Assembly (NCBI RefSeq): GCF_949628265.1
Contig: NC_088787.1
Coordinates: 1,850,501 to 1,914,500, forward strand
Direction: 5' to 3'
Length of the DNA stretch: 64,000 bases
From: Cloeon dipterum
Lineage: Eukaryota; Arthropoda; Insecta; Ephemeroptera; Baetidae
The notes under the pieces were generated by a model. That model saw only the letters and a list, made by a program, of their open reading frames with translations. It was not told the origin of the DNA and made no database searches. The position numbers were made by a program, and so were the translations under genes. Positions 1 to 64,000 of this stretch are shown piece by piece (position 1 is the first letter of the stretch; every line of letters starts with the position of its first letter).

Positions 1-37
1 CGCAAATAGAACGAGTAGGTTGAGAACAATATTTTAG

Positions 38-738
38 GAAAATAGTGGCAATTGGAAGAGCGTCACTTACGAGAAATCCATGGGCAGATATCTCACTGTG
101 AATTCGCTCAAGCCTGGAACGTCTTACTTAATCCGTTTTGAGTGGAGTTCGCCAAACCACCCCTCAATCCAGGGAGAAGCCATAGAGAAGCAGACAAGCC
201 TCTGCATCGCAATAGGTAAAAATATTTTGATTGTTTTTAAATTTTCACTTGAATCCAATTTTTGCCGCGTAAAAATACAGAAACCATTCTGTATTAAACC
301 AACCAAACCTTAATAAACAAATATCATTCCTAAAAACAGTGAAAATTCCTTAATTATAAATATTTTTTTACAGATGAAAACACGGTGGAGGTGAAATTCG
401 AGGCGCCATTAACCGCAGTGGCAAATTGGCGGCCAAATGCTCTGGATCAGTTGGAGGAGTTGTGCCACTGGGAGAGGATAATGGTGACCTCGGGTAAAAA
501 GACCCTTCTAAACATCAGGGTGTTTGAATCGACGCTCAGGTGGGACCTTTCTCCGTGCGAAAACGGCCATGAATTCGTCTTCAGGCTGCAAGACGAGCAG
601 GGCAACTCCGTTCAGACGAACGCTACATGCTCGCTGCCCAACCACGAAAAAGACGCAAACTCCCCCTCAACCTCCCGCTGGGATAATTGGACGCCAATGG
701 CCACTTTTGGCACGCTCTTGATTATCGCACTTATCTAA
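38..738 (+). CDS. EF1: 3' end of an EGF/FN3-type surface protein gene (cut by window start)
   Basis: Two coding exons are visible, 38-215 (phase 0 start) and 374-738, ending in TAA. They are near copies of the last two exons of EF2 (7196-7373 and 7532-7896). The first completes a fibronectin-III-like module. The second codes a Cys-containing beta-type repeat of about 95 residues. After it comes a Ser/Asn-rich stretch and a hydrophobic C-terminus (about 13 residues, ending LLIIALI) with nothing behind it, which looks like a GPI-anchor signal. Both exons are open and keep splice sites, so this copy may be functional, with its 5' exons left of the window. A convergent Yellow-like relic follows. 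Function is unknown; a cell-surface adhesion or ligand role is inference. Confidence 0.7.
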
Positions 739-873
739 TTCCTTTACTACCGTTCGTATAAAATGGAATATTTGCTTTTTGCTGCAAGAAAAATATTTTA
801 ATTTATTTTTTTTTAAGCGGGGAAGTAATTTTATGAATATATCCCCGAGTTTATTTTTATGAATGTATTTTTC

Positions 874-879
874 AATAAA
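874..879 (+). terminator. AATAAA polyadenylation signal of EF1
   Basis: AATAAA lies about 135 nt after the EF1 stop codon, in a T-rich 3' UTR. The same signal occurs at the matching place in EF2 (8031-8036). Between 739 and 1020 I see only 3' UTR and spacer. Confidence 0.6.
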
Positions 880-1029
880 AAATCCCAATTTCATTCACCT
901 AGAAAGGTTTTTGTTTTATTCTGACACTTTATAATTTATAATATTCGAATAATCTATGAAAATTGTGGAAGTGAGCAAAATTTTATTTAATGACTGCAGT
1001 TTGACAAGAATTTCAGATATTTCTGGGAG

Positions 1030-1564
1030 TTTTCGGTTGCTTGTTGATCACAGGAGATAAGGCCCTTGGATTGACGTTTTCGTGGACTTAGTGATTTTCG
1101 ATGGCAGGCTCATCTCGTTTGTTGTTTTGCGGCTGGAAAATTTCTTCTGACATTGGATGCGCCAAAAAATGATCAAACTCGACAAGATGTCATGGTAAAT
1201 GCAATGGAGCAGATCTGGGATGTAATATACTGGCTGCCCAATGCAAAGGTGGTTAGTTGAGAGACTCTTCAAATGCTCGAATCCATTGGCACCTCTGGCC
1301 AGATGTTCAAAAAATGAAAATATTAGCTAAGTACATATAACAGGTAGGCTGATTACTGGTTTGTTATTCTTCCCTAATATTAAAAAAATAAACTAAATGA
1401 AACTTACGTAGCTAGATCCCGAAGATGTACGAAAGTGGCTCCGACTGCGGCCTTCAAAAGCCTGTACCACGGCTTTTGCGGCCCCTTCCATACTTTACTG
1501 TAATCCAAAGAGTTTCATTTTGGTCCAAGGCAAAAGTAAATGGCCGAAAGGAATACAGTGTAGA
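1030..1564 (-). pseudogene. YL-0: truncated Yellow-like relic (exon 3 and decayed tail)
   Basis: Read on the minus strand, 1564-1408 matches exon 3 of the Yellow-like genes (AG acceptor, GTAAGT donor, core FALDQNETLWITVKYG). A length change gives a premature stop, and the conserved Trp of the FWPFT motif is Arg. Downstream, 1250-1030 keeps a decayed version of the transmembrane-tail exon. Exons 1 and 2 are absent: similarity to gene A ends near 1760, where a palindromic MITE-like repeat begins. This is the duplicated 3' end of gene A (copy at about 8.1-8.69 kb), separated from the rest of the gene. Confidence 0.75.
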
Positions 1565-1762
1565 CTAGAACAAAAAGCAAAGCACGATCTCGATGATTGA
1601 GAATTTCTTTGATGCAATTTATTAATGAAATGCAACTTTCCTATTTTACTCTGCATTTTAATTTAAAATAAATTAATAGTGTTATTTTTTAATTGGCTGG
1701 TTGTAGCGAAATTATTTTATATTTAGTCATTTGGACGGCCAGATCGAGGATTATATTACATT

Positions 1763-2117
1763 CTGCTGCGATTGCAGACTCAATCCTGCTACCGTGTATT
1801 CTTAATTAAATATGCTCTCTTTTTACGATCTGAAAACCAAAATCGGTTCAACCAATCGCAGTAGAATCGTAAAAAGACAATTTTTTTAAATAAAAAAAAA
1901 ATTCCAACGTTTCTACGGCGAATGGCTGAACCGGTTTTGGTTTTCAATACGTCAAAAAAAGGAAATTAATTGAAGAATGCACAGTAGCTATAGACTGGGT
2001 CAGAAATCGCAGCGGAAATGCCTTAAAACCGCTTAAAACAAAATTTTTTAAGAAAGTCTGGTTGCGCCATCTGTTGGTGGCTTCGAACACTAAGGATTTA
2101 TGCAACTGGTCAATTAC
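1763..2117. mobile_element. MITE-like palindromic element, family 1, copy 1 (left end truncated)
   Basis: Two long arms form an inverted repeat around an A/T-rich centre near 1885-1900. One arm carries GAAAACCAAAATCGGTTCA and the other its complement. The right end finishes in the TGCAACTGGTCAATTA type of terminus; the matching left terminus is missing. Copies lie at 14841-15187 and 58972-59397, the last complete. No ORF is present, so it would be a non-autonomous DNA transposon. It sits exactly at the breakpoint of the EF/Yellow duplication. Confidence 0.7.
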
Positions 2118-2241
2118 CCCAAAATTTGCGATAAATTTCGTTGCGTAATTAAGACGCAACTTTAGTTACACTCAAGCTAATTGCGTCACGATTATTTCTC
2201 AAGTATTAACAAACGCGTGCGTTGAGCGTTGGGAAATGACA

Positions 2242-2361
2242 AGAAGTGAGGAGGAAAAGAAAACCAAATTACTCTATATGCAGTGAGCAGTAGTGCTTTA
2301 GTTGTGCTTGGACGAAGAAGGTTGATCGATCATTGAAGCTTCTAATAATAAAGCGACAAAG
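2242..2361 (+). other. Probable 5'-UTR exon of EF2
   Basis: This stretch resembles 40708-40811 upstream of EF3. Both contain a GAAGCTTCTAATAAT motif and end at a GT donor (AAG followed by GTAAC here, AAG followed by GTACA there). Both coding first exons begin after an AG at the same GATTCACCATGG context. I infer a non-coding leader exon joined to the exon at about 3120. The flanking 2118-2241 and 2362-3110 hold no coding sequence that I can see. Confidence 0.5.
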
Positions 2362-3127
2362 GTAACACTTTTCTTTTATAATTAAAGCTGTGAGTTATAT
2401 ACGGGTATTTTCGGGATAATATATTGGACTATATTTAGATATATGTATTTAGGTGGTTGAAGTCGATCTTCTTTAATATCTATTTTCATCTGCATGTGCA
2501 ACCATTCCATTGAAAATATTGATTTCTATTATTTATTAGCCTTTTTCCGCGTTGAGAAAGAGACGGCGAAATGGGCGAGGAACATTTGCCTCCCTTGCGC
2601 GCGTACCTATGAGTCTAAGGTGTCAAATTGTCTGTTATTGGTCGGCTATGGGTGTTAGAACTTGAATGAATTTGGTAGCATTCAAAGACTTCATTCTTCC
2701 TCGACCAAATGAAACAAAAACGTAAGATACAGCCGCGCACATGCGAGCAAAACACGACGTGTATACCGCGCATTTTTTAACTTTCGTGATCATATAGGGT
2801 GTTCCAAAATGAAAATAATTTGTATTAAAATCGACATAATTTTAGAGAAAAATATGATTTGAATAGAATATTCTGGAAAATATCCCAACAGTTTTAATTA
2901 ATTGGCTTGAAAGAATTTTAATCATTAAAATATGATATGTAACTGATTTATATTTATTTTTTTGCAATTGGGGCATATTATTAAAATGAAACACATCTGA
3001 TTAATATGACCTCGCCAAAAGTCAATAAAGATGAAATCAATTAATCAAACATACTTAGCACAAATAAACCCCGATAACAATTAATTTTTAATCTTGATTG
3101 GACAAATGTTTATGCCAAGGATTCACC

Positions 3128-6100
3128 ATGGTGTGGGAGATCCCAACGTTTATGACGTTTCTTCTGTTCCTTCTGGGTGAGTAATTATAACTCCGCCTGA
3201 CAATAAAATTTTTTAACCATTCAAACGTGATGTACGTATATTTAGGGTTCCAATATACTTTTGGATACTTGGTCAAAGTTAACTCTGATGCCGGAATCAA
3301 AGCATGCGTCACTGATGATCACCAACACGCGATAGCTTTCGTCGATTTATGGAATCCACAAGGTATTATGTTTGATGATTATTTAGACATAATAATTGAT
3401 TATTAGATTTAGACATGGTCAAATAAAAATCGATTTTTTATATCGATGTTTTTTCTGAAGGTATTTATCGATTTTTATCGATATTTTTTGTGGCTTTACA
3501 TTGGTTATATAGGACGATAATTTACCATCGATGTTTTTCAGACGATAAAAATCGATATATATATCGATATTCAAAAACATTTGACGATGACTATTTAGAT
3601 GCTGAGAAAAATTATGTAAGGCTATTTCGTCATAGTTTCGTAAAAGCCTGACACAATAACTATTTAATTGTTTTTTATATTGATGTTACAAATTATATTT
3701 CTACACCGTTTATTTTGTAAGATTGCTGTTTCATAATCAAAGCTATCCTCCTGGTTTTTTTTCTAACATATTACATTTCGGCATTTTGTTCTGTTTAACA
3801 TATCAATCCTGTATGTAAAGTTAGCAACACCGATGTGGAAATCTTTGGCCTGGACGGAAGTTCCAACGAACTGGGGGAATTCTACTGCAATTTGGTGAAG
3901 AAAGGTGGCTGTGAACAGTGGCAGACACAAAATTTCTCAATGAAATCGAACAAATACGGAAATTACCCGCCTGTCACCGACTTTCGTTGGCACGGTTCGT
4001 TTTGATGAGTTTTTTTCCAAATTATTGGAAATAATTAGGGATTTTACAGACCTACCAGTATATTCCGGAGATGAATATACTTTGCTGCTGACGGAGGAAA
4101 TCAGGAAGAACAAATCAATCAACTCACATTATTCAATGCTAACTTTAGGTGGCTACGAATTTCTTATTGGCCAAGAGAGTTTGTTGGATCAGAAATTCCT
4201 AACAAAACGTAATCCCGGGGATGAAGTCAATGAAATCCGTAATCGGAGCGTTCGGGATTTTCCGAATTCTCGTGACTTCTTTTATAAACTTAATAATTTT
4301 GGCGTACGTAAGAAAAATTTACAATTAAAATTTGTCTGACATTTGTTTACCAGCCTGTAGATTTCCCCAATCAAGATGAATGGCATATCATGACGCTTAA
4401 TTACTCGGCAGACACTGAAAATTTAGAATTGATCGTTCACGAGGAATTCCATAGTTCTTTAATTGCTAGTTCATTAATGTAAGTAAAGAGATTTGAATGT
4501 ACTTGTAATTTAATCAAATATGAAATATGCCTTTAGGAATGTGGATGTTTTCTTCCCAACAATCTTGCTTCGAAGACCTGGTCTGGTGAAGCATCATGCT
4601 TGTAAGATTTTCTTATGACCAACTGCCAAATTGTCATATGTCTTTAAAAAAAAGCGAGTATATTATTGACGGCTTATTGGTCCTCGGCGTTCTTGAAGCT
4701 ATACTTGCTAAGTTGTGATGATAACTGCTATATATAACTGCGTTTTAACTTATTTTAATCTCGTCCAATTGAATTGATATTGTTGCCTAGCCTAAAACGG
4801 CCCTTTGGAATTCTCTTGCAATGTCAAAAATAATTTTCCTGGTTTTAATTTATTCAAATTCCAGACAATGTGCTCGTGCCCGAAAATTCCAATACTTGGA
4901 TGGAGCGAGAAATAGACTTCAAGGAAGTTAGTCCATTCTGCGTTGACGTTGTTTACATTTTGAAAAACAAACTGAACAGTTCAGAAAGTCCTTTGAACGT
5001 CACTTTGACGATGCAGAACGGCCTAACGGAGCATTTCACTCATAACGAAGCTTCAAGCAAATCTGCTGGCACCTGGCAAGTCGCTAGGTTTGAAAACCCG
5101 CAACCTCGATTTATGGGAAAGGTGACGATCAGGTTGAGCGTTGGATCGAAAGACCTGGAAATTGGCGGAGTTAAATTCTGCACAGGAGGTGTGTTTTTAT
5201 CATTTTCTCACGATATCTGTTTTATATTTTTCTCTATATTCAGGAGACTTAATGGTTGTTCCAAAGGATCACAGCGATCACTATAAATGTCAGATATTGT
5301 CTGATCAACGCCCAAAAACAACTAGAGATGATGTTGAAAAAGGTAATGATTTGTTGAAAGTAAGAAGACCGCACGTATATGATTTCTTTTTCTGAATACA
5401 GAAATCTTCTGTGCACCAAAATACATTTAATAATTAATTTTTAAATAGACTTTTGGAATTTTTAAATTTTAGTGGCTGCTAGTTGGAAAATTTGTGAACG
5501 ACTGGGCAAAAAAGACTGTTCAGAGTTGAGAGTGAGACAGCATTGCTTTGCAGGCTATTCAGGAGAAAATTGCGAGACACGTAATATTATAAACGCCTTC
5601 AAAAACAATCTTCTAACAATTTTCCCTCAACAGCCTGTTCCGGAAATAATTATGGAATAGACTGTGCTGAAAATTACCCAGCTGGCCGTTGTGTCAACGA
5701 CAAATACAGCCGGAAAGACGGATCGTGCTATGTTGCTTGTGGAAATGGGACGTTTACCTTTCCTCTCTGCATCGATCGTAGGGGAATATCTAAAATTTGG
5801 TTATCACCTTACTAATAATCTAAATGCAGCAATTAGAAAGGTCAACCCTGTTGTTGCGAGCGTTTCAAGAACAGCCATTAAATTGAGGATGCCGGACAGC
5901 AGCCAGCTCACTGGTTATGACCACATCGCCGTGCAGTACAGAATAGTAAAACCTTTATGAACTATTACTCGCATATTTATAAAACCTCTTCTTGTAGATT
6001 AATGGAGGACCATTTTTGCACACCAAGGTTCATAAAGAGACGGACGGTGAATTTGTTACGCTTGATAATCTTTCACCCAACACGGACTACGAGATCGCTT

Positions 6101-7896
6101 GTGTTGTCTACGAACACGATTTGAAAATGTACCTCCAAAATTTGATACCTAGCGAATTTGTCGCAGTTAGAACTTGCAGGCCAATTGGTGAGTAGCAAAT
6201 TTAAAAACATGGCGTTTATTCTGTTGTCGGATTTCCCTAGATGGCTCAAATGTCGAGATCCAAATTGACGACTCGGGTGCAGCTCTGATTTCTGCTGCAA
6301 TTGAAGAGGATTACTGCCAGCTGGACACTTTAAACATATTTCTTAAAACTGATATTGAAATAAGAGGGGAACAGTTCCTGGAAACGTTACCCATCGTGAA
6401 CAAAACGCACTACAAGCATAAATTGAATTCATGCGTATCCGGATCCTACTACGACGTGACGCTCTTGGATGTAAACAAAAACGAAGTCAACGCCAGACTC
6501 AACTGCACGTCTCAAGACCATTTAGAAGTTTCATCACCGCCCACAAGTATTCTCAGAATGAGTTATTTTACAATAAATATATTTTTGTTATTTTATTTTT
6601 GCAGATCCCCTTGTTCCTAACCGATGCAGACCGATCAGTAAGTTGAACGTTTAAAATGTGATATTTATTTTAAACAATCTGATTAGATGAGTCGTTGGTT
6701 AACATCACCATCAAGGACCCATTTAAAGTGTTCATCAGCACTAACACAAGCGCCACGGACAGAATAAAAGTATGTGCGCCCATATTAATGAGAATTTCAC
6801 TCGCCGCGTCTAGAAAAATTCTTTTAACAAAGCAAATGGACGCTTTCGGGTCCGAAGTAGATTTCGGAGATTGCATCATTGGCTCCACCTATGACGTCAC
6901 GCTGGTTGACCAGGAAGGAAACAAGTTAACGGTCAAACACGCGTGCTGGACACTTGAGCACAGGGGTAAGTTTTAAAATTTGATTTTACAAATTAAACTA
7001 AATTATATCCAATGATTTAGCCTTTCGACATGTTCTCCCGATAATTGGGAAAGTTGGAGCCAGGAAAATCGAGCTGGATATGGAGCAGAGTCTCAGTGGA
7101 ATCGTCCATTACGAAGAAATCCAAGTGCACTTCCTTGAGAAGGTATTTTATTTTATTTCGCAAATAGAACGAGTAGGTTGAGAACATTATTCTAGGAAAA
7201 TAGTGGCAAGTGGAAGAGCGTGACTTACGAGAAATCTATGGGCAGATATCTCACTGTGAATTCGCTCAAGCCCGGAACGTCTTACCTAATCCGTTTTGAG
7301 TGGAGTTCGCCAAACCACCCCTCAATCCAGGGAGAAGCCATAGAGCAGCAGACGAGCCTCTGCATCGCAATAGGTAAAAATATTTTGACTGTTTTTAAAT
7401 TTTCACTTGTGTCCAATTTTTACCAAGTAAAAATACAGAAACCATTCTGTATTAAACCAGCCCAATCTTAATAAACAAATATCTTTCTTTAAAACAATAA
7501 TAATTCCTTAATTATTACTTATTTTTTACAGATGAAAACACGGTGGAGGTGAAATTCGAGGCGCCATTAACCGCAGTGGCAAATTGGCGGCCAAATGCTC
7601 TGGATCAGTTGGGAGAGTTGTGCCACTGGGACAGGATAACGGTGACCTCGGGTGAAAAGACCCTTATAAACCTTAGGGTGTTTGAACCGACGCTCAGGTG
7701 GGACTTTTCTCCGTGCGAACCCGGCCGTGAATTCGCCTTCAGGCTGCAAGACGAGCAGGGCAACTCCGTTCAGACGAACGGCACGTGCTCGCTGCCCAAC
7801 CACGAAAATGACGCAAACTCCCCCTCAACCTCCCGCTGGGATAATTGGACGCCAATGGCCGCTTTTGGCACGCTCTTGATTATCGCATTTATCTAA
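3128..7896 (+). CDS. EF2: large modular EGF-like/FN3 surface protein, possibly GPI-anchored
   Basis: Eighteen coding exons keep phase throughout: 3128-3176, 3246-3362, 3821-3994, 4050-4303, 4354-4478, 4537-4601, 4865-5188, 5244-5342, 5473-5580, 5634-5777, 5830-5945, 5998-6187, 6241-6546, 6605-6637, 6687-6965, 7021-7142, 7196-7373, 7532-7896. They total 1015 aa. Order: signal peptide (LLFLLG core), about 350 residues of unrecognised extracellular sequence, an EGF-like Cys-rich module (CFAGYSGENC), an FN3 module (LSPNTDYEI), a Cys-repeat (R1), a second Cys-repeat (R2), another FN3, a third repeat (R3), then a hydrophobic C-terminus with no cytoplasmic tail, as in GPI-anchored proteins. Exon 3 follows a weak acceptor, and a Cys there in EF3 is Ser here. 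The gene is convergent with Yellow-like A. The name of the family is not known to me; an adhesion or receptor role is inference. Confidence 0.75.
3421..3595. mobile_element. ATCGAT-rich palindromic element, family 2, copy 1
   Basis: This stretch of EF2 intron 2 is dense in ATCGAT / AAAAATCGAT words arranged as an inverted repeat. It is repeated at 23750-23925, where the same ACATGGYCAAATAAAAATCG edge and CATTTGRCGATGA end are seen. No ORF. Likely a MITE; the EF3 intron at the matching position lacks it. Confidence 0.6.
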
Positions 7897-8030
7897 TTCC
7901 TTTGGTACCGTTCGTATAAAATGGCAATATTTGCTTTTTGCTGCAAGAAAAATGTTTTAAATTATTTTTATAAAATCGGGGAAGTATTTTTATGAATACA
8001 TCCCGAGTTTTATTTTTTTATGTATTTTAC

Positions 8031-8036
8031 AATAAA
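8031..8036 (+). terminator. AATAAA polyadenylation signal of EF2
   Basis: AATAAA lies 135 nt after the stop codon, as in EF1. About 90 bp further on, the minus strand carries an AATAAA (near 8127) for the converging gene A, so the two 3' UTRs nearly touch. Confidence 0.6.
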
Positions 8037-8261
8037 AAAATCCCAATTTCATTCACCTAGAAAGGTTTTGTTTTGTTCTGACACTTAATATTCGAATAGT
8101 CTATGAAAATTGTGGAAGTAAGCAAAATTTTATTTAATAACTGCAGTTTGACAAGAATTTCAGATATTTCTGGGAGTTTTCGGCTGCTTGTGGATCAGGA
8201 GATGAAGGCCCTGGGATTGACGTCTTAGTGGTTTTCGATGGCAGGCTCATCTCGTTTTTGT

Positions 8262-8400
8262 TTAGCGGCAGGGAAAATTTCTTCTGTCATAGGATGCACC
8301 AAACAATGAACAAACTCGACAGGATATCATGGTAAATGCAATGGAGCAGATCTGGGATGTAATATATACTGGCTGCCCAATGCAAAGGTGGTTAGTTGAG
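8262..8400 (-). pseudogene. Decayed transmembrane-tail exon of Yellow-like A
   Basis: The minus strand here aligns at base level with the tail exon of gene E (24093-24658): a GTATTTACCGTGATC-like TM segment, a CGCTAAACA region and, further on (about 8170-8230), the CTCCTGATC-ACAAGCAGCCGA segment. Indels break the hydrophobic frame and the Ser/Thr/Pro stalk is missing. A remaining frame ends with TAA at 8262-8264 and could be spliced from the AG before 8351, but it would not code the usual tail. Confidence 0.55.
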
Positions 8401-8539
8401 AGACTCTTCAAATGCTCCATTGGCACCTCTGGCCAGATGTTCAAAAAATGAAAATATTAGCTAAGTACATATAACAGGTAGGCTGATTACTGGTTTGTTT
8501 CTTCCCTAACATTAAAAAAATAAACTAAATGAAACTTAC

Positions 8540-10238
8540 GTAGCAAAATCCCGAAGATGTACGAAAGTTGCTCCGACTGCGGCCTTCAAAAGCCTGTACC
8601 TCGGCTTTTCCATACTTTACTGTAATCCAAAGAGTTTCATTTTGGTCCAAGGCAAAAGTAAATGGCCAAAAAGAATACAGTGTAGACTAGAACAAAAAGC
8701 AAAGCACGATCTCGATGACTGAGAATTTCTGTGATGCAATTTATTAATGAAATGCAACTTTCCTATTTTTCTCTGCAGTTTAATTTAAAATAAATTAATA
8801 ATGGTTTTTTCTAATCGGCTGGTTGTAGCGAAATTATTTTATATTTAGTCATTTTGACGGCCAGATTGAGGATTATATTACATTGGGGAAAAATTAAATG
8901 AGGGATCCAAATACTCGTTTCGAAAGCCGAACGGAATCAATTATCCTGTTCTCAAATATTATTTTAAATTGGTGACCTACCTGATGATAACGGTACTCCT
9001 GAAATGGCACCACACTGTCCGAAGAAAGTATGTAGTTTGTGAACAAAAAAGCGGAATATATGGCCCCCTGGTTGTCCATCAGCATTCTATACGAATCAGT
9101 TGTAGTCCATTCTCCGATTAGCTTTGGTTGTGCAGTTTGAGTTCCGTTTCGGAGAGCAGCAACGGAAATTGAATACAGTTCATTGGAGTTGGATTGGCAA
9201 AGGTAGAGCTGTCTTGGTTCCCGATCCTTAGGAGATATGGCAATGGAAATACCATTGATTCCTGGCGTGTCCACAGTCCAAGATTGGTTTCTATCCAAAC
9301 TAAACACGACAATTTTGTAATTTTTACTTAACAGTGAGATGTAGGCAAAAGTTCCGTTGGGCGTTTCATCGATTGCCAAGTCGTGTATGTAGTCGTGAAA
9401 AGAAAACCGATGAATGAATTCGGTTTTATTGTTGTTTAAGTCGATGATTGATATTTTGGAATTGCATTTCAAGCTACCGATGTCGAGCACCCACAACCTT
9501 CCAACCGAGTCCACTTGCAGCCCTCTTGCTTCTTCAATTTTGTTGCAATCTCCCTGTAAAATAGTGTAATTAGTTGACTGTTTTAAATCAGTGTAAAACT
9601 GACAATTGTTTTATTTTTATGTGACTTCAACCGCATGCAGTGGCTTCATTGCAACAATTTGTTTCCTGTTTTATGAATGACGCTCAATATATCAGGGATT
9701 TCTTTGTCTGTCGATTACAAATATCCCAATTAATCTGGTTTTCAGATCAAATGATTTCCTTCAAATGAATATCTTCGCCAAAAGGAAAGAACATTTGTCC
9801 AATTATTGGAGAACATTGCCACCTCGATGTGAGCATAGTGAATGCTTCTCTTTGCAGATTAATAACGATTTTATTCATTCAAAATCACAATGAATAACAT
9901 TTTTTTATACTTACATAAAAATGCATGTTCCGAGAAGGAAATGGAGTGAGATTTGGAGGTGTAGAGGACCCGCTGCTCGATCGGAAAGACACCAGAGTTG
10001 CCGGAATGCCACTATAATTTTCAAGGCTGAGAAAAATCCTTTCTTCGTAGACAGCCATGTAACGAGGATAAACATTCTCTCCTTTTTTGAAAATTTTAAT
10101 TAGCATAGCCTTTGCCCCGCTGGCCTCCGACGGCCACTCGAAGTCCAAATTAGTGAACTCGAGGACACGAGTGACGTAGGTGGCGGCGGCCGGGGATGAA
10201 ATGCCGAGCAAGAAAATGGCGACCAAGAACGGAGACAT
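8540..10238 (-). CDS. YL-A: Yellow/MRJP-family protein, 3' end decayed
   Basis: Exons read downwards: 10238-9915 (108 codons, signal peptide MSPFLVAIFLL), 9553-8981 (191 codons), 8686-8540 (147 nt). Exon 2 carries the MRJP signature: a first Cys (GDCNKIE), GLQVDSVGRLWVLD, a second Cys (SLKCNSK), a FAYISLLSKN segment and the PYRMLMDN-like region read here as SYRMLMDNQGA. Exon 3 has FWPFTFALDQN. Exon 3 is 4 nt shorter than the usual 151, so its end is out of the family frame (the PRYRLLK motif is lost), though still open. Start chosen at the ATG before the hydrophobic signal. Exons 1-2 look intact, but the 3' end suggests a gene being lost or one ending differently. Yellow proteins are secreted and act in pigmentation or other roles; the role here is unknown. 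Convergent with EF2. Confidence 0.65.
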
Positions 10239-10505
10239 GCTTCTGTTCTCTTCCAACTGTTTACAAAAGGCATAGGAATAAAAAAGAGGCACCAGATTTT
10301 TTGAGAAAATTCTGAACGGGACGTGCAACTATAGGAAGTCGAAACGAGTTTCAATTTTATTAATACATATTTATAGAGACCCCATTTGGACCACTTTAGA
10401 GAATTAATTGCAATGCAACTTGGATCGGAGTAACAGAATTGTAATAAATGACTTTTTCTTCAAAATAAATTCTTAGAGAGAGCTCAGCGATATATTTTTT
10501 CTTAC

Positions 10506-10770
10506 CACTAACTGCCGAAATTGTGAAGATGTGTCTACGGAGTCCGACACTGGCACGTTGTTAACGCTTGGAAGAATATAACTCTCAAGTGACTGGAGTG
10601 GGGCTATTTAGTCCATGCTTATACATATATATAAAAAAGTGTCACCCGATAGAAAATATTTACATTCCAAAGAGCAATTTGAGCCAGTAATAAGTTTCAC
10701 TATACTTATGTGTACAATATACTAGTTGCCCGATGGAAAACACATTCATTCCAAAGAGCATATTTGATTT
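10506..10770 (-). promoter_or_regulatory. 5'-UTR exon and shared upstream module of YL-A
   Basis: The GTTAACGCTTGGAAGAAT motif at about 10560 and a GTAAGA donor after 10506 match the leader exon seen upstream of B, D, E, F, G, H and J. Further upstream, 10641-10690 and 10727-10770 are two copies of the block whose sense-strand core is CTCTTTGGAATGTAAATATT (the second has a changed 3' half). The TGTAAATA word resembles a forkhead-type site. Function is inferred from conservation among paralogues. Confidence 0.5.
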
Positions 10771-11453
10771 AAAAATAGACTCGCCATATTTGTTTGTGCG
10801 AATGACAAATAATATAACGTATTGTTACAAGTAACATCCTGCACAGTTTGGATGGACACATTGTCCATGACCCACAGCCGCCCATTCCTGCTGCTACAAT
10901 TTCTCGCTTGCTCCAGCACAAATTAGGAAAATTTGTTCATACATATTTTCAATAATTTTATGACATGAATAGCAAAGAAGTCCAAAAACTGTTAACATTT
11001 AAATAAAAATAAATTGGGTCATAACAATCAGGAGAACAAAAAATAGTACATTCTAGATGAAATTTTATTTCAAGTATTGGCAACGACCTTAAAATAATTT
11101 GTCTATACTTGAAAAAATCGATCCTGTCGGCTTCTTGATTATATTTTCGCCATGTTCTGTGAATATTTACTGCAGAACAACAATCTCTCACTTTTATGAA
11201 AGCCTTTTCTGATTATACTAAACATATTTTGCTGCAAAATGGCTATTTTTAAAATAAAGAATAAACGGAAGGATTTTATTAAAAATAGAAAAAGGTTGGG
11301 TGAAACACTAAATTTATTTCCATTTCAAAGAAATGCATATAAGAATTATTACATGTTAAATGGGTCATTTTTTATACTTAGCGCAGCATCGCTTAATTTA
11401 TTTTCTTTACTGATCGCGGACAGATGAGATTTTAGTAGTCGTAGCTCGAATGA
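10771..11453 (-). other. Intergenic stretch between YL-A promoter and YL-B 3' end
   Basis: I see no gene. About 10830-10910 is a spacer block (CATGACCCAC words) that recurs upstream of several Yellow-like genes, near 27.6 and 30.2 kb. About 11220-11420 resembles the 3' flank found after other family members (TTTGCTGCAAAATG, near 13.9, 30.7 and 48.4 kb) and is probably the B 3' UTR with remains of a tail exon. Confidence 0.4.
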
Positions 11454-13299
11454 CTATGGCATAACTGAAACAAAATAATAAATCAACATTATGTTGCGTA
11501 TATTCTAGCATCAATATAGTTAATCCAACCATCATTTAATCGAAGTTAAAGCAATGCTCTATTAACCCCTCTGGGCCCACGGAACGTAATTGACCAGTTG
11601 TTAAAATTATTAACATATTTTTAGGTAAATAATAATGTTTCCTCCCAAATATTAAAAAAAATAAACTAAAGGATTCTTACCTGGCAAGGCCTTCGGATGA
11701 TTTTGATTAGACTGAGAAGACTTATAAAGCCTGTATTTTGGTTTTCTTTTTTCATCAAACACTACTATCCAAAATGTTCCATTTTGATCCAAGGCAAAAG
11801 TAAATGGCCAAAAAGAATCCAGTCCAACGGCCTAAAACAGAGCAAAGCACAATCAAGATGATCAAGAATTTCTAAGAAAAAAAATTTAGGATTGAAAAGT
11901 AGGTGGGTTTTTAATTCACATCAATTTCCTAACTAAGGAATTTTACTATTTTCCCTTTCATTTTATTTTAAAATAATTAAATTATGTTCTTTTTTAATGA
12001 ATTGGCTGATTGGAGTAAAATATTTTTTATTTGCAGTGAGAACAAATGAAAAGAGGAACCCAAATAATCGTTTTAAAAACCCAGGGGAAATTAGAACGAA
12101 AAAAATTATTCTGTTCTCAAATGTTATTTTAAATTGGGTGACCTACCTCATGAAAACGCTGCGCCTTAAATGGTTGGGATGTGTTCCAAGATTGCATGTT
12201 GTTATCGGAGAGAAAAGCGGAATATATTGTACCATGGTGGTCCATCAGCATTTTATATGAAGCAGTTGTATTCCACTTTCCAATTGGTTTCGGATTCACT
12301 CTTCGAGTTATGCCACTGCGGAGTGAGGCGACGGAAATTGAAAACAGTTCATTGGATGCGTATTTGCTAAGGTAGAGTTCCCTCGGTTCCATCTTAGGGG
12401 AAAGAGCAATGGAACTAGCACGTGTTTGGGGCGTGTTCACCTTCCAAAATTCATTTCTTTTCAAACTATATACGAAAATGTGTAGCTGAAGCCACCGAGT
12501 GATGTAGGCAAAGGTTCCGTCGGCTGTTTCTTCGAGCACCAAGTCGTACAAGTGGTTGTAAAAAGGGAACCGGTGAATTAGTTTGGTTTGATCGTTGTTG
12601 ATCAGGTCGATGGTCCAAAGTTTGGCTTTGCAATACTCGCTACCGCTGTCGAGCACCCACAGCCTTCCAACGGAGTCCACTTGCAGCCCTACTGCCCATT
12701 CAATTTTGTCGCAGTTTTCCTGCAAAAAGTTTAATTTATTGGTTTTGTTTAAAACAGATTCAAGCAGCTGAAGATTTTGACTTTTCCAATGGCTTTATAC
12801 TTGGACAAAAATTTAAATTTGTGTCCTGTTTAACGAATGACGCTGAGCACATTAGTGTTTCTTGAGCCACGGGAAAAAGTAATCTCAAGAATTGGATTTA
12901 AAGTATAAATTCTTCTCTTTGCAGATTATTAACAAACATTCAAATATACAGGGAAAATTTATTGTTTATTCTTACATAATCATGCGAGTCCCACGAAGGA
13001 AATGGATTGAGTTTTGGAGGTTCAGAGGCCACGCTGCTCGTAGGCAAGGACACCAGGGTCGCCGGAATGCCATCCAACTTCTCAAGGCTGAGGAAAATCC
13101 TCGTTCCGTAGACAGCCATGAAACGAGGCTCAATATACTTTGGTTCGAAAGTTCCGTCTCCTAAGGCCTTTGTCCTGCTGGCCTCTGAGGGCCACTCGTA
13201 GTCAATTTCATCCTGCCATTCGTAGACCAGGGTGAAGTTGGCAGCGGTGGACAGGGATGAAAGGTGGAGCAAGAAAATGGCACACAGAAACGGATACAT
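11454..13299 (-). CDS. YL-B: secreted Yellow/MRJP-family protein
   Basis: Exons 13299-12976, 12719-12147, 11831-11681 and 11464-11454 join in phase (324+573+151+11 nt) to 352 aa. Residues 1-21 are a signal peptide (MYPFLCAIFLLHLSSLST). Exon 2 has both conserved Cys (ENCDKIE and SEYCKAK), GLQVDSVGRLWVLDSGS, FAYITRW, the SIALSP motif and QSWNTSQPF. Exon 3 has SFWPFTFALDQNGTFWI. The last exon adds only Val-Met-Pro and TAG, at the spot where E, H, I and J continue into a stalk and membrane helix, so this form is secreted. I chose the ATG at 13299 because it opens the hydrophobic signal. All splice sites are canonical. Probably functional; ligand and role unknown. Confidence 0.85.
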
Positions 13300-13399
13300 T
13301 CTTCCAGGCTTTTCCAAATGTTAACAAAAAGAATTGAAATTGACTTTTCTTCCAAATTAACTATTAGAGAAGTAACGAAATAAGCTAAGTAAGTGAAAT

Positions 13400-13555
13400 A
13401 TTGTTTCACACTATCTCTACCAAACTGCCCGATGTTAACGCTTGGAAGAATAACTCTCAAGTGAGCAGGGATATCAGTTCATGCTTATTTAGTTACAAAT
13501 AAAAGTCACCCAATGGAAAATATTAACATTCCAAAGAGCCTATTTTGAGTGATCA
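13400..13555 (-). promoter_or_regulatory. 5' leader and upstream module of YL-B
   Basis: GTTAACGCTTGGAAGAAT near 13433 lies in the shared leader, followed by the ACTCTCAAGTGA word. The upstream block near 13506-13550 (TTAACATTCCAAAGAGC) is a variant of the same module. 13556-13740 holds nothing recognisable. Confidence 0.45.
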
Positions 13556-13740
13556 ATATTGAATTATAACAAATAAGATTTCGGTTTGAATGAAAAACCT
13601 CATTAAATAGCACATTCTCTGGATTAATAATTAAATGAAAATATGCAATTAGTATTGAACAGCCAAAAAATAATTTATGTTCCTAAAACCCGAGTGATTT
13701 ACATTTATTTAAAGTAGATTTCAGGTCAGTAGATGCCTTT

Positions 13741-14450
13741 AAATAAAAGAATTTGCTGGCTGCGTCCCACCGCAATGCCGCAGAGATCCCGAATTTCATC
13801 GCATGGTGAAGCCTAAAAAATACAAAACGCAACCTGCTTTGCTTCGGTGTTCAGCAGGTTGGAAAGCACGTGCAATCTAATTTGTTTCAATATTCAATGC
13901 TACACATATTTTGCTGCAAAATGCCCAGTTTTACAAGAAAAAATTGGTGGAATGATCTAAACAAAAATAGAAATAGGAGGGTGAAAAACCAAATTTATTT
14001 CCAATACAAAGAAATGCAACGTTAAAGAATTATGACATGTTTTTAAATTATTTGGTTTTATATGAAGAGGTTCAGGCATTCACTTTCGCCAGCCGTGTGG
14101 ACTGAGACCCTTCAGCTGCTCCTAGAGATTTCAAGAAGGGGGCGTTGCTGGTTGTATTTGACTTCCTTCAAAACCCGTTCCGTGGGGCTGACGTCATCGT
14201 GGTTGTCACGAAAATCGGACATTAGCCTCTGGACTCGCTGGAGTTTTGAGGATTGGAACTTTTCCTCTTCTCTGTCTCAGAATGAGCCAATTTCCTCAGC
14301 AGGCGTTGAGAATTTTGTTGAAGTCGCGGCCGATATGGAGAAAATGGAGAAGGAGAAGGTTCAGGACAAAGAGGATCCATAGCAAAGGTCAAAACAGAGC
14401 AGTTATCTCGGAGGATTGAAATTCTCGATGAACTGCCAAGGCGAGAGAGT
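13741..14450. repeat. Left arm of a large inverted repeat (with a decayed tail exon)
   Basis: The plus strand here matches the reverse complement of about 22970-23580 over several hundred bases with few differences. Shared landmarks are GTGTTCAGCAGGTTGG, AGCACGTGCAATCTAATT, TTTGCTGCAAAATGCCCAG and ATTATGACATGTTTTTAAAT. Minus-strand 14400-14060 contains remains of a Yellow-like tail exon (CGTGACAACCACGATGACG, GGAGCAGC) with no intact frame. The arms bracket genes C and D. Confidence 0.75.
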
Positions 14451-14840
14451 CCAAAATATAAACAAAGTTGGCAAGGTCCTTTTCTTTTCTTGTAATCTGT
14501 TTCCTTCATTCATAAATAACAAATGTGAATTTCATTAAATGGAAATATTAGTGACTTGATAATGTCGTTAATCAGACAATTTTTTGGCAAATAATCCAAA
14601 ATTGCGGAAAGTAGTCGTTTCCTTTCATACAGATTTTGTTTTTAGTTGACATTCTCTATTGTGATTTACTTAATTTCACTGGAGGAAATATTTTAATTTG
14701 GAGGATAAAACAGGGATCATCTTATTGCAGCTCTGGCGGCAGATTTTTTGCAGAACGTTCAAACTAATATAAAGATTGAGAATTTCGGTTAAATTTGAAA
14801 AAAATATTTCAATCATACATTATGATCATACGTGATTTAA

Positions 14841-15187
14841 TTTCAGACTCAATCTAGCTACCGTGCATTCTTCAATTAATTTTCTATGTTTTGACGTGCT
14901 GAAAACCAAAATCGGTTCAGCCAATCGCCGTAGAATCGTGAAAAACTATTTTTTGAAATAAAAAAATATTTTCCAACGTTTCTACGGCGAATGGCTGAAC
15001 CGATTTTGGTTTTCAGCACGTCAAAAATTAGCAAATTAATTAAAAAAAAACAAAATAGCTAGATTGAGTCTGAAATCGCAGCGGAAATGCCTTAAAACCG
15101 CTTAAAACAAAATTTTTAAGAAAGTCTGTGGTTGCGCCATCTGTTGGCGGCTTCAATAACTAAGGGTTTATGCAACTGGCCAATTAC
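14841..15187. mobile_element. MITE-like palindromic element, family 1, copy 2 (left end truncated)
   Basis: It has the same arms as 1763-2117 and 58972-59397 (GAAAACCAAAATCGGTTCAG and its complement around an A-rich centre). It ends in TGCAACTGGCCAATTA. The left terminal 70-100 bp of the complete copy is missing. Confidence 0.7.
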
Positions 15188-17660
15188 TATCTAATCTGTG
15201 TCACGATTAAAATATTGTTTATAAAATTCTTCAAAAATTATTATTTTACTAAACCCGCGCGCGCTCTAATCCTGTTACCCGATTTCCGGCTCGCTCTCTC
15301 CATTCACCAGCCTCTTTTCCCTCTTCTGCGCTTCATTCTCGCCCTCGCCGTTCATTCAACGAACAACGACCTTTTATTTCCCTCGAAACTGACCTACTTG
15401 CATCGATCCCGTTGCCAGCAGATGGAATGAGAGCGTATTTAATGTCTCGGAAATCTCTCTCTGAGCTGCAAAAGACCACCCAGTTTAGCAAAAATAAAAA
15501 ATAGAGATAAATTAAACTTTTGTGGCAATTTGATGATTAAATACAATGATATTAAATCTTCTTTCCTGAAAAAATTGATAAATATATAGGCATACCTGCG
15601 ATCATAATTTGCAGCTTTTTTACAAGTCATTTTAGATAATTTTATTAAGATGCTCAATAACTCACTCCCGCAAGAAAAAATTAAAAAATTGCATCGCGCG
15701 GTCCGTCTTTCTATTCTCCGTGCCACTGATTTTCTTCATTGCTGCGTCGCTGTAGCCGCCGGACCAAATTTTGTGATTAATGCGTTTGCGCACGCCCCAA
15801 GCAAGGAAAAGAGAACAAATAGATGGCACTAGCCTTTATTAAAGCAGCGAGATGCGGCACATCTGGAAAAAAGGCTCGCTCAATCAAAAGGATAATTATT
15901 GTTTAATAAAGAAGCATCTTATAGTATTACCTAAAATTAAAAATATTTAGGAATTTTACTCAGCAGTTCATTTAGCCTGTTGCTCCCCGCAAGAGTTTGG
16001 AGCCTGCGTTGTTACAGAGCTTAAAAATTCTGTGCGGTGTAAAAATATTATTTATCGTTTGAGCTATGCTGAAAATGTTGTTAAAATTACGTCAAAAGCA
16101 ATTTAAGTGTCGAGCGATAAAGAATGGAAGATTTCACAATTTAACGCGACATCCACATTTACTACCTGCGGCAACAAATAATTCTTGCATTCGCCCTGCG
16201 CGCATTGAAAAGAGGCCCCTGAATTCTCCCCTAAAAGCGAGGAGACTCGCATAGTTGTGTTTCTCGCCGCGTGTGTTTCTGTTCTCTCTCCCGGGCCGCA
16301 GCACATCAACAGAAATTGAAAAACCGTGCCTGTTCATAATTTTGAGGCGTTTTTCAAGTACAGGTTTCAGCCTTATTTGTTTTCACCTTTCGCCTTCAGG
16401 ACAACATTGAGGAGCTTGAAGAGTTTCCGATCGGATTCATTTTGTGGTAAACTTTCTGCACACGCATTTATTTAGCTTTACCTTGGAGAGGAATAGGCTG
16501 GCCCTTCAAGAGCTGATTAATTCAGAGTTCTCCGAAATAAATGCACCCATTTTATAGTTAAAAATACAATTATTCAAAAATTATTATTTTACACAACCCT
16601 GGCGCGCTATAATCCTGTTACCCGGTTTCTGGCTCGCTCTCTATCCATTCACCATTGACCGGCCTTCTTTTAAATACTCGATCGTTTTCCCACGCACGCT
16701 CGCTTTATTCTCGCCGCTTTTCAATGGGGACAAGGGAAGATATTTCACCATTCATGCGGAAGCGTTTGAGGCCGCCGCCAGATGTATCACCTTTGTCAAC
16801 TCAGAATGCGCACTGGACAAAGGCCACCCAGATTCTCCCCTAAAAGCGTAAGGGAGACCGCAGTCGTGTTTTCGCGCTCGCTCGCTCACTACGTGTGTTC
16901 TCTCCCTCTGCGCAACTGGTAAGAAGTTTTGTGTTTTCTTCCTTAATTTCTCACTGCTAAAAATTTAAAAACAGTACCAGCGAATAATTGTAAGACGTGT
17001 ATTTGGAGTAATTAAGTTTGAACGCTATCGAATGGCCATTAGCGGCTACAATCACCCCGGACAAGCATCCAATGAGGAACATTTTGGAGGATTTTTATTA
17101 ATAATCTTGTTAAATTTTTGATTAAAATCAAAATTAACTCCTTTTTATGGTATTTTTGCAATTGTTTCGCAAAAACTAATCGTAATCATTCAATTTATGG
17201 CATTTTGCGCCTTCCTGATAGTCACTGGAAGCATTATTTATTATTTGAATTAACTCTTGGCCGCAAATACATTACACAACAGTAGCCGCAGGTTTGTGTG
17301 CCACAGACGGCGGGCGCGGTTGGCTCTCTGCGGGAGAAGTGTAGGAATGCGTGGGATAAACACGGCTTGAGAAGAGAGGAAATAATATGTGAATGGGGAG
17401 AGCCAGAAATCAGGGTAAGAGGATTATAGCGCGCGCGGGTTGTGTAAAATAGTAAATTTTGAATATGTGTAGCGGTCTTAACGCATTCAACATGTAAACA
17501 CGCAAGTTGTGTTAAAAAATATTTCAGTTTCAACCATGCTGTCAATTAAATGAAGTGCACACTGCTTATTTCCGATTAAAATTGGTCAACCCTTCCCCTG
17601 CGTCACGTCGGGGTCACCAAATTTAGTCGCAGGGGAAGGGTTGGCCAAATAATAATTCTT
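15188..17660. repeat. Repeat-rich block upstream of YL-C; no gene seen
   Basis: A segment at about 15230-15310 (AATCCTGTTACCC..GGCTCGCTCTC) recurs at about 16570-16645 and, inverted, at about 17385-17465. A second segment (CCCCTAAAAGCG then GTCGTGTTT-like) occurs near 16226 and 16840. These look like nested transposon fragments. The short frames here lack any family match, sit in repeats and are not reported as genes. Confidence 0.5.
17584..17646. repeat. Strong 19-bp hairpin
   Basis: Arms 17584-17602 (GGTCAACCCTTCCCCTGCG) and 17628-17646 are reverse complements with one mismatch, separated by a 25-nt loop containing GTCGGGGTCACCAAATTT. It lies at the right edge of the repeat block, so it is probably a transposon end or a MITE; no RNA gene is claimed. 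Confidence 0.6.
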
Positions 17661-18096
17661 CTCTTTAGACAGACTTTGTTTAATTCATCAATACGACTGT
17701 AATACAATTCAATGAATTACAATTAAATTTATAGTTTTCACATTAACGACACTTACCCCAAATTCTTTTTTTTGGTCCGTTAATTATTAACGTCTGTTAA
17801 ACTGACTTGCCAATTGAAGAATGGTACAATTTTGAATATTCATTAACAATATCAGGAACAACAATCATGATTTGTAATTATTACGGCAAATGAAATAATA
17901 TCAATCACGCCGAACGTGCGCTACAGACCCATCTACTTTCCGCCACCTTGAAATTCAATTAATACTTTAACGGAACTCAGAGGGCAACAAAAGCGACCAG
18001 TGAAGCATTCTTTGTTTATTCCAGACTTCAGAATTTTCTCATGATAAAACGGATGCCTTTTATGTTTTAGTACTTCCTGTGGGAGTGTCAAGAATC

Positions 18097-19884
18097 ATGA
18101 CTCGGTTTTTCGTCACCGTTTTCTTGCTCGTCCTTTCATCCCTGGCCACCTCTGCCAACTTAAATCAAGTCTACGAGTGGAAAGAATTGGACTACGTGTG
18201 GCCGTCCGAGGAAAACAAGACACAGGCCTTGAAAAATAAAACTTTCAAACCAGAGAATATTGCTCCTTATTTCATGGCTGTCTACGGAGAAAGGATCTTC
18301 CTCAGCCTTGGGAGTCATTACGGCATTCCGGCGACTCTGGTGTCTTTGCCGACGAGCAGCGCGGCCTCTGAACCTCCAAAACTCGCTCCGTTTCCTTCGT
18401 GGGACTTGCATGATTATGTAAGTATCAAAATTAAATATGTTCTTCTTTCTACATTTGAATGTTTGTTAATAATCTGCAAAAAGAATCATTTATAAATGCA
18501 ATTCTTGAGATATCTTTAATATTTCAAATCACATTTTTCTTGGCAATTTTTCCCATGCGCGGCTCGCTTCTGTAGTTTTCGAATCAGCCAAATATTTTGG
18601 CAAATGTTTCCAGGGGTTGATCGCAATCAACTGTCGTAGAAAAACTGCGTCATTCGTTAAACAGGAAACAAATTGAAATTTTTGTTGCAGTGAAGATTTT
18701 CGCAAAATCCAAAATATTATCCAGCTTGACTCTGTTTTAAAAAAGCCAATTAATTATAATCTTTTTGCAGGGAAACTGCAATACAATTGAAGTAGCAGCA
18801 GGGCTGCAAGTGGATTCCGTCGGAAGGCTGTGGGTGCTGGACAATGGTAGCGCCAATTGCAAAGCCAAACTTTGGATGATCGACTTGATCAACAACAACC
18901 ACGCCAAACTTCTTCACCGGTTTCCATTTCGCTATTACATGCACGACTTGGTGCTCGACGAAACAGACAATGGAACCTTTGCCTACATCTCGCGGTGGGC
19001 GAGAAAACACATTGTCGTGTATAGTTTGGAAAGCAATGAATCTTGGAAGGTGAAAACGAAACGAACACGTTTTGTTTCCATTGCCCTTTCCCCTAGTATG
19101 GAGGAACCGAGAAAACTCTACCTTGGCAAACACCGATCCAAGGAAATATATTCAATTTCCGTCGGCGCACTTCACAGTGGAACTCGAACTGCATATCCGA
19201 CACCAATTGGAAAGTGGATTTACATTGATTCATATAGAATGCTGGTGGACAACTACGGGACTATGTATTCCGCTTTTCTCTTCAATGACAACATACAAGC
19301 TTGGAACACATCCCGACCATTTCAAGCAGAGCGTTCTCATGAGGTAAGTCGCCAATTTAAAAATACATTTGAGAACAGAATATTTAATTTTCCTCGGGTT
19401 TTTGAAACGATTATTTGGTTTCCCACCGCAAATATCCCAATTCAATTTAAAGTACATATTTAAATATTTTAAAATAAAAAATTAAGGGAAAAATAGGAAA
19501 ATTTAAGAGTTGAAAGTGAATTTTTTTTATATATTTGCTTGAAGTGACAAAAAATGGAAATTACAAAATAACATTTTGCGTGGAAGCCGCAGTTATTTGT
19601 GGCAGCAAATAAAACTATTTCGTTTTCCTCCATTTTTACATGATTTCAGGTTAAATACAATTTCTCAACTTGATAACGATATAACCTCCTTGAATTTCAA
19701 TACTATATTTCTTTTCAGAAATTAATAAATATCGAAACCGTGCTTTGCTTGATTTCAGATCGCTGATTTGTTTAATTATTGGCCATTTACTTTTGCCTTG
19801 GACCAAAATGACATTATTTGGATGACAGTTGAGCATAGAACCCAAAATCCAAGATACGTACTTTTGAAGGTTCCAGTTGATTAG
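18097..19884 (+). CDS. YL-C: secreted Yellow/MRJP-family protein
   Basis: Exons 18097-18417 (107 codons), 18771-19343 (191 codons) and 19759-19884 give 339 aa. The signal peptide is MTRFFVTVFLLVLSSLATSA. Exon 2 shows GNCNTIE and SANCKAK Cys residues, GLQVDSVGRLWVLDNGS, FAYISRWARK and SIALSP. Exon 3 starts IADLFNYWPFTFALDQND and stops with TAG after LLKVPVD, before the usual donor. An unused copy of exon 4 remains at 20316 (acceptor, then V-T-P-stop). The start ATG opens the signal sequence. Unlike its neighbours it is on the plus strand, inside an inverted-repeat-bounded segment, and I find no shared upstream module before it: the repeat block begins instead. Probably functional, with possibly altered expression. 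Confidence 0.8.
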
Positions 19885-20740
19885 TAAAATCCTCCAAGGT
19901 CTCCTTAGGTAAGTGTCCTTTAGTTCATTTGTTAATTTACGCAGGAAAAAAACCAATATGTAACCCTAATATTAATAATCACCTAAATATAATTATCAAA
20001 TATATCAATATTTTTAACAACTGGTCGCAGTACTTCCCATCGGCCAATCAGCTCACTGGGTCCCAGATCCTAGAGGTGCCAATTGAGCATTTGAAGTCTC
20101 TCAACTAACCACCTTTGGCCATATCTTTTGGCATTGGGCAACCAGTTTTACATCCCAGAATTGCTAAAATCTCTCCCATCGCACTCTTTTGGTTTTATCA
20201 ATAAAGTGGTGGGAATGTATTGCAGCTTTAAATTTTTGTTGGTTGATTTCACTTTGATTTTACGAAAGTTGGAATGTCTATGCAATACCATATATGTTGA
20301 TTTATTTTGTTTCAGTTACGCCATAACCATTCGAAATGCATCTACCACATCTCAAAAAGGCACGAAGTCCAATATCTCTAGAAGAAGCTGAAATATCTGT
20401 AAGCAATCAGTAAAGAAAGTGAATTTAGCTATGCTCGCGAAGCTATATACATATAGTTTCGAAAAAAATCACCAATTAACCTTAAACTAATAATTTAAAA
20501 AAATGTAATCATTCTTAAACGTATTTCTTTGTATTTTTAAATAAATATAGTGTTACCAACTATTTGCAATTTTGATAAAGTCTCGCTATTTTTCTTCTAA
20601 AACTAAATATTTAGCAGCAAACTATTTTTAGTAATCAGAAAAGGCTTCCCTAAGTAAGAGAAAGAGAGAGCAGTTTGTTTACAAACTAAGCAGGATGTAA
20701 TTTTTATTTGTTGATTTCACATACTCTGGTATAGTGTTTA

Positions 20741-20921
20741 CTCAAATATGCTCTTTGGAATGTAAATATTTTCCATCGGGCAGCTATTACTTGTGTCACT
20801 ATACAAACAAGAACTGACAGCAAATATACTCTAGTCACTTGAGAGCTATTCTTTCTCGCGTTAACAACGGGCAGTTCTCGGAATCCACAGACTTATCTTC
20901 ATAGTTTTGGCAGAGTGCGTG
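20741..20921 (+). promoter_or_regulatory. Upstream module and 5'-UTR exon of YL-D
   Basis: 20741-20800 carries TCAAATATGCTCTTTGGAAT then GTAAATATTTTCCATCGGGC, the clearest sense-strand copy of the module. 20831-20921 is the leader exon: ACTTGAGAGCTATTCTT, GTTAAC, then CAGACTTATCTTC and a GTGAGA donor at 20922. The arrangement matches minus-strand genes. 19885-20740 otherwise holds the YL-C 3' flank and spacer. Confidence 0.55.
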
Positions 20922-21194
20922 GTGAGAAAAAATATTTCACTTATTATCATATTTCTTTTCTTCTCTAATAAGAATTAATTTTGAAGAAGAGGCTACTCTT
21001 GTAATCAGTTTCTGGCTATATTTGAATTAAATAGTGTAATTGTTTCAAAATGGGTTACACTGTTTAAATGAATTTAAAATTTCTTTCGACTTTACGTTGT
21101 ACCTCTCATTCGTCTCTATTTAATTCAGAATTTCTCAAAGTAACGTTTTTATTTTTGTGCCTTTTGAGAACAGTTGCAATAAGAGGCGAGAATT

Positions 21195-22796
21195 ATGTCT
21201 CCGTTTTTGTGCGCCATTTTCCTGCTGTGCCTTTCAACCCTGGCCACCGCCGCCAAATTCAATCAAGTCTACGAGTGGGATGAATTGGATTACGAGTGGC
21301 CGGCAGAGGCGAACAGGACAAAGGCATTGAAGGATGGAACGTTCAAACCAGAGGAAATTTCCCCTATTTACATGGCTGTGTACGGTTCAAGACTCTTCCT
21401 CAGCCTTGGCAGTTACAATGGCATTCCGGTGAGTCTGGTGACTTTACCAACGAGCAGTGCGTCCACGAAACATCCAAAACTCACTCCTTTTCCTTCGTGG
21501 GACTCGCATGATTATGTAAGTATCAAAATTAATGTTCTTCATTGTAAATTTTATTGGGGAAATCGTTATTAATCTGCAAAGAGAAGAATTTATACGCAAA
21601 ACTGATGTGGTAAAAAAGGACACAAATTAAAATTAATGTTGCAGTAAACGATATTGGCACAATCTAAAATCTTCAGCTTGACTCTTTTTTTAAAAATCCA
21701 ACCAATTCCTTTTTTGCAGGTAAAAGAAGGAGACTGCAAAAAAATTGAAGCAGCAGCAGGGCTGCAAGTGGATTCCGTTGGGAGGCTGTGGGTGCTGGAC
21801 AGCGGTAGCTCTGAATGCAAAGCCAAACTTTGGATCATCGACTTGATCAACAAAGACAACATTAAACATATTCACTGGTTTCCATTTCGAAACTGGATGC
21901 ACGACTTGGTGCTCGAAGAAACTGCAGCCGACGGAACCTATGCCTACATCTCGCGGTGGGGTGAATCACACATTGTCGTCTTTAATTTTAAAAGAAAAGA
22001 ATCCTGGATGGTGTTCACGCCTTCAAAAATAAAGATTATTTCCATTGCTCTTTCCCCTAAAAAGGAGGAACCGAGAAAGCTCTACCTTGGCAAATGGATC
22101 TCCGAAGAAGTGTATTCAATTTCCTTAACCGCGACACTCCGAAGCGGCATAACTCTAAGAGTAAATCCGGAACTAATTGGAAGGTGGAATACAATTGATC
22201 CATATAAAATGCTGATTGACAACCACGGGACCATGTATTCCGCTTTTCTCTTCAGTAACAAAACACAATCTTTGAACACATCCCAGCCTTTCCAGCCGCA
22301 GCTTTTTTATGAGGTTAAGGTATAGGTCACCGACTTAAAATAACTTTTGAGAGCATGATAATTAATTAATATCTAATTTTATTTTTCGAATAGATGATTT
22401 TGATCCCTCGTTTAATTTTATTCTCACTGCAATATATTTGACCGTTCAAATGAAAATGAAAAGTTCAAATTTAAATTAATTAAATCAATATGCCGGGGAA
22501 ATAGCCAACTCCCTTTTTTACTGTTATTTGCTTGGTTTTAGGCCGCTGGACTGGATTCTTTTTTTCCATTTACTATTGCTTTGGAACAAAATGGAAATAT
22601 TTGGATGACAGAAGAATATGAAAGGAGCCAAAAGCCGAGATACATGCTTTTGAAGGTTGCAGTCGGTGTTAAATCCAACGAGGTCTTACCAGGTAAGCTT
22701 TCTTTAATTTGTTTAAATGATAAACAATCAATATTTTCATGCTAGAAAATGAGAATGATCGTGTTGATTTATTATTTTGTTTCAGTTAAGCCATAG
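21195..22796 (+). CDS. YL-D: secreted Yellow/MRJP-family protein
   Basis: Exons 21195-21515, 21720-22313, 22542-22692 and 22786-22796 total 1077 nt, 358 aa. Signal peptide MSPFLCAIFLLCLSTLATAA. Exon 2 has EGDCKKIE and SSECKAK, GLQVDSVGRLWVLDSGS, HDLVLEET and SIALSPKKEEPRKLYLG. Exon 3 has AAGLDSFFPFTIALEQNG and PRYMLLKVAVG. The last exon adds only Val-Lys-Pro and TAG. The exon 2 donor is GTTAAG, or six bases later GTATAG; both keep frame. Decayed tail sequence follows at 22.98-23.29 kb, so the membrane anchor was probably lost. Predicted secreted protein; role unknown. Confidence 0.82.
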
Positions 22797-22969
22797 TCAT
22801 TCGAACTCAGACAACCAGATCTCTATAAAGACCAAACCAATCAGCTCAGAGAACGATCCTACATTCAAACAACAACCAAATAAATCTTCGACGCTAGCTG
22901 CATGCTTAGGAAACTGCCACAACGTCGACCCAAATACAAATCACAACTGAAATAGTTAAAAATAAAACT

Positions 22970-23580
22970 CCCAGAATTGAATCACACTGCACTACGCCTG
23001 ATTTGGCTTTTCCATTCCGACTTCAAGAAAGTCTTCAACGCCTGCTGAGGAAATTGGTTCATTCTGAGACAGAAGAGGAAAAATTCCGATCCACAAAACT
23101 TCAACGAGTCCAGAGGCTAATGTCCGATTTTCGTGACAACCAAGATGACGTCAGCCCCAAGGGTTTTGAAGGAAGTCAAATACAACCAGCCCACTGCAAT
23201 TTCTTGAAATCTCAAGGAGCAGCCGAAATGTCTCAGTCCTCGCGACCGGCGAAAGTGAAAGCGACGCCTGAGTCTCTTCATAAAAAAACAATAATTTAAA
23301 AACATGTCATAATTCTTTAACGTTGCATTTCTTTGTATTGAAAATAAATTTAGTTTTTCACCCTCTCCTATTTCTATTTTTGTTAAGATCATTCCACCTA
23401 TTTTTTCTTGTACAACTGGGCATTTTGCAGCAAAATACATGTTTAGTATTCAATATTGAAACAAATTAGATTGCACGTGCTCTCCAACCTGCTGAACACC
23501 GAAGCAAACCAGGTTGCGTTTTACCGTGCGTTGAAATTCGGGATATCTGCGGCATTGCAGGGATCGAACAATTATACTTT
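22970..23580. repeat. Right arm of the large inverted repeat (with a decayed tail exon)
   Basis: This is the reverse-complement partner of 13741-14450. Plus-strand 22990-23290 reads like a broken Yellow-like tail exon (CTGCTGAGGAAATTGG, CGTGACAACCAAGATGACG, CAAGGAGCAGCCGAAATG). Stops interrupt the family frame, so the open frame at 23003-23299 is not taken as a gene. Confidence 0.75.
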
Positions 23581-23749
23581 TTTAATATTAGATCAAATTA
23601 TTTTTTTTCGCGCCCTTCACCTTCAGGTCTTGGCAGTTGCAGAAATCACGCGAGCTCCACCGACGGCCGGCTCGTCCGCGTCGACCGCGGCCACTATCAC
23701 CGCATCCGCTCCAGGCACTGCGGCCTGCGAACCACACATGGAAGTAGAC

Positions 23750-23925
23750 ATGGCCAAATAAAAATCGATTTTTATTATCGATATTTTTTCTGATGATATT
23801 TATCGATTTTTATCGATGTTTTTTGTGGCTTAACATAGGTTATATAGGACGATATTTTAGCATCGATATTTTTTCAGACGATATATATCGATTTATATCG
23901 ATAGTGAAAAGCATTTGGCGATGAT
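23750..23925. mobile_element. ATCGAT-rich palindromic element, family 2, copy 2
   Basis: It shares its edges and ATCGAT palindromes with 3421-3595. Just upstream (23590-23750) a GC-richer stretch of GCC/ACC codon-like repeats is open for about 100 codons, but has no family match and no splice context, so I leave it unannotated. Confidence 0.6.
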
Positions 23926-24092
23926 TCCATGGAAGGTCCAGCGATAGCCTGCGCCTCGAATCGCAAAGAAAAATATAACAAGTCGGGAAAACTATTTATT
24001 TCCAATTTCAATTAAATAAATACACGAATGATTATGTCATGATTTAATCAACGTTTTACAAAACTCATTGTGGCTTCACAGAGGCATCGATA

Positions 24093-26633
24093 TCATTTTC
24101 TTTGTCGATGGCGGGCTGGGAGCTGGGAAATATCGGCTGCTTGTAGATCAGGAGGAGGGGACCTCGAAATGACGTCATCGTGGTTGTCACGGAAAACGGT
24201 CATTTGATGGCTCTCGTTGGTGTTTAGCGAAAGGAAATATTTTCTTTTCTTTCTCAGAAAAATCAAAATCAACAGGATCACGGTAAATACGTTGCAGCAG
24301 AAAAGAATTGTGCTAAAATTTAAATATTTCTGCAATTTTCCGGTCTGGATGCTTCTATCCTGAACCTCAGTCGTGGCAGTTTCCTCAGTGGGCGTCGAAG
24401 ATTTTGTTAAATTTGGAATGGACGAGGTACCAGGCGTAGTGTGATTCAGTTCTGGGAGTTGCGTGCTTGGGGCGTCGCTTTCTTGAAATATTTTAGTTGT
24501 TGATTGTATTTGAATCGACGTTGAGGTAGTCTCTTCTGCAGGTGATGAAGATTCTGTTGTGGTTGGAATAGACGAGCTGCTGGATCGTTCTGTGCTGGTG
24601 ATAGACGTAGGTTTGGCCTTTGGGGAAATGGCAGTAGTCATTGGAATGGCAGGCGTAACTGAAAGAAGAAGAAATTAATCAACATAATTTTAGCATCAAC
24701 AGATACTCCAATCATAATTAAAACTACGTTAAAAACACAAAAAATAAATATTAAAAGGGCCGATTGTTAGTTTTGTTTCTCTTTTAATAATGAAATCATA
24801 CCTGGAAAGGCCTCGTAAATATACGATTTTGTTCCTACTTCAGCCTTAAAGAGCCGGAATCTTGGCTTCCCATGGATATCAAACACTGTCATCCAAAAAG
24901 TTCCATTTTGGTCTATGGCAAAAGTAAACGGCCAAGTATTAAGTCCTGCGATCTAAAACCAAGAAAGGCCCCAACTTAATTAATAAGAATTTACGACAAG
25001 AAAAGGTTAAATTTTTCACCGTGAAAAAAATTTTAATTTTTCCTGAGCTAGGAAATGTGTTTTAGATTGTATTGAATTGATGCGAATGATTGTTATATCC
25101 ATCACCACAATTATCTGCCACCACGCAGGGTTGTAATATAATCAACTTTCTGACTCTACAAGGAAAAACTAAAACTGCCCCCTCCCAAAACAAATATGAA
25201 CGTATGTGCAAGAAGTGCACATGCGTCACAGCTGGTTTGAGCACTTGCAAAGAGGCCGTCTCTGTACGAAATACCTCTTTGTCACATCCAGCCAGTTCTG
25301 ACGCTGCACTTTTTGGTCGGAAAAACATCCCCTTTAACTAATTTTAACCTCAAAAATCGATTGGTGTGCTCAGAAACTCCGTAAATGGAACGTAGGAGCT
25401 TGCTTTCGACTGAGAACACATTCTTACTGGCTAACAAAATCAAGAAATATTTCCAATAGAATGAACCAATCGCGAAATATTATAGAGTAGGCAAAAATAT
25501 TTAAATTAGTACAAAATTTATAGTCTGTTCTTAAATATTATTTACCTCAAGTAAACGCTGCTCGTGAAATGGCTGGGAAGTGTTCCACGTGGATATGTAG
25601 GTTCCCCAAAATGCGGCGTACATGGTTCCTTGGTTGTCCATCAGCATCCTATATGGCACTCCAGTCCATTTTCCGATTGGTTTCGGATTTGAAGTTCGAG
25701 TTCCGTTGCGAAGTGCGGCGACGGAAATTGAATAGAGTTCATTGGAGTTCCATTTGCTTAAGTAGAGCTGTCTCGGTTCCTGATCCTTTTTAGGGGACAG
25801 GGCAATGGAAGAAACATTGATTCCTTGCAAGTCCACTGTCCAAGAGTGATTTTTTTCCAAACTGAACACGATAATGTATCGTTTCATCTGCTGCGAAATG
25901 TAGACAAAGGTTCCATCGTGCGTTTCGTCAATTACAAAGTCGTGCGTAAAGTCGTTCGTAAAGTTGTTAAAAGAATACCGATGAATTAATTTGGTTTGAT
26001 CGTTGTTGTTCAAGTCGATCGTCCATATTTTGGCAGTGAATATTTGGCTACCGTCTTCGATCACCCACATAGCCTGCCAACGGAATCCACTTCCAGCCCT
26101 TTTGCTATTCCGATTTGGTTGCAGTCTCCATCTCTCTGAAAAGGAGGAATTGTTTTAGACAACAACAAGTAGCATTTTGCAAAACAAAATTTTAAATCAT
26201 ACGTGTCCTGTTTTACCTACTCTCTTTTACTAATCGAAATCTAACGTAAAAACAGTGTAATGTAAACATAATAATTTAAGATGATTTTCTTTGCAGATTC
26301 AGAACAGCTTTCTCTTTAAAATATACAACAAATGGCATTTATTTTTTTACTTACATTCATCTCCCACGAAGGGAAAGGAGTGAGTTTTGGAGGGTCAAGG
26401 GACGCGCTGCTCGTCGGCAAAGACACCAGACTTGCCGGAATAGACCAATATTTATAAAGACTGAGGAAGATCCTTGGTCCGTAGACAGCCATGTATTGAA
26501 CAAATATATCCCCTGGATTGAAATGTCTATTTTTCAAGGCCTCGGATGGCCACTCGTAGACTAGGGTGAAGTTGGCGGCGTTGGTCAGGGATGAAATTCC
26601 GAGCAAGAAAATGGAGATGAAAAACAGAGACAT
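24093..26633 (-). CDS. YL-E: membrane-anchored Yellow/MRJP-family protein, exon 2 frame anomaly
   Basis: Exons 26633-26355 (93 codons, signal MSLFFISIFLLGISS), exon 2 ending at 25546, 24952-24802 and 24658-24093. Exon 4 codes a Ser/Thr/Pro-rich stalk of about 105 residues, a TM helix (NVFTVILLILIFL), basic RKKRK and a 50-residue cytoplasmic tail (NTNESHQMTVFRD, PPPDLQAADIS). With the usual exon 2 acceptor (start 26135) two extra bases (CTATGTGG against CTGTGG) break the frame. If splicing uses the AG just before 26073, the reading continues in phase as A-M-W-V-I-E-D and gives 507 aa. That skips the first conserved Cys; the partner Cys of exon 2 is also absent here (SQIFTAK). Exon 1 lacks about 14 residues after VYEW. 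Type I membrane topology is inferred. Confidence 0.65.
25200..25385. repeat. Dispersed repeat, family 3, copy 1
   Basis: CAGCTGGTTTGAGCACTTGC, the CTGTACGAA word and ATCGATTGGTGTGC recur in the same order at 55142-55370. It lies in the intron between exons 2 and 3 of YL-E. No coding content. Confidence 0.55.
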
Positions 26634-27014
26634 GTTTCTGACCACTTCCAACCCCTGTTCCCAAAGAGCACAAAAATCGGAAACAAAACTTTGAGAAAAT
26701 TCTGGATGGAGTGACGAATGCGACGCGCAATAAGAAATTCGAAAAGAGGATAATTTGATCAAAAACACACGTTGCTTTGTACGCAAAACAACCCTTGAAC
26801 TTTCTGAATTCTTTCAACATAAAGTTGCATAGATTCTTTAATAACTATAGGTTGACTGAATGAAAGAGTTTGATCTTCCGAATGATCTGTAATGTATTTT
26901 GAAATGAAAAAATTACATGAAAGAATAGCTACAGAAACAGGTTTCTAGAATTGAAATTGAACCTTCTTTAAAATTAATTCTTAGAGAAGAAAAATTAATA
27001 AAAATGCTGTATCT

Positions 27015-27525
27015 CGCGACTCACTTGATCTGTAAAAATTGTGAAGTCAAGGCTGCCGAGTTTAACACTATTAGCCGTTGTTAACGCGAGGAAGAATCAC
27101 TCGCAAGTGACTGGAGCAGGGCTTTTATAGTGACAAGTAATAGTCGCCTGATGGAAAACACTATTCCAAAGAGCATATTTGAGAGAACAATATATAGTCT
27201 CACGAAACATTTCAATGAACAAATAAAACATCCTTACACGGTGAAATCCAGTTGGTCGAGGATTAAGTGCTTTATTTTTTATTTTGTTTTGTAACCCAAA
27301 AATGATTACTTTTGTGAAATGAAAAATATTCTGACGTAATTTATAGGTCCAATAAAAGGGATTTAAATAACGTCGTTACCATTTTCCAAGACCCTCAATC
27401 ACCCAACGGTGTCCAGCTCCAATAGTGCTGTTGCCTAGATACTGCTTAAGATTTCTCGCTTGCTGACAAGTATATCGCCTGTTAGAAAATATTTACATTC
27501 CAAAGAGCAAATTTGAGTAAACACT
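27015..27525 (-). promoter_or_regulatory. Leader exon and two upstream modules of YL-E
   Basis: 27015-27125 holds the GTTAACGCGAGGAAGAAT leader and a GTGAGT-type donor at its 3' side. 27145-27195 and 27465-27525 carry the ATTCCAAAGAGCA.ATTTGAG block, the second with full AAATATTTACATTCCAAAGA. Having two copies suggests local duplication. 27526-28290 holds spacer and the 3' flank of YL-F, with V-T-P-stop exon 4 remains near 27955. Confidence 0.5.
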
Positions 27526-28294
27526 ATAATTTATGTTAAATGAATAAATAAATAAATATTCTTACAAGTACCATATCCTGCACATTTTCTACGAACAAAA
27601 ACGCCGCTCCCATTTTCCATGACCCACTTCCAATCCTGATGCTGCTACAATTTTTCACTTGCTACAGCAAATAATACTATATATAATTTGTTCTTACGTC
27701 TTTTCAATAATTTCATGGCATGCATAACATGGAAAATGGTTGGAAACTTTATTTAAATTAAAAATAATTTGAGTCATAACAACTAGGAGAACAATTTAAT
27801 TCATTTTTTTATTCGAAACTCTTTAGCTTCTAAAGCTAAAGCATCGCCTAATTCACTTTCTTCACTGATTGCTTACAGATATTTAAGCTGCTCCTAGAGA
27901 GATATTTGACTTCGAGACTTTTTAGATGTGGTAGTAGTATTTCGAATGGCTATGGCGTAACTGAAACAAAATAAATCAACATATATGGTATTGCATCAGA
28001 CATTCCAACTTTCGTAAAATCAAAGTGAAGTCAACAATCAAAAATTTAGAGCTGCAATACATTCCCACCGCTTTATTGATAAAACCAAATGAGTGCTGTG
28101 GGAGCAGAGATTTTAGCAATTCTTGGATGCGCAATCTCAAGAGATATGGCCAAAGGTATGGTCAGTTGAGATACTCCAAGTACTGACCAGTTATTAAAAA
28201 TATTAATTGATATATTTTTAGTGATTTTTAATAGGGGTTGTTCCCTTTCTAATATTAAAAAGGAAACTTACCTATAGCAAGACCTTGGAGGATT

Positions 28295-29792
28295 TTACTC
28301 ATCGACAGCAACGTTCAAAAGCCTGTATCTCGGATTTTGGGTACCATAATCTACTACTGTCATCCAAATAGTGTCATTTTGGTCCAAGGCAAGAGTAAAT
28401 GGCTAAGAATTAAACAAATCAGCGATCTAAAAACAAGCAAGCACGGTTTCAATGTTTAATTATTTTTGTGAAGAAATTTAATATTGAAATTCAAAGAGGT
28501 TAAATTCTTTAAAAAGTTGAGAAATTGGATTTCACGCAGAAAAGCGATACATTTGTTAGTTATAGTAATATTTGCTGCCACAAATAACTGACTTCCATGT
28601 AATATGTTATTGTAATTTCCATTTCTTTTCACTCCAAGCAAACAAGAGAAATTTCACTTTCGATTAAGGAAATTTCATATTTTTCCCTTAATTTTGATTT
28701 TAAAATATTTTAATATGTTCTTTATGTTGAATTGGCAGATTGCAGTGAGGAACCATATAATCGTTTCAAAAACCCGAGGAAAATTAGAAGGGAATTAATT
28801 ATTCTGTTCCTAAATGAAAGTTTTAATTGGTGACCTACCTCATGAAATCGCTGCACCTGAAATGCTTGGGATGTGTTCCAAGATTTTATGTTGTTACGGA
28901 ACATAAAAGCGGAATACAGAGTCCCGTAGTTGTCCATCAGCATTTTATACGAATTCATTGAAACCCACTTTCCAATTGGTGTCGGATATACAGTTCGAGT
29001 TTTACTTTGAAGTGCGGCAACGGAAATTGAAAACAGTTTATCGGAGTTCCATTTGCTAAGGTAGAGAGTTCCTGGTTCCCCTGTGTTAGGGGAAAGAGCA
29101 ATGGAAACAAAACGTGTTCGTTTCGTTTTCACCTTCCAAGATTCATTGCTTTCCAAACTAAAAACGACAATAAGTGATTTTGCCCACCGCGAGATGTAGG
29201 CAAAGGTTCCGTCGGCTGTTTCGTCGAGCACCAAAAGTCGTGCATGTTATAGCGAAATGAAAACCGGTGAAGAAGTTTGGTTTGATCGTTGTTGATCAAA
29301 TCGATCATCCAAAGTTTGGCTTTGCATTTGTTGCTACCGCTGTCCAGCACCCACAGCCTTCCAACGGAATCCACTTGCAGCCCTGCTGCTACTTCAATTT
29401 TTTTGCACTTCCCCTGCAAATAGTATATAATTATGATTGGACAAAGAAGAGCATTTATTTTTTATACTTACATGAAAATTCATGCCCCACGAAGGGAATG
29501 GAGTGAGCTTCGGAGGTTCAGAGGACGCACTGCTCGTCGGCATCGACACCAGAGTCACCGGAATGCCGTTAGGACTCCGAACGCTGAGGAAGATCCTTAA
29601 ATCGTAGACAGCCATGAAAATAGGATAAATATTTTCTGGTTTGAATGTTCTATTTTTCAAGGTATGTGTCCTATTTTCCTCGGACGGCCACTCGTAGTCC
29701 CACTCGTTCCACTCGAAGACTTGAGTGAAGTTTGCGGCGGTGGCCCGCGATGAAAGGCTGAGCAAGATAACGGTGACGAAAAACGGAGTCAT
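28295..29792 (-). pseudogene. YL-F: broken Yellow/MRJP-family gene
   Basis: Exon 1 (29792-29472, signal MTPFFVTVILLSLSS) and exon 2 (29413-28839) are clear copies of the family. Exon 2 has two extra T in the HDLVLDE codons (near 29232), shifting the frame. Exon 3 (28426-28295) has TAG at 28403-28405 in place of the conserved Trp of the WPFT motif. Both lesions remove the C-terminal half. The rest is well kept (GLQVDSVGRLWVLDSGS, SIALSPN, QSKTRT), so inactivation is recent, or the sequence has errors. It is closest to gene C in exon 1 and in the early exon 3 stop. Confidence 0.8.
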
Positions 29793-29959
29793 GGTTCTGG
29801 TCACTTAATCCCACTGAAGGCAGGAAAACATAAAAGGCAATGGTTTTATTATGAGAAAATTATGTACGGGACGTGCAACCATAAAGTCAAATAGTGTTTC
29901 TTTTTCACTCATACACTTAGAGAAGTAACGAAATAAGCTTAAGTGAATAATTTTTGCTT

Positions 29960-30125
29960 ACCAGGCACTCAAAACTGTGAAGATAAGTCTGCGGAGCCCA
30001 ACACTTTCTCGATGTTAACGCTTGGAAGAATAACTCAAGTTTTACTGGAGCAGCGCTATATATAAGTTCTCGCTTTTATAGTCGCCGAATAGAAAATATT
30101 TACATATAAAAGACCATATTTGTAA
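29960..30125 (-). promoter_or_regulatory. Leader exon and upstream module of YL-F
   Basis: GTTAACGCTTGGAAGAAT near 30014, then a TATATATA stretch near 30056 in TATA-box position, then AGAAAATATTTACAT near 30090. Regulatory parts survive although the coding part is broken. 30126-30900 holds spacer blocks shared with other intergenic stretches and no gene. Confidence 0.5.
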
Positions 30126-31053
30126 AAACAATAATTGAATTCAACTTGTATGTAAAATGCACAAATAAAGCTTTCTTACAATTACAAATTACATCCTACT
30201 GAGTTTTCGTTACGATTGTCCAAGACCCAACTTCCAATCCTGTTTGTATGCCTTTGGATGCTGCTGAATTTTATTGGAAATTTGTTCAAAATAATTTTCA
30301 ATCATGATTTATTGCATGAATAACATGGAAAAAACCGCATATAAAACCGTATATTAAATATTTATTTATATATACACAAAAATTTGCAATGAAAATTTAA
30401 CTACTGTCTTAAAATAATTTGTTAATTTGAGGAAAATGACCGAAAACTATATTTAAATAAAAATTGATTGAATTATGACAGTAAGAAGATCAATTTTATT
30501 CAAAAACCTCATATCATGGCATATTCAGGATTAATTTTTATATCAATTAAGTATTTGGAACTACCTTTAAATAATTTGTCAACTTGAACAACTCGATCAT
30601 GTCGGCTCCTGAATATATTATATGTTTTACTTTAGAACAACTCTCCCTCTATGTCTTTTAGGGAAGAATTTTCTAATTATTTAATATATTTTGCTGCAAA
30701 ATGCCCAGTTTTACAAGAAAAATAGGTGAAACAATTTTAATAAAAATATAGAATTAGAAGATTGAAACACCATATTTATTTCCAGTACACAGAAATACAA
30801 TTCAGAATGATTGGAAATAATTTTTAAAAATTATTGGTTTCAAGTAAAGAGGTGAATTTGTTTAAACTGCAGCAACGCGAGCATCGCTTAATTCACTTTC
30901 TTCACTGATCGCGGTTTGAGAAATTTCGGCTGCTCCTAGTGATTGTAACAAGAGGGCGTGGCAGCGGCCTGGTCGTATTTAGTTCATCCTAAACCATTCC
31001 GTGGGGCTGACACGTCATCGTGGTTGTCACGTAAAACGGATTTTTTGGACTCG

Positions 31054-32911
31054 TTAGAGAGTTTGGTTTTTTATAAGCCTCAATCTTGGTTTCCTTTCTT
31101 TATCAAACACTGTCATCCAAAAAGTTCCATTTTTGTCCAAGGTAAAAGTAAATGGCCAAAAAGAATTGAGTCCAGCGACCTAGAACCAAGCAAAGCACAG
31201 TCAAAGATGATTAAGAATTAATGTGTAAATTTAGTACATATTGAAATTCAGGAAGTTTAAACTCTTTATCAAGTTTGGAATTCGCATTTCACGTCAGATA
31301 GGATAAATTAAGCCAAAGAACATAGTTAAATACGCTGCCAACAAATAACTGCTTCCTCGCCGGATATTAATCTAATTTCCAATTATTGTAATTAGGCAAA
31401 CATAATAAATTTAACCTCCGACTAACGAATTTATCTATTTTCCCCTTCATTTTGATTAAAATAATTTAGATATGGATTCTTTTATTGAATTGGCAGTTTG
31501 GAGCGATATTTTTTTTTATTTAATCATTTTATCGGTCAAATCGCAGAACATTGCAGTGTAAAAAATGAAACGAGGAGCCCGTAATAATCGTTTTAAAGAC
31601 CCGAGGAAAATTGGAACGAAAACAATAATTAGTCTTTACTGAAATATAATTTTAAATTGGTGACTTACCTCGCGAAAGCTCTGCGCCTTAAATGGTTGGG
31701 ATGTATTCCAAGATTGCATGTTGTTCTTGAAGACAAAAGCGGAATACATAGTCCCGTGGTTGTCAATCATCATTCTATATGAATAAGGTGTAATCCACTT
31801 TCCAATTTTTTTTGGTTTTGCAGTTCCAGTTCCGTTGCGGAGAGTGGTGACGGAAATTGAGTATAGTTTCTTGGATCGCTGTTTGCCAAGGTAGAGTTTT
31901 CTCGGTTCCTCCATACTAGGGGAAAGAGCAATGGAAACAACACGTGTTCGTTTCGTTTTCACCTTCCAAGATTCATTGCTTTCCAAACTATACACGACAA
32001 TGTATAGATTACCCCACTGCGAAATGTAGGCAAAGGTTCCGTCGGCTGTTTCGTCGAGCACCAAGTCGTGCATGTCATGGCGAAATGAAAACCGGTGAAT
32101 AAGTTTGGCGTAATCTTTGTTGTTCAGGTCGATCTTCCAAAGTTTGGCTTTGCATTCGGAGCTACCGCTGTCGAGCACCCACAACCTTCCAATGGAATCC
32201 ACTTGCAGCCCTGCTGCTACTTCAATTTTGTTGCAGTTTCCCTGCAAAAAGTTTAATTGGCTTTTTTAAAACAGGGTCAGTCTGAAGGTTTCGGATTTTG
32301 CCGTAAACAATGTCTTTACTGCAACAAAAATTTTAATTCGTGTCCTCTGTTTATCAATTGACGCTCAGGAAATTTTCTTCGATAGTCGATTGCAATTTGC
32401 AATCAACCCCTGGAAATATTTGGCTGATTCGAAAACTTGAGGAACGAGCCACGCCTGGGAAAAATGACAAAGAAAAAAGGAACTCTGGAACACTTAGGAA
32501 TCTCAAAAATTGCGTATAAATTCTTTTTGCAGATTAAGAACGGTTTTCCCAATAAAATGTACAAAGAAAAACATTATTTTTTATACTTACATAATCATGC
32601 GAGTCCCACGATGGAAATGGAGTGAGTTTTGGAGGTGCAGAAGTTGCGCTGCTCGTTGGCAAAGTCACCAGACTCACCGGAATACCGTCAAAATTGCCAA
32701 GGCTGAGGAAGATCCTTTCTCCGTAGACAGCCATGTAATGAGGACAAATTTCCTCTGGTTTGAACGTTCCATCCTTCAATGCCTTTGTCTTGTTCACCTC
32801 TGCCGGCCACTCGTAATCCAATTCATCCCACTCGTAGACTTGAGTGAAGTTGGCTGCGGTGGCCAGGGTTGAAAGGCACAGCAGGAAAATGGTGCACAAA
32901 AACGGAGACAT
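31054..32911 (-). CDS. YL-G: secreted Yellow/MRJP-family protein
   Basis: Exons 32911-32591, 32241-31669 and 31179-31054 (321+573+126 nt) give 339 aa. Signal peptide MSPFLCTIFLLCLSTLATAA. Exon 2 has GNCNKIE and SSECKAK Cys, GLQVDSIGRLWVLDSGS, HDLVLDETADGTFAYISQW, SIALSP and QSWNTSQPF. Exon 3 has SFWPFTFTLDKNGTFWMTVFD, then ends TAA after KNQTL. Straight after the stop (31050-30940) the DNA continues into tail-exon remains (ACGTGACAACCACGATGACG), so exon 3 and the old tail were joined by a deletion. Splice sites are canonical. Probably functional and secreted. Confidence 0.83.
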
Positions 32912-33174
32912 AATTCTCGCCTCTTGCAACTGTTCTCAAAAAACATAAAAATAAAAACGTTACTGTGAAAAAATTCTGAATGGAGCGACGAAAAAGACGT
33001 GCAACCAGAAAGTCGAAAGAAGTTTTATTTTCATGAATACAAAAAGTTGAAACACTAAATAATACTTTTTAATTGGAATATAGCCGGAAACTGAGTACAT
33101 AAGAATTGTAACTGCATGTTCTTCAAAATTAAAGCTTATAAGAGAAGAAATAAGCTAAGTGAAACATATTATAG

Positions 33175-33290
33175 ATTCTCACCAAGCACTCTGCCAAAAT
33201 TGTTAAGATAAAAGTCAGCGGAGCTCAACACTTGCCCGATGTTAACGAGTAGAAAACGAACTCACAAGTGATCCAAAAGGATTTTATTTC
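33175..33290 (-). promoter_or_regulatory. Leader exon of YL-G
   Basis: CCGATGTTAACGAGTAG and ACTCACAAGTGATCC near 33236-33270 correspond to the shared leader; the sense-strand donor is GTGAGA near 33180. The upstream CTTTGGAATG block is only weakly recognisable near 33310. 33291-34048 holds no gene that I can support. Confidence 0.4.
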
Positions 33291-34048
33291 TTCAAGCAGG
33301 AGGTGCTCCGACGGATGGAATACATTGCAGAGTAATTGGGTGAACCATATTTCACCACGCTTTCACAATGAACTAATAAAACATCCTTGCACAATGCAGT
33401 CCAGTTGGTCAAGTGCTTTAGTAAGTGCTTTAAATTTAGAAATTGATTTGTTACACAAAAAGACTAATTGTGCAATGAAAAATATTCAGAAGCAAAGCGG
33501 CGTTAGTTCCAATAAAAGGGATTTAAAAAATGTCGTTACCATATTCCAAGACCCTCAGCCACCCAACGCTGATGTTGCCTTAGATACTGATAAAGATTCT
33601 TCGTTTGTTGCAGCGCATAATCGGAAGAAAAGTTAGTAAAATCTTTTCAATAATTTAAATGTGTTAAGTACTGAATTACCTAGTAATCTCTGTATTAATG
33701 TCACTTGCTAGCCGCATGCATGGCTAATTAAGTATTTGCACTAGGGAGAATAATGAAAGGCAGGTATTCTTTCTCTCACTCTCTGTACTGTACTGTCACT
33801 CTTTATTCTTCTCCCACCTCTCCAAAATGCGCGCCACCTGTCGGTGACTACCTCATCTATTTATTTGAATATAACAAAATGAATGATCATAATGGACAGG
33901 GTCGGAAAATTGAATTTTAACAAATAGGAGAACGAGTTGATTGAAAAACCTCATAAAATAGTATCATTAGAGCAATAATAGGATTAAACCCAATTTAAAA
34001 TATTTGTCAACCTGAGAATAACACGTCGGCTCCTGATTATATAATATA

Positions 34049-36221
34049 CCCGCATAAAAAAATATCGCCTGAGAATATTCTAAGAATATACCGACTTCGC
34101 CCAGGATTAATCTAAAAAATTAATATTATTTGAATTTATGTAACGCGTTTTCTTAATCCTGGATTAATCTGTAGATTAATTTAAGAGAATATCCTTAGAA
34201 TGTTCCAGGATTATTCTGCCGGGGTTTGTTTCAAAAAGCTCTAAAGAATGATCCTAGAGCATTCTAAGGATATTCTCTTAGATTAATCTACAGATTCATC
34301 CAGGATTAATATTTTGCGTTACAAATCTTTACATAGGATTATTCTTTTAGGTTAATCTAAGAATGTTCTTAGGTGATTCTAATATCATTTTAAGGTTAAC
34401 ATAAAGTGTGACAAAAATTATCCCTATATTATTCTTAAAATTACCCTCAGAATGTTCCTAGAATATACCAAAATAATTTGTTATTGCGATTTATCTGGAA
34501 TTATTTAAAAAAATTACAAACTTCATTTAATGTACAAAATATGCAAAATTTATTAGTATTCAACCATATCACATATTAAAGCTACAAAATTTTTTATTTT
34601 ACGATGCCAGCATCGCCGATCTTGATGCCCAAACTGCAGAACTTCAACGGTTACATCTTTTTCCGTCGTGCAAAATATCTGCGGATGGCTTGAAGCTAAA
34701 AAAGGGGAAGCAACTCATAGGAAAAAATAAATAAAAGCTTATTTCAATTAGTTTTGCTTGGAAAATGGAAGGTTCAAGTATTAAAAGTTCAAGCATAATA
34801 TTTTTCCATTTTCCTTGCAACGCCAATTGAATCAGAATGTGTAAGGCATGCCATTCTAAATTCTCGCAAGCGAAAAAGAAATGTCACCGTAATTTACATG
34901 GAAAAATTACATTCTTCCTCACCGATTCACAGTTTCCGCCACCCAAACTTATTTACGGGGTTCTAATTGATAACTTAAGGACTTGCGAGAATCCCATATC
35001 AAAATATTGGTGGCGAAAACTGCATAAGTAGCGGCGAAAAGTGTAATTTTACCATAAAACCGTTGGATGTCAAAGTTGCGCGATCTATTCTAATTTCTTT
35101 GGACGCTAATCTATAAAATGAGACTTACCTTGTTAAACGCAAGATCCAGGCCATCCGTCCGAGTCCGCGGGACGTCCGTGTTGTCCCTTACTGGCGGCGT
35201 CCGGCGTCCGTTAATAACTTTGATTTGAACGGCGGTTGACCGTTGACGCGTTAGACAAAGAGCGAGGCAGGATTTTGTAAGTCTCTTGCTGCTGCTGCTC
35301 GCTAGTCCTGCTGCCACCGCCCGTCGCCCCTCCCCCGCTCCACAACAGAGGCAGGCAGCAGGCATTCCATGCAAGTGCGTGCATGCATGTGCAGCCGCAG
35401 CTCCCGCGAACAGACTTAAATCGTCCTTTTAACCCTTTTTTGACCTTCGGACCTTGTTTTACAAATTTGCCCGTTTGTCGGTGGCATTAATTAGGACTTT
35501 TTGTGTTAAGAAATTCATATATTCAATCGAATTTATGATTTTGTACCTTTTTTAATCGGGCAGCATCTTTGAAAAAAGGCATCATTATTTTGTGTTAGAT
35601 AATGAAAAATTTGTTAGGTTTTATTATTAAAATTTAATCCGTTGCAGTAATTAAAAATATTAGCGAGCAAAATATTTTTGTGATAACGGTTTTCAAAACA
35701 TTTAACAATATTGCAGTTAATTTTCTTGATTGAGTTATGTTTCATATTTAATTTTGTTTTCAATTTCAAGAAAAATTTCTAAGTTCTTCTCTTTAAGGGT
35801 TTTTAAAAGAATATTCCAGGATCATTCCAAAAAATAATATTTTAGATTAATCTCAGAATGATCCATAGAACATTCTGGGGATAATCCATTAGATTTATTC
35901 TAATTTCCCCCTTGAGAATATTCTAGGGATATTCCTGAAGATTAATCTCTAGATTGATTTTAAAACATTCTAAGATTAATCTGGATTAAATCCACGAACA
36001 TTCCAAAAATTATTTTTTTGGATTAATCTGAGAATGATCCAAAGAATAATCTGAGGATGTTTTTTTAGATTAATCTCTAGATTGATCTTAAACATTCATA
36101 GATTAATCTCAATTAATACAGGATTATTCCTGGATCATTTTTTTGGATTAATTTTTTCGGGTAAATTTCGATTAATCTAGGATTATTCCGAATATTCCTG
36201 GGTTATATTTTTTTATGCGGG
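34049..36221. mobile_element. 2.2-kb element with perfect 17-bp terminal inverted repeats
   Basis: It starts CCCGCATAAAAAAATAT (34049-34065) and ends in the exact reverse complement (36205-36221). Inner flanks 34075-34450 and 35800-36200 are filled with short alternating motifs (AGGATTAATCT, GATTATTC, AGAATATTC and complements) that can pair within and between the arms. The middle (about 35110-35410) is GC-rich, unlike its surroundings. The flanking bases share ATA, so any target-site duplication is short. No transposase is seen, so it is probably non-autonomous. Confidence 0.75.
34651..35365 (-). CDS. Possible two-exon small gene inside the TIR element
   Basis: Exon 1 35365-35129 is open from ATG, GC-rich, and ends with GTAAGT. 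An AG before 34695 opens exon 2 (34695-34651), which continues in frame as L-Q-A-I-R-R-Y-F-A-R-R-K-K-M and TAA. Joined it codes 93 aa: an N-terminal Ala/Cys/Gly-rich part, then a basic C-terminus. No domain recognised. The junction staying in phase is suggestive, but the composition could come from a CpG-rich promoter. Could also be a captured first exon or a non-coding transcript. Confidence 0.25.
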
Positions 36222-36468
36222 ATATTTATCGCTTTCTGTCAACATTTGTTGCAGGAAAATACACAACACACTACTTCCTCTTTCTTTTTTTAGGCAAGCA
36301 TTTCCGACTTCAATGATTATTTCACAACAGTTTTACGAGAAAAGTAGGTGAAATGATTTAGATAAAAATAGAATAAGTCGGGTGAAACTATATTATTTAT
36401 TTCGAATGCCAATGAAATACATATTAGAATGATTAAATCATTTTATAATATCTGTTACAGGATTTAGA

Positions 36469-38544
36469 TCAAAACGGGCCTGTTAATATTTTCCGAAACT
36501 CTCCGTGGAATTTCGCAGGCATCGCTATATCATTTTCTTCGCCGGTCGCTCTCTGGGAATTTTCGGCTGTTAAGAGATCAGGGGAAGGGTACCTCGAATT
36601 TTCGTCAAGGTGGTTGTCACGGGAAAAGGTAATTTCATGACTATCGTCAGTGTTTTGCGAAAGGGAATTGTTCCTCTTCTTTTTGAGGAATATGATCAAA
36701 CCGACACCGAATAGGATCAGGATAAATACGACGGATGAGCAGATAAGAATGAGTTTGAAAGGCGATTTTTCAGTCTGGGTGCTTCTCTTCTGCAACTCGG
36801 ATGGGGCAGTTGTTTGCTCAGCAGGCGTCGAAGATTTCGTTGTGGTCGGAATGGATTCTGTGCTGGTGATAGACGTTGGTTTGCTCTTCGGGGAAATGGT
36901 AGTGGTTGTTGGAATGGCGGGCGTAACTGAAACAAAAGAAGAAATCAACATGATGTCGTGTATTCTAGCATCAAAAGGTATTAATCAAAGTGAAAGCAAC
37001 AATATTTAGCAATCATTAGTAAATATGTTATTTTAAAGTAAATATTTATAGGGCTGATTAAAAGTTTGGCTTTCTCCTCCCTAACCTTACCTGGCAAGGG
37101 CTCGGAGGATTTTTCTCCGACTGCAGTCTTCAAAAGCCTTAGCATGTATCTTAGCTCTTTTTTTGCATCTGTCTCCGTCATCCAAAAAGTTCCATTTTGA
37201 TCCAAGGAAAAAGTAAATTGTCTATTAGCAACGATTCCTGCAACCTGAAACCAAGCAAAGCACCAACTCGAAGATTATATTTATAGAATTTTAGGAAGAG
37301 GTGTTGAATATTTTAATTTCGCTAGTGCTCGGACAATTTTAGACAATCACTTGGACGGCCATAGATCACAAAAGATTGTAAAGTGTGCAAAAATATGTAT
37401 TCAACGAGAGGATCTGCAAACTCGTTGGATTCAAATGATATTTTAAATTTATGACCTATACCTTATGAAAATGCTTCTCCTGAAATGGCTTGGAAGTATT
37501 CCAAGAGAGAATGTAGTTTTCCGACAAAAATGCGGCATACATGGTCCCGTGGTTGTCCATCAGCATTCTGTAAGGTTTTGCAGTCCATTCTCCGATTAGA
37601 TTCGGATTTGCAGTTCCAGTCCCACTGCGAAGTTCGGTAGCGGAAATTGAATACAGTTCAAAGGAGTAGTAGTAGCCGAAGTAGAGCTGTCTCGGCTCCT
37701 GATCCTCAGGGGACAGGGAAATGGAGAAAACCTGTATTCTTGGCGTTTCCACAATCCAGGATTCATTTCTTTCCAAACTAAACACGACAATGTTTCGTTC
37801 TTTCCACCGCGAGGTGTAGGCAAAGGTTCCATGATTTGTTTCGTCGAGCACCAAGTCGTGCATCCAGTCGTAAAAAGAAAACTGATGAATCAGTACGATG
37901 CGATCGTTGTTGTTCAAATCGTTGATCCAAATTTTTCCTTTGCAATTGTAGTTTCCTCTGTCCAGCACCCACATAGCCTTCCAGCGGAATCCACATCCAG
38001 CCCATTTACTTCTTTAATTTTGTTGCAGTCTCTCTTTCTCTGAAAAAGACGAATTGTTTTGAATTTCGACGTGAACAAACAGTGGCTTTTATAGCAAAAC
38101 TATAAGATACTAAATAAGCTATGAAATGTTAAAAATGCTTCTCTTTGAAGATTCAGAACAATTTTCCTTATCAATTAAAATGTACAAGAGCAGATAACAT
38201 ATACTTTTGATACTTACATGAAGATGCATGTCCCACGATGGAAATGGAGTGAGTTTCGGAGGTGCGGAGGATGCGCCGCTCGTCGGTAAAGACACCAAAT
38301 TCACCGGAATGCCGTCACTATTTAACAGGCCGAGGAAAATTCTTGTTCCGTACGCAGCCATGTAAAGAGGTTTGATTCTCGCCTTTGGATCATAAGTTCC
38401 ATCTTCCAAGGCTTGCGTCCTGCTTTCCTCCGATGGCCACTCGTAGTCAAATTCCTCAGTCCATTCGTAGACCTGAGTGAAGTTGGCGGCGGTGGCCAGC
38501 GATGAAAGGCCAAGCCAGAAAATGGCGACTAAGAATGGAGACAT
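36469..38544 (-). CDS. YL-H: membrane-anchored Yellow/MRJP-family protein, exon 2 frame anomaly
   Basis: Exons 38544-38218 (109 codons, signal MSPFLVAIFWLGLSS), exon 2 ending at 37462, 37244-37091 and 36926-36469. The last exon has a Thr/Pro/Ser stalk (VTPAIPTTTT), a TM helix (VVFILILFGVGLIIFL), KKKR and a cytoplasmic tail with NTDDSHEITFSRD and PSPDLLTAENSQ. As in gene E, exon 2 from the usual acceptor (38039) meets a CTATGTGG in place of CTGTGG, a 2-nt frame break. Using the AG before 37977 restores phase and gives 484 aa. The rest of exon 2 (MWVLDRGNYNCKGK, HDLVLDET, SISLSP) is intact. Exon 3 lacks the FWPF motif (VANRQFTFSLDQNG). Likely a type I membrane protein; role unknown. Confidence 0.65.
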
Positions 38545-38914
38545 GCTTCTGGCAACTTTCAACTGTTCAAAAAAAACAAAAAAACATCAGTTGTTTCGAG
38601 AAAATTCTGAACGGAGCGACGAACGAGATACGCAAAAAAAAATACGAAACAAGTTATTTAGAATATAGATTTAATATAATATTTTAATTGCCAATTAAAA
38701 TGTATTTCTAATTCCATTGTTTTAATAGCGAGCTGCTTCTTCGCAAGTCACATGGATTCTATGACGCACGTGAAAAAGCGAACACTATTTAATTAATTAA
38801 AAGATAGCTAATATAGGAACACAGAGTACAAGATATGAAATTGACTTTTTTTAAATTAATTCTTATAAGAGAAGAAAAGAAATAAGCTAAGTGAAATGTT
38901 GTTTCTCACCACTC

Positions 38915-39105
38915 AATTGATCTGCCGAAATTGTGAAGATAAGTCTGCTGTGGAGTTCAACACCCACTTCCTCGGTGTTAACGCGAGAAAGAATTAAGAT
39001 GAGAACTCTCAACTGACTCCACGGCTTTCCGTTCATTCTTATATAATAATATTAGTCACCTGATAGAAAATATTTACATTCCAAAGAGCATATTTGAGTG
39101 AACAC
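38915..39105 (-). promoter_or_regulatory. Leader exon and upstream module of YL-H
   Basis: GTGTTAACGCGAGAAAGAAT near 38978 is the leader, with a GTGAGA donor near 38910. 39060-39105 carries AGAAAATATTTACATTCCAA and AGAGCATATTTGAGT, a full copy of the module. 39106-39660 has no gene. Confidence 0.55.
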
Positions 39106-39659
39106 TATATTTTTATGTAAAATGAATAATAAATATGGGTACGATAATCATCCTTCACCGATTTGACGAACAAACGTTGTTCCCACAGTCCAAGACTCAC
39201 TTCAAATCCTGTTGGTTCCTTTAATTCTGCTAAAATTGCTCGATTGCTGCTGCATTTAATTATAAGCCAATTATAATTATCAGCAAAATGAATAAAGGTT
39301 TCAAAAATAAAACATTTTCGCGCCTGCCCTTGATGCGCGCTGTGCAAAAAGAGAAATAACAGAATAACCGTAATTTTAATTTTATTATGGGTGGGAAAAA
39401 TCTAAAAATTCATGGCTCTCAGACCGGCGTTGGAACTACGCATGCGATGCAACCATTATTGGTCCCCTTTTTGGAAAAAAATTGTAAATTTTTCCCTTTT
39501 CTATGTTATTTTCACTGCTAAAAACACATTTTTTAGAGTTAAAAATCTTAAATTTCCTAGGATTTTGATTGGATTGGCTCGTAATTGGTCTTCAAACGAT
39601 CCTAACACAGAGCAAAATCACCTGCAAAACCTGCATTTTCGCATGACTATTGAGTCCCG

Positions 39660-39870
39660 CGCGTTGCATTTAACTACCAAATATGATAATTTCTCTCATG
39701 CTTTGCGTTCAAAAAATAAAGTTTCAACTGTTCCCGTTAATTGTAAGCAAACCAGAAGTGACTGAAGCCGCTCTTAGATGGCACCAGCGTATATTAACGA
39801 TTTGTAATCCTCTTTTGATGTGATTTCAGGCTCATTCCAGTTAAAATTTAACTTTTCAGAGTTGGAGATG
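39660..39870. repeat. Dispersed repeat, family 4, copy 1
   Basis: CGCGTTGCATTTAACTACCAA, AGATGGCACCAGCGT and GTGATTTCAG appear in the same order at 52230-52460. It overlaps the 3' part of a Yellow-like tail relic. The plus-strand open frame at 39412-39765 has no match or splice context. Confidence 0.45.
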
Positions 39871-40380
39871 AGTAAAAATACCATAAAAACACATAAAAGC
39901 CACAAGCTCGATTCTTCTGTAATGGTTTTCAGTTTTTTGGGAAATGATGATGGTTGTGATTGGGAAATGGCTGGCATTAATTAAACTCCAATAATTAACC
40001 GCCAATTAAGTGAAATAAAATTTCTGCAAAAATTTAAAACTGAAAATAAAAGATTTGCGAACAGTTTTTGTAACGAATTGAATGCATTTTTTTAAAACAT
40101 TATTTGGTATTTAAAAAAAAACAAAGAGAGCCGTAAAATAATTTTTTAAGTAAATATAATAACTTTGGTTAATTAATGATATGAGATGTTCCCCGTAATA
40201 TTTAAAAAAAAACACAAAGAGAAAATTACTATACCTGGCACAGCCTCGGAGGATTTTTCTTCGTATGCACTCTGCAGCCTTTAAAAGCCCGAGTTTTGGC
40301 TTTATTTTTTTATCAAACACCGTCAACCAAAGGGTGCCATTTTGGTCAAGCGCGCCGATTTGCGGGAGGTCTTCATGTGT
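39774..40380 (-). pseudogene. Relic of a membrane-anchored Yellow-like gene (exons 3 and 4 only)
   Basis: Minus strand 40370-40235 reads ALDQNGTLWLTVFDKK and continues as exon 3, but the end is out of family frame (KAAECIRRK for the expected KAAVG-like stretch). A GTATAG donor follows. At 39977-39774 a frame beginning M-P-A-I-S resembles the start of the anchor exon (VTPAIP) and includes a hydrophobic helix (LWLLCVFMVFLLI). No exon 1 or 2 is found upstream, where EF3 now begins. Confidence 0.6.
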
Positions 40381-40707
40381 CCCAGGATGAGCCAAAATTG
40401 GTCAAACTGGACAGAATCATGGTTAAAACGATGAAACAGATGATGTAAAACAAGTGTGACAGCCCATGCATTAAATAAATTGGATTTGAAATAAAATATT
40501 TCCCATACCGCCTAAACATAACATAAAACACATATTAACCAGAAAGTGATTATTGTTTAATGATAATTTCACAATTTCCTCCGTGTTTGTAATTCCTTTA
40601 TTTGCGCAATTAAGTATTTACCTTACTCACTCATATATCAACTGCGGCACGAATATTAATTTCAAGTCAAAACAAACAAACGCTCACGTTGGCCAATGCC
40701 ACGAAGC

Positions 40708-40811
40708 GAGGAGAGGAAGAAAATAATTATTTCGTTCAGTGAGCATTTAGTGTTTTTGCTGCGCTTGGATAGAGAAGGTAGTTTGAAGCTTCTAATAATC
40801 AACGACTCAAG
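40708..40811 (+). other. Probable 5'-UTR exon of EF3
   Basis: It matches 2242-2361 before EF2 (TTGAAGCTTCTAATAAT) and ends AAG followed by GTACAA. It would be spliced to the exon starting at about 41191, eight bases before the ATG. Confidence 0.5.
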
Positions 40812-41198
40812 GTACAATTTTTCTTTTATAAATATAAGGCTAGATGAATATTTTCGGGGACAAGATAGGTTTTTGTCAATTTTGTTTATTTCTAATTTAC
40901 ACTGCATTTACTATAGTTCTTAATTAAACTGAAAATATCCATTTTATCTATTTTATTAGCCTTTTCCACGGTGAGCCAGAGGCGGCCATTGTCCATTGAG
41001 CTAAAGATGTAAATTTGGCTGTTGTCGAAACTTGCATGAATTTGGTAGCATTCTTCCTCGTACGAATAATTAATCATCTAAAATTCGCAGCCCTAAAATT
41101 ACCAGCAATTAAACACACTTTACACATATAAAATTTGAATTTAATATGTATTTTTTTAACACCAAGAAAATTTTATTTTATTTTATTAAGGATTCACC

Positions 41199-44100
41199 AT
41201 GGTGCAGAAGATCCCAACGTGCATGTTGTTACTCCTCTTCCTTCTCGGTGAGAAATTATCACTCCTTGACGGACAAATTTAATTTTTTTAAGCAGGGTTA
41301 TTCCACGTTGCTTTTGGATATTTGGTCCAAGTTAAATCCACGGACCGAATCAAGGCTTGCATCACTGATGATCACCAACATGCGGTAGCTTTCATCAAGT
41401 CCTGGAACACAATAGGTATTTATGTTTGACAATTTTTAAAAATTACATTGTTTTTTTAGTTGATTAAGAAATATCATTGAGTCATATTTTAGTAATAGCT
41501 TGACAGTAAATAGTAGTTGTAAATTTGTTATTTTTATGTCAATTTACACAAATATTTTCCACTCTTGTTCGTTATGTAAGATTTATGTTTGTTTAAATTT
41601 CGGCTTTTGATTATTTACAACAACATTTTTATTGAAATATCCTGTGAAGATTGCAACAACAATGTGGAAATCTTCGGTTTGGACGGAAGTTCCAACCAAC
41701 TGGGAAAATTCGACTGCAATTTGGTGAAGAAAGGCGGCTGTGAACAGTGGCAAACACAAAATTTCTCAATGAAATCGAACAAATACGGAAATTATCCGGC
41801 TGTTACTGACTTTCGTTGGCACGGTTCGTTTTCTTAACATTTTCCAAATAAATAAAAATTAAGTGGGCTTTTACAGACCTGCCAGTTTATTCCGGAGATA
41901 ATTATACTTTGCTGCTGACGGAGGAAATCAGGAAGAACAAATCAACCAGCTCTCATTACTCAATGCTAACTGAAGCTGGCTACAAAGTGATGATTGGCCA
42001 AGAGAGTTTGTTGGATGCGTTAAACCTAACAAGAAATATCCCCGAGGATGAAATTCTCATTGGGAACTTTTGGGATATTCCGCATTCCATTGATTTCTTA
42101 TTTCAAAACTCTGATTTTCGCGTACGTATGATAAATTTGCACATTCAATTATAGCTGACATTTGCTTATCAGCCTGTAGATTTCCCGAAACAAAATCTAT
42201 GGCATATCATGACTCTTGAATACTCGGCAGAAACAACAAAACTAGAAATGATCATTCATGAGGAAGGCAAAAGGTCATTAATTGGTAGTACATTAATGTA
42301 AGTAAAAATATTCGAGTTTACTTATAATTTAATCGAATATTAAATATGCTTTTAGGGATCTGGAAGATTTCATCCCAACAATCATGCTGTCAGGATCTGC
42401 ATTGGTGAAGCATCATGCTTGTAAGACTTTCAAATATCCAACTTTAACCAATTTTCGAATGCCTTTAAAAGGCAAAATATATAGCATATTGATGGCTACG
42501 CTGGTTGTGGTCAGAGAGTGTCTTTACAAAGTCTGTGATTGCTATCACAGCTTCACACGCTGGAGCGAGAGCCTCTCCGGGCAATCACAGAGTATTTTCA
42601 GATTTCAGAGTCGCGTGACTGCTCAATGTTTTACCCAGACATAAAAGCGGGCACATATTTCAAACGTGAATTTCTTGGATGCGTTCATTATTGTTCTTCC
42701 TGTTTGCGGTATTAATATCGTAGATAAAGGACGGTATAGGTAGGACTGGTGGACATACTAGGGGGTGGTCGTCACTCTTATGGCCTGAACTCATCCCAGC
42801 TAAGAGTTTCCCAACTCAATCGTAGGACTTGAAGAGCTTTTGTGGGCGTAACTTATTGACGTGCGCAAAATACTGCTATTCAAAACGATCGGGACGAGTT
42901 CGGGCCACAAGAAAGAGCACCCCCTGGCGGATACTGGCATTAACGGCTTATGTTTACATACGGGATTTTTAGCCCCTCCTCCAATGACGTCACTGACTGC
43001 CAGCAACCCGTGACGTCATTGAAGAAGGGGCTTAGAATATCCCGTCTGTAAATATGTCGGTGTATGTAGATCAACTCGTGCGCATTTGTTTGACAAGTGG
43101 GGCGCTTGCTATCGCTGAGTCGCGTGCGACGTGTTAGACATAATATTGGAAAAGAACAATCCGTAAATCATAAAATTGCTTCCTTAATCTGCGATTGGTC
43201 CTTTGGCGTTCTTGTCGCTACACTTCTTATCAGTTCTGATCATAATCACTAACGTTGATCCACTGTTTTTTTACGTCATAGGTTTCTTAACAAATATTGG
43301 CCCTTTGACACCGTCTAAAATAAACTTCCTCATTTATTCAAATTAATTCCAGACAATGTGCTTGTGCCCGAAAAATTAAATGCTTGGATGGAACGAGAAA
43401 TAGACATCAAAGAAGCAAGTCCATTCTGCGTTGACGTTGTTTACATTTTGAAAAATAAACTGAACAGTTCAGAAAGTCCTTTGAACGTCACTTTGACGAT
43501 GCAGAACGGCCGAACGGAGCATTTCACTCATAACGAAGCTTCAGAGAAAGGTGCTGCCACCTGGCAAGTTGCTAGGTTTGAAAATCGGCAACGTCAATTC
43601 CAGGGAAAGGCGACGATCAGGTTGAGCGTTGGATCGAAAGACCTGGAAATTGGTGGAGTAAAATTCTGCACAGGAGGTTTGTTTTAATATTTTTCTCACG
43701 ATATTTTTATTTTTCTCTAAATTCAGGAGACTTGATGGTTGTTCCAAAGGACCACAGTGATCAGTTTAACTGTCAGATACTGTCTGATCAACCCCCAGAA
43801 ACGAATGGAGAAGATATTAAAAAAGGTATTAACAAAATATTTTGTTAATAATAAGAACATCCCGGAGATTAATTCTCCAAATGCATCACTTCACTTTTTG
43901 TAATGTTGCATGGATTCAGAAATTACATCTAATAAATAATTTTTAAATTTTAGTTGCTATTAGTTGGAAAATTTGCGAACGACTGGGCAAAAAAGACTGT
44001 TCAGAGTTGAGAGCGGGACAGCATTGCTTTGCAGGCTATTCAGGAGAAAATTGCGAGACACGTAATATTATAAACACCTTCAAAAACAATCTTCTAACAA

Positions 44101-45385
44101 TTTTCCCTCAACAGCTTGTTCCGGAAATAATTATGGAATGGATTGTGCTGAAAATTACCCAGCTGGCCGTTGTGTCAACGATGAATTCAGTAGAAAGGAC
44201 GGATCGTGCAATGTTGCTTGTACAAATGGGACGTTTAGCTTTCCTCTGTGCACCAATCGTAGGAGAATATCTAAATTTTGGTTATCATCTTAGTAATAAA
44301 CTCTTAATACGTAGCAATTAGAATGGTGGACCCTATGGTTGTGAGTGTCTCGAGAACAGCCATTAAATTGAGGATGCCGGACAGTAGCCAGCTCACTGGT
44401 TACGACCACATCGCCGTGCAGTACAGAAAAGTAATAACTTTAAGAAATTAAACTATTACTCGAATAATTAAAAAATCTCTACATTTAGAAAAACGCAGGA
44501 ACAATTTGGCTCACCAAGGTTCATAAAGACACGGACGGTGAATTTGTTACACTTGATAATCTTAGACCAAACTTGGACTACGAGATCACTCTTACTGTGT
44601 ACGAATACAATTGGGAAATGTATCCGCAAAATGTGATGCCTGGCCCAATTATCACTGTTAAGACTTGCAGTCCGATTGGTGAGTTGCAATTTTAAAAAAG
44701 ACATGGCGTTTATTCTGTTTTTTATCGGATTTTCCTAGATGGCTTAAATCTCGAGATCCAAATTGACGACTCGGGTGCAGCTCTGATTTCTGCAGCAATT
44801 GAAGAGGATTACTGCCAGCTGGACACTTTAAACATATTTCTTAAAACTGATATTGAAATAAGAAGGGAACAATTCCTGGAAACGTTACCCATCGTGAACA
44901 AAACGCACTACAAGCATAAATTGCATTCATGCGTATCCGGATCCTACTACGACGTGTCGCTCTTGGATGTAAACCAAAACGAAGTCAACGCCAGACTCAT
45001 TTGCACGTCTCAAGACCATTTAGAAGTTTCATCACCACCCACAAGTAATCTCAGAGTTAAAGTAATTTACAATAAATATCTTTTTGTTATTTTATTTTTG
45101 CAGATCCTCTGATTCCTAACCGAGGCAGACCGATCAGTAAGTTGAACGTTTAAAATGTGTTATTTATTTTAAACAATTTGATTAGGTGAGTCGTTTGTTG
45201 ATATCACCACCGAGGATCCAGATAAAGCGTTCATTCCGACCAACTCCGCCTTGACCTCCCCCTTGTTGGAGATTCCGACGCCAAAGATTGCCTTAGGCAT
45301 GTTCCTGAGTATCGTATTTATCTACGCCCTTTGCTACTGCTTGTGTGATTTATTAAAATGCGCTTGTATGTGCTGTCCTTGTTGA
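41199..45385 (+). CDS. EF3: modular EGF-like/FN3 transmembrane protein
   Basis: Fifteen coding exons keep phase: 41199-41247, 41296-41415, 41650-41823, 41877-42121, 42173-42297, 42356-42420, 43353-43676, 43727-43825, 43954-44061, 44115-44258, 44315-44430, 44489-44678, 44739-45044, 45104-45136, 45186-45385; 765 aa. Exons 1-14 parallel EF2 almost one for one: signal peptide (MLLLLFLL), an unrecognised N-terminal region, EGF-like CFAGYSGENC, FN3 and the first Cys-repeat. Exon 15 starts like EF2 exon 15 (ESFVDIT), then turns into a Pro/Thr linker, a TM helix (IALGMFLSIVFIYAL) and a short Cys-rich tail (CYCLCDLLKCACMCCPC) that could be palmitoylated. The later FN3 and Cys-repeats of EF2 are missing. 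Intron 6 is enlarged by an insertion. Convergent with YL-I. Confidence 0.8.
42953..43055. repeat. Hairpin with two CRE-like palindromes in EF3 intron 6
   Basis: Arms of about 45 nt (42953-42998 and 43010-43055) are imperfect reverse complements, each with TGACGTCA and AGCCCCTYCT-like words. The matching EF2 intron (4602-4864) is about 670 nt shorter and lacks this, so it is part of an inserted element. Confidence 0.6.
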
Positions 45386-45486
45386 TTGCATAGAAAACAT
45401 TTTCAATTTTTTAATATTTATTTGCAATATCATTCCATTTGTAGGAGTTGTGGGCAGTAAGAGAAACACTAGTTTTCACTTAAAAG

Positions 45487-45492
45487 AATAAA
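45487..45492 (+). terminator. AATAAA polyadenylation signal of EF3
   Basis: AATAAA lies about 100 nt after the stop codon. The converging YL-I has an AATAAA on the minus strand near 45688, so the two 3' ends are within about 200 bp, as for EF2 and YL-A. Confidence 0.55.
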
Positions 45493-45721
45493 ACTCACTA
45501 TGCAAACTGACTAATTTGATTGAAAGTTAATTAAGATGAGCAATTAAAGTCCTTGAATATGTGTGCCACCTGCCTAGTCACCACACATTTCAATATATTT
45601 TCCAGATTTCATACACCTAAAAAAGGGTTTATTTCTATTCGAACGCTAATATTCGAATAATCTATATACAAATTGTGGAAGTACGCATTTTTATTTAATA
45701 AACTGGAGCCGGACAAGAATT

Positions 45722-47783
45722 TCAGTTATTACTGGGGAATATTTCAACTGCTTCTAGTTCAGGAAAAGGGGACATCGAATTGACGCTATCGTGGAATTTG
45801 TGGTATCTGGCTTTGTCACGATCGATGGTCATTTGATAGGCTTCGTTGGTGTTTGGCGGAAGGGAATTGTTGTTCCCATTCTTTCTCAGGATGATGAAAG
45901 TCAACAAGATCACGGTAAACACGTAGGAGCAGAAAAGAAAGATGATAAACAGCCAACATTGGTGCAATTTTGCTGCCAGGATGCTGCACTCCTGCACATC
46001 GATTGTGGCCGTATTCTCAACAGATGTTGTGGTCGATATTAAAAGGCTGGATCGTTCTGTGGTGGTGGCTGGAATGACTGGTGTGACTGGAATAAGAATA
46101 AATCAAACATTACGTTAATTGCCTATTCTAGAGAGGAGATACTAGAATTTCACCGTCTGAAGCCTTCAAAAGCCTGTATCTTGGATTTTCTCTCTTTTTA
46201 TCAAGCGTTGTGATCCAGATAGTTCCATTTTGATCCAAGGCAATAGTAAATGGCCAATAATCAATCAGTTGATTGGTCTAAAAGCAAGCAAAGCACGGTC
46301 TCGATGATGAAGGATTTCAATATAGAAATTTAGAGAATTGGGCTGAACACAAGGTTCGCTCTTACTGGCTCACACATTCGCAGATTATTTATTTTGAACA
46401 GTTATCGCGAAATATTACAGATTTAATAAATCATTTCAAAGAGGATCCAAAATACTCGTTATAAATTTCGAACGAAATTAATTATTCTGCACTTATACGA
46501 TACCTACCTCATAAAAAGGCTGCTCCAGAAATGGCTGAGAAGTGTTCCAAGAATGTATGTAGTGTTCGCTGAAAAAAGCGGCATAAATGATCCCGTGGTT
46601 GTCCATCACCATTCTATATGGTGTTGCAGTCCACTTTCCGATTTGTTTCGGATTTACACTTCGAGTTCTGTTGCGGAGTGTGGCGACGGGGATAGAATAC
46701 AGTTCATTCGAGTAGAATTTGCCAAGGTAAACATTTCTCGGTTCCTGATCTTTAGGGGACAGGACAATGGAAGAAACCTCCATTCCTGGCGTTTCCACAA
46801 TCCAAGATTGGTTTCTTTCCAAACTAAACACGACAATGTTTTGTTCATACTGCCGCGAGATGTAGGCAAACGTTCCGTTGGGCGTTTCGTCGAGAATCAA
46901 GCTATGCAAGTGCTGGCCGTAAAAACGGAACCGATGAATTAGTTTGCGTTCATCGTTGTTGGTAAGGTCAAAAGCCAATATTTTGGAATTGCATTTTTCG
47001 CTACCGCTGTCCAGCACCCACAGCCTTCCAACCAAGTCCAATTCTAGCCCTTTTGCTTCTTCAATTTTGTCGCAGATTCTCTGCAAAAAAAAATAAGAAA
47101 TTTGTAAGCTTTCTTAAAACAAAGAACCGAAACCAGTAGTGGCTCTCTGCAAGTAAACTTCTTGTCCTTTTTTACGAATGACGCACGAAAAATCATGGTT
47201 TTCTATACGTCAAATAATTACATTTAACCCAATGAATCTGGTTTTGAGATCAAAAGGACAATTTTCGGCAAGGATCGAAAACAACATTTGTCAATTCCTA
47301 GAGAAAATTACCAAAATAATTTCAGTTCTCAGTTGCCAGCACATAAAATTTAATTGATGTTGATTAATCAAGGCAAAACAGGCTGCAGTTGGGCTTGTCA
47401 AGAGTGAAATGTCTCCGCATTTTAATGCACGAAAACATTTAACTTGGCTATATAATTACATGCGTGTCCCTCGAAGGAAATGGGATGAGCTTCGCAGATT
47501 CAGAGGACGCGCTGCTCGTCGGCATAGACACCAGACTCACCGGAAAGTCATCATGTGTCTGAAGGATGAGGAAGATCCTTGATCCGTAGACAGCCATGTA
47601 ACGAGGATCAATGATCTTTGGGTTGATATTTCCGTCCCGCAGATCGAGGGACCTGTTCGCCTCGAACGGCCACTCGTCGTCCCATTCAACTACGTGCGGC
47701 CACTCGTAGACTAGTGTCAAGTTGGCGGCGGTGGCCAGGGATGAAAGGCCGAGGAAGAAAATTGCGACGAGAAACAAGGTCAT
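45722..47783 (-). CDS. YL-I: intact membrane-anchored Yellow/MRJP-family protein
   Basis: Exons 47783-47460, 47080-46508, 46277-46154 and 46086-45722 sum to 1386 nt, 461 aa, fully in frame. Signal peptide MTLFLVAIFFLGLSSLATAA. Exon 2: RICDKIE and SEKCNSK Cys, LVGRLWVLDSGS, FAYISRQ, SIVLSPKDQEP and HSWNTSQPF. Exon 3 has DYWPFTIALDQNGTIWIT and needs a GTGAAA donor after KASD; without it a TAG follows shortly. Exon 4: VTPVIPATTTERSS stalk (short, about 35 residues), TM helix (FIIFLFCSYVFTVILLTFII), RKNG, and a tail with NTNEAYQMTIDRD and PFPELEAVEI. The open anchor exon supports the chosen donor. Predicted type I membrane protein; EF3 is its tail-to-tail neighbour. Confidence 0.75.
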
Positions 47784-47819
47784 GCTTCAAACTGTTCTCA
47801 AAAGGAACAAAAATATGTC

Positions 47820-47970
47820 TGCGGACGTCTGCTACACTTGCCTGTTTGCTATCGCGTGGAGAAACAACTCTCAAGTGATCCGAGGACTATTTCATCACGG
47901 ATATATTGTGACAATTAAGTGGTTGCTCCACTCGATGGAATACATTGAAGAGAGTATATGTATGAGTGTT
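47820..47970 (-). promoter_or_regulatory. Diverged leader region of YL-I
   Basis: ACAACTCTCAAGTGATCC near 47862 matches the leader, but GTTAAC is lost. A weak copy of the upstream block (ATGGAATACATTGAAGAGA) lies near 47936. 47971-48718 contains the J 3' flank (AAAATGCGCAGTTTTACA near 48413) and no other gene. Confidence 0.35.
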
Positions 47971-48718
47971 TCCCCACTCTTTTACAATGAACAAATCCTT
48001 ACACAATGCGCATTCCAGATGGTCGAGGATTAAGTGCTTTAGATCTTAATCTTGGGGTCTTGTTTTGTTACCTAAAAAGATTACGTGTTCAGTGAAAAAA
48101 GTCTGACAGGTGTCCTGTAACATTTGACTGCGTTGAGGTATCAGAATTAAAAAAAACAACTAGAAGAAATAATTGATTGAAAGACCTAATATATAAAAAG
48201 TACATTCAGGATTAATCGTATACGAAAATATATTGAATAAGAAATTAACTGCTTTAAAATAAATTGCACGTACTTCCTGGTCTTCTGACAACAATAAAAG
48301 TAAAAGTTATTAGTATCGCTTTCTGTGAAAATTTACTGCAGTGCATCATAACAAACTGCTTTCTCTCCTTCACTTTTTATTAAGGATGCCTATTTCTGAT
48401 TAATTTACTGAAAAATGCGCAGTTTTACAAAAAAACCAATAGGTGGAACAGTTTTAATAACAAGAGACACAGTTGGATGAAACACTACATTTATTAACAA
48501 AACAAGGAAATACATTTAAGAATAATTACATGTTTTTAAATTATTAGTTTTAGGTCAACAATATAACTGATTTTTAACTCATCTGTAGAATCGTTTAATT
48601 CGCATTCTTCACTGATTGTTAACAGAAATTTCGGCTGCTCCTATAGATTTCTAGAGGGGGCGTTGCAGTGGCCTGGTTGCATATTTGATTTAGATCAAGA
48701 GGTGCCTGTCTAAATTTA

Positions 48719-50658
48719 TCAAAACTCCACGGCCTCGAAGTAATCGCTTTCGCATTCTTCGTCGGTCGCGTACTGGGCCTTTTCGGCTGCTTCTAGATCA
48801 GGAGAAAAAGACCTCGAATAGGCGTTGTTGGGGAATTCGTGTTCTTTGTTTGGTTTGTCACGGACAATGGTCATTTCATGAACCTCTTTTGTGTTTCGCG
48901 AAAGGGCATTATTTTTCCTGTTCTGTGTCAGGACAATGATGGAAGTCAAGAAGATCACGGTAAATACGTAGGAGCACAAAAGAAAGATGATGAAACGCCA
49001 ACATTGGTGCAATTTTTCTTTCAGGATGATGCACTCCAGCACTTCGGTTGTGGCACTATTCTCAGCAGACGTCCAAGATATTCGTTTTGTAGTGGTGGTG
49101 GGAATGAAAGGTGTAACTGGAATAAGAATATATCAACATGAAAAGTCGTTTACTCTAGCATCAAAAGATATTCAAACCATCAATTGCATTGAAAATAAAT
49201 GGTTTCGGAAATGGTTTATATATAATCTTTTGGCTAAGATTCTCATAACAAAATTTAAGAACTCCATATAATTTTTTTATTTCAGTCTTTGTTAAATAGA
49301 TCTTACCTGGTGAGGCTTCGAAGGATTGTTCCTTCAAAATCCTGTATGTTGAGTGTTCTATATTTCTGTCAATAACCGTAATCCAAAAAGTTCCGTTTTG
49401 GTCCAAAGCAAACAAGAACGACCAATCTTTGTGTGCAGCGACCTAAAACCAAGCAAGCACCGAATCGATAATATAATGATTTCTGACACTATAGATCCTG
49501 TTAAATTGTGCCAAACGATACAGTTAATAATTTTCTGCTACAAATTACTGACTTCTCTCGGACGACTTTATTTTAATTCCTACTTCCTGACTCTATATAA
49601 TCGTTACCAAATCCCGAATAACTATTCATTCTCTTCTCAAAAAAGTTACCTCATGAAACCGCTGCTCCTCAAATCGCTGGGATAATGTGTTCCAAGAAGA
49701 TATGTAATACATAGAGTAAAAGGCTGCATAAAGGGTTCCGTGTACGTCCATTAGCATTTTATGTGGTCTTGCAGTCCATTTTCCCATTCGATCTGGTTTT
49801 GCATTTCCAGTTCCGTTGCGGAGAACGGCAACGAGAATAGAATACACTTCAAAGTTGTCACGATTGCTGATGTAGAGCTTTCTCGGATGCTGATCCTTAG
49901 GAGACAGGGCAAGGGAAAGAACATGGATTCTTGGAACCAAAACACTCCAAGAAACATTTCTCTCCAAACTATATACGAAAATGTATTGACAAAACCAGCG
50001 CGAGACGTAGGCCAAGGTTTCGTTTTTCGTCTCGTCGAGCACAATGTGCAGCAAATCGTACTTTTGGGAAAAACGATGAACAAGTTTGGTTTGATCATCG
50101 TTGATCAAGTCGATGGTCCAAATTTTAGAATTGCAATCGGTGCTACCGTCATCTAGAATCCACATCCTGCCCACGGAATCCACTTCCAGCTTTTTTGGAA
50201 CTTCAATTTTGTTGCAACCTTCCTTTCCCTGCACAAAGAATTTTTAAACCGAATCAATCTAATGATGGGTCTCTTCCCAATTAAAAAAATCCCAATTAAA
50301 ATATACAACAAATGACATTAAAACAGTTTATACTTACATACATGTCCCACGAAGGGACTGGAGTGAGCTTCGGGGGTGCGGAGGACGCTCTCCACGTCGG
50401 CAAAGACACGAGACTAACCGGAATGCCAAAAACATGTGTAAAAAGGCTGAGGAAGATCCTTGTTCCGTACGCAGCCATGTCAAGAGGTTCAAAACGCGAA
50501 TCTGGATAAAAAGCTCCATCTTGCAATGCTTGTGTCCTGCTGGCCTCGGACGGAAACTCGTAGTCCAATTCATTCCATTCGTAAATCAGAGTTAAGTTGG
50601 CGGCGGTGGCTAGGGATGAAATCCCCAGCAAGAAAATGGCGCAACAAAACTGAGACAT
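48719..50658 (-). CDS. YL-J: intact membrane-anchored Yellow/MRJP-family protein
   Basis: Exons 50658-50338, 50228-49650, 49442-49307 and 49116-48719 sum to 1434 nt, 477 aa, with canonical splice sites. Signal MSQFCCAIFLLGISSLATAA. Exon 2: EGCNKIE and STDCNSK Cys, EVDSVGRMWILDDGS, LAYVSRW, LALSPKDQHPRKLY. Exon 3: FLFALDQNGTFWITVID. Exon 4: VTPFIPTTTTKR stalk, TM helix (FIIFLLCSYVFTVIFLTSIIV), then NTKEVHEMTIVRDK and FSPDLEAAEKAQ in the cytoplasmic tail, ending with an acidic DEECESDYFEAVEF. The tail resembles gene I most closely around the TM helix (HQCW before it in both). This is the best single model for an anchored member; no frame or splice problem is visible. Confidence 0.85.
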
Positions 50659-51109
50659 GGTTCTGTCCTCTTCCGACTGTTCACAAAAAAACAAAAAGAA
50701 GCAATAGTTGTTTTGAGAAAATTCTGAACGGAGCGACAAACGAGAAGCGCAACAAAAAATCGAAAAAAGTTATTTAGAATAAATTTAACATAATATTTAA
50801 ATTGCTAATTAAAATGAGTTTCAAATTCTATTGTTTTAATACGATGTATGAGTTTTAAGCGAGCTGTTTCAACTCTTTGTTTGTTTTTTCTACTTGGATC
50901 TTAACATTGAATTTAATATTTAAATTATACGATGAAATATTACTCATTATCACTTATGAATTGACTCACGGGAAAGCGAACACTATTGAATTAACTAAAG
51001 AATAGCTATGAAGAACAGAGAGTACATGAATTGAAATTGACTTTTGTTTAAAATTAATTCTTACAAGAGAAGAAAAGAAATAAGCTAAGTGAAAGATTGT
51101 TTCTCACCA

Positions 51110-51300
51110 CTCAATTGATCTGCCAAAATTGTGAAGATAAGTCCTGCATGAAGAGTTCAACACTTGTTCGATGTTAACGTGTGAAAGAAGTACTCACAAC
51201 TGACTCCAGAGGGCTTTCAGTTCATACTCACATAGGGACAAATAATAGTCGGCTGATAGGAAATGTTTACGATCCAAAGAGCATATTTGAGTGAACACTT
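51110..51300 (-). promoter_or_regulatory. Leader exon and upstream module of YL-J
   Basis: GATGTTAACGTGTGAAAGAA near 51171 with a GTGAGAAAC donor near 51108; the module near 51245-51300 reads GAAATGTTTACGATCCAAAG then AGCATATTTGAGTG. Same order and spacing as in H and E. Confidence 0.5.
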
Positions 51301-53590
51301 TATTTGTTTGTACAATGAATAAACCATTCTCTGCACCTTCCGGATTCCAGTTTCCAGTGGCTGATTATATGCAACACGTGATTGAGATTGAACCAATTAA
51401 TTTTGCTAGCTCTCAGGAGAGGTATTATGTTTTTGGAGTTAGTCTGTAAGAGAGCCTTCATCCAAATGAACGAAGTTAAAGAGCAAATGTATGCACCCTG
51501 CGCAGAAACAAAGTCGCGCCGGTCGCATATTCATTTGACACTTTTCGAACGAAACAGTCGAGCCTTTTGACGAAAATATTTTCTCCTGCCAACAAGAAAT
51601 GCGCTACTGTTCGGCCGGCTGCATGCATTTCTGTTCAAAATTAATTTGGCCACGCAAAATAATCGTTCCTGTGTTTTAATTATTAAGTTGCTGGTTTCTT
51701 CATTCTCAAAAGAAATTTAATAAATTCAAAGTGGTGGCGAGATTAAAAAGAAAATTGTATCAAGGAAGAAATTTATTGATTTAGCACTTTCTGCAAATTA
51801 ATCAAAAATAAGCAAAACATAAAGAGCATTTTTGCTGGCTGCGTCCCACTGCAAATCCGCAGATATTCCGGATTTCAACGCACGGTGAAGCCATTTAAAA
51901 AATAAAAAACGCAAGAGTGGAAAACCAAACCTTTTCAGATTCGCCGTGAACTTTAACCTATTTTAAGCACCCTTGCCGCCCCCGCCCGCCCTCACCACCG
52001 CCGGAGACAGTTTGTTTCTATTGTAATGAAGAGGAGCAGCAGGATTGGTACCTTTTTTGCAATATTCCTGACGAGGTTACAGACTGGCTCGTCCCTGTCT
52101 ACGTCTTTGCTTCCATTTTTTTTCTTTTCAAGCTCGCTTTAAAATCATATTTTTTGCTGTGTCGCGTTGAATAATTCGCACAACAAGCAAAATCGCCGGA
52201 AAGACCTGAATGTAGGCATTTTGCGTGACTGTTGAGCTACGCACGTTGCATAACTACCAACATTGCACATTGTTCTCTTGATTTGTGTTTTAAAAATTTA
52301 AATTAACTCTCCCCGCTAATTTTTTGCAAGCCAGAAAGTGTTTGAAGCCGCTATTAGATGGCGCCAGCGTCTATTTATGATTTTTTAGCATCTTTCGAGG
52401 TGATTTCAGACTCAATCCGGAGTTCCTCCTTGTAAGTTTACTTTTTAGAAGTTGTATATATTTTAATGTGCCGCAAAAACGTTGAAATATATTTTTTTCA
52501 ATAAAAAATCTCTGCTGGTGTTTCTACAGCAATTGGTTGAACTGATGCATAATTAAAAATTAAAAATAACAGTAGAAGATCAGAATTATTTCTGTTTTAA
52601 CCGATAAATTAAACGCACACGCCGCACCATTAAGAGTTTGGAAAGTCAGGAAAATGATGAAAAAGATAACTGAGATCAAAAGAAAATCATTTGGATAGCA
52701 TTAGTTAATAATTTCCAATAATACCACGAAAATCACTCAACAAACACCCAAATTTTTATTGTTGAATTGATAGAGTGGTGCCCTTTTCGCCACACTTCCT
52801 GTGACCTGCCTCAAGACTTTATATCAGCGAACGAGATTTATGCAAATGGAACGGTTAATTTTATTAAACTACATTAATTGCAGAAGGAATTTAAATTTTA
52901 AAATCACAATTTCTCAAATTTCCTTATTTTGTGATATTTTCTCACCTTTCACCTTTTTACCTCAAGATTTGCTGACCAGAAGATTCTAGAAATATAATCA
53001 TGCCTGAAAAGACGTCCATTTAGCCGAGAAGATTGAAACCTGACGAATTAATCATTGGAAATTGTCGCAAGCCCAAGCTCAAAGAATTTTTGCAGAACGT
53101 GACGTCACAAGAGTAGGTTTGTTAAAGGAGTAGAGGTAAATTATATATTAATCCTTAAGAGAACAAGAATATCCAGAATTTTTTTGTTAAAAACGAACTA
53201 AGTGATATAATTGTGGAATAAATAATTGTGAAATAAACACACTGATATCATGTTTCAATTGAAAAAATCACTTTCTCGATTGAAATCCTTAGCTCCTTTT
53301 CTTACTCCCGTAATGTTTGCGCGCCTTTGTCTGTCTTTCAGCTAATTGTAAAAACAAAACAGGACAGCCGCAGCGAGAAATCGACCTGAAAACCCTGAAA
53401 ACAAGGACTGTCTAGTCGCTGCCAGCAGCAAGGTTACTTATTTACAGGTCATTAAACCCTCAGGGTAAGCAAATACGTCTAAAAAGCGCGTTTCGCTCGC
53501 AAGAAAATTTGTTCCTGCGCCTCGTTTATTTTCAGCTTAAAATTTTCAGATAGTTTTTAATTGTTGACTCGGCATGAATTTATTTAATTC
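51301..53590. repeat. Repeat-rich intergenic stretch, no gene seen
   Basis: 51832-51915 (TTGCTGGCTGCGTCCCA, GCACGGTGAAGCC) is a copy of 13741-13815. 52230-52460 is a copy of the 39.66-39.87 kb repeat. About 53340-53466 ends CCCTCAGGGTAAGC and may be a 5'-UTR exon of the UHRF1-like gene. Short open frames here have no family match. Confidence 0.45.
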
Positions 53591-53595
53591 CTCAG

Positions 53596-56493
53596 ATGAA
53601 TTACAATTGGAGCGTGCCGTTGCCGTTTTTTGAAGCAGAAAACAATGGCAGCACCTCCGACGAAACCAAGAGGAACAGCAAGAAAAACTGCTCTTTTGAG
53701 GTATGGGCGCTTATTAATTTTGTGAATTTTTCTGCGAAAACTAACCCTGATATTTGCACAGGTCGAGGACGCCGTTTTGTGCCAAGACAGGACGAGCAGC
53801 GAGTGGAACGAGGCCTCCATTGTGGGCGTAACCTCCGAGAAGGAAATTAAATTCAACGTCCGCAGCAAACGGTGAGGAATTTTGTTGATTTGCGCAATTT
53901 GGTAATTAATTTCTGACTCGAAAAGGTCTGGACAGGTGGAGGACTCGGTCGAGCTGAAGTTTTTGGCGCCTGGCAGGGGCGTCGAGTTGTCCGCCGAGGA
54001 GCTGGAAAAGGGCATGCGCCTGCTGGCCTTCATGCTCATGCCAAACTGCCACAGGGGCTGGTGAGACCTTCAAATGTCAGGGTCGCAAGGGTTCAAATTA
54101 GCTCTTTTCAGGTACAAGGTGCTCGTGACCAGGGTGGAGAAGGCGGCGAACATGATTCCGGAGGTGTTCGGAACGGTGTTGCTCGCTTTGGAGGAAAAAA
54201 TGGCGGAGCAGCGCGTCTTCTTTGCACACAGCACCTTCAAATTCCCTGAGATGACGCCGCGCGAGCAGTGGACCAGGCAGGGGATCAGGATCACCCTTAG
54301 AAAACGTGAGCTAATTATCTGAAAAATTGGATTTAGTTAATATTTTGCATTAAGCTTGCAGTTTTAGGCATGTTATCGAAATGAAATTAAAGAAAAGGGA
54401 AAAATTAATTATTTTCAGAGTGTGAGCGGTGCGTGGAGAACCCGAGGTTCAAGTGCCGGACGTGCAGCTGCGTTTTCTGTGGCGTCAAAGGCGGAGCAAA
54501 GCCGCTGATCACGTGCCGCGATTGCGAAAACAAGTGTCACGTGTCCTGTGCCAACGCAGAATCCAAAAATCGCGCCAATGAAAAATGGTGAGTACCGATT
54601 CTTACGATTAAATCACCAGATTATCGGGAAACGCCCCCTTTTCGATCTTTTTCTAAGGTCATGAGCGTTCTATATGCTCATTTTCCCTCGATGGGTCGTT
54701 TTCGTTGATTTAGTTACGCCTCCTTCTGGGTGTGTTTTCAGGTTACGCCCCCTTTTCAATATTTTCCAAGTTCAATAGCGTTCTAGGAAACGCCCGTTTT
54801 CCCTCGAAGATTCTTCTTTTCTCTGATTACGCCCCCTTTTGGACATAATTTTAGGTTACGCCCCCTTTTTCATTTTTCGGTTGTGCCCCTTTTCGGCGTT
54901 TTTTAGATTAAAATTTCTTTACAACTAATTTCCAGTTCGCCATCTTGGTATGATAATCGGGTTACGCCCCTTTTTATTGAATTCCATAGCTTCGCTACTT
55001 TTCAACTGTTTTTTTCTGGACACGCCCCTTTCTATTAAGGACCGTCATTGACGAATTTTCTGACCACACTAATCGATTTTTCCCTCCTAAATGCCCAGTG
55101 CGACGTGCGCACTTTTTTTCCCGCCAAAACAATTAAAACCTTAATGCGAGAAGTGCGCGCGAATGCGTGAGAGCTGGTTTGAGCACTTGCAGAGAGACCG
55201 CAGCTGTACGAATGACTTCTTTGTTAGATCCAGCCAGCTCTCACGCATGCGCAGTTCTCGCATTTATATTGTTTTGGCGGGAAAATATTTCGCACGTTGC
55301 GCTCGGCTTACTGGACGGAAAAAATATCCTCCACCTAATTCGACCCTCCGGAATCGATTGGTGTGCCCAGAACCTTCGTCAAAGACGATCTTAAAGTAGA
55401 AAACGCCTGAATTTACATTCCGATTTGTTAGGTTGTGCACACGCTGCCGCATTGAGGAGGAAGAAACGCGGGCAGTGTTCGCCGACCACTACCCCGAGAA
55501 GAAGCCGAAGATTACTGTCCAGCCTCGCAGTGCGGCCGTCGTGGTGCCAGAAAATCGCCACGGAAAAGTCCCTGGCGTGACCAGCGGCCAATTCTGGGTC
55601 TTCAAGAAGAACGTGAGTCTTTTCAAGTCGGAGAATTTGGTCTTAACTTTGCTGGAACGTGCAAACTAAATTCTGAATTTGCTCTAAGAATTCTCGACGC
55701 TGATTGGTTGACGCAGGCGCATGACAGAATCTCCCGCGAAATTCACATTGCACGCAAGCCGTTGCTAGGCAACCGTTGAAGCTGTTGACGAACACGCTGC
55801 GTCAAGTCATTTAGCGTCGAGAAATTTTCAGACAAAGAATTTTCCGATTTTAGTGCGTTTCTTGGCAATTAAATCAACTTTGTATGTGTTTAACCATCTA
55901 TTTGACAATAAGTATTAGACCTTGCGAATATTGCCAATTTCCAGGGTGTCGTCATCGAGAAGCGACTGAAGAGGAAGTTGCCGGTCGAAGAGGTGAAGCC
56001 GAAGAAGGAAATGCCGCCCTACGTTCTTCCCCCGTCCATCGAGGGCCTGATCAGAGAAGACGTGGCCAACGACAGAAACTGGAACGACCTGAGTGCCAGC
56101 CTCAAGCTCGGCCATCCCGTGAGAATAAATTAAAAATTTATCTTCTTGAAAATAATAAAATCCTTTCCAGTACTTCATCGCTGCCCTGGCCAAGAAGTTT
56201 CGTTGCTGCGTCTGCAAGAAGGTGGTCAAAGAGCCAATCACCTTGTCCTGCAGCCACAATGCTTGCCTCGTGAGTTGAAAATTTATTTAAAATCAAACTG
56301 ATTGTATTAATTGTCTTTGAAGCTTTGCTTTGAAATGTCTTCGGAAAAGGCGCGCTGCCCCTGCTGCAAGGAAGCTGTCGAGGAGAAGGAAGTGAAGGTC
56401 AATCATCTCCTGGACCAGATCCTCAACACCCTTCTACCAGGGTACAACCCAAAGAAGGCGTCGCCCAAGCTGGTCGAAGCCGAGGAGCAGTGA
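53596..56493 (+). CDS. UHRF1: UHRF1-like protein lacking the SRA domain
   Basis: Nine exons in phase: 53596-53700, 53762-53871, 53926-54060, 54112-54305, 54419-54587, 55432-55612, 55945-56118, 56171-56269, 56323-56493; 445 aa. UHRF1 reads methylated histone H3 and hemimethylated DNA and recruits DNMT1. Here residues about 36-185 match the tandem tudor region (VEDAV, GWYKVLVTRV). Next is a PHD finger (CERCVENPRFKCRTCSC and following Cys/His). Then comes only the very start of the SRA domain (HGKVPGVTSGQFWVF), the spacer (LIREDVANDRNWNDL), and a C3HC4 RING (CCVCKKVV, CSHNAC, CPCC) with the typical C-terminus (LNTLLPGYN). About 150 residues of SRA are missing, and the intron there (55613-55944) does not hold them. 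No ubiquitin-like domain is seen; the first ATG follows directly on an AG, so an upstream exon may exist. A related UHRF2-like origin is also possible. Confidence 0.8.
54620..55045. repeat. Degenerate CGCCCCTTTT repeat array in a UHRF1-like intron
   Basis: At least eight units resembling GGTTACGCCCCCTTTT occur at irregular 30-80 bp spacing within the intron between the PHD half-exons. They look like a decayed minisatellite. A binding-site cluster for a C2H2 factor is an alternative. Confidence 0.55.
55142..55370. mobile_element. Dispersed repeat, family 3, copy 2, with inverted arms
   Basis: Left arm AATGCGAGAAGTGCGCG..GAGAGCTGG (55142-55178) pairs with CCAGCTCTCACGCATGCGCA and CTCGCATT (to about 55265), forming a MITE-like palindrome of about 123 bp. 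Flanking sequence to 55370 is also shared with 25200-25385. Intronic. Confidence 0.6.
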
Positions 56494-56681
56494 ACAGAGT
56501 TCTTTTGTAGTCTTGTTTTAAGTCATCTGTGAATTGAATATTAGTCAAATGCCAGTTTGCTGGAATATTTTATAAAGAGGAAGGATATTGTGATGACTTT
56601 TGACATTCCATTAATTCAAGGATCTTTCTCATCAAATAGAATTTCTTTTATTGTTGTTTAAAATAGCTGATAGTTGTATCA

Positions 56682-56687
56682 AATAAA
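56682..56687 (+). terminator. AATAAA signal of the UHRF1-like gene
   Basis: AATAAA lies about 190 nt after the stop codon in a T-rich region. 56700-57370 holds no gene I can support; the open frame at 56793-57020 is AT-rich without a match. Confidence 0.5.
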
Positions 56688-57376
56688 CTGACTTTTATTT
56701 GCGAATTATACAGTTTTAATTATAAATGAAATGATGATTATGCATGTAGACTCCGAAATTTTTAAGCAAATTTAATTCGCGATCTAATCACTATGGTTTT
56801 TACCTTTAAAATTACCAGGATAAGAGACTTTAATCCTACAATTTTAGGGTTTGGATCGGGGGAGTTTGCCAGAGAATCACAGCTTCATTACCGGTTGGAA
56901 AAGTTTATATCTCAATTCCAAACTACGAAGAGTAATTCAGATATCAAGTCCGTATACATTCAAAGCAAAATGACAATAGTAAGAAGATTAAAAATTAAGT
57001 ATTTTATTTTCAAATGTTAAGATTTTTTAAAATGTTACTTAGGAAATAAAAACATTGAGTGAAATTCCAAGTAATTTGATTTATTCATGCCAAAATAAAC
57101 CCTTACAAGTAATACACACCAGAATAGAGAAGCCACAAAAGAGTACAATTTGAATTAAGCCGTCTGGACAATTACTACCATTGAAAAAATCGTTTCTTGA
57201 CAATTCGTACTGCTTTGAATTCGCGATGCTCATAAAACTCTATTAGCTATATGCGCGAGTAAAGGCTTTAATTTGATAATGACTCAATATTTACAACTGG
57301 AGCAATTTCGTTGAAAAAAGGTTATATTGTAAACCTGCTCAGTTCCCAAGTGAAGAGGCTGCAAAGAACCTCAAGA

Positions 57377-58154
57377 TCATGAAGGCTGCATGAATAACCA
57401 AATAGCAGAATTTCCGATGTCCAACTCAGACAATTTGGCGTCCTCAAATTGGACATAAGGTGCGCTAACGACAAGCAAGTTGGGAAGTTTTTCGTAGAGC
57501 AGCGCAATATCCACAGAAGTGCCATCGCATCCAACCACCTTCAAGATTCTCAACTCCTTCAGAGCGCTCAAATGATCTATGAACGTATTTCGGATGAAAC
57601 CAGCATTGTTCAAACAATCTGCGAGGTCATCAAAGGCTACTATCAGCTGCCGGACGTTTGGAGCAGAAATTGTGACCACCCTGAGAACCTGTGGAGAATT
57701 CTTGTGATTAATCGGTCGTATCTTGCGGTTTATTTGTTGTTCTACCTCGATGAATTCGAGTGGAGAATCAACATTGCAACGTTCAAATGACATGAGATGA
57801 TGCAAATCAAGTTTTTTTGTCGCGGTGCTCATCAACACCAACGCAGTGTGCGTCATGCTGACTAAATCCCTCTTCAGTTTTGATTTCTTCACGACGTGTG
57901 CTCCTCTGCAGCTCCTGCAGCAGTTCATCCCTCAGCTCTGGCGCTGAAATTGAAAATAATTACGATAATTACCTGTTTTTGGAATTCGACGCAATGCCTA
58001 TATACTTACACAATTTGTTTTGGATGCATTTTCCTCTTTGAATATGCGTGAATGCATGCAAATTGGTCCGGATTGATTTCATCGCCCAGTCCTTGAACGA
58101 CTTTGATCGGTTCAACCACCAGATAATATTCTCTAGACGAGTTGCATCCTCCAT
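57377..58154 (-). pseudogene. LRR-K: truncated leucine-rich-repeat-like gene
   Basis: Exon 1 (58154-58010, MEDATRLENIIWWL) and the next exon (from 57943, SPELRDELLQELQ) match gene L. About 4 extra bases then shift the frame between EEIKT and the KLDLHHLMSFE stretch. The intron that L has after YEFNE is here 57 nt, a multiple of three, and has no stop, so it can be read through. The LRR-like part (SALKELRILKVVG, EKLPNLLVVSAP) runs to a TGA at about 57377, where gene L continues for some 300 more residues. No later exons follow. Probably a recent pseudogene; a shorter product from a downstream ATG is possible. Confidence 0.65.
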
Positions 58155-58971
58155 CCTGTGTCCAAGGGGAGCGATTTTATTTTGCAGAGTAAAATGAGTA
58201 AAATACACACGTGTTGAACTGGTTTCGGAGTAAACAAATGAAAATCACGACACCTTCTTTCTCATGGGGGTAAAGGACGGGCTCTGGTCGCCATGTTCCT
58301 TTCAGATTAAGCTGAAACTGGCCAGTTAAACATATTTGGGGGATTTTGCCACTCTTTTTTCGAATAAAAATATGGCTGCTCTTCCTATATCCTTAAAGAG
58401 CAGCGACATCAGATCCGCTTCATGGAGGGTGTCTGTGTTCACTGCAAAAATCACTAAACCCTAAATTAATGCGAGAATTGGACAGCAGATGGCGAAAATT
58501 TCAAAATTTGAAGCGCGGGAAAACATTTATTTGGCCACACACAGCTGTTTTAACTACACAATATTAATATGTCTTTATTTTATTTTGGTAACTGCACAGA
58601 TCACTTTTGGCCGCGGTAGAGGGTACGTATCGTCGAGGCGGCATAATTTTTGGTCGGCGGCGTCCTCGAACGAGAGCAGGGGGTCGAGTGCCTTAACCCG
58701 GGGGCCGCACGTGGCTCTCGCCATAGCCATAGCAGCGAGCAGCGCACCAGCCAGCCGATGTGACGTCATTTTCCAGACTGACCATTATTATTTGTTTTCC
58801 ACCGTATCAATGCAGACCAGCTTAGAAGCCGCGCGTGTGCTACCTGCTCTCTTCGGGTCTTGACACTGACCTTCCTCCTTGTGGAGAAATTGAAGCATTA
58901 TTCAATCAAACCACTTTTCTCATCACGCTTAGTCCGTTTTTAATCAGTCAGTTTCTCAATCTAATTGACCA
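58155..58971. other. Upstream region of LRR-K; no gene seen
   Basis: The 58375-58425 stretch (AAGAGCAGCGACATCAGATC, CTTCATGGA) resembles 62300-62350 upstream of LRR-L, so the promoter region was duplicated with the gene. A CpG-rich patch lies at 58610-58770. The open frames over it (both strands) have no match. Confidence 0.4.
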
Positions 58972-59397
58972 GTTGCATACACCCTTGGTTATTGAAGCGG
59001 CCAACAGATGGCGCAACCAGACTTTCTTAAAAAATTTTGTTTTAAGCGTTTTTAAGGCATTTCCGCTGCGATTTCAGACTCAATCTAGCTATATTGCATT
59101 CTTCAATTAATTTGCTATTTTTTGACGTGCTGAAAACCAAAATCGGTTCAGCCATTCCCCGTAGAAACGTTGGAAGATTTTATAATTAAAAAAAACAGTT
59201 TTTCACGATTCTACGGCGATTGGCTGAACCAATTTTGGTTTTCAGCATGTCAAAAAATAGCAAATTAATTGAAGTACACACAGTAGCTAGATTGAGTCTG
59301 AAATCGCAGCGGAAGTGCCTTAAAATCGAAAGTCTACGGTGGCGCCATCTGTTGGCGGCTTTGAACACTTATAGGGTTTATGCAACTGGTGAATTAA
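58972..59397. mobile_element. MITE-like palindromic element, family 1, complete copy
   Basis: About 425 bp. The left end AATTGACCAGTTGCAT pairs with the right end ATGCAACTGGTGAATT (one mismatch). The arms extend about 200 bp and include AGATGGCGC and GAAAACCAAAATCGGTTCAG. It defines the true ends of the family; the copies at 1763 and 14841 lack the left end. The centre is A/T-rich, with no ORF. Confidence 0.8.
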
Positions 59398-59436
59398 TTA
59401 AAAATAAATTTAATAATAAAATCCAAATTATTGCCT

Positions 59437-59690
59437 CTAAATGTATGACACCAAAAAATAGCATTTTTGGTAAGAAAATTTTAATTTGCTTAATTCTGGG
59501 AGAACTGCGGCTGCATTCTTCACCATTGCCGCAATTTCCTTCTTGACGTTACCAGGAGTAGAAAAACTCATTTCCCATTGGAGGGACTTCAAAGAGGAGA
59601 GGATCTTGTTTTCGATCAACAAATTCTTAACCTGCTGCAGATCCTGCAGATTGTGAAGGCTGGTAATCGGGATATGTGTACAATCTACTA
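59437..59690 (-). pseudogene. Orphan last-exon relic of an LRR-like gene
   Basis: Minus strand reads LQDLQQVKNLLIENKILSSL, a KSLQWEM segment, then KNAAAVLPELSKLKFSYQ, very like the last exon of gene M (LLDLQQVKYLMIQNKILGSL, KNAAAVLPELENLKLSY). It stops soon after and no other exons of that copy are nearby. It lies just past the MITE and 3' of gene L. Confidence 0.65.
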
Positions 59691-59940
59691 TTTCAAAGAA
59701 TAAATATCAGAATAATAATAAACATTAAAAATATTATATAGATAACGCGGCTCCTAATTTCCAAATAGGAATTGTCCGCTGTTTTCCAGAATCCTTCGTC
59801 GCAATTCAAAACTTATTCTTTTACGCTGATTTAGGCTTTTTAAGGGAAAAGCAATTAAACGAGTGCGTTTCCTTGCTAAGCATGATTCTATCTAAATCTA
59901 AAGGCTTTATTTGATAGCAGGGCTGCCAACTTGTGGAACA

Positions 59941-61641
59941 TTACAGAATATCACCAATTTGGATATACCTCACTTCTTCAAAAGTAAGGTCCAAATCCAA
60001 ATCGCACAAATCGGGAAAAACTGTGGAGGCATTCAACAAAATGTCTGCAATTTTGTGAGGAATGCCTTCTGGAATAAATGGGATAATCAACCGCCAGTGA
60101 AAGGAATTCAAAGACCTCAGGATTCTTTTTTCAGTGATCAAACTCTTCATATCCCGCAAATCATCAACGTTGAAATTTTTGCCGAATATGTATAGTTTTC
60201 TAAGATTTTGGGCGGATTGAAGGACGGTAGAGAGAAAGACTTCATCATTCAAGCTGTAATGATACAGATTATAAAAAATTTCAAATTATACCAAATCTTT
60301 ACTTACCCACTAACGCAATTCAAATTTAATTCCGTTAATTGACGGAAGGTTGTTCCTTTGCAGTTCTTTCCATCGACCTGAACAGACTTCAGATGCAGTG
60401 CTTTCAACCTGGGACACAGCTCTGAGATTCGGTTCAGTTGAATACTAGGAGATGGATTTGAATTCCCAATCAAAAAGAGCTTTCGCAAGTTTGACCCATA
60501 CTTGAGCAAAAAAGGGTCAATTGAATCTTCCGACGACCTCAAGTTGAGGGTCAGACCCTCGAGTGTGCTAGCATTCAGTGTTTCCATATCTTTGATCCAC
60601 GAATCGGAGGATCGGTTAGTCTAAAAGTTAATACTATTAGAAATAAACTGACGAAATGCAAAGACGTGCAAATTACCACCAGGTGCCGGACATTGGAGAG
60701 ATCAAAATTTGTAGATGTGTCCAATCCGCTGTCATAGTTAAAAAATTTTCGCGTTCTTGGGGATTGGTCGTCGTCAAGAAAGTCTTCCAAAGTGAGACCG
60801 TATTTCTTGACGTCATCGACGATGTCCAGATGCGGTAGAACTCTCCAAATTTGGTTTTTCGTGTACCACGATGCAGAGCATTCGAGAAGACGAAGATGTC
60901 CAAAAGTTTGAACGATTTCATCCTCAGTCATGTCATCATCGGCAAAGTAGTACACGCTAAGAGCCCGTAAATTGGACAGTTCTCTGCAAAACAGGGACAA
61001 GTCCTTCACATGATAAGTGTGTCCCTCTATCTTTACGATTCTCAATTCCTTTAGAGATTTTAGATGTCTCATTATCGTGTTTCGGAACACATCATTGGCG
61101 ACATATGTGCCGATCTCATTTGAGTTGATATTCAACTGCCGAATGCTTGGAGCAGCAATACAAACCATCATCAGAACCTGTAGCAAATTATTTTCAAGAG
61201 TCTGAATCAGGATGTTATTCCTTTTTTACCTCGTTGAATTCGTACACGGAATTTTGATCACGAGGATCACGAGGATAAAAAGACATGAGGACATCCAAAT
61301 CAAGTTTCTTTGTCCTGGTGTTCATCAAAGCCAACACAGACCGCTTGATGCTCATGAACTCTTCAACTGTTTTGATATTTCCAGGACGCTTTGTCCTGAG
61401 CAGCTCCTGCAGCACGACGTCCCTCATCTCTGGGGCTGAAACAGAAAACTCTTTTTATTCCTTTGTTCTTAATATTGCGAAATGCCATATGCTTACACAA
61501 TTTGGATTGGATGTAGTTAACTCCCTCTACTTCAATGTATCGAGACAAGTTCCTTATGACAGTTTCCATCGCCAAATCCTTCATTTTCTTTGATTTTTGC
61601 AACAGAAACTTGGATTTCTTTTTTAGTGCAGTGATATCCAT
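59941..61641 (-). CDS. LRR-L: leucine-rich-repeat-like protein
   Basis: Exons 61641-61497, 61435-61230, 61177-60677, 60620-60307 and 60253-59941 sum to 1479 nt, 492 aa, all in phase with GT/AG sites. The N-terminus is basic and helical (MDITALKKKSKFLLQKSKK), followed by SPEMRDVVLQELLR, which recalls the opening of F-box proteins though I cannot confirm an F-box. From about residue 120 on there are irregular leucine-rich repeats (LKSLKELRIVKI, LSNLRALSVYY, LCPRLKALHLKSV, LRQ/LTELNLN, AQNLRKLYIFG). No signal peptide or TM helix, so probably intracellular. Tandem with K, the orphan exon and M. An F-box/LRR adaptor is a guess. Confidence 0.78.
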
Positions 61642-62825
61642 TTCGTTTCCAATCTGTGGAGATTGATTTCATTTTATTTCTCTAAAACAGAAATATTTAT
61701 CAAAGGGATCGATTATTTGCACAAATTATAAGGTGCCAAATATGACTGCAGGTCACTATCATAGCCTGAATTTACTTCGCAATATTCAAAAATTGCTTTT
61801 ACTGACGAAATTGTTTGATATGGAAATGCAGACAACACTCCACGTGCGTGTTCTAAAAGATATTCTCAAATCGCTGGAAATTTGAATTGTTCCTGCAGTA
61901 GCGATTTCTTGGCAATTTCAACAAACGGAACACAAAATAGTTCCTAATATACGCAGGAGGTTGCTTTTCTCACCTTGATTTCGAGGATTTTTCTGAGAGA
62001 TGAACTGGTGCTTCTTTTGCTTCTCTTGCCAAATGGTTAGACGAAAACACATGTGTTTTGAAATGATGCCTCATAAAATTTGGTTATAATATCGATTTAA
62101 TTGCTGAAAATTATATCGATACTTTTTTAAAATTGCATACAACGCTGGTGGATTACGGCAACGCAAACTTGAAAGAAAATGGCAACGCTGGGCATAAGGC
62201 TTGCATTGTACAGTGTTTCAAAAAACATTGCCCTACCTGGCAATATTTTAAAATAATATACTCGATAAGTATCGATATTCCATAACATTTAACCATAACA
62301 GAGCAGTGAGATCAGCGCCACTTCATGGATTGTTTTCGTTGCCGAAACTACTCGATTTTCGTCATGAGCAGCTGATGACAAGATTCGCTTGAAATTCAAA
62401 TTTAGTTGTGACTGTCTTTTCTTCGACACCAAAATTTATATTTTCATTCCAAAATAACTAGCAATTAAACTGTAAATAAGAACAACAATTTTTTAAATTA
62501 AAAACCTTTTCTCATACACGTATTTATAATGTAATGTTATTAATTTAAATTGATTCATATGGCTAGATAGTTATTGCCGGTTATTGCAAATAAAAATTAT
62601 TCATATTTCATAATATCCTACCCTGCCGCAGATCATCGGAGTTATCTATAAAGAAAGCTTTAATGGAAAATAAAGCAAACAGTGAACTTTTGTCTTTTGA
62701 TCATATTTATTGCTACTAATTTTATCTGGTCCAGTAATCCTTATTGAATGACACATTTAATTCTAATCCCTCATTTCCATCTTCTTCTCATCGACACACT
62801 TGAATGTAAATTTTCAAAATTAGTT
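61642..62825. other. Intergenic region between LRR-L and LRR-M
   Basis: It contains the L upstream region. TATCGAT words at about 62090, 62128 and 62270-62285 resemble the DRE core-promoter motif of insects. 62300-62350 is shared with the region upstream of K. No coding sequence supported. Confidence 0.4.
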
Positions 62826-64000
62826 TCATTCAAAAGATTTCAATATCTCGAAAAGATTTGTGTCCTCTTTTATGGCTTCAAACAAGCCACGGTTTTCTAA
62901 AAACTTCGCAAAATATCTTGAAGGCGTTGATTCCGCAAAGCGCTTGGAACTGAAGATGCAATACTCGTAAGACAATTTTAAGTTTTCAAGCTCTGGGAGA
63001 ACCGCGGCCGCATTCTTCACTAATGCCGATATTCCCTTGTAGACTTGTTCTGATAAAGATGCTCTTATCTCCAATTGGAGAGACTTCAAGGAGCCAAGGA
63101 TCTTGTTTTGGATCATCAAATATTTCACCTGTTGCAGATCTAGGAGATTGTATTTGCAGGTGTCGATCTTCAATTTCTGCAGATTTTGAGCAGAAGCCAA
63201 AACGGTGGTAATGCACTCGTCAATACAACTGAAATGTTTTTAATTTATTTAATTAAAAACAAAACAAGTTATAATCCTACTCACCAATCTGTTTCTTTCC
63301 AAACTAATTCTTCCAAGTGGTCAAAATTGGCAGGTTGGGGGGAAATTCCTGTGACATTTACACTATACAGGCGGAGAACTTCCAACTTTGGACATAATTC
63401 AGAGACACGGTTGAGTTGAACACTTGGAAGATCAGATCCTTTAATGGAAAGGCATCGAAGGTTCGCTCCAAGTTTGAGCAAAATGTCATCAGCTGGCACT
63501 CGCATTAATTCGAGGTTCAGGGTCTCAAGTGTGATTGGCCCCTGCAGGGTCCTCTCAAACAAGTTCATCTTTTCTTCGGTACACATAAGCTGAATTTCAT
63601 AAGATTAATTCAATACAAAAAGATATTCAACAAATGATTAATTACCTCCAAGTGTCTGATGCTGGAGAAATCTGCATCCGCACAGACATATGAATTCCAA
63701 ATGTGACCTTCGAAATTGAGATATTTTCTCTGTCTTGCTTGGGGATTTTCGTCTTCAACAAAATCTTCCAAAACGATTCCGTTTCTTCTGACGTTCCGGA
63801 CAATGTCCAAATTAGGCAGAACCTTTAAAAACTGACGCTTTGTTTCCTCCTGCAAGAAACCATATTGAAACAGTGTCAAGTGTCCAAAAGAGTTTCTGAT
63901 TTTCTCGTCGGACATCCTGCATCTGTTAAAATCGACTTTCGTGCTGAGCACACGCAACTGGGGCAGTCGACTGCACAAGAGCGCAATGTCCACTTGAAGA
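62826..64000 (-). CDS. LRR-M: leucine-rich-repeat-like protein (5' part outside the window)
   Basis: Visible exons: 64000-63656 (continues beyond the window), 63589-63285 and 63228-62826, stop at 62826-62828. They match L exons 3-5 in position and phase. Repeats include LPQLRVLSTKV, VLPNLDIVRNVRRNG, LCPKLEVLRLYSV, AQNLQKLKIDT and KNAAAVLPELENLKLSY. The last exon is about 30 codons longer than in L, with a charged end (AIKEDTNLFEILKSFE). No defect is seen in the visible part. Confidence 0.75.

Follow-up and report, generated by a model that had tools for sequence, protein, structure and literature searches.

The fourth exon of a group of Yellow/MRJP genes in the mayfly Cloeon dipterum is real and evolves as coding sequence. 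Membrane anchoring of the encoded proteins through this exon is predicted, and is supported by the reading frame, the coding constraint, public gene models and the modeled fold of a paralog. Proteins of the Yellow and royal-jelly type are regarded as secreted, with roles in pigmentation, nutrition or saliva. Here, a stretch of 64,000 nt (the window) was analyzed, which is part of contig C2 and lies within a large Yellow/MRJP expansion. We consider it rather likely that the members with exon 4 sit at the cell surface in type I orientation, that they probably act as receptors or tethered binders, and that they have soluble counterparts.

Genes with a Fourth Exon in the Window

The features of the four genes concerned, E, H, I and J, are collected in Table 1. 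The first-pass annotation had assigned an exon 4 with stalk, helix and tail to all four; the exon is indeed present in each, but E and H are frameshifted in exon 2. I and J had been described as fully in frame (461 and 477 aa), and both are open across four exons on the minus strand, with the exon 3/4 junctions at the positions proposed (46154/46086 in I and 49307/49116 in J) and in phase 1.

Table 1. Positions of exon-4 genes and their exons in the window
Feature	Positions	Strand	Observations
Gene J exon 1	50338..50658	-	ATG, open frame, donor GTAAGT; signal peptide-like start and first propeller part
Gene J exon 2, MRJP domain	49650..50228	-	PF03022 E 6.2e-13; acceptor GCAG, donor GTAACT
Gene J exon 3, final part of the propeller, phase 1 end	49307..49442	-	Acceptor TTAG, donor GTAAGA
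Gene J exon 4, predicted stalk, TM helix and short cytoplasmic tail	48719..49116	-	Exon included in public model LOC135935981 (P0002)
Gene I exon 1	47460..47783	-	Open frame, donor GTAATT
Gene I exon 2, MRJP domain	46508..47080	-	PF03022 E 1.5e-20
Gene I exon 3	46154..46277	-	Donor GTGAAA weak; donor position of the paralogs lost
Gene I exon 4, predicted stalk, TM helix and short tail	45722..46086	-	Open frame, hydropathy
Gene H	36469..38544	-	Exons 38544-38218, 38039-37462 (+2 frameshift), 37244-37091, 36926-36469 (exon 4 open, predicted TM)
Gene E	24093..26633	-	Exons 26633-26355, 26135-25546 (+2 frameshift), 24952-24802, 24658-24093 (exon 4 open, predicted TM)

In J, a stalk of 42 residues precedes a segment with a best 19-residue hydropathy of 2.57 and a tail of 71 residues; the corresponding values for I are 47 residues, 2.76 and 55 residues. 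The earlier description of the stalk as Ser/Thr/Pro-rich and mucin-like is weak for I and J, where these residues make up 0.34 and 0.31 of the stalk; in E, L044 and L040 the share reaches ∼0.5. Both I and J belong to the short-tail class, and no match to Y[DE]x[VILP] was found in either tail. The exon-3 donor of I is weak (ACG/GTGAAA); by-eye comparison with the paralogs revealed that their donor position (CAG/GTAAG) is lost in I and that a TAG lies close by. The sole public model that shares the sequence of J (LOC135935981, P0002) skips part of exon 2 and exon 3, and such skipping would break the propeller.

E and H have in common a +2 insertion in exon 2, the exon lengths (590 and 578) not being multiples of three, and the two genes are therefore considered damaged. 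E is open only when an AG 2 bases downstream is taken as the acceptor, which places ∼20 propeller residues in an unrelated frame. For H, no acceptor that keeps the frame open was found by the gene caller.

Coding Constraint on Exon 4

Constraint was assessed with 26 of 30 exon-4 loci, L016, L022, L031 and L038 being omitted for stops in the match; of 15 gene models, L044 (in which a stop cuts the tail) and E were left out of the dN/dS analysis. Of the indels, 21 of 24 in exon 4 versus 19 of 79 in the flanks had lengths divisible by three, a count that leans in frame because only open frames were kept. At local base composition, the neutral probability of an open frame of 126-137 codons is ∼1e-4.

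Ten sister pairs, picked by eye and similarity and holding 20 of the 26 loci, gave pooled dN/dS values of 0.74 for the stalk, 0.46 for the helix and 0.62 for the tail, with long and short tails taken together. Neutral evolution of exon 4 in all four copies had been named beforehand as one outcome that would count against an anchored subfamily; constraint was observed instead, both in the pooled helix and tail values and in the I/J pair (0.33 for the helix and 0.60 for the tail). These ratios are just moderately below 1, with the tails of L026/L035 and L014/L015 at or above 1, and in the closest pairs (L013/L023, L020/L029 and L026/L035) the divergence of the flanks is about as small as that of exon 4. 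Between I and J, all four exon-4 gaps are multiples of three (15, 3, 3 and 42), and the distance in exon 4 is 0.24 versus 0.40 and 0.51 in the flanks.

Expansion of the Family on C2

A profile search returned 199 PF03022 matches, some of them several per gene, and suggests that the expansion on C2 comprises on the order of 100 copies, if not more. The second exons of I (74.2 bits) and J (49.2 bits) score above the curated PF03022 cut-off of 19.8 bits, which P0085, P0103, P0050, P0069 and P0015 likewise exceed. With the exon-4 peptide of J, 53 matches were obtained, some two per gene, all on C2 and 48 of them without a stop inside the match. E, H, I and J are related paralogs and not the four independent copies of the initial description.

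A 76-residue long-tail probe gave 43 matches at E ≤ 0.01 (35 at E ≤ 0.001), of which 36 of the 43 contain no stop and some are two per gene; no match outside C2 was found in the genome. Derivation of the tail from elsewhere in the genome has been set aside, given that the probe matched C2 only and hence revealed no donor gene at its sensitivity.

Carboxyl-terminal Classes and Tail Motifs

Among 139 public proteins, all named Cloeon dipterum except P0111, genes may be counted twice because the proteins were drawn from two assemblies. By hydropathy, I, J and 41 of the 139 depart from the typical secreted form, in which the signal peptide is the sole membrane segment; the 41, which include one false case (P0132) and one doubtful case (P0023), have a C-terminal hydrophobic segment followed by a tail 15 or more residues long. 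No C-terminal hydrophobic segment was detected in 92 of the 139. Further paralogs end in GPI-like or soluble C termini.

In other paralogs the tail is ∼95-155 residues long, and Y[DE]x[V/I/L/P] motifs recur along it. Two tyrosine motifs were counted in a hand-picked subset of 13 long and ten short tails. Y[DE]x[VILP], a pattern chosen after inspection of tails that are mutually related, exceeded shuffled sequences in all 13 long tails (each p ≤ 0.03), and YxxPhi did so at p < 0.05 in eight of the 13. The acidic tyrosine motifs were absent from the ten short tails examined. Conserved long-tail blocks beyond YxxPhi include LYExP and the SPRSARRVKAMP block. Conservation of the tyrosine columns did not exceed that of the remaining columns of the tail (0.77 versus 0.735, p 0.31), which gives no support to the view that conservation in the tail centers on the tyrosines. 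Several tail motifs are retained in the divergent members P0103 and P0126, the latter with Phe at the LYExP position.

In a tree that left out 11 named proteins (taken as chimeric, fragmentary or source-less) and those outside 300-600 aa, long tails were found on both sides of the midpoint. Therefore, a long tail with repeated tyrosine motifs is probably the ancestral state of the anchored form, as judged from its distribution in the tree.

Predicted Fold and Comparison with Known Proteins

The AlphaFold model of the paralog P0085 (mean pLDDT 74, pTM 0.63) has a propeller mostly above 90, a helix at residues 376-414 and a disordered tail. The top Foldseek matches of this model were dopachrome conversion enzyme, MRJP1 and LJM11 (9w1k, 5yyl and 3q6k), the last a weak match (E 0.017). 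P0085 is accordingly predicted to adopt a six-bladed β-propeller like those of these proteins, the model being of this paralog and not of I or J. The mayfly proteins share with insect Yellow, dopachrome conversion enzyme and MRJP proteins (PF03022) the MRJP domain, an N-terminal hydrophobic leader and, in the paralog, the predicted propeller. They differ in the last exon with its stalk, helix and tail, in the size of the expansion and in the amine-binding residues of LJM11, which are not kept.

The architecture had been proposed to be undescribed. No anchored Yellow/MRJP protein was found in the literature searched, as titles, the beginnings of abstracts and a few passages, and the proposal holds to that extent. 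Protein searches for homologues in other species returned only proteins named Cloeon dipterum besides P0111; the searches score just those candidates that share exact words and therefore do not show the architecture to be absent from other insects.

Proposed Explanation and Alternatives

The surface-protein explanation may be set out as follows. Exon 4 would convert a Yellow/MRJP protein into a type I single-pass protein with a secreted-type leader and an external six-bladed propeller, followed by a short Ser/Thr/Pro stalk, a single helix, a stretch of basic stop-transfer residues and a tail in the cytoplasm. The anchored class would be one C-terminal class of the large C2 expansion, its ancestral form probably long-tailed and bearing Y[DE]x[V/I/L/P] and YLxxLP-like motifs in repeated copies. 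Binding of a ligand by the propeller could lead these motifs, phosphorylated or read by clathrin adaptors, to recruit signaling or endocytic partners. I and J, short-tailed and lacking the tyrosine motifs, would be derivatives that more likely serve as decoys or as tethered binders, and E and H would be copies in decay. Paralogs whose C terminus is GPI-like or soluble would provide anchored or soluble counterparts. For the anchored proteins we infer splicing in vivo, topology, phosphorylation, a ligand and a receptor role, the last with indirect support only, chiefly from long-tail paralogs located beyond the window.

Alternatively, the helix may just hold the propeller at the surface or bring it to the apical membrane; cleavage of the stalk would then let the protein work in solution like other Yellows, and the tyrosine motifs would be sorting signals only. 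Proteins with and without the C-terminal hydrophobic segment are intermixed in the tree, where the label “none” changes 30 times and “short” 25 times; together with the GPI-like and soluble ends, the YxxPhi excess in long tails and the ten examined short tails devoid of acidic motifs, this makes the alternative a serious possibility. It is nonetheless somewhat doubtful, in that tails of ∼95-155 residues have been kept under a pooled dN/dS of 0.62 and that the LYExP and SPRSARRVKAMP blocks exceed what sorting signals would need. We regard it as unlikely, by a little more, that E, H, I and J are all decaying, with exon 4 a relic and no working anchored gene in the window though the family has some. 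The frameshifts of E and H, the missing usual exon-3 donor of I and the aberrant public model of J are what such decay would leave, but the frames of I and J are fully open, and their gap lengths, reduced exon-4 distance and dN/dS values below 1 argue against it.

A membrane version of LJM11, the sand-fly salivary Yellow-related amine scavenger, appears very improbable. Sand-fly salivary Yellow-related proteins bind amines and occur as several paralogs per species, and in LJM11 Thr327 and Asn342 are described as hydrogen-bonding serotonin (passages of PMC5094789). The fold and the occurrence of several paralogs per species are common to both groups, and LJM11 is among the top structural matches, albeit with the weak score given above. 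By contrast, equivalents of Thr327 and Asn342 were found by eye in the alignment neither in seven paralogs nor in I or J: at the first position, six of the seven have Phe and one has Ile, with Phe in J and I; at the second, the seven have Phe, Tyr, Gln or Arg, and J and I have Ile or Leu. Given these differences from a saliva amine binder, an amine receptor by analogy with LJM11 is disfavored.

Should the preferred explanation of exon-4 members as surface proteins be correct, a large anchored branch with constrained tails would point to a cell-surface, possibly signaling, role for the Yellow/MRJP family. Its setting is an early-branching winged insect, and one already used as a laboratory model. 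The genes would offer a set in which one binding domain occurs in soluble, GPI-like and transmembrane versions. A bolder extension, which we think improbable though worth stating, is that the mayfly has built from Yellow proteins a large and fast-changing recognition-receptor system, with a variable propeller, a constrained phosphotyrosine-motif tail and soluble, GPI-like or short-tail decoys or modulators. By analogy, its design might resemble that of multigene receptors for immunity or self-recognition.

ITAM/ITIM-type and similar surface receptors span the membrane once and bear a series of short tyrosine motifs in the tail, which in ITAM/ITIM receptors are YxxL/I motifs paired at fixed spacing. 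The mayfly proteins would resemble them in this layout but differ in their propeller ectodomain and in having Y[DE]x[VILP] and YLxxLP-like ends and no established ITAM or ITIM. Homology to TMEM154, a family without a propeller, is considered doubtful, the PF15102 match being probably compositional. The stalk, helix and basic stretch of mayfly exon 4 do score with this profile, seven of 13 exon-4 peptides reaching E ≤ 0.1 and one of six peptides scanned singly passing the cut-off (32.7 versus 30.3 bits).

Extent of the Anchored Architecture

The first-pass annotation described Yellow/MRJP genes in which a last exon (exon 4), coding a Ser/Thr/Pro stalk, a hydrophobic helix and a cytoplasmic tail, follows the propeller (ectodomain). 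This anchored architecture is real as a gene structure and more widespread than the four copies (E, H, I and J) then recognized. The models of I and J are open, and the J exon-4 peptide gave 53 genome matches, every one on contig C2, 48 of which are stop-free within the match. A 76-residue probe from the paralogs with long tails after the helix gave 43 matches at E values up to 0.01 and 35 at up to 0.001, some genes being matched twice; all 43 lie on C2 and 36 are stop-free. Across the window and 20 further regions, 24 of 34 exon-2 matches had an exon-4 match downstream. A simple splice caller returned an open four-exon model in 15 of these 24 loci, including E, with a doubtful acceptor, and L044, with a tail cut short. 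The acceptor of exon 4 falls in the repetitive stalk at L053, at L055 and in both models of L057, and its position there is uncertain.

A profile search of the genome (190 Mb, ten contigs) found at least 199 matches to PF03022 (MRJP), some genes being matched in two or three pieces; this puts the size of the Yellow/MRJP expansion at around a hundred genes, if not more. Among the matches listed, most fall within the initial 5 Mb of C2. Given this number of matches, the genes of the window (C2:1850501-1914500) represent a minor part of the expansion; there, ten Yellow copies have an exon-2 match and four of the ten (E, H, I and J) an exon-4 match. On C1, several PF03022 matches are paired, with identical scores and a spacing of 10,367 bases, reflecting either a recent duplication in tandem or a duplicate created by assembly.

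A typical dopachrome conversion enzyme/Yellow protein has a single MRJP domain and a signal peptide, suggesting an extracellular location (PMC6678240). No report of anchored Yellow proteins was recognized from titles and the openings of abstracts, in a literature sample that lacks most subscription papers and bioRxiv preprints. The terms “yellow” and “royal jelly” are absent from the main text of the Cloeon genome paper (PMC7250882), and “yellow” occurs once each, as a colour, in the searched text of PMC11491810 and PMC11597413.

Integrity of the Window Copies

The window copies are the less convincing members of the anchored class: I and J are intact, I with a weak splice site, but E and H are damaged. 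J (477 aa; exon 2, 579 bases) and I (461 aa; exon 2, 573 bases) both fit a model of four exons with phases 0, 0 and 1, and their junctions lie at the positions originally assigned. Splice signals are ordinary at every junction of J. The model of I depends on an exon-3 donor, ACG|GTGAAA; by eye, the donor of its paralogs, CAG|GTAAG, sits roughly 20 bases further on and is gone in I. Among the proteins found, the sole public model with J sequence, LOC135935981 (P0002), joins exon 1 and part of exon 2 to exon 4 and skips the remainder; public annotation is thus consistent with the use of exon 4 and not with the full J model. Probe peptides of I, H and E were absent from all 139 public proteins collected, a partial sample of those existing.

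Exon 2 of E (590 bases) and H (578 bases) carries an identical two-base insertion (CTATGTGGGTG versus CTGTGGGTG). E is open only via an acceptor two bases downstream, with ∼20 residues scrambled, and the simple splice caller found no acceptor preserving an open frame in H. This common lesion suggests descent from one damaged copy, or conversion.

Two further plus-strand features were noted by eye. Frames behind a plus-strand Yellow copy resemble a degenerate, frame-broken exon 4; they were not among the matches in the exon-4 search of the window. Between H and I, opposite-strand open frames with EGF-like and C-terminal hydrophobic stretches are perhaps an unrelated receptor gene; a Pfam scan of two of these frames gave no match.

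Constraint on Exon 4

Comparison of dN/dS had been proposed as a check on exon 4, and ten sister pairs were used, representing 20 of 26 open loci (4 of the 30 fetched loci, with stops, were dropped). Pooled Nei-Gojobori values, with sites treated as independent, were below 1 in the stalk (0.74, p 0.043), helix (0.46, p 0.005) and tail (0.62, p 0.0002); constraint was absent from some tails (L026/L035, 1.02; L014/L015, 1.33). For I versus J the values were 0.61, 0.33 and 0.60, respectively. When all pairs among 13 full models were compared, the median was 0.49 for the ectodomain and 0.58 for exon 4. Of 24 indels in exon 4, 21 had a length divisible by three, compared with 19 of 79 within 300 bases of flank on each side (Fisher p 3e-8), a count biased towards in-frame gaps by the selection of open-frame loci only. 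The I/J exon-4 gaps are 15, 3, 3 and 42, and the per-site difference of this pair is 0.24 in exon 4 versus 0.40 and 0.51 in the two flanking regions. Pooled distance was 0.099 in exon 4 versus 0.22-0.26 in the flanks; in the closest pairs (L013/L023, L020/L029 and L026/L035) flank divergence is about as low as that of exon 4.

Tail Classes and Their Origin

Tails are short in I, J, E and H (about 53-74 residues) and long in other paralogs (about 95-155 residues). Long tails carry the motifs YDDVG, LYEEV, PPSPxLYERPI, SPRSARRVKAMPxRxRTFEKFGEAPRAPV, EYDYV or EYDDVG, LYDxVAPE and QYLKxLP, several of them kept in P0103 (37 percent identical to P0050) and P0126. The pattern Y[DE]x[VILP], picked post hoc, exceeded shuffles in all 13 long tails (p 0.03 or less each), which are mutually related, and was found in none of ten short tails; YxxPhi did so at p<0.05 in 8 of 13. 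As a class, tyrosine columns did not exceed the remaining tail columns in conservation (p 0.31). In an alignment of 13 tails, the tyrosines of LYEEV and LYExP are invariant wherever the column is present; in P0126, outside this alignment, Phe replaces the LYExP tyrosine. We take the tyrosine motifs to permit SH2-recruiting and endocytic readings. The long-tail proteins may reasonably be regarded as candidate receptors.

A tree of 131 propellers, with 54 of its 128 inner branches left open and a root placed only for drawing, has long tails on either side of the midpoint and does not pair I with J as sisters. The simplest reading is that the long tail is ancestral and was repeatedly shortened or lost. 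Alternatively, last exons may have been exchanged between paralogs: L052 and L054 have near-identical exons 4 (dS 0.05) with differing ectodomains (dS 0.26), a pattern indicative of conversion or last-exon exchange in that pair.

Predicted Fold and Ligand Site

An AlphaFold model of the public protein P0085 (36 sequences; mean pLDDT 74, pTM 0.63) predicts a propeller mostly above 90 pLDDT, a helix spanning 376-414 and disorder in the tail. Its top Foldseek ranks were Aedes dopachrome conversion enzyme, MRJP1 and LJM11, a sand-fly salivary amine binder in which serotonin is bound via Thr327, Asn342 and Phe344 (PMC5094789). By eye, in an alignment that is weak (E 0.017) and whose numbering fits PMC5094789, Thr327 is replaced by Phe in six of seven paralog peptides and Ile in the other, and Asn342 by Phe or Tyr, by Gln in P0103 and by Arg in P0126; both J and I carry Phe at the first position, with Ile or Leu at the second. 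Given these differences, amine binding in the manner of LJM11 is unlikely.

Other C-termini

The proposed search for C-terminal helices in Yellow proteins covered the 139 public proteins, all but P0111 from Cloeon dipterum and drawn from two assemblies, so that genes may count twice. A hydrophobic segment followed by a tail was found in 41, of which P0132 is false and P0023 doubtful; 5 end in the segment, 92 are without it and 1 is too short. Nine helix-less proteins have a CxxxC-type motif at the C-terminus. Some helix-less proteins start exon 4 and then terminate, so annotation or decay swells this class. GPI-like C-termini such as SSVFFVFLLAIAIL were found in nine proteins by one pattern (including P0023) and eight by another, eleven combined.

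Positions of additional features and members of the other C-terminal classes
Feature	Position	Strand	Proteins
Paired PF03022 matches	C1, ∼18.97 and 18.98 Mb		
Yellow copy	window, 21194-22679	+	
Frames like degenerate exon 4	window, 22768-23299	+	
Open frames between H and I	window, 41580-45385	+	
Helix-less class, common short C-terminus such as ECSGSCPKSGTA			P0018, P0021, P0030, P0032, P0037, P0038, P0043, P0071, P0096
GPI-anchor-like C-terminal class, same family			P0007, P0011, P0016, P0017, P0019, P0020, P0034, P0041
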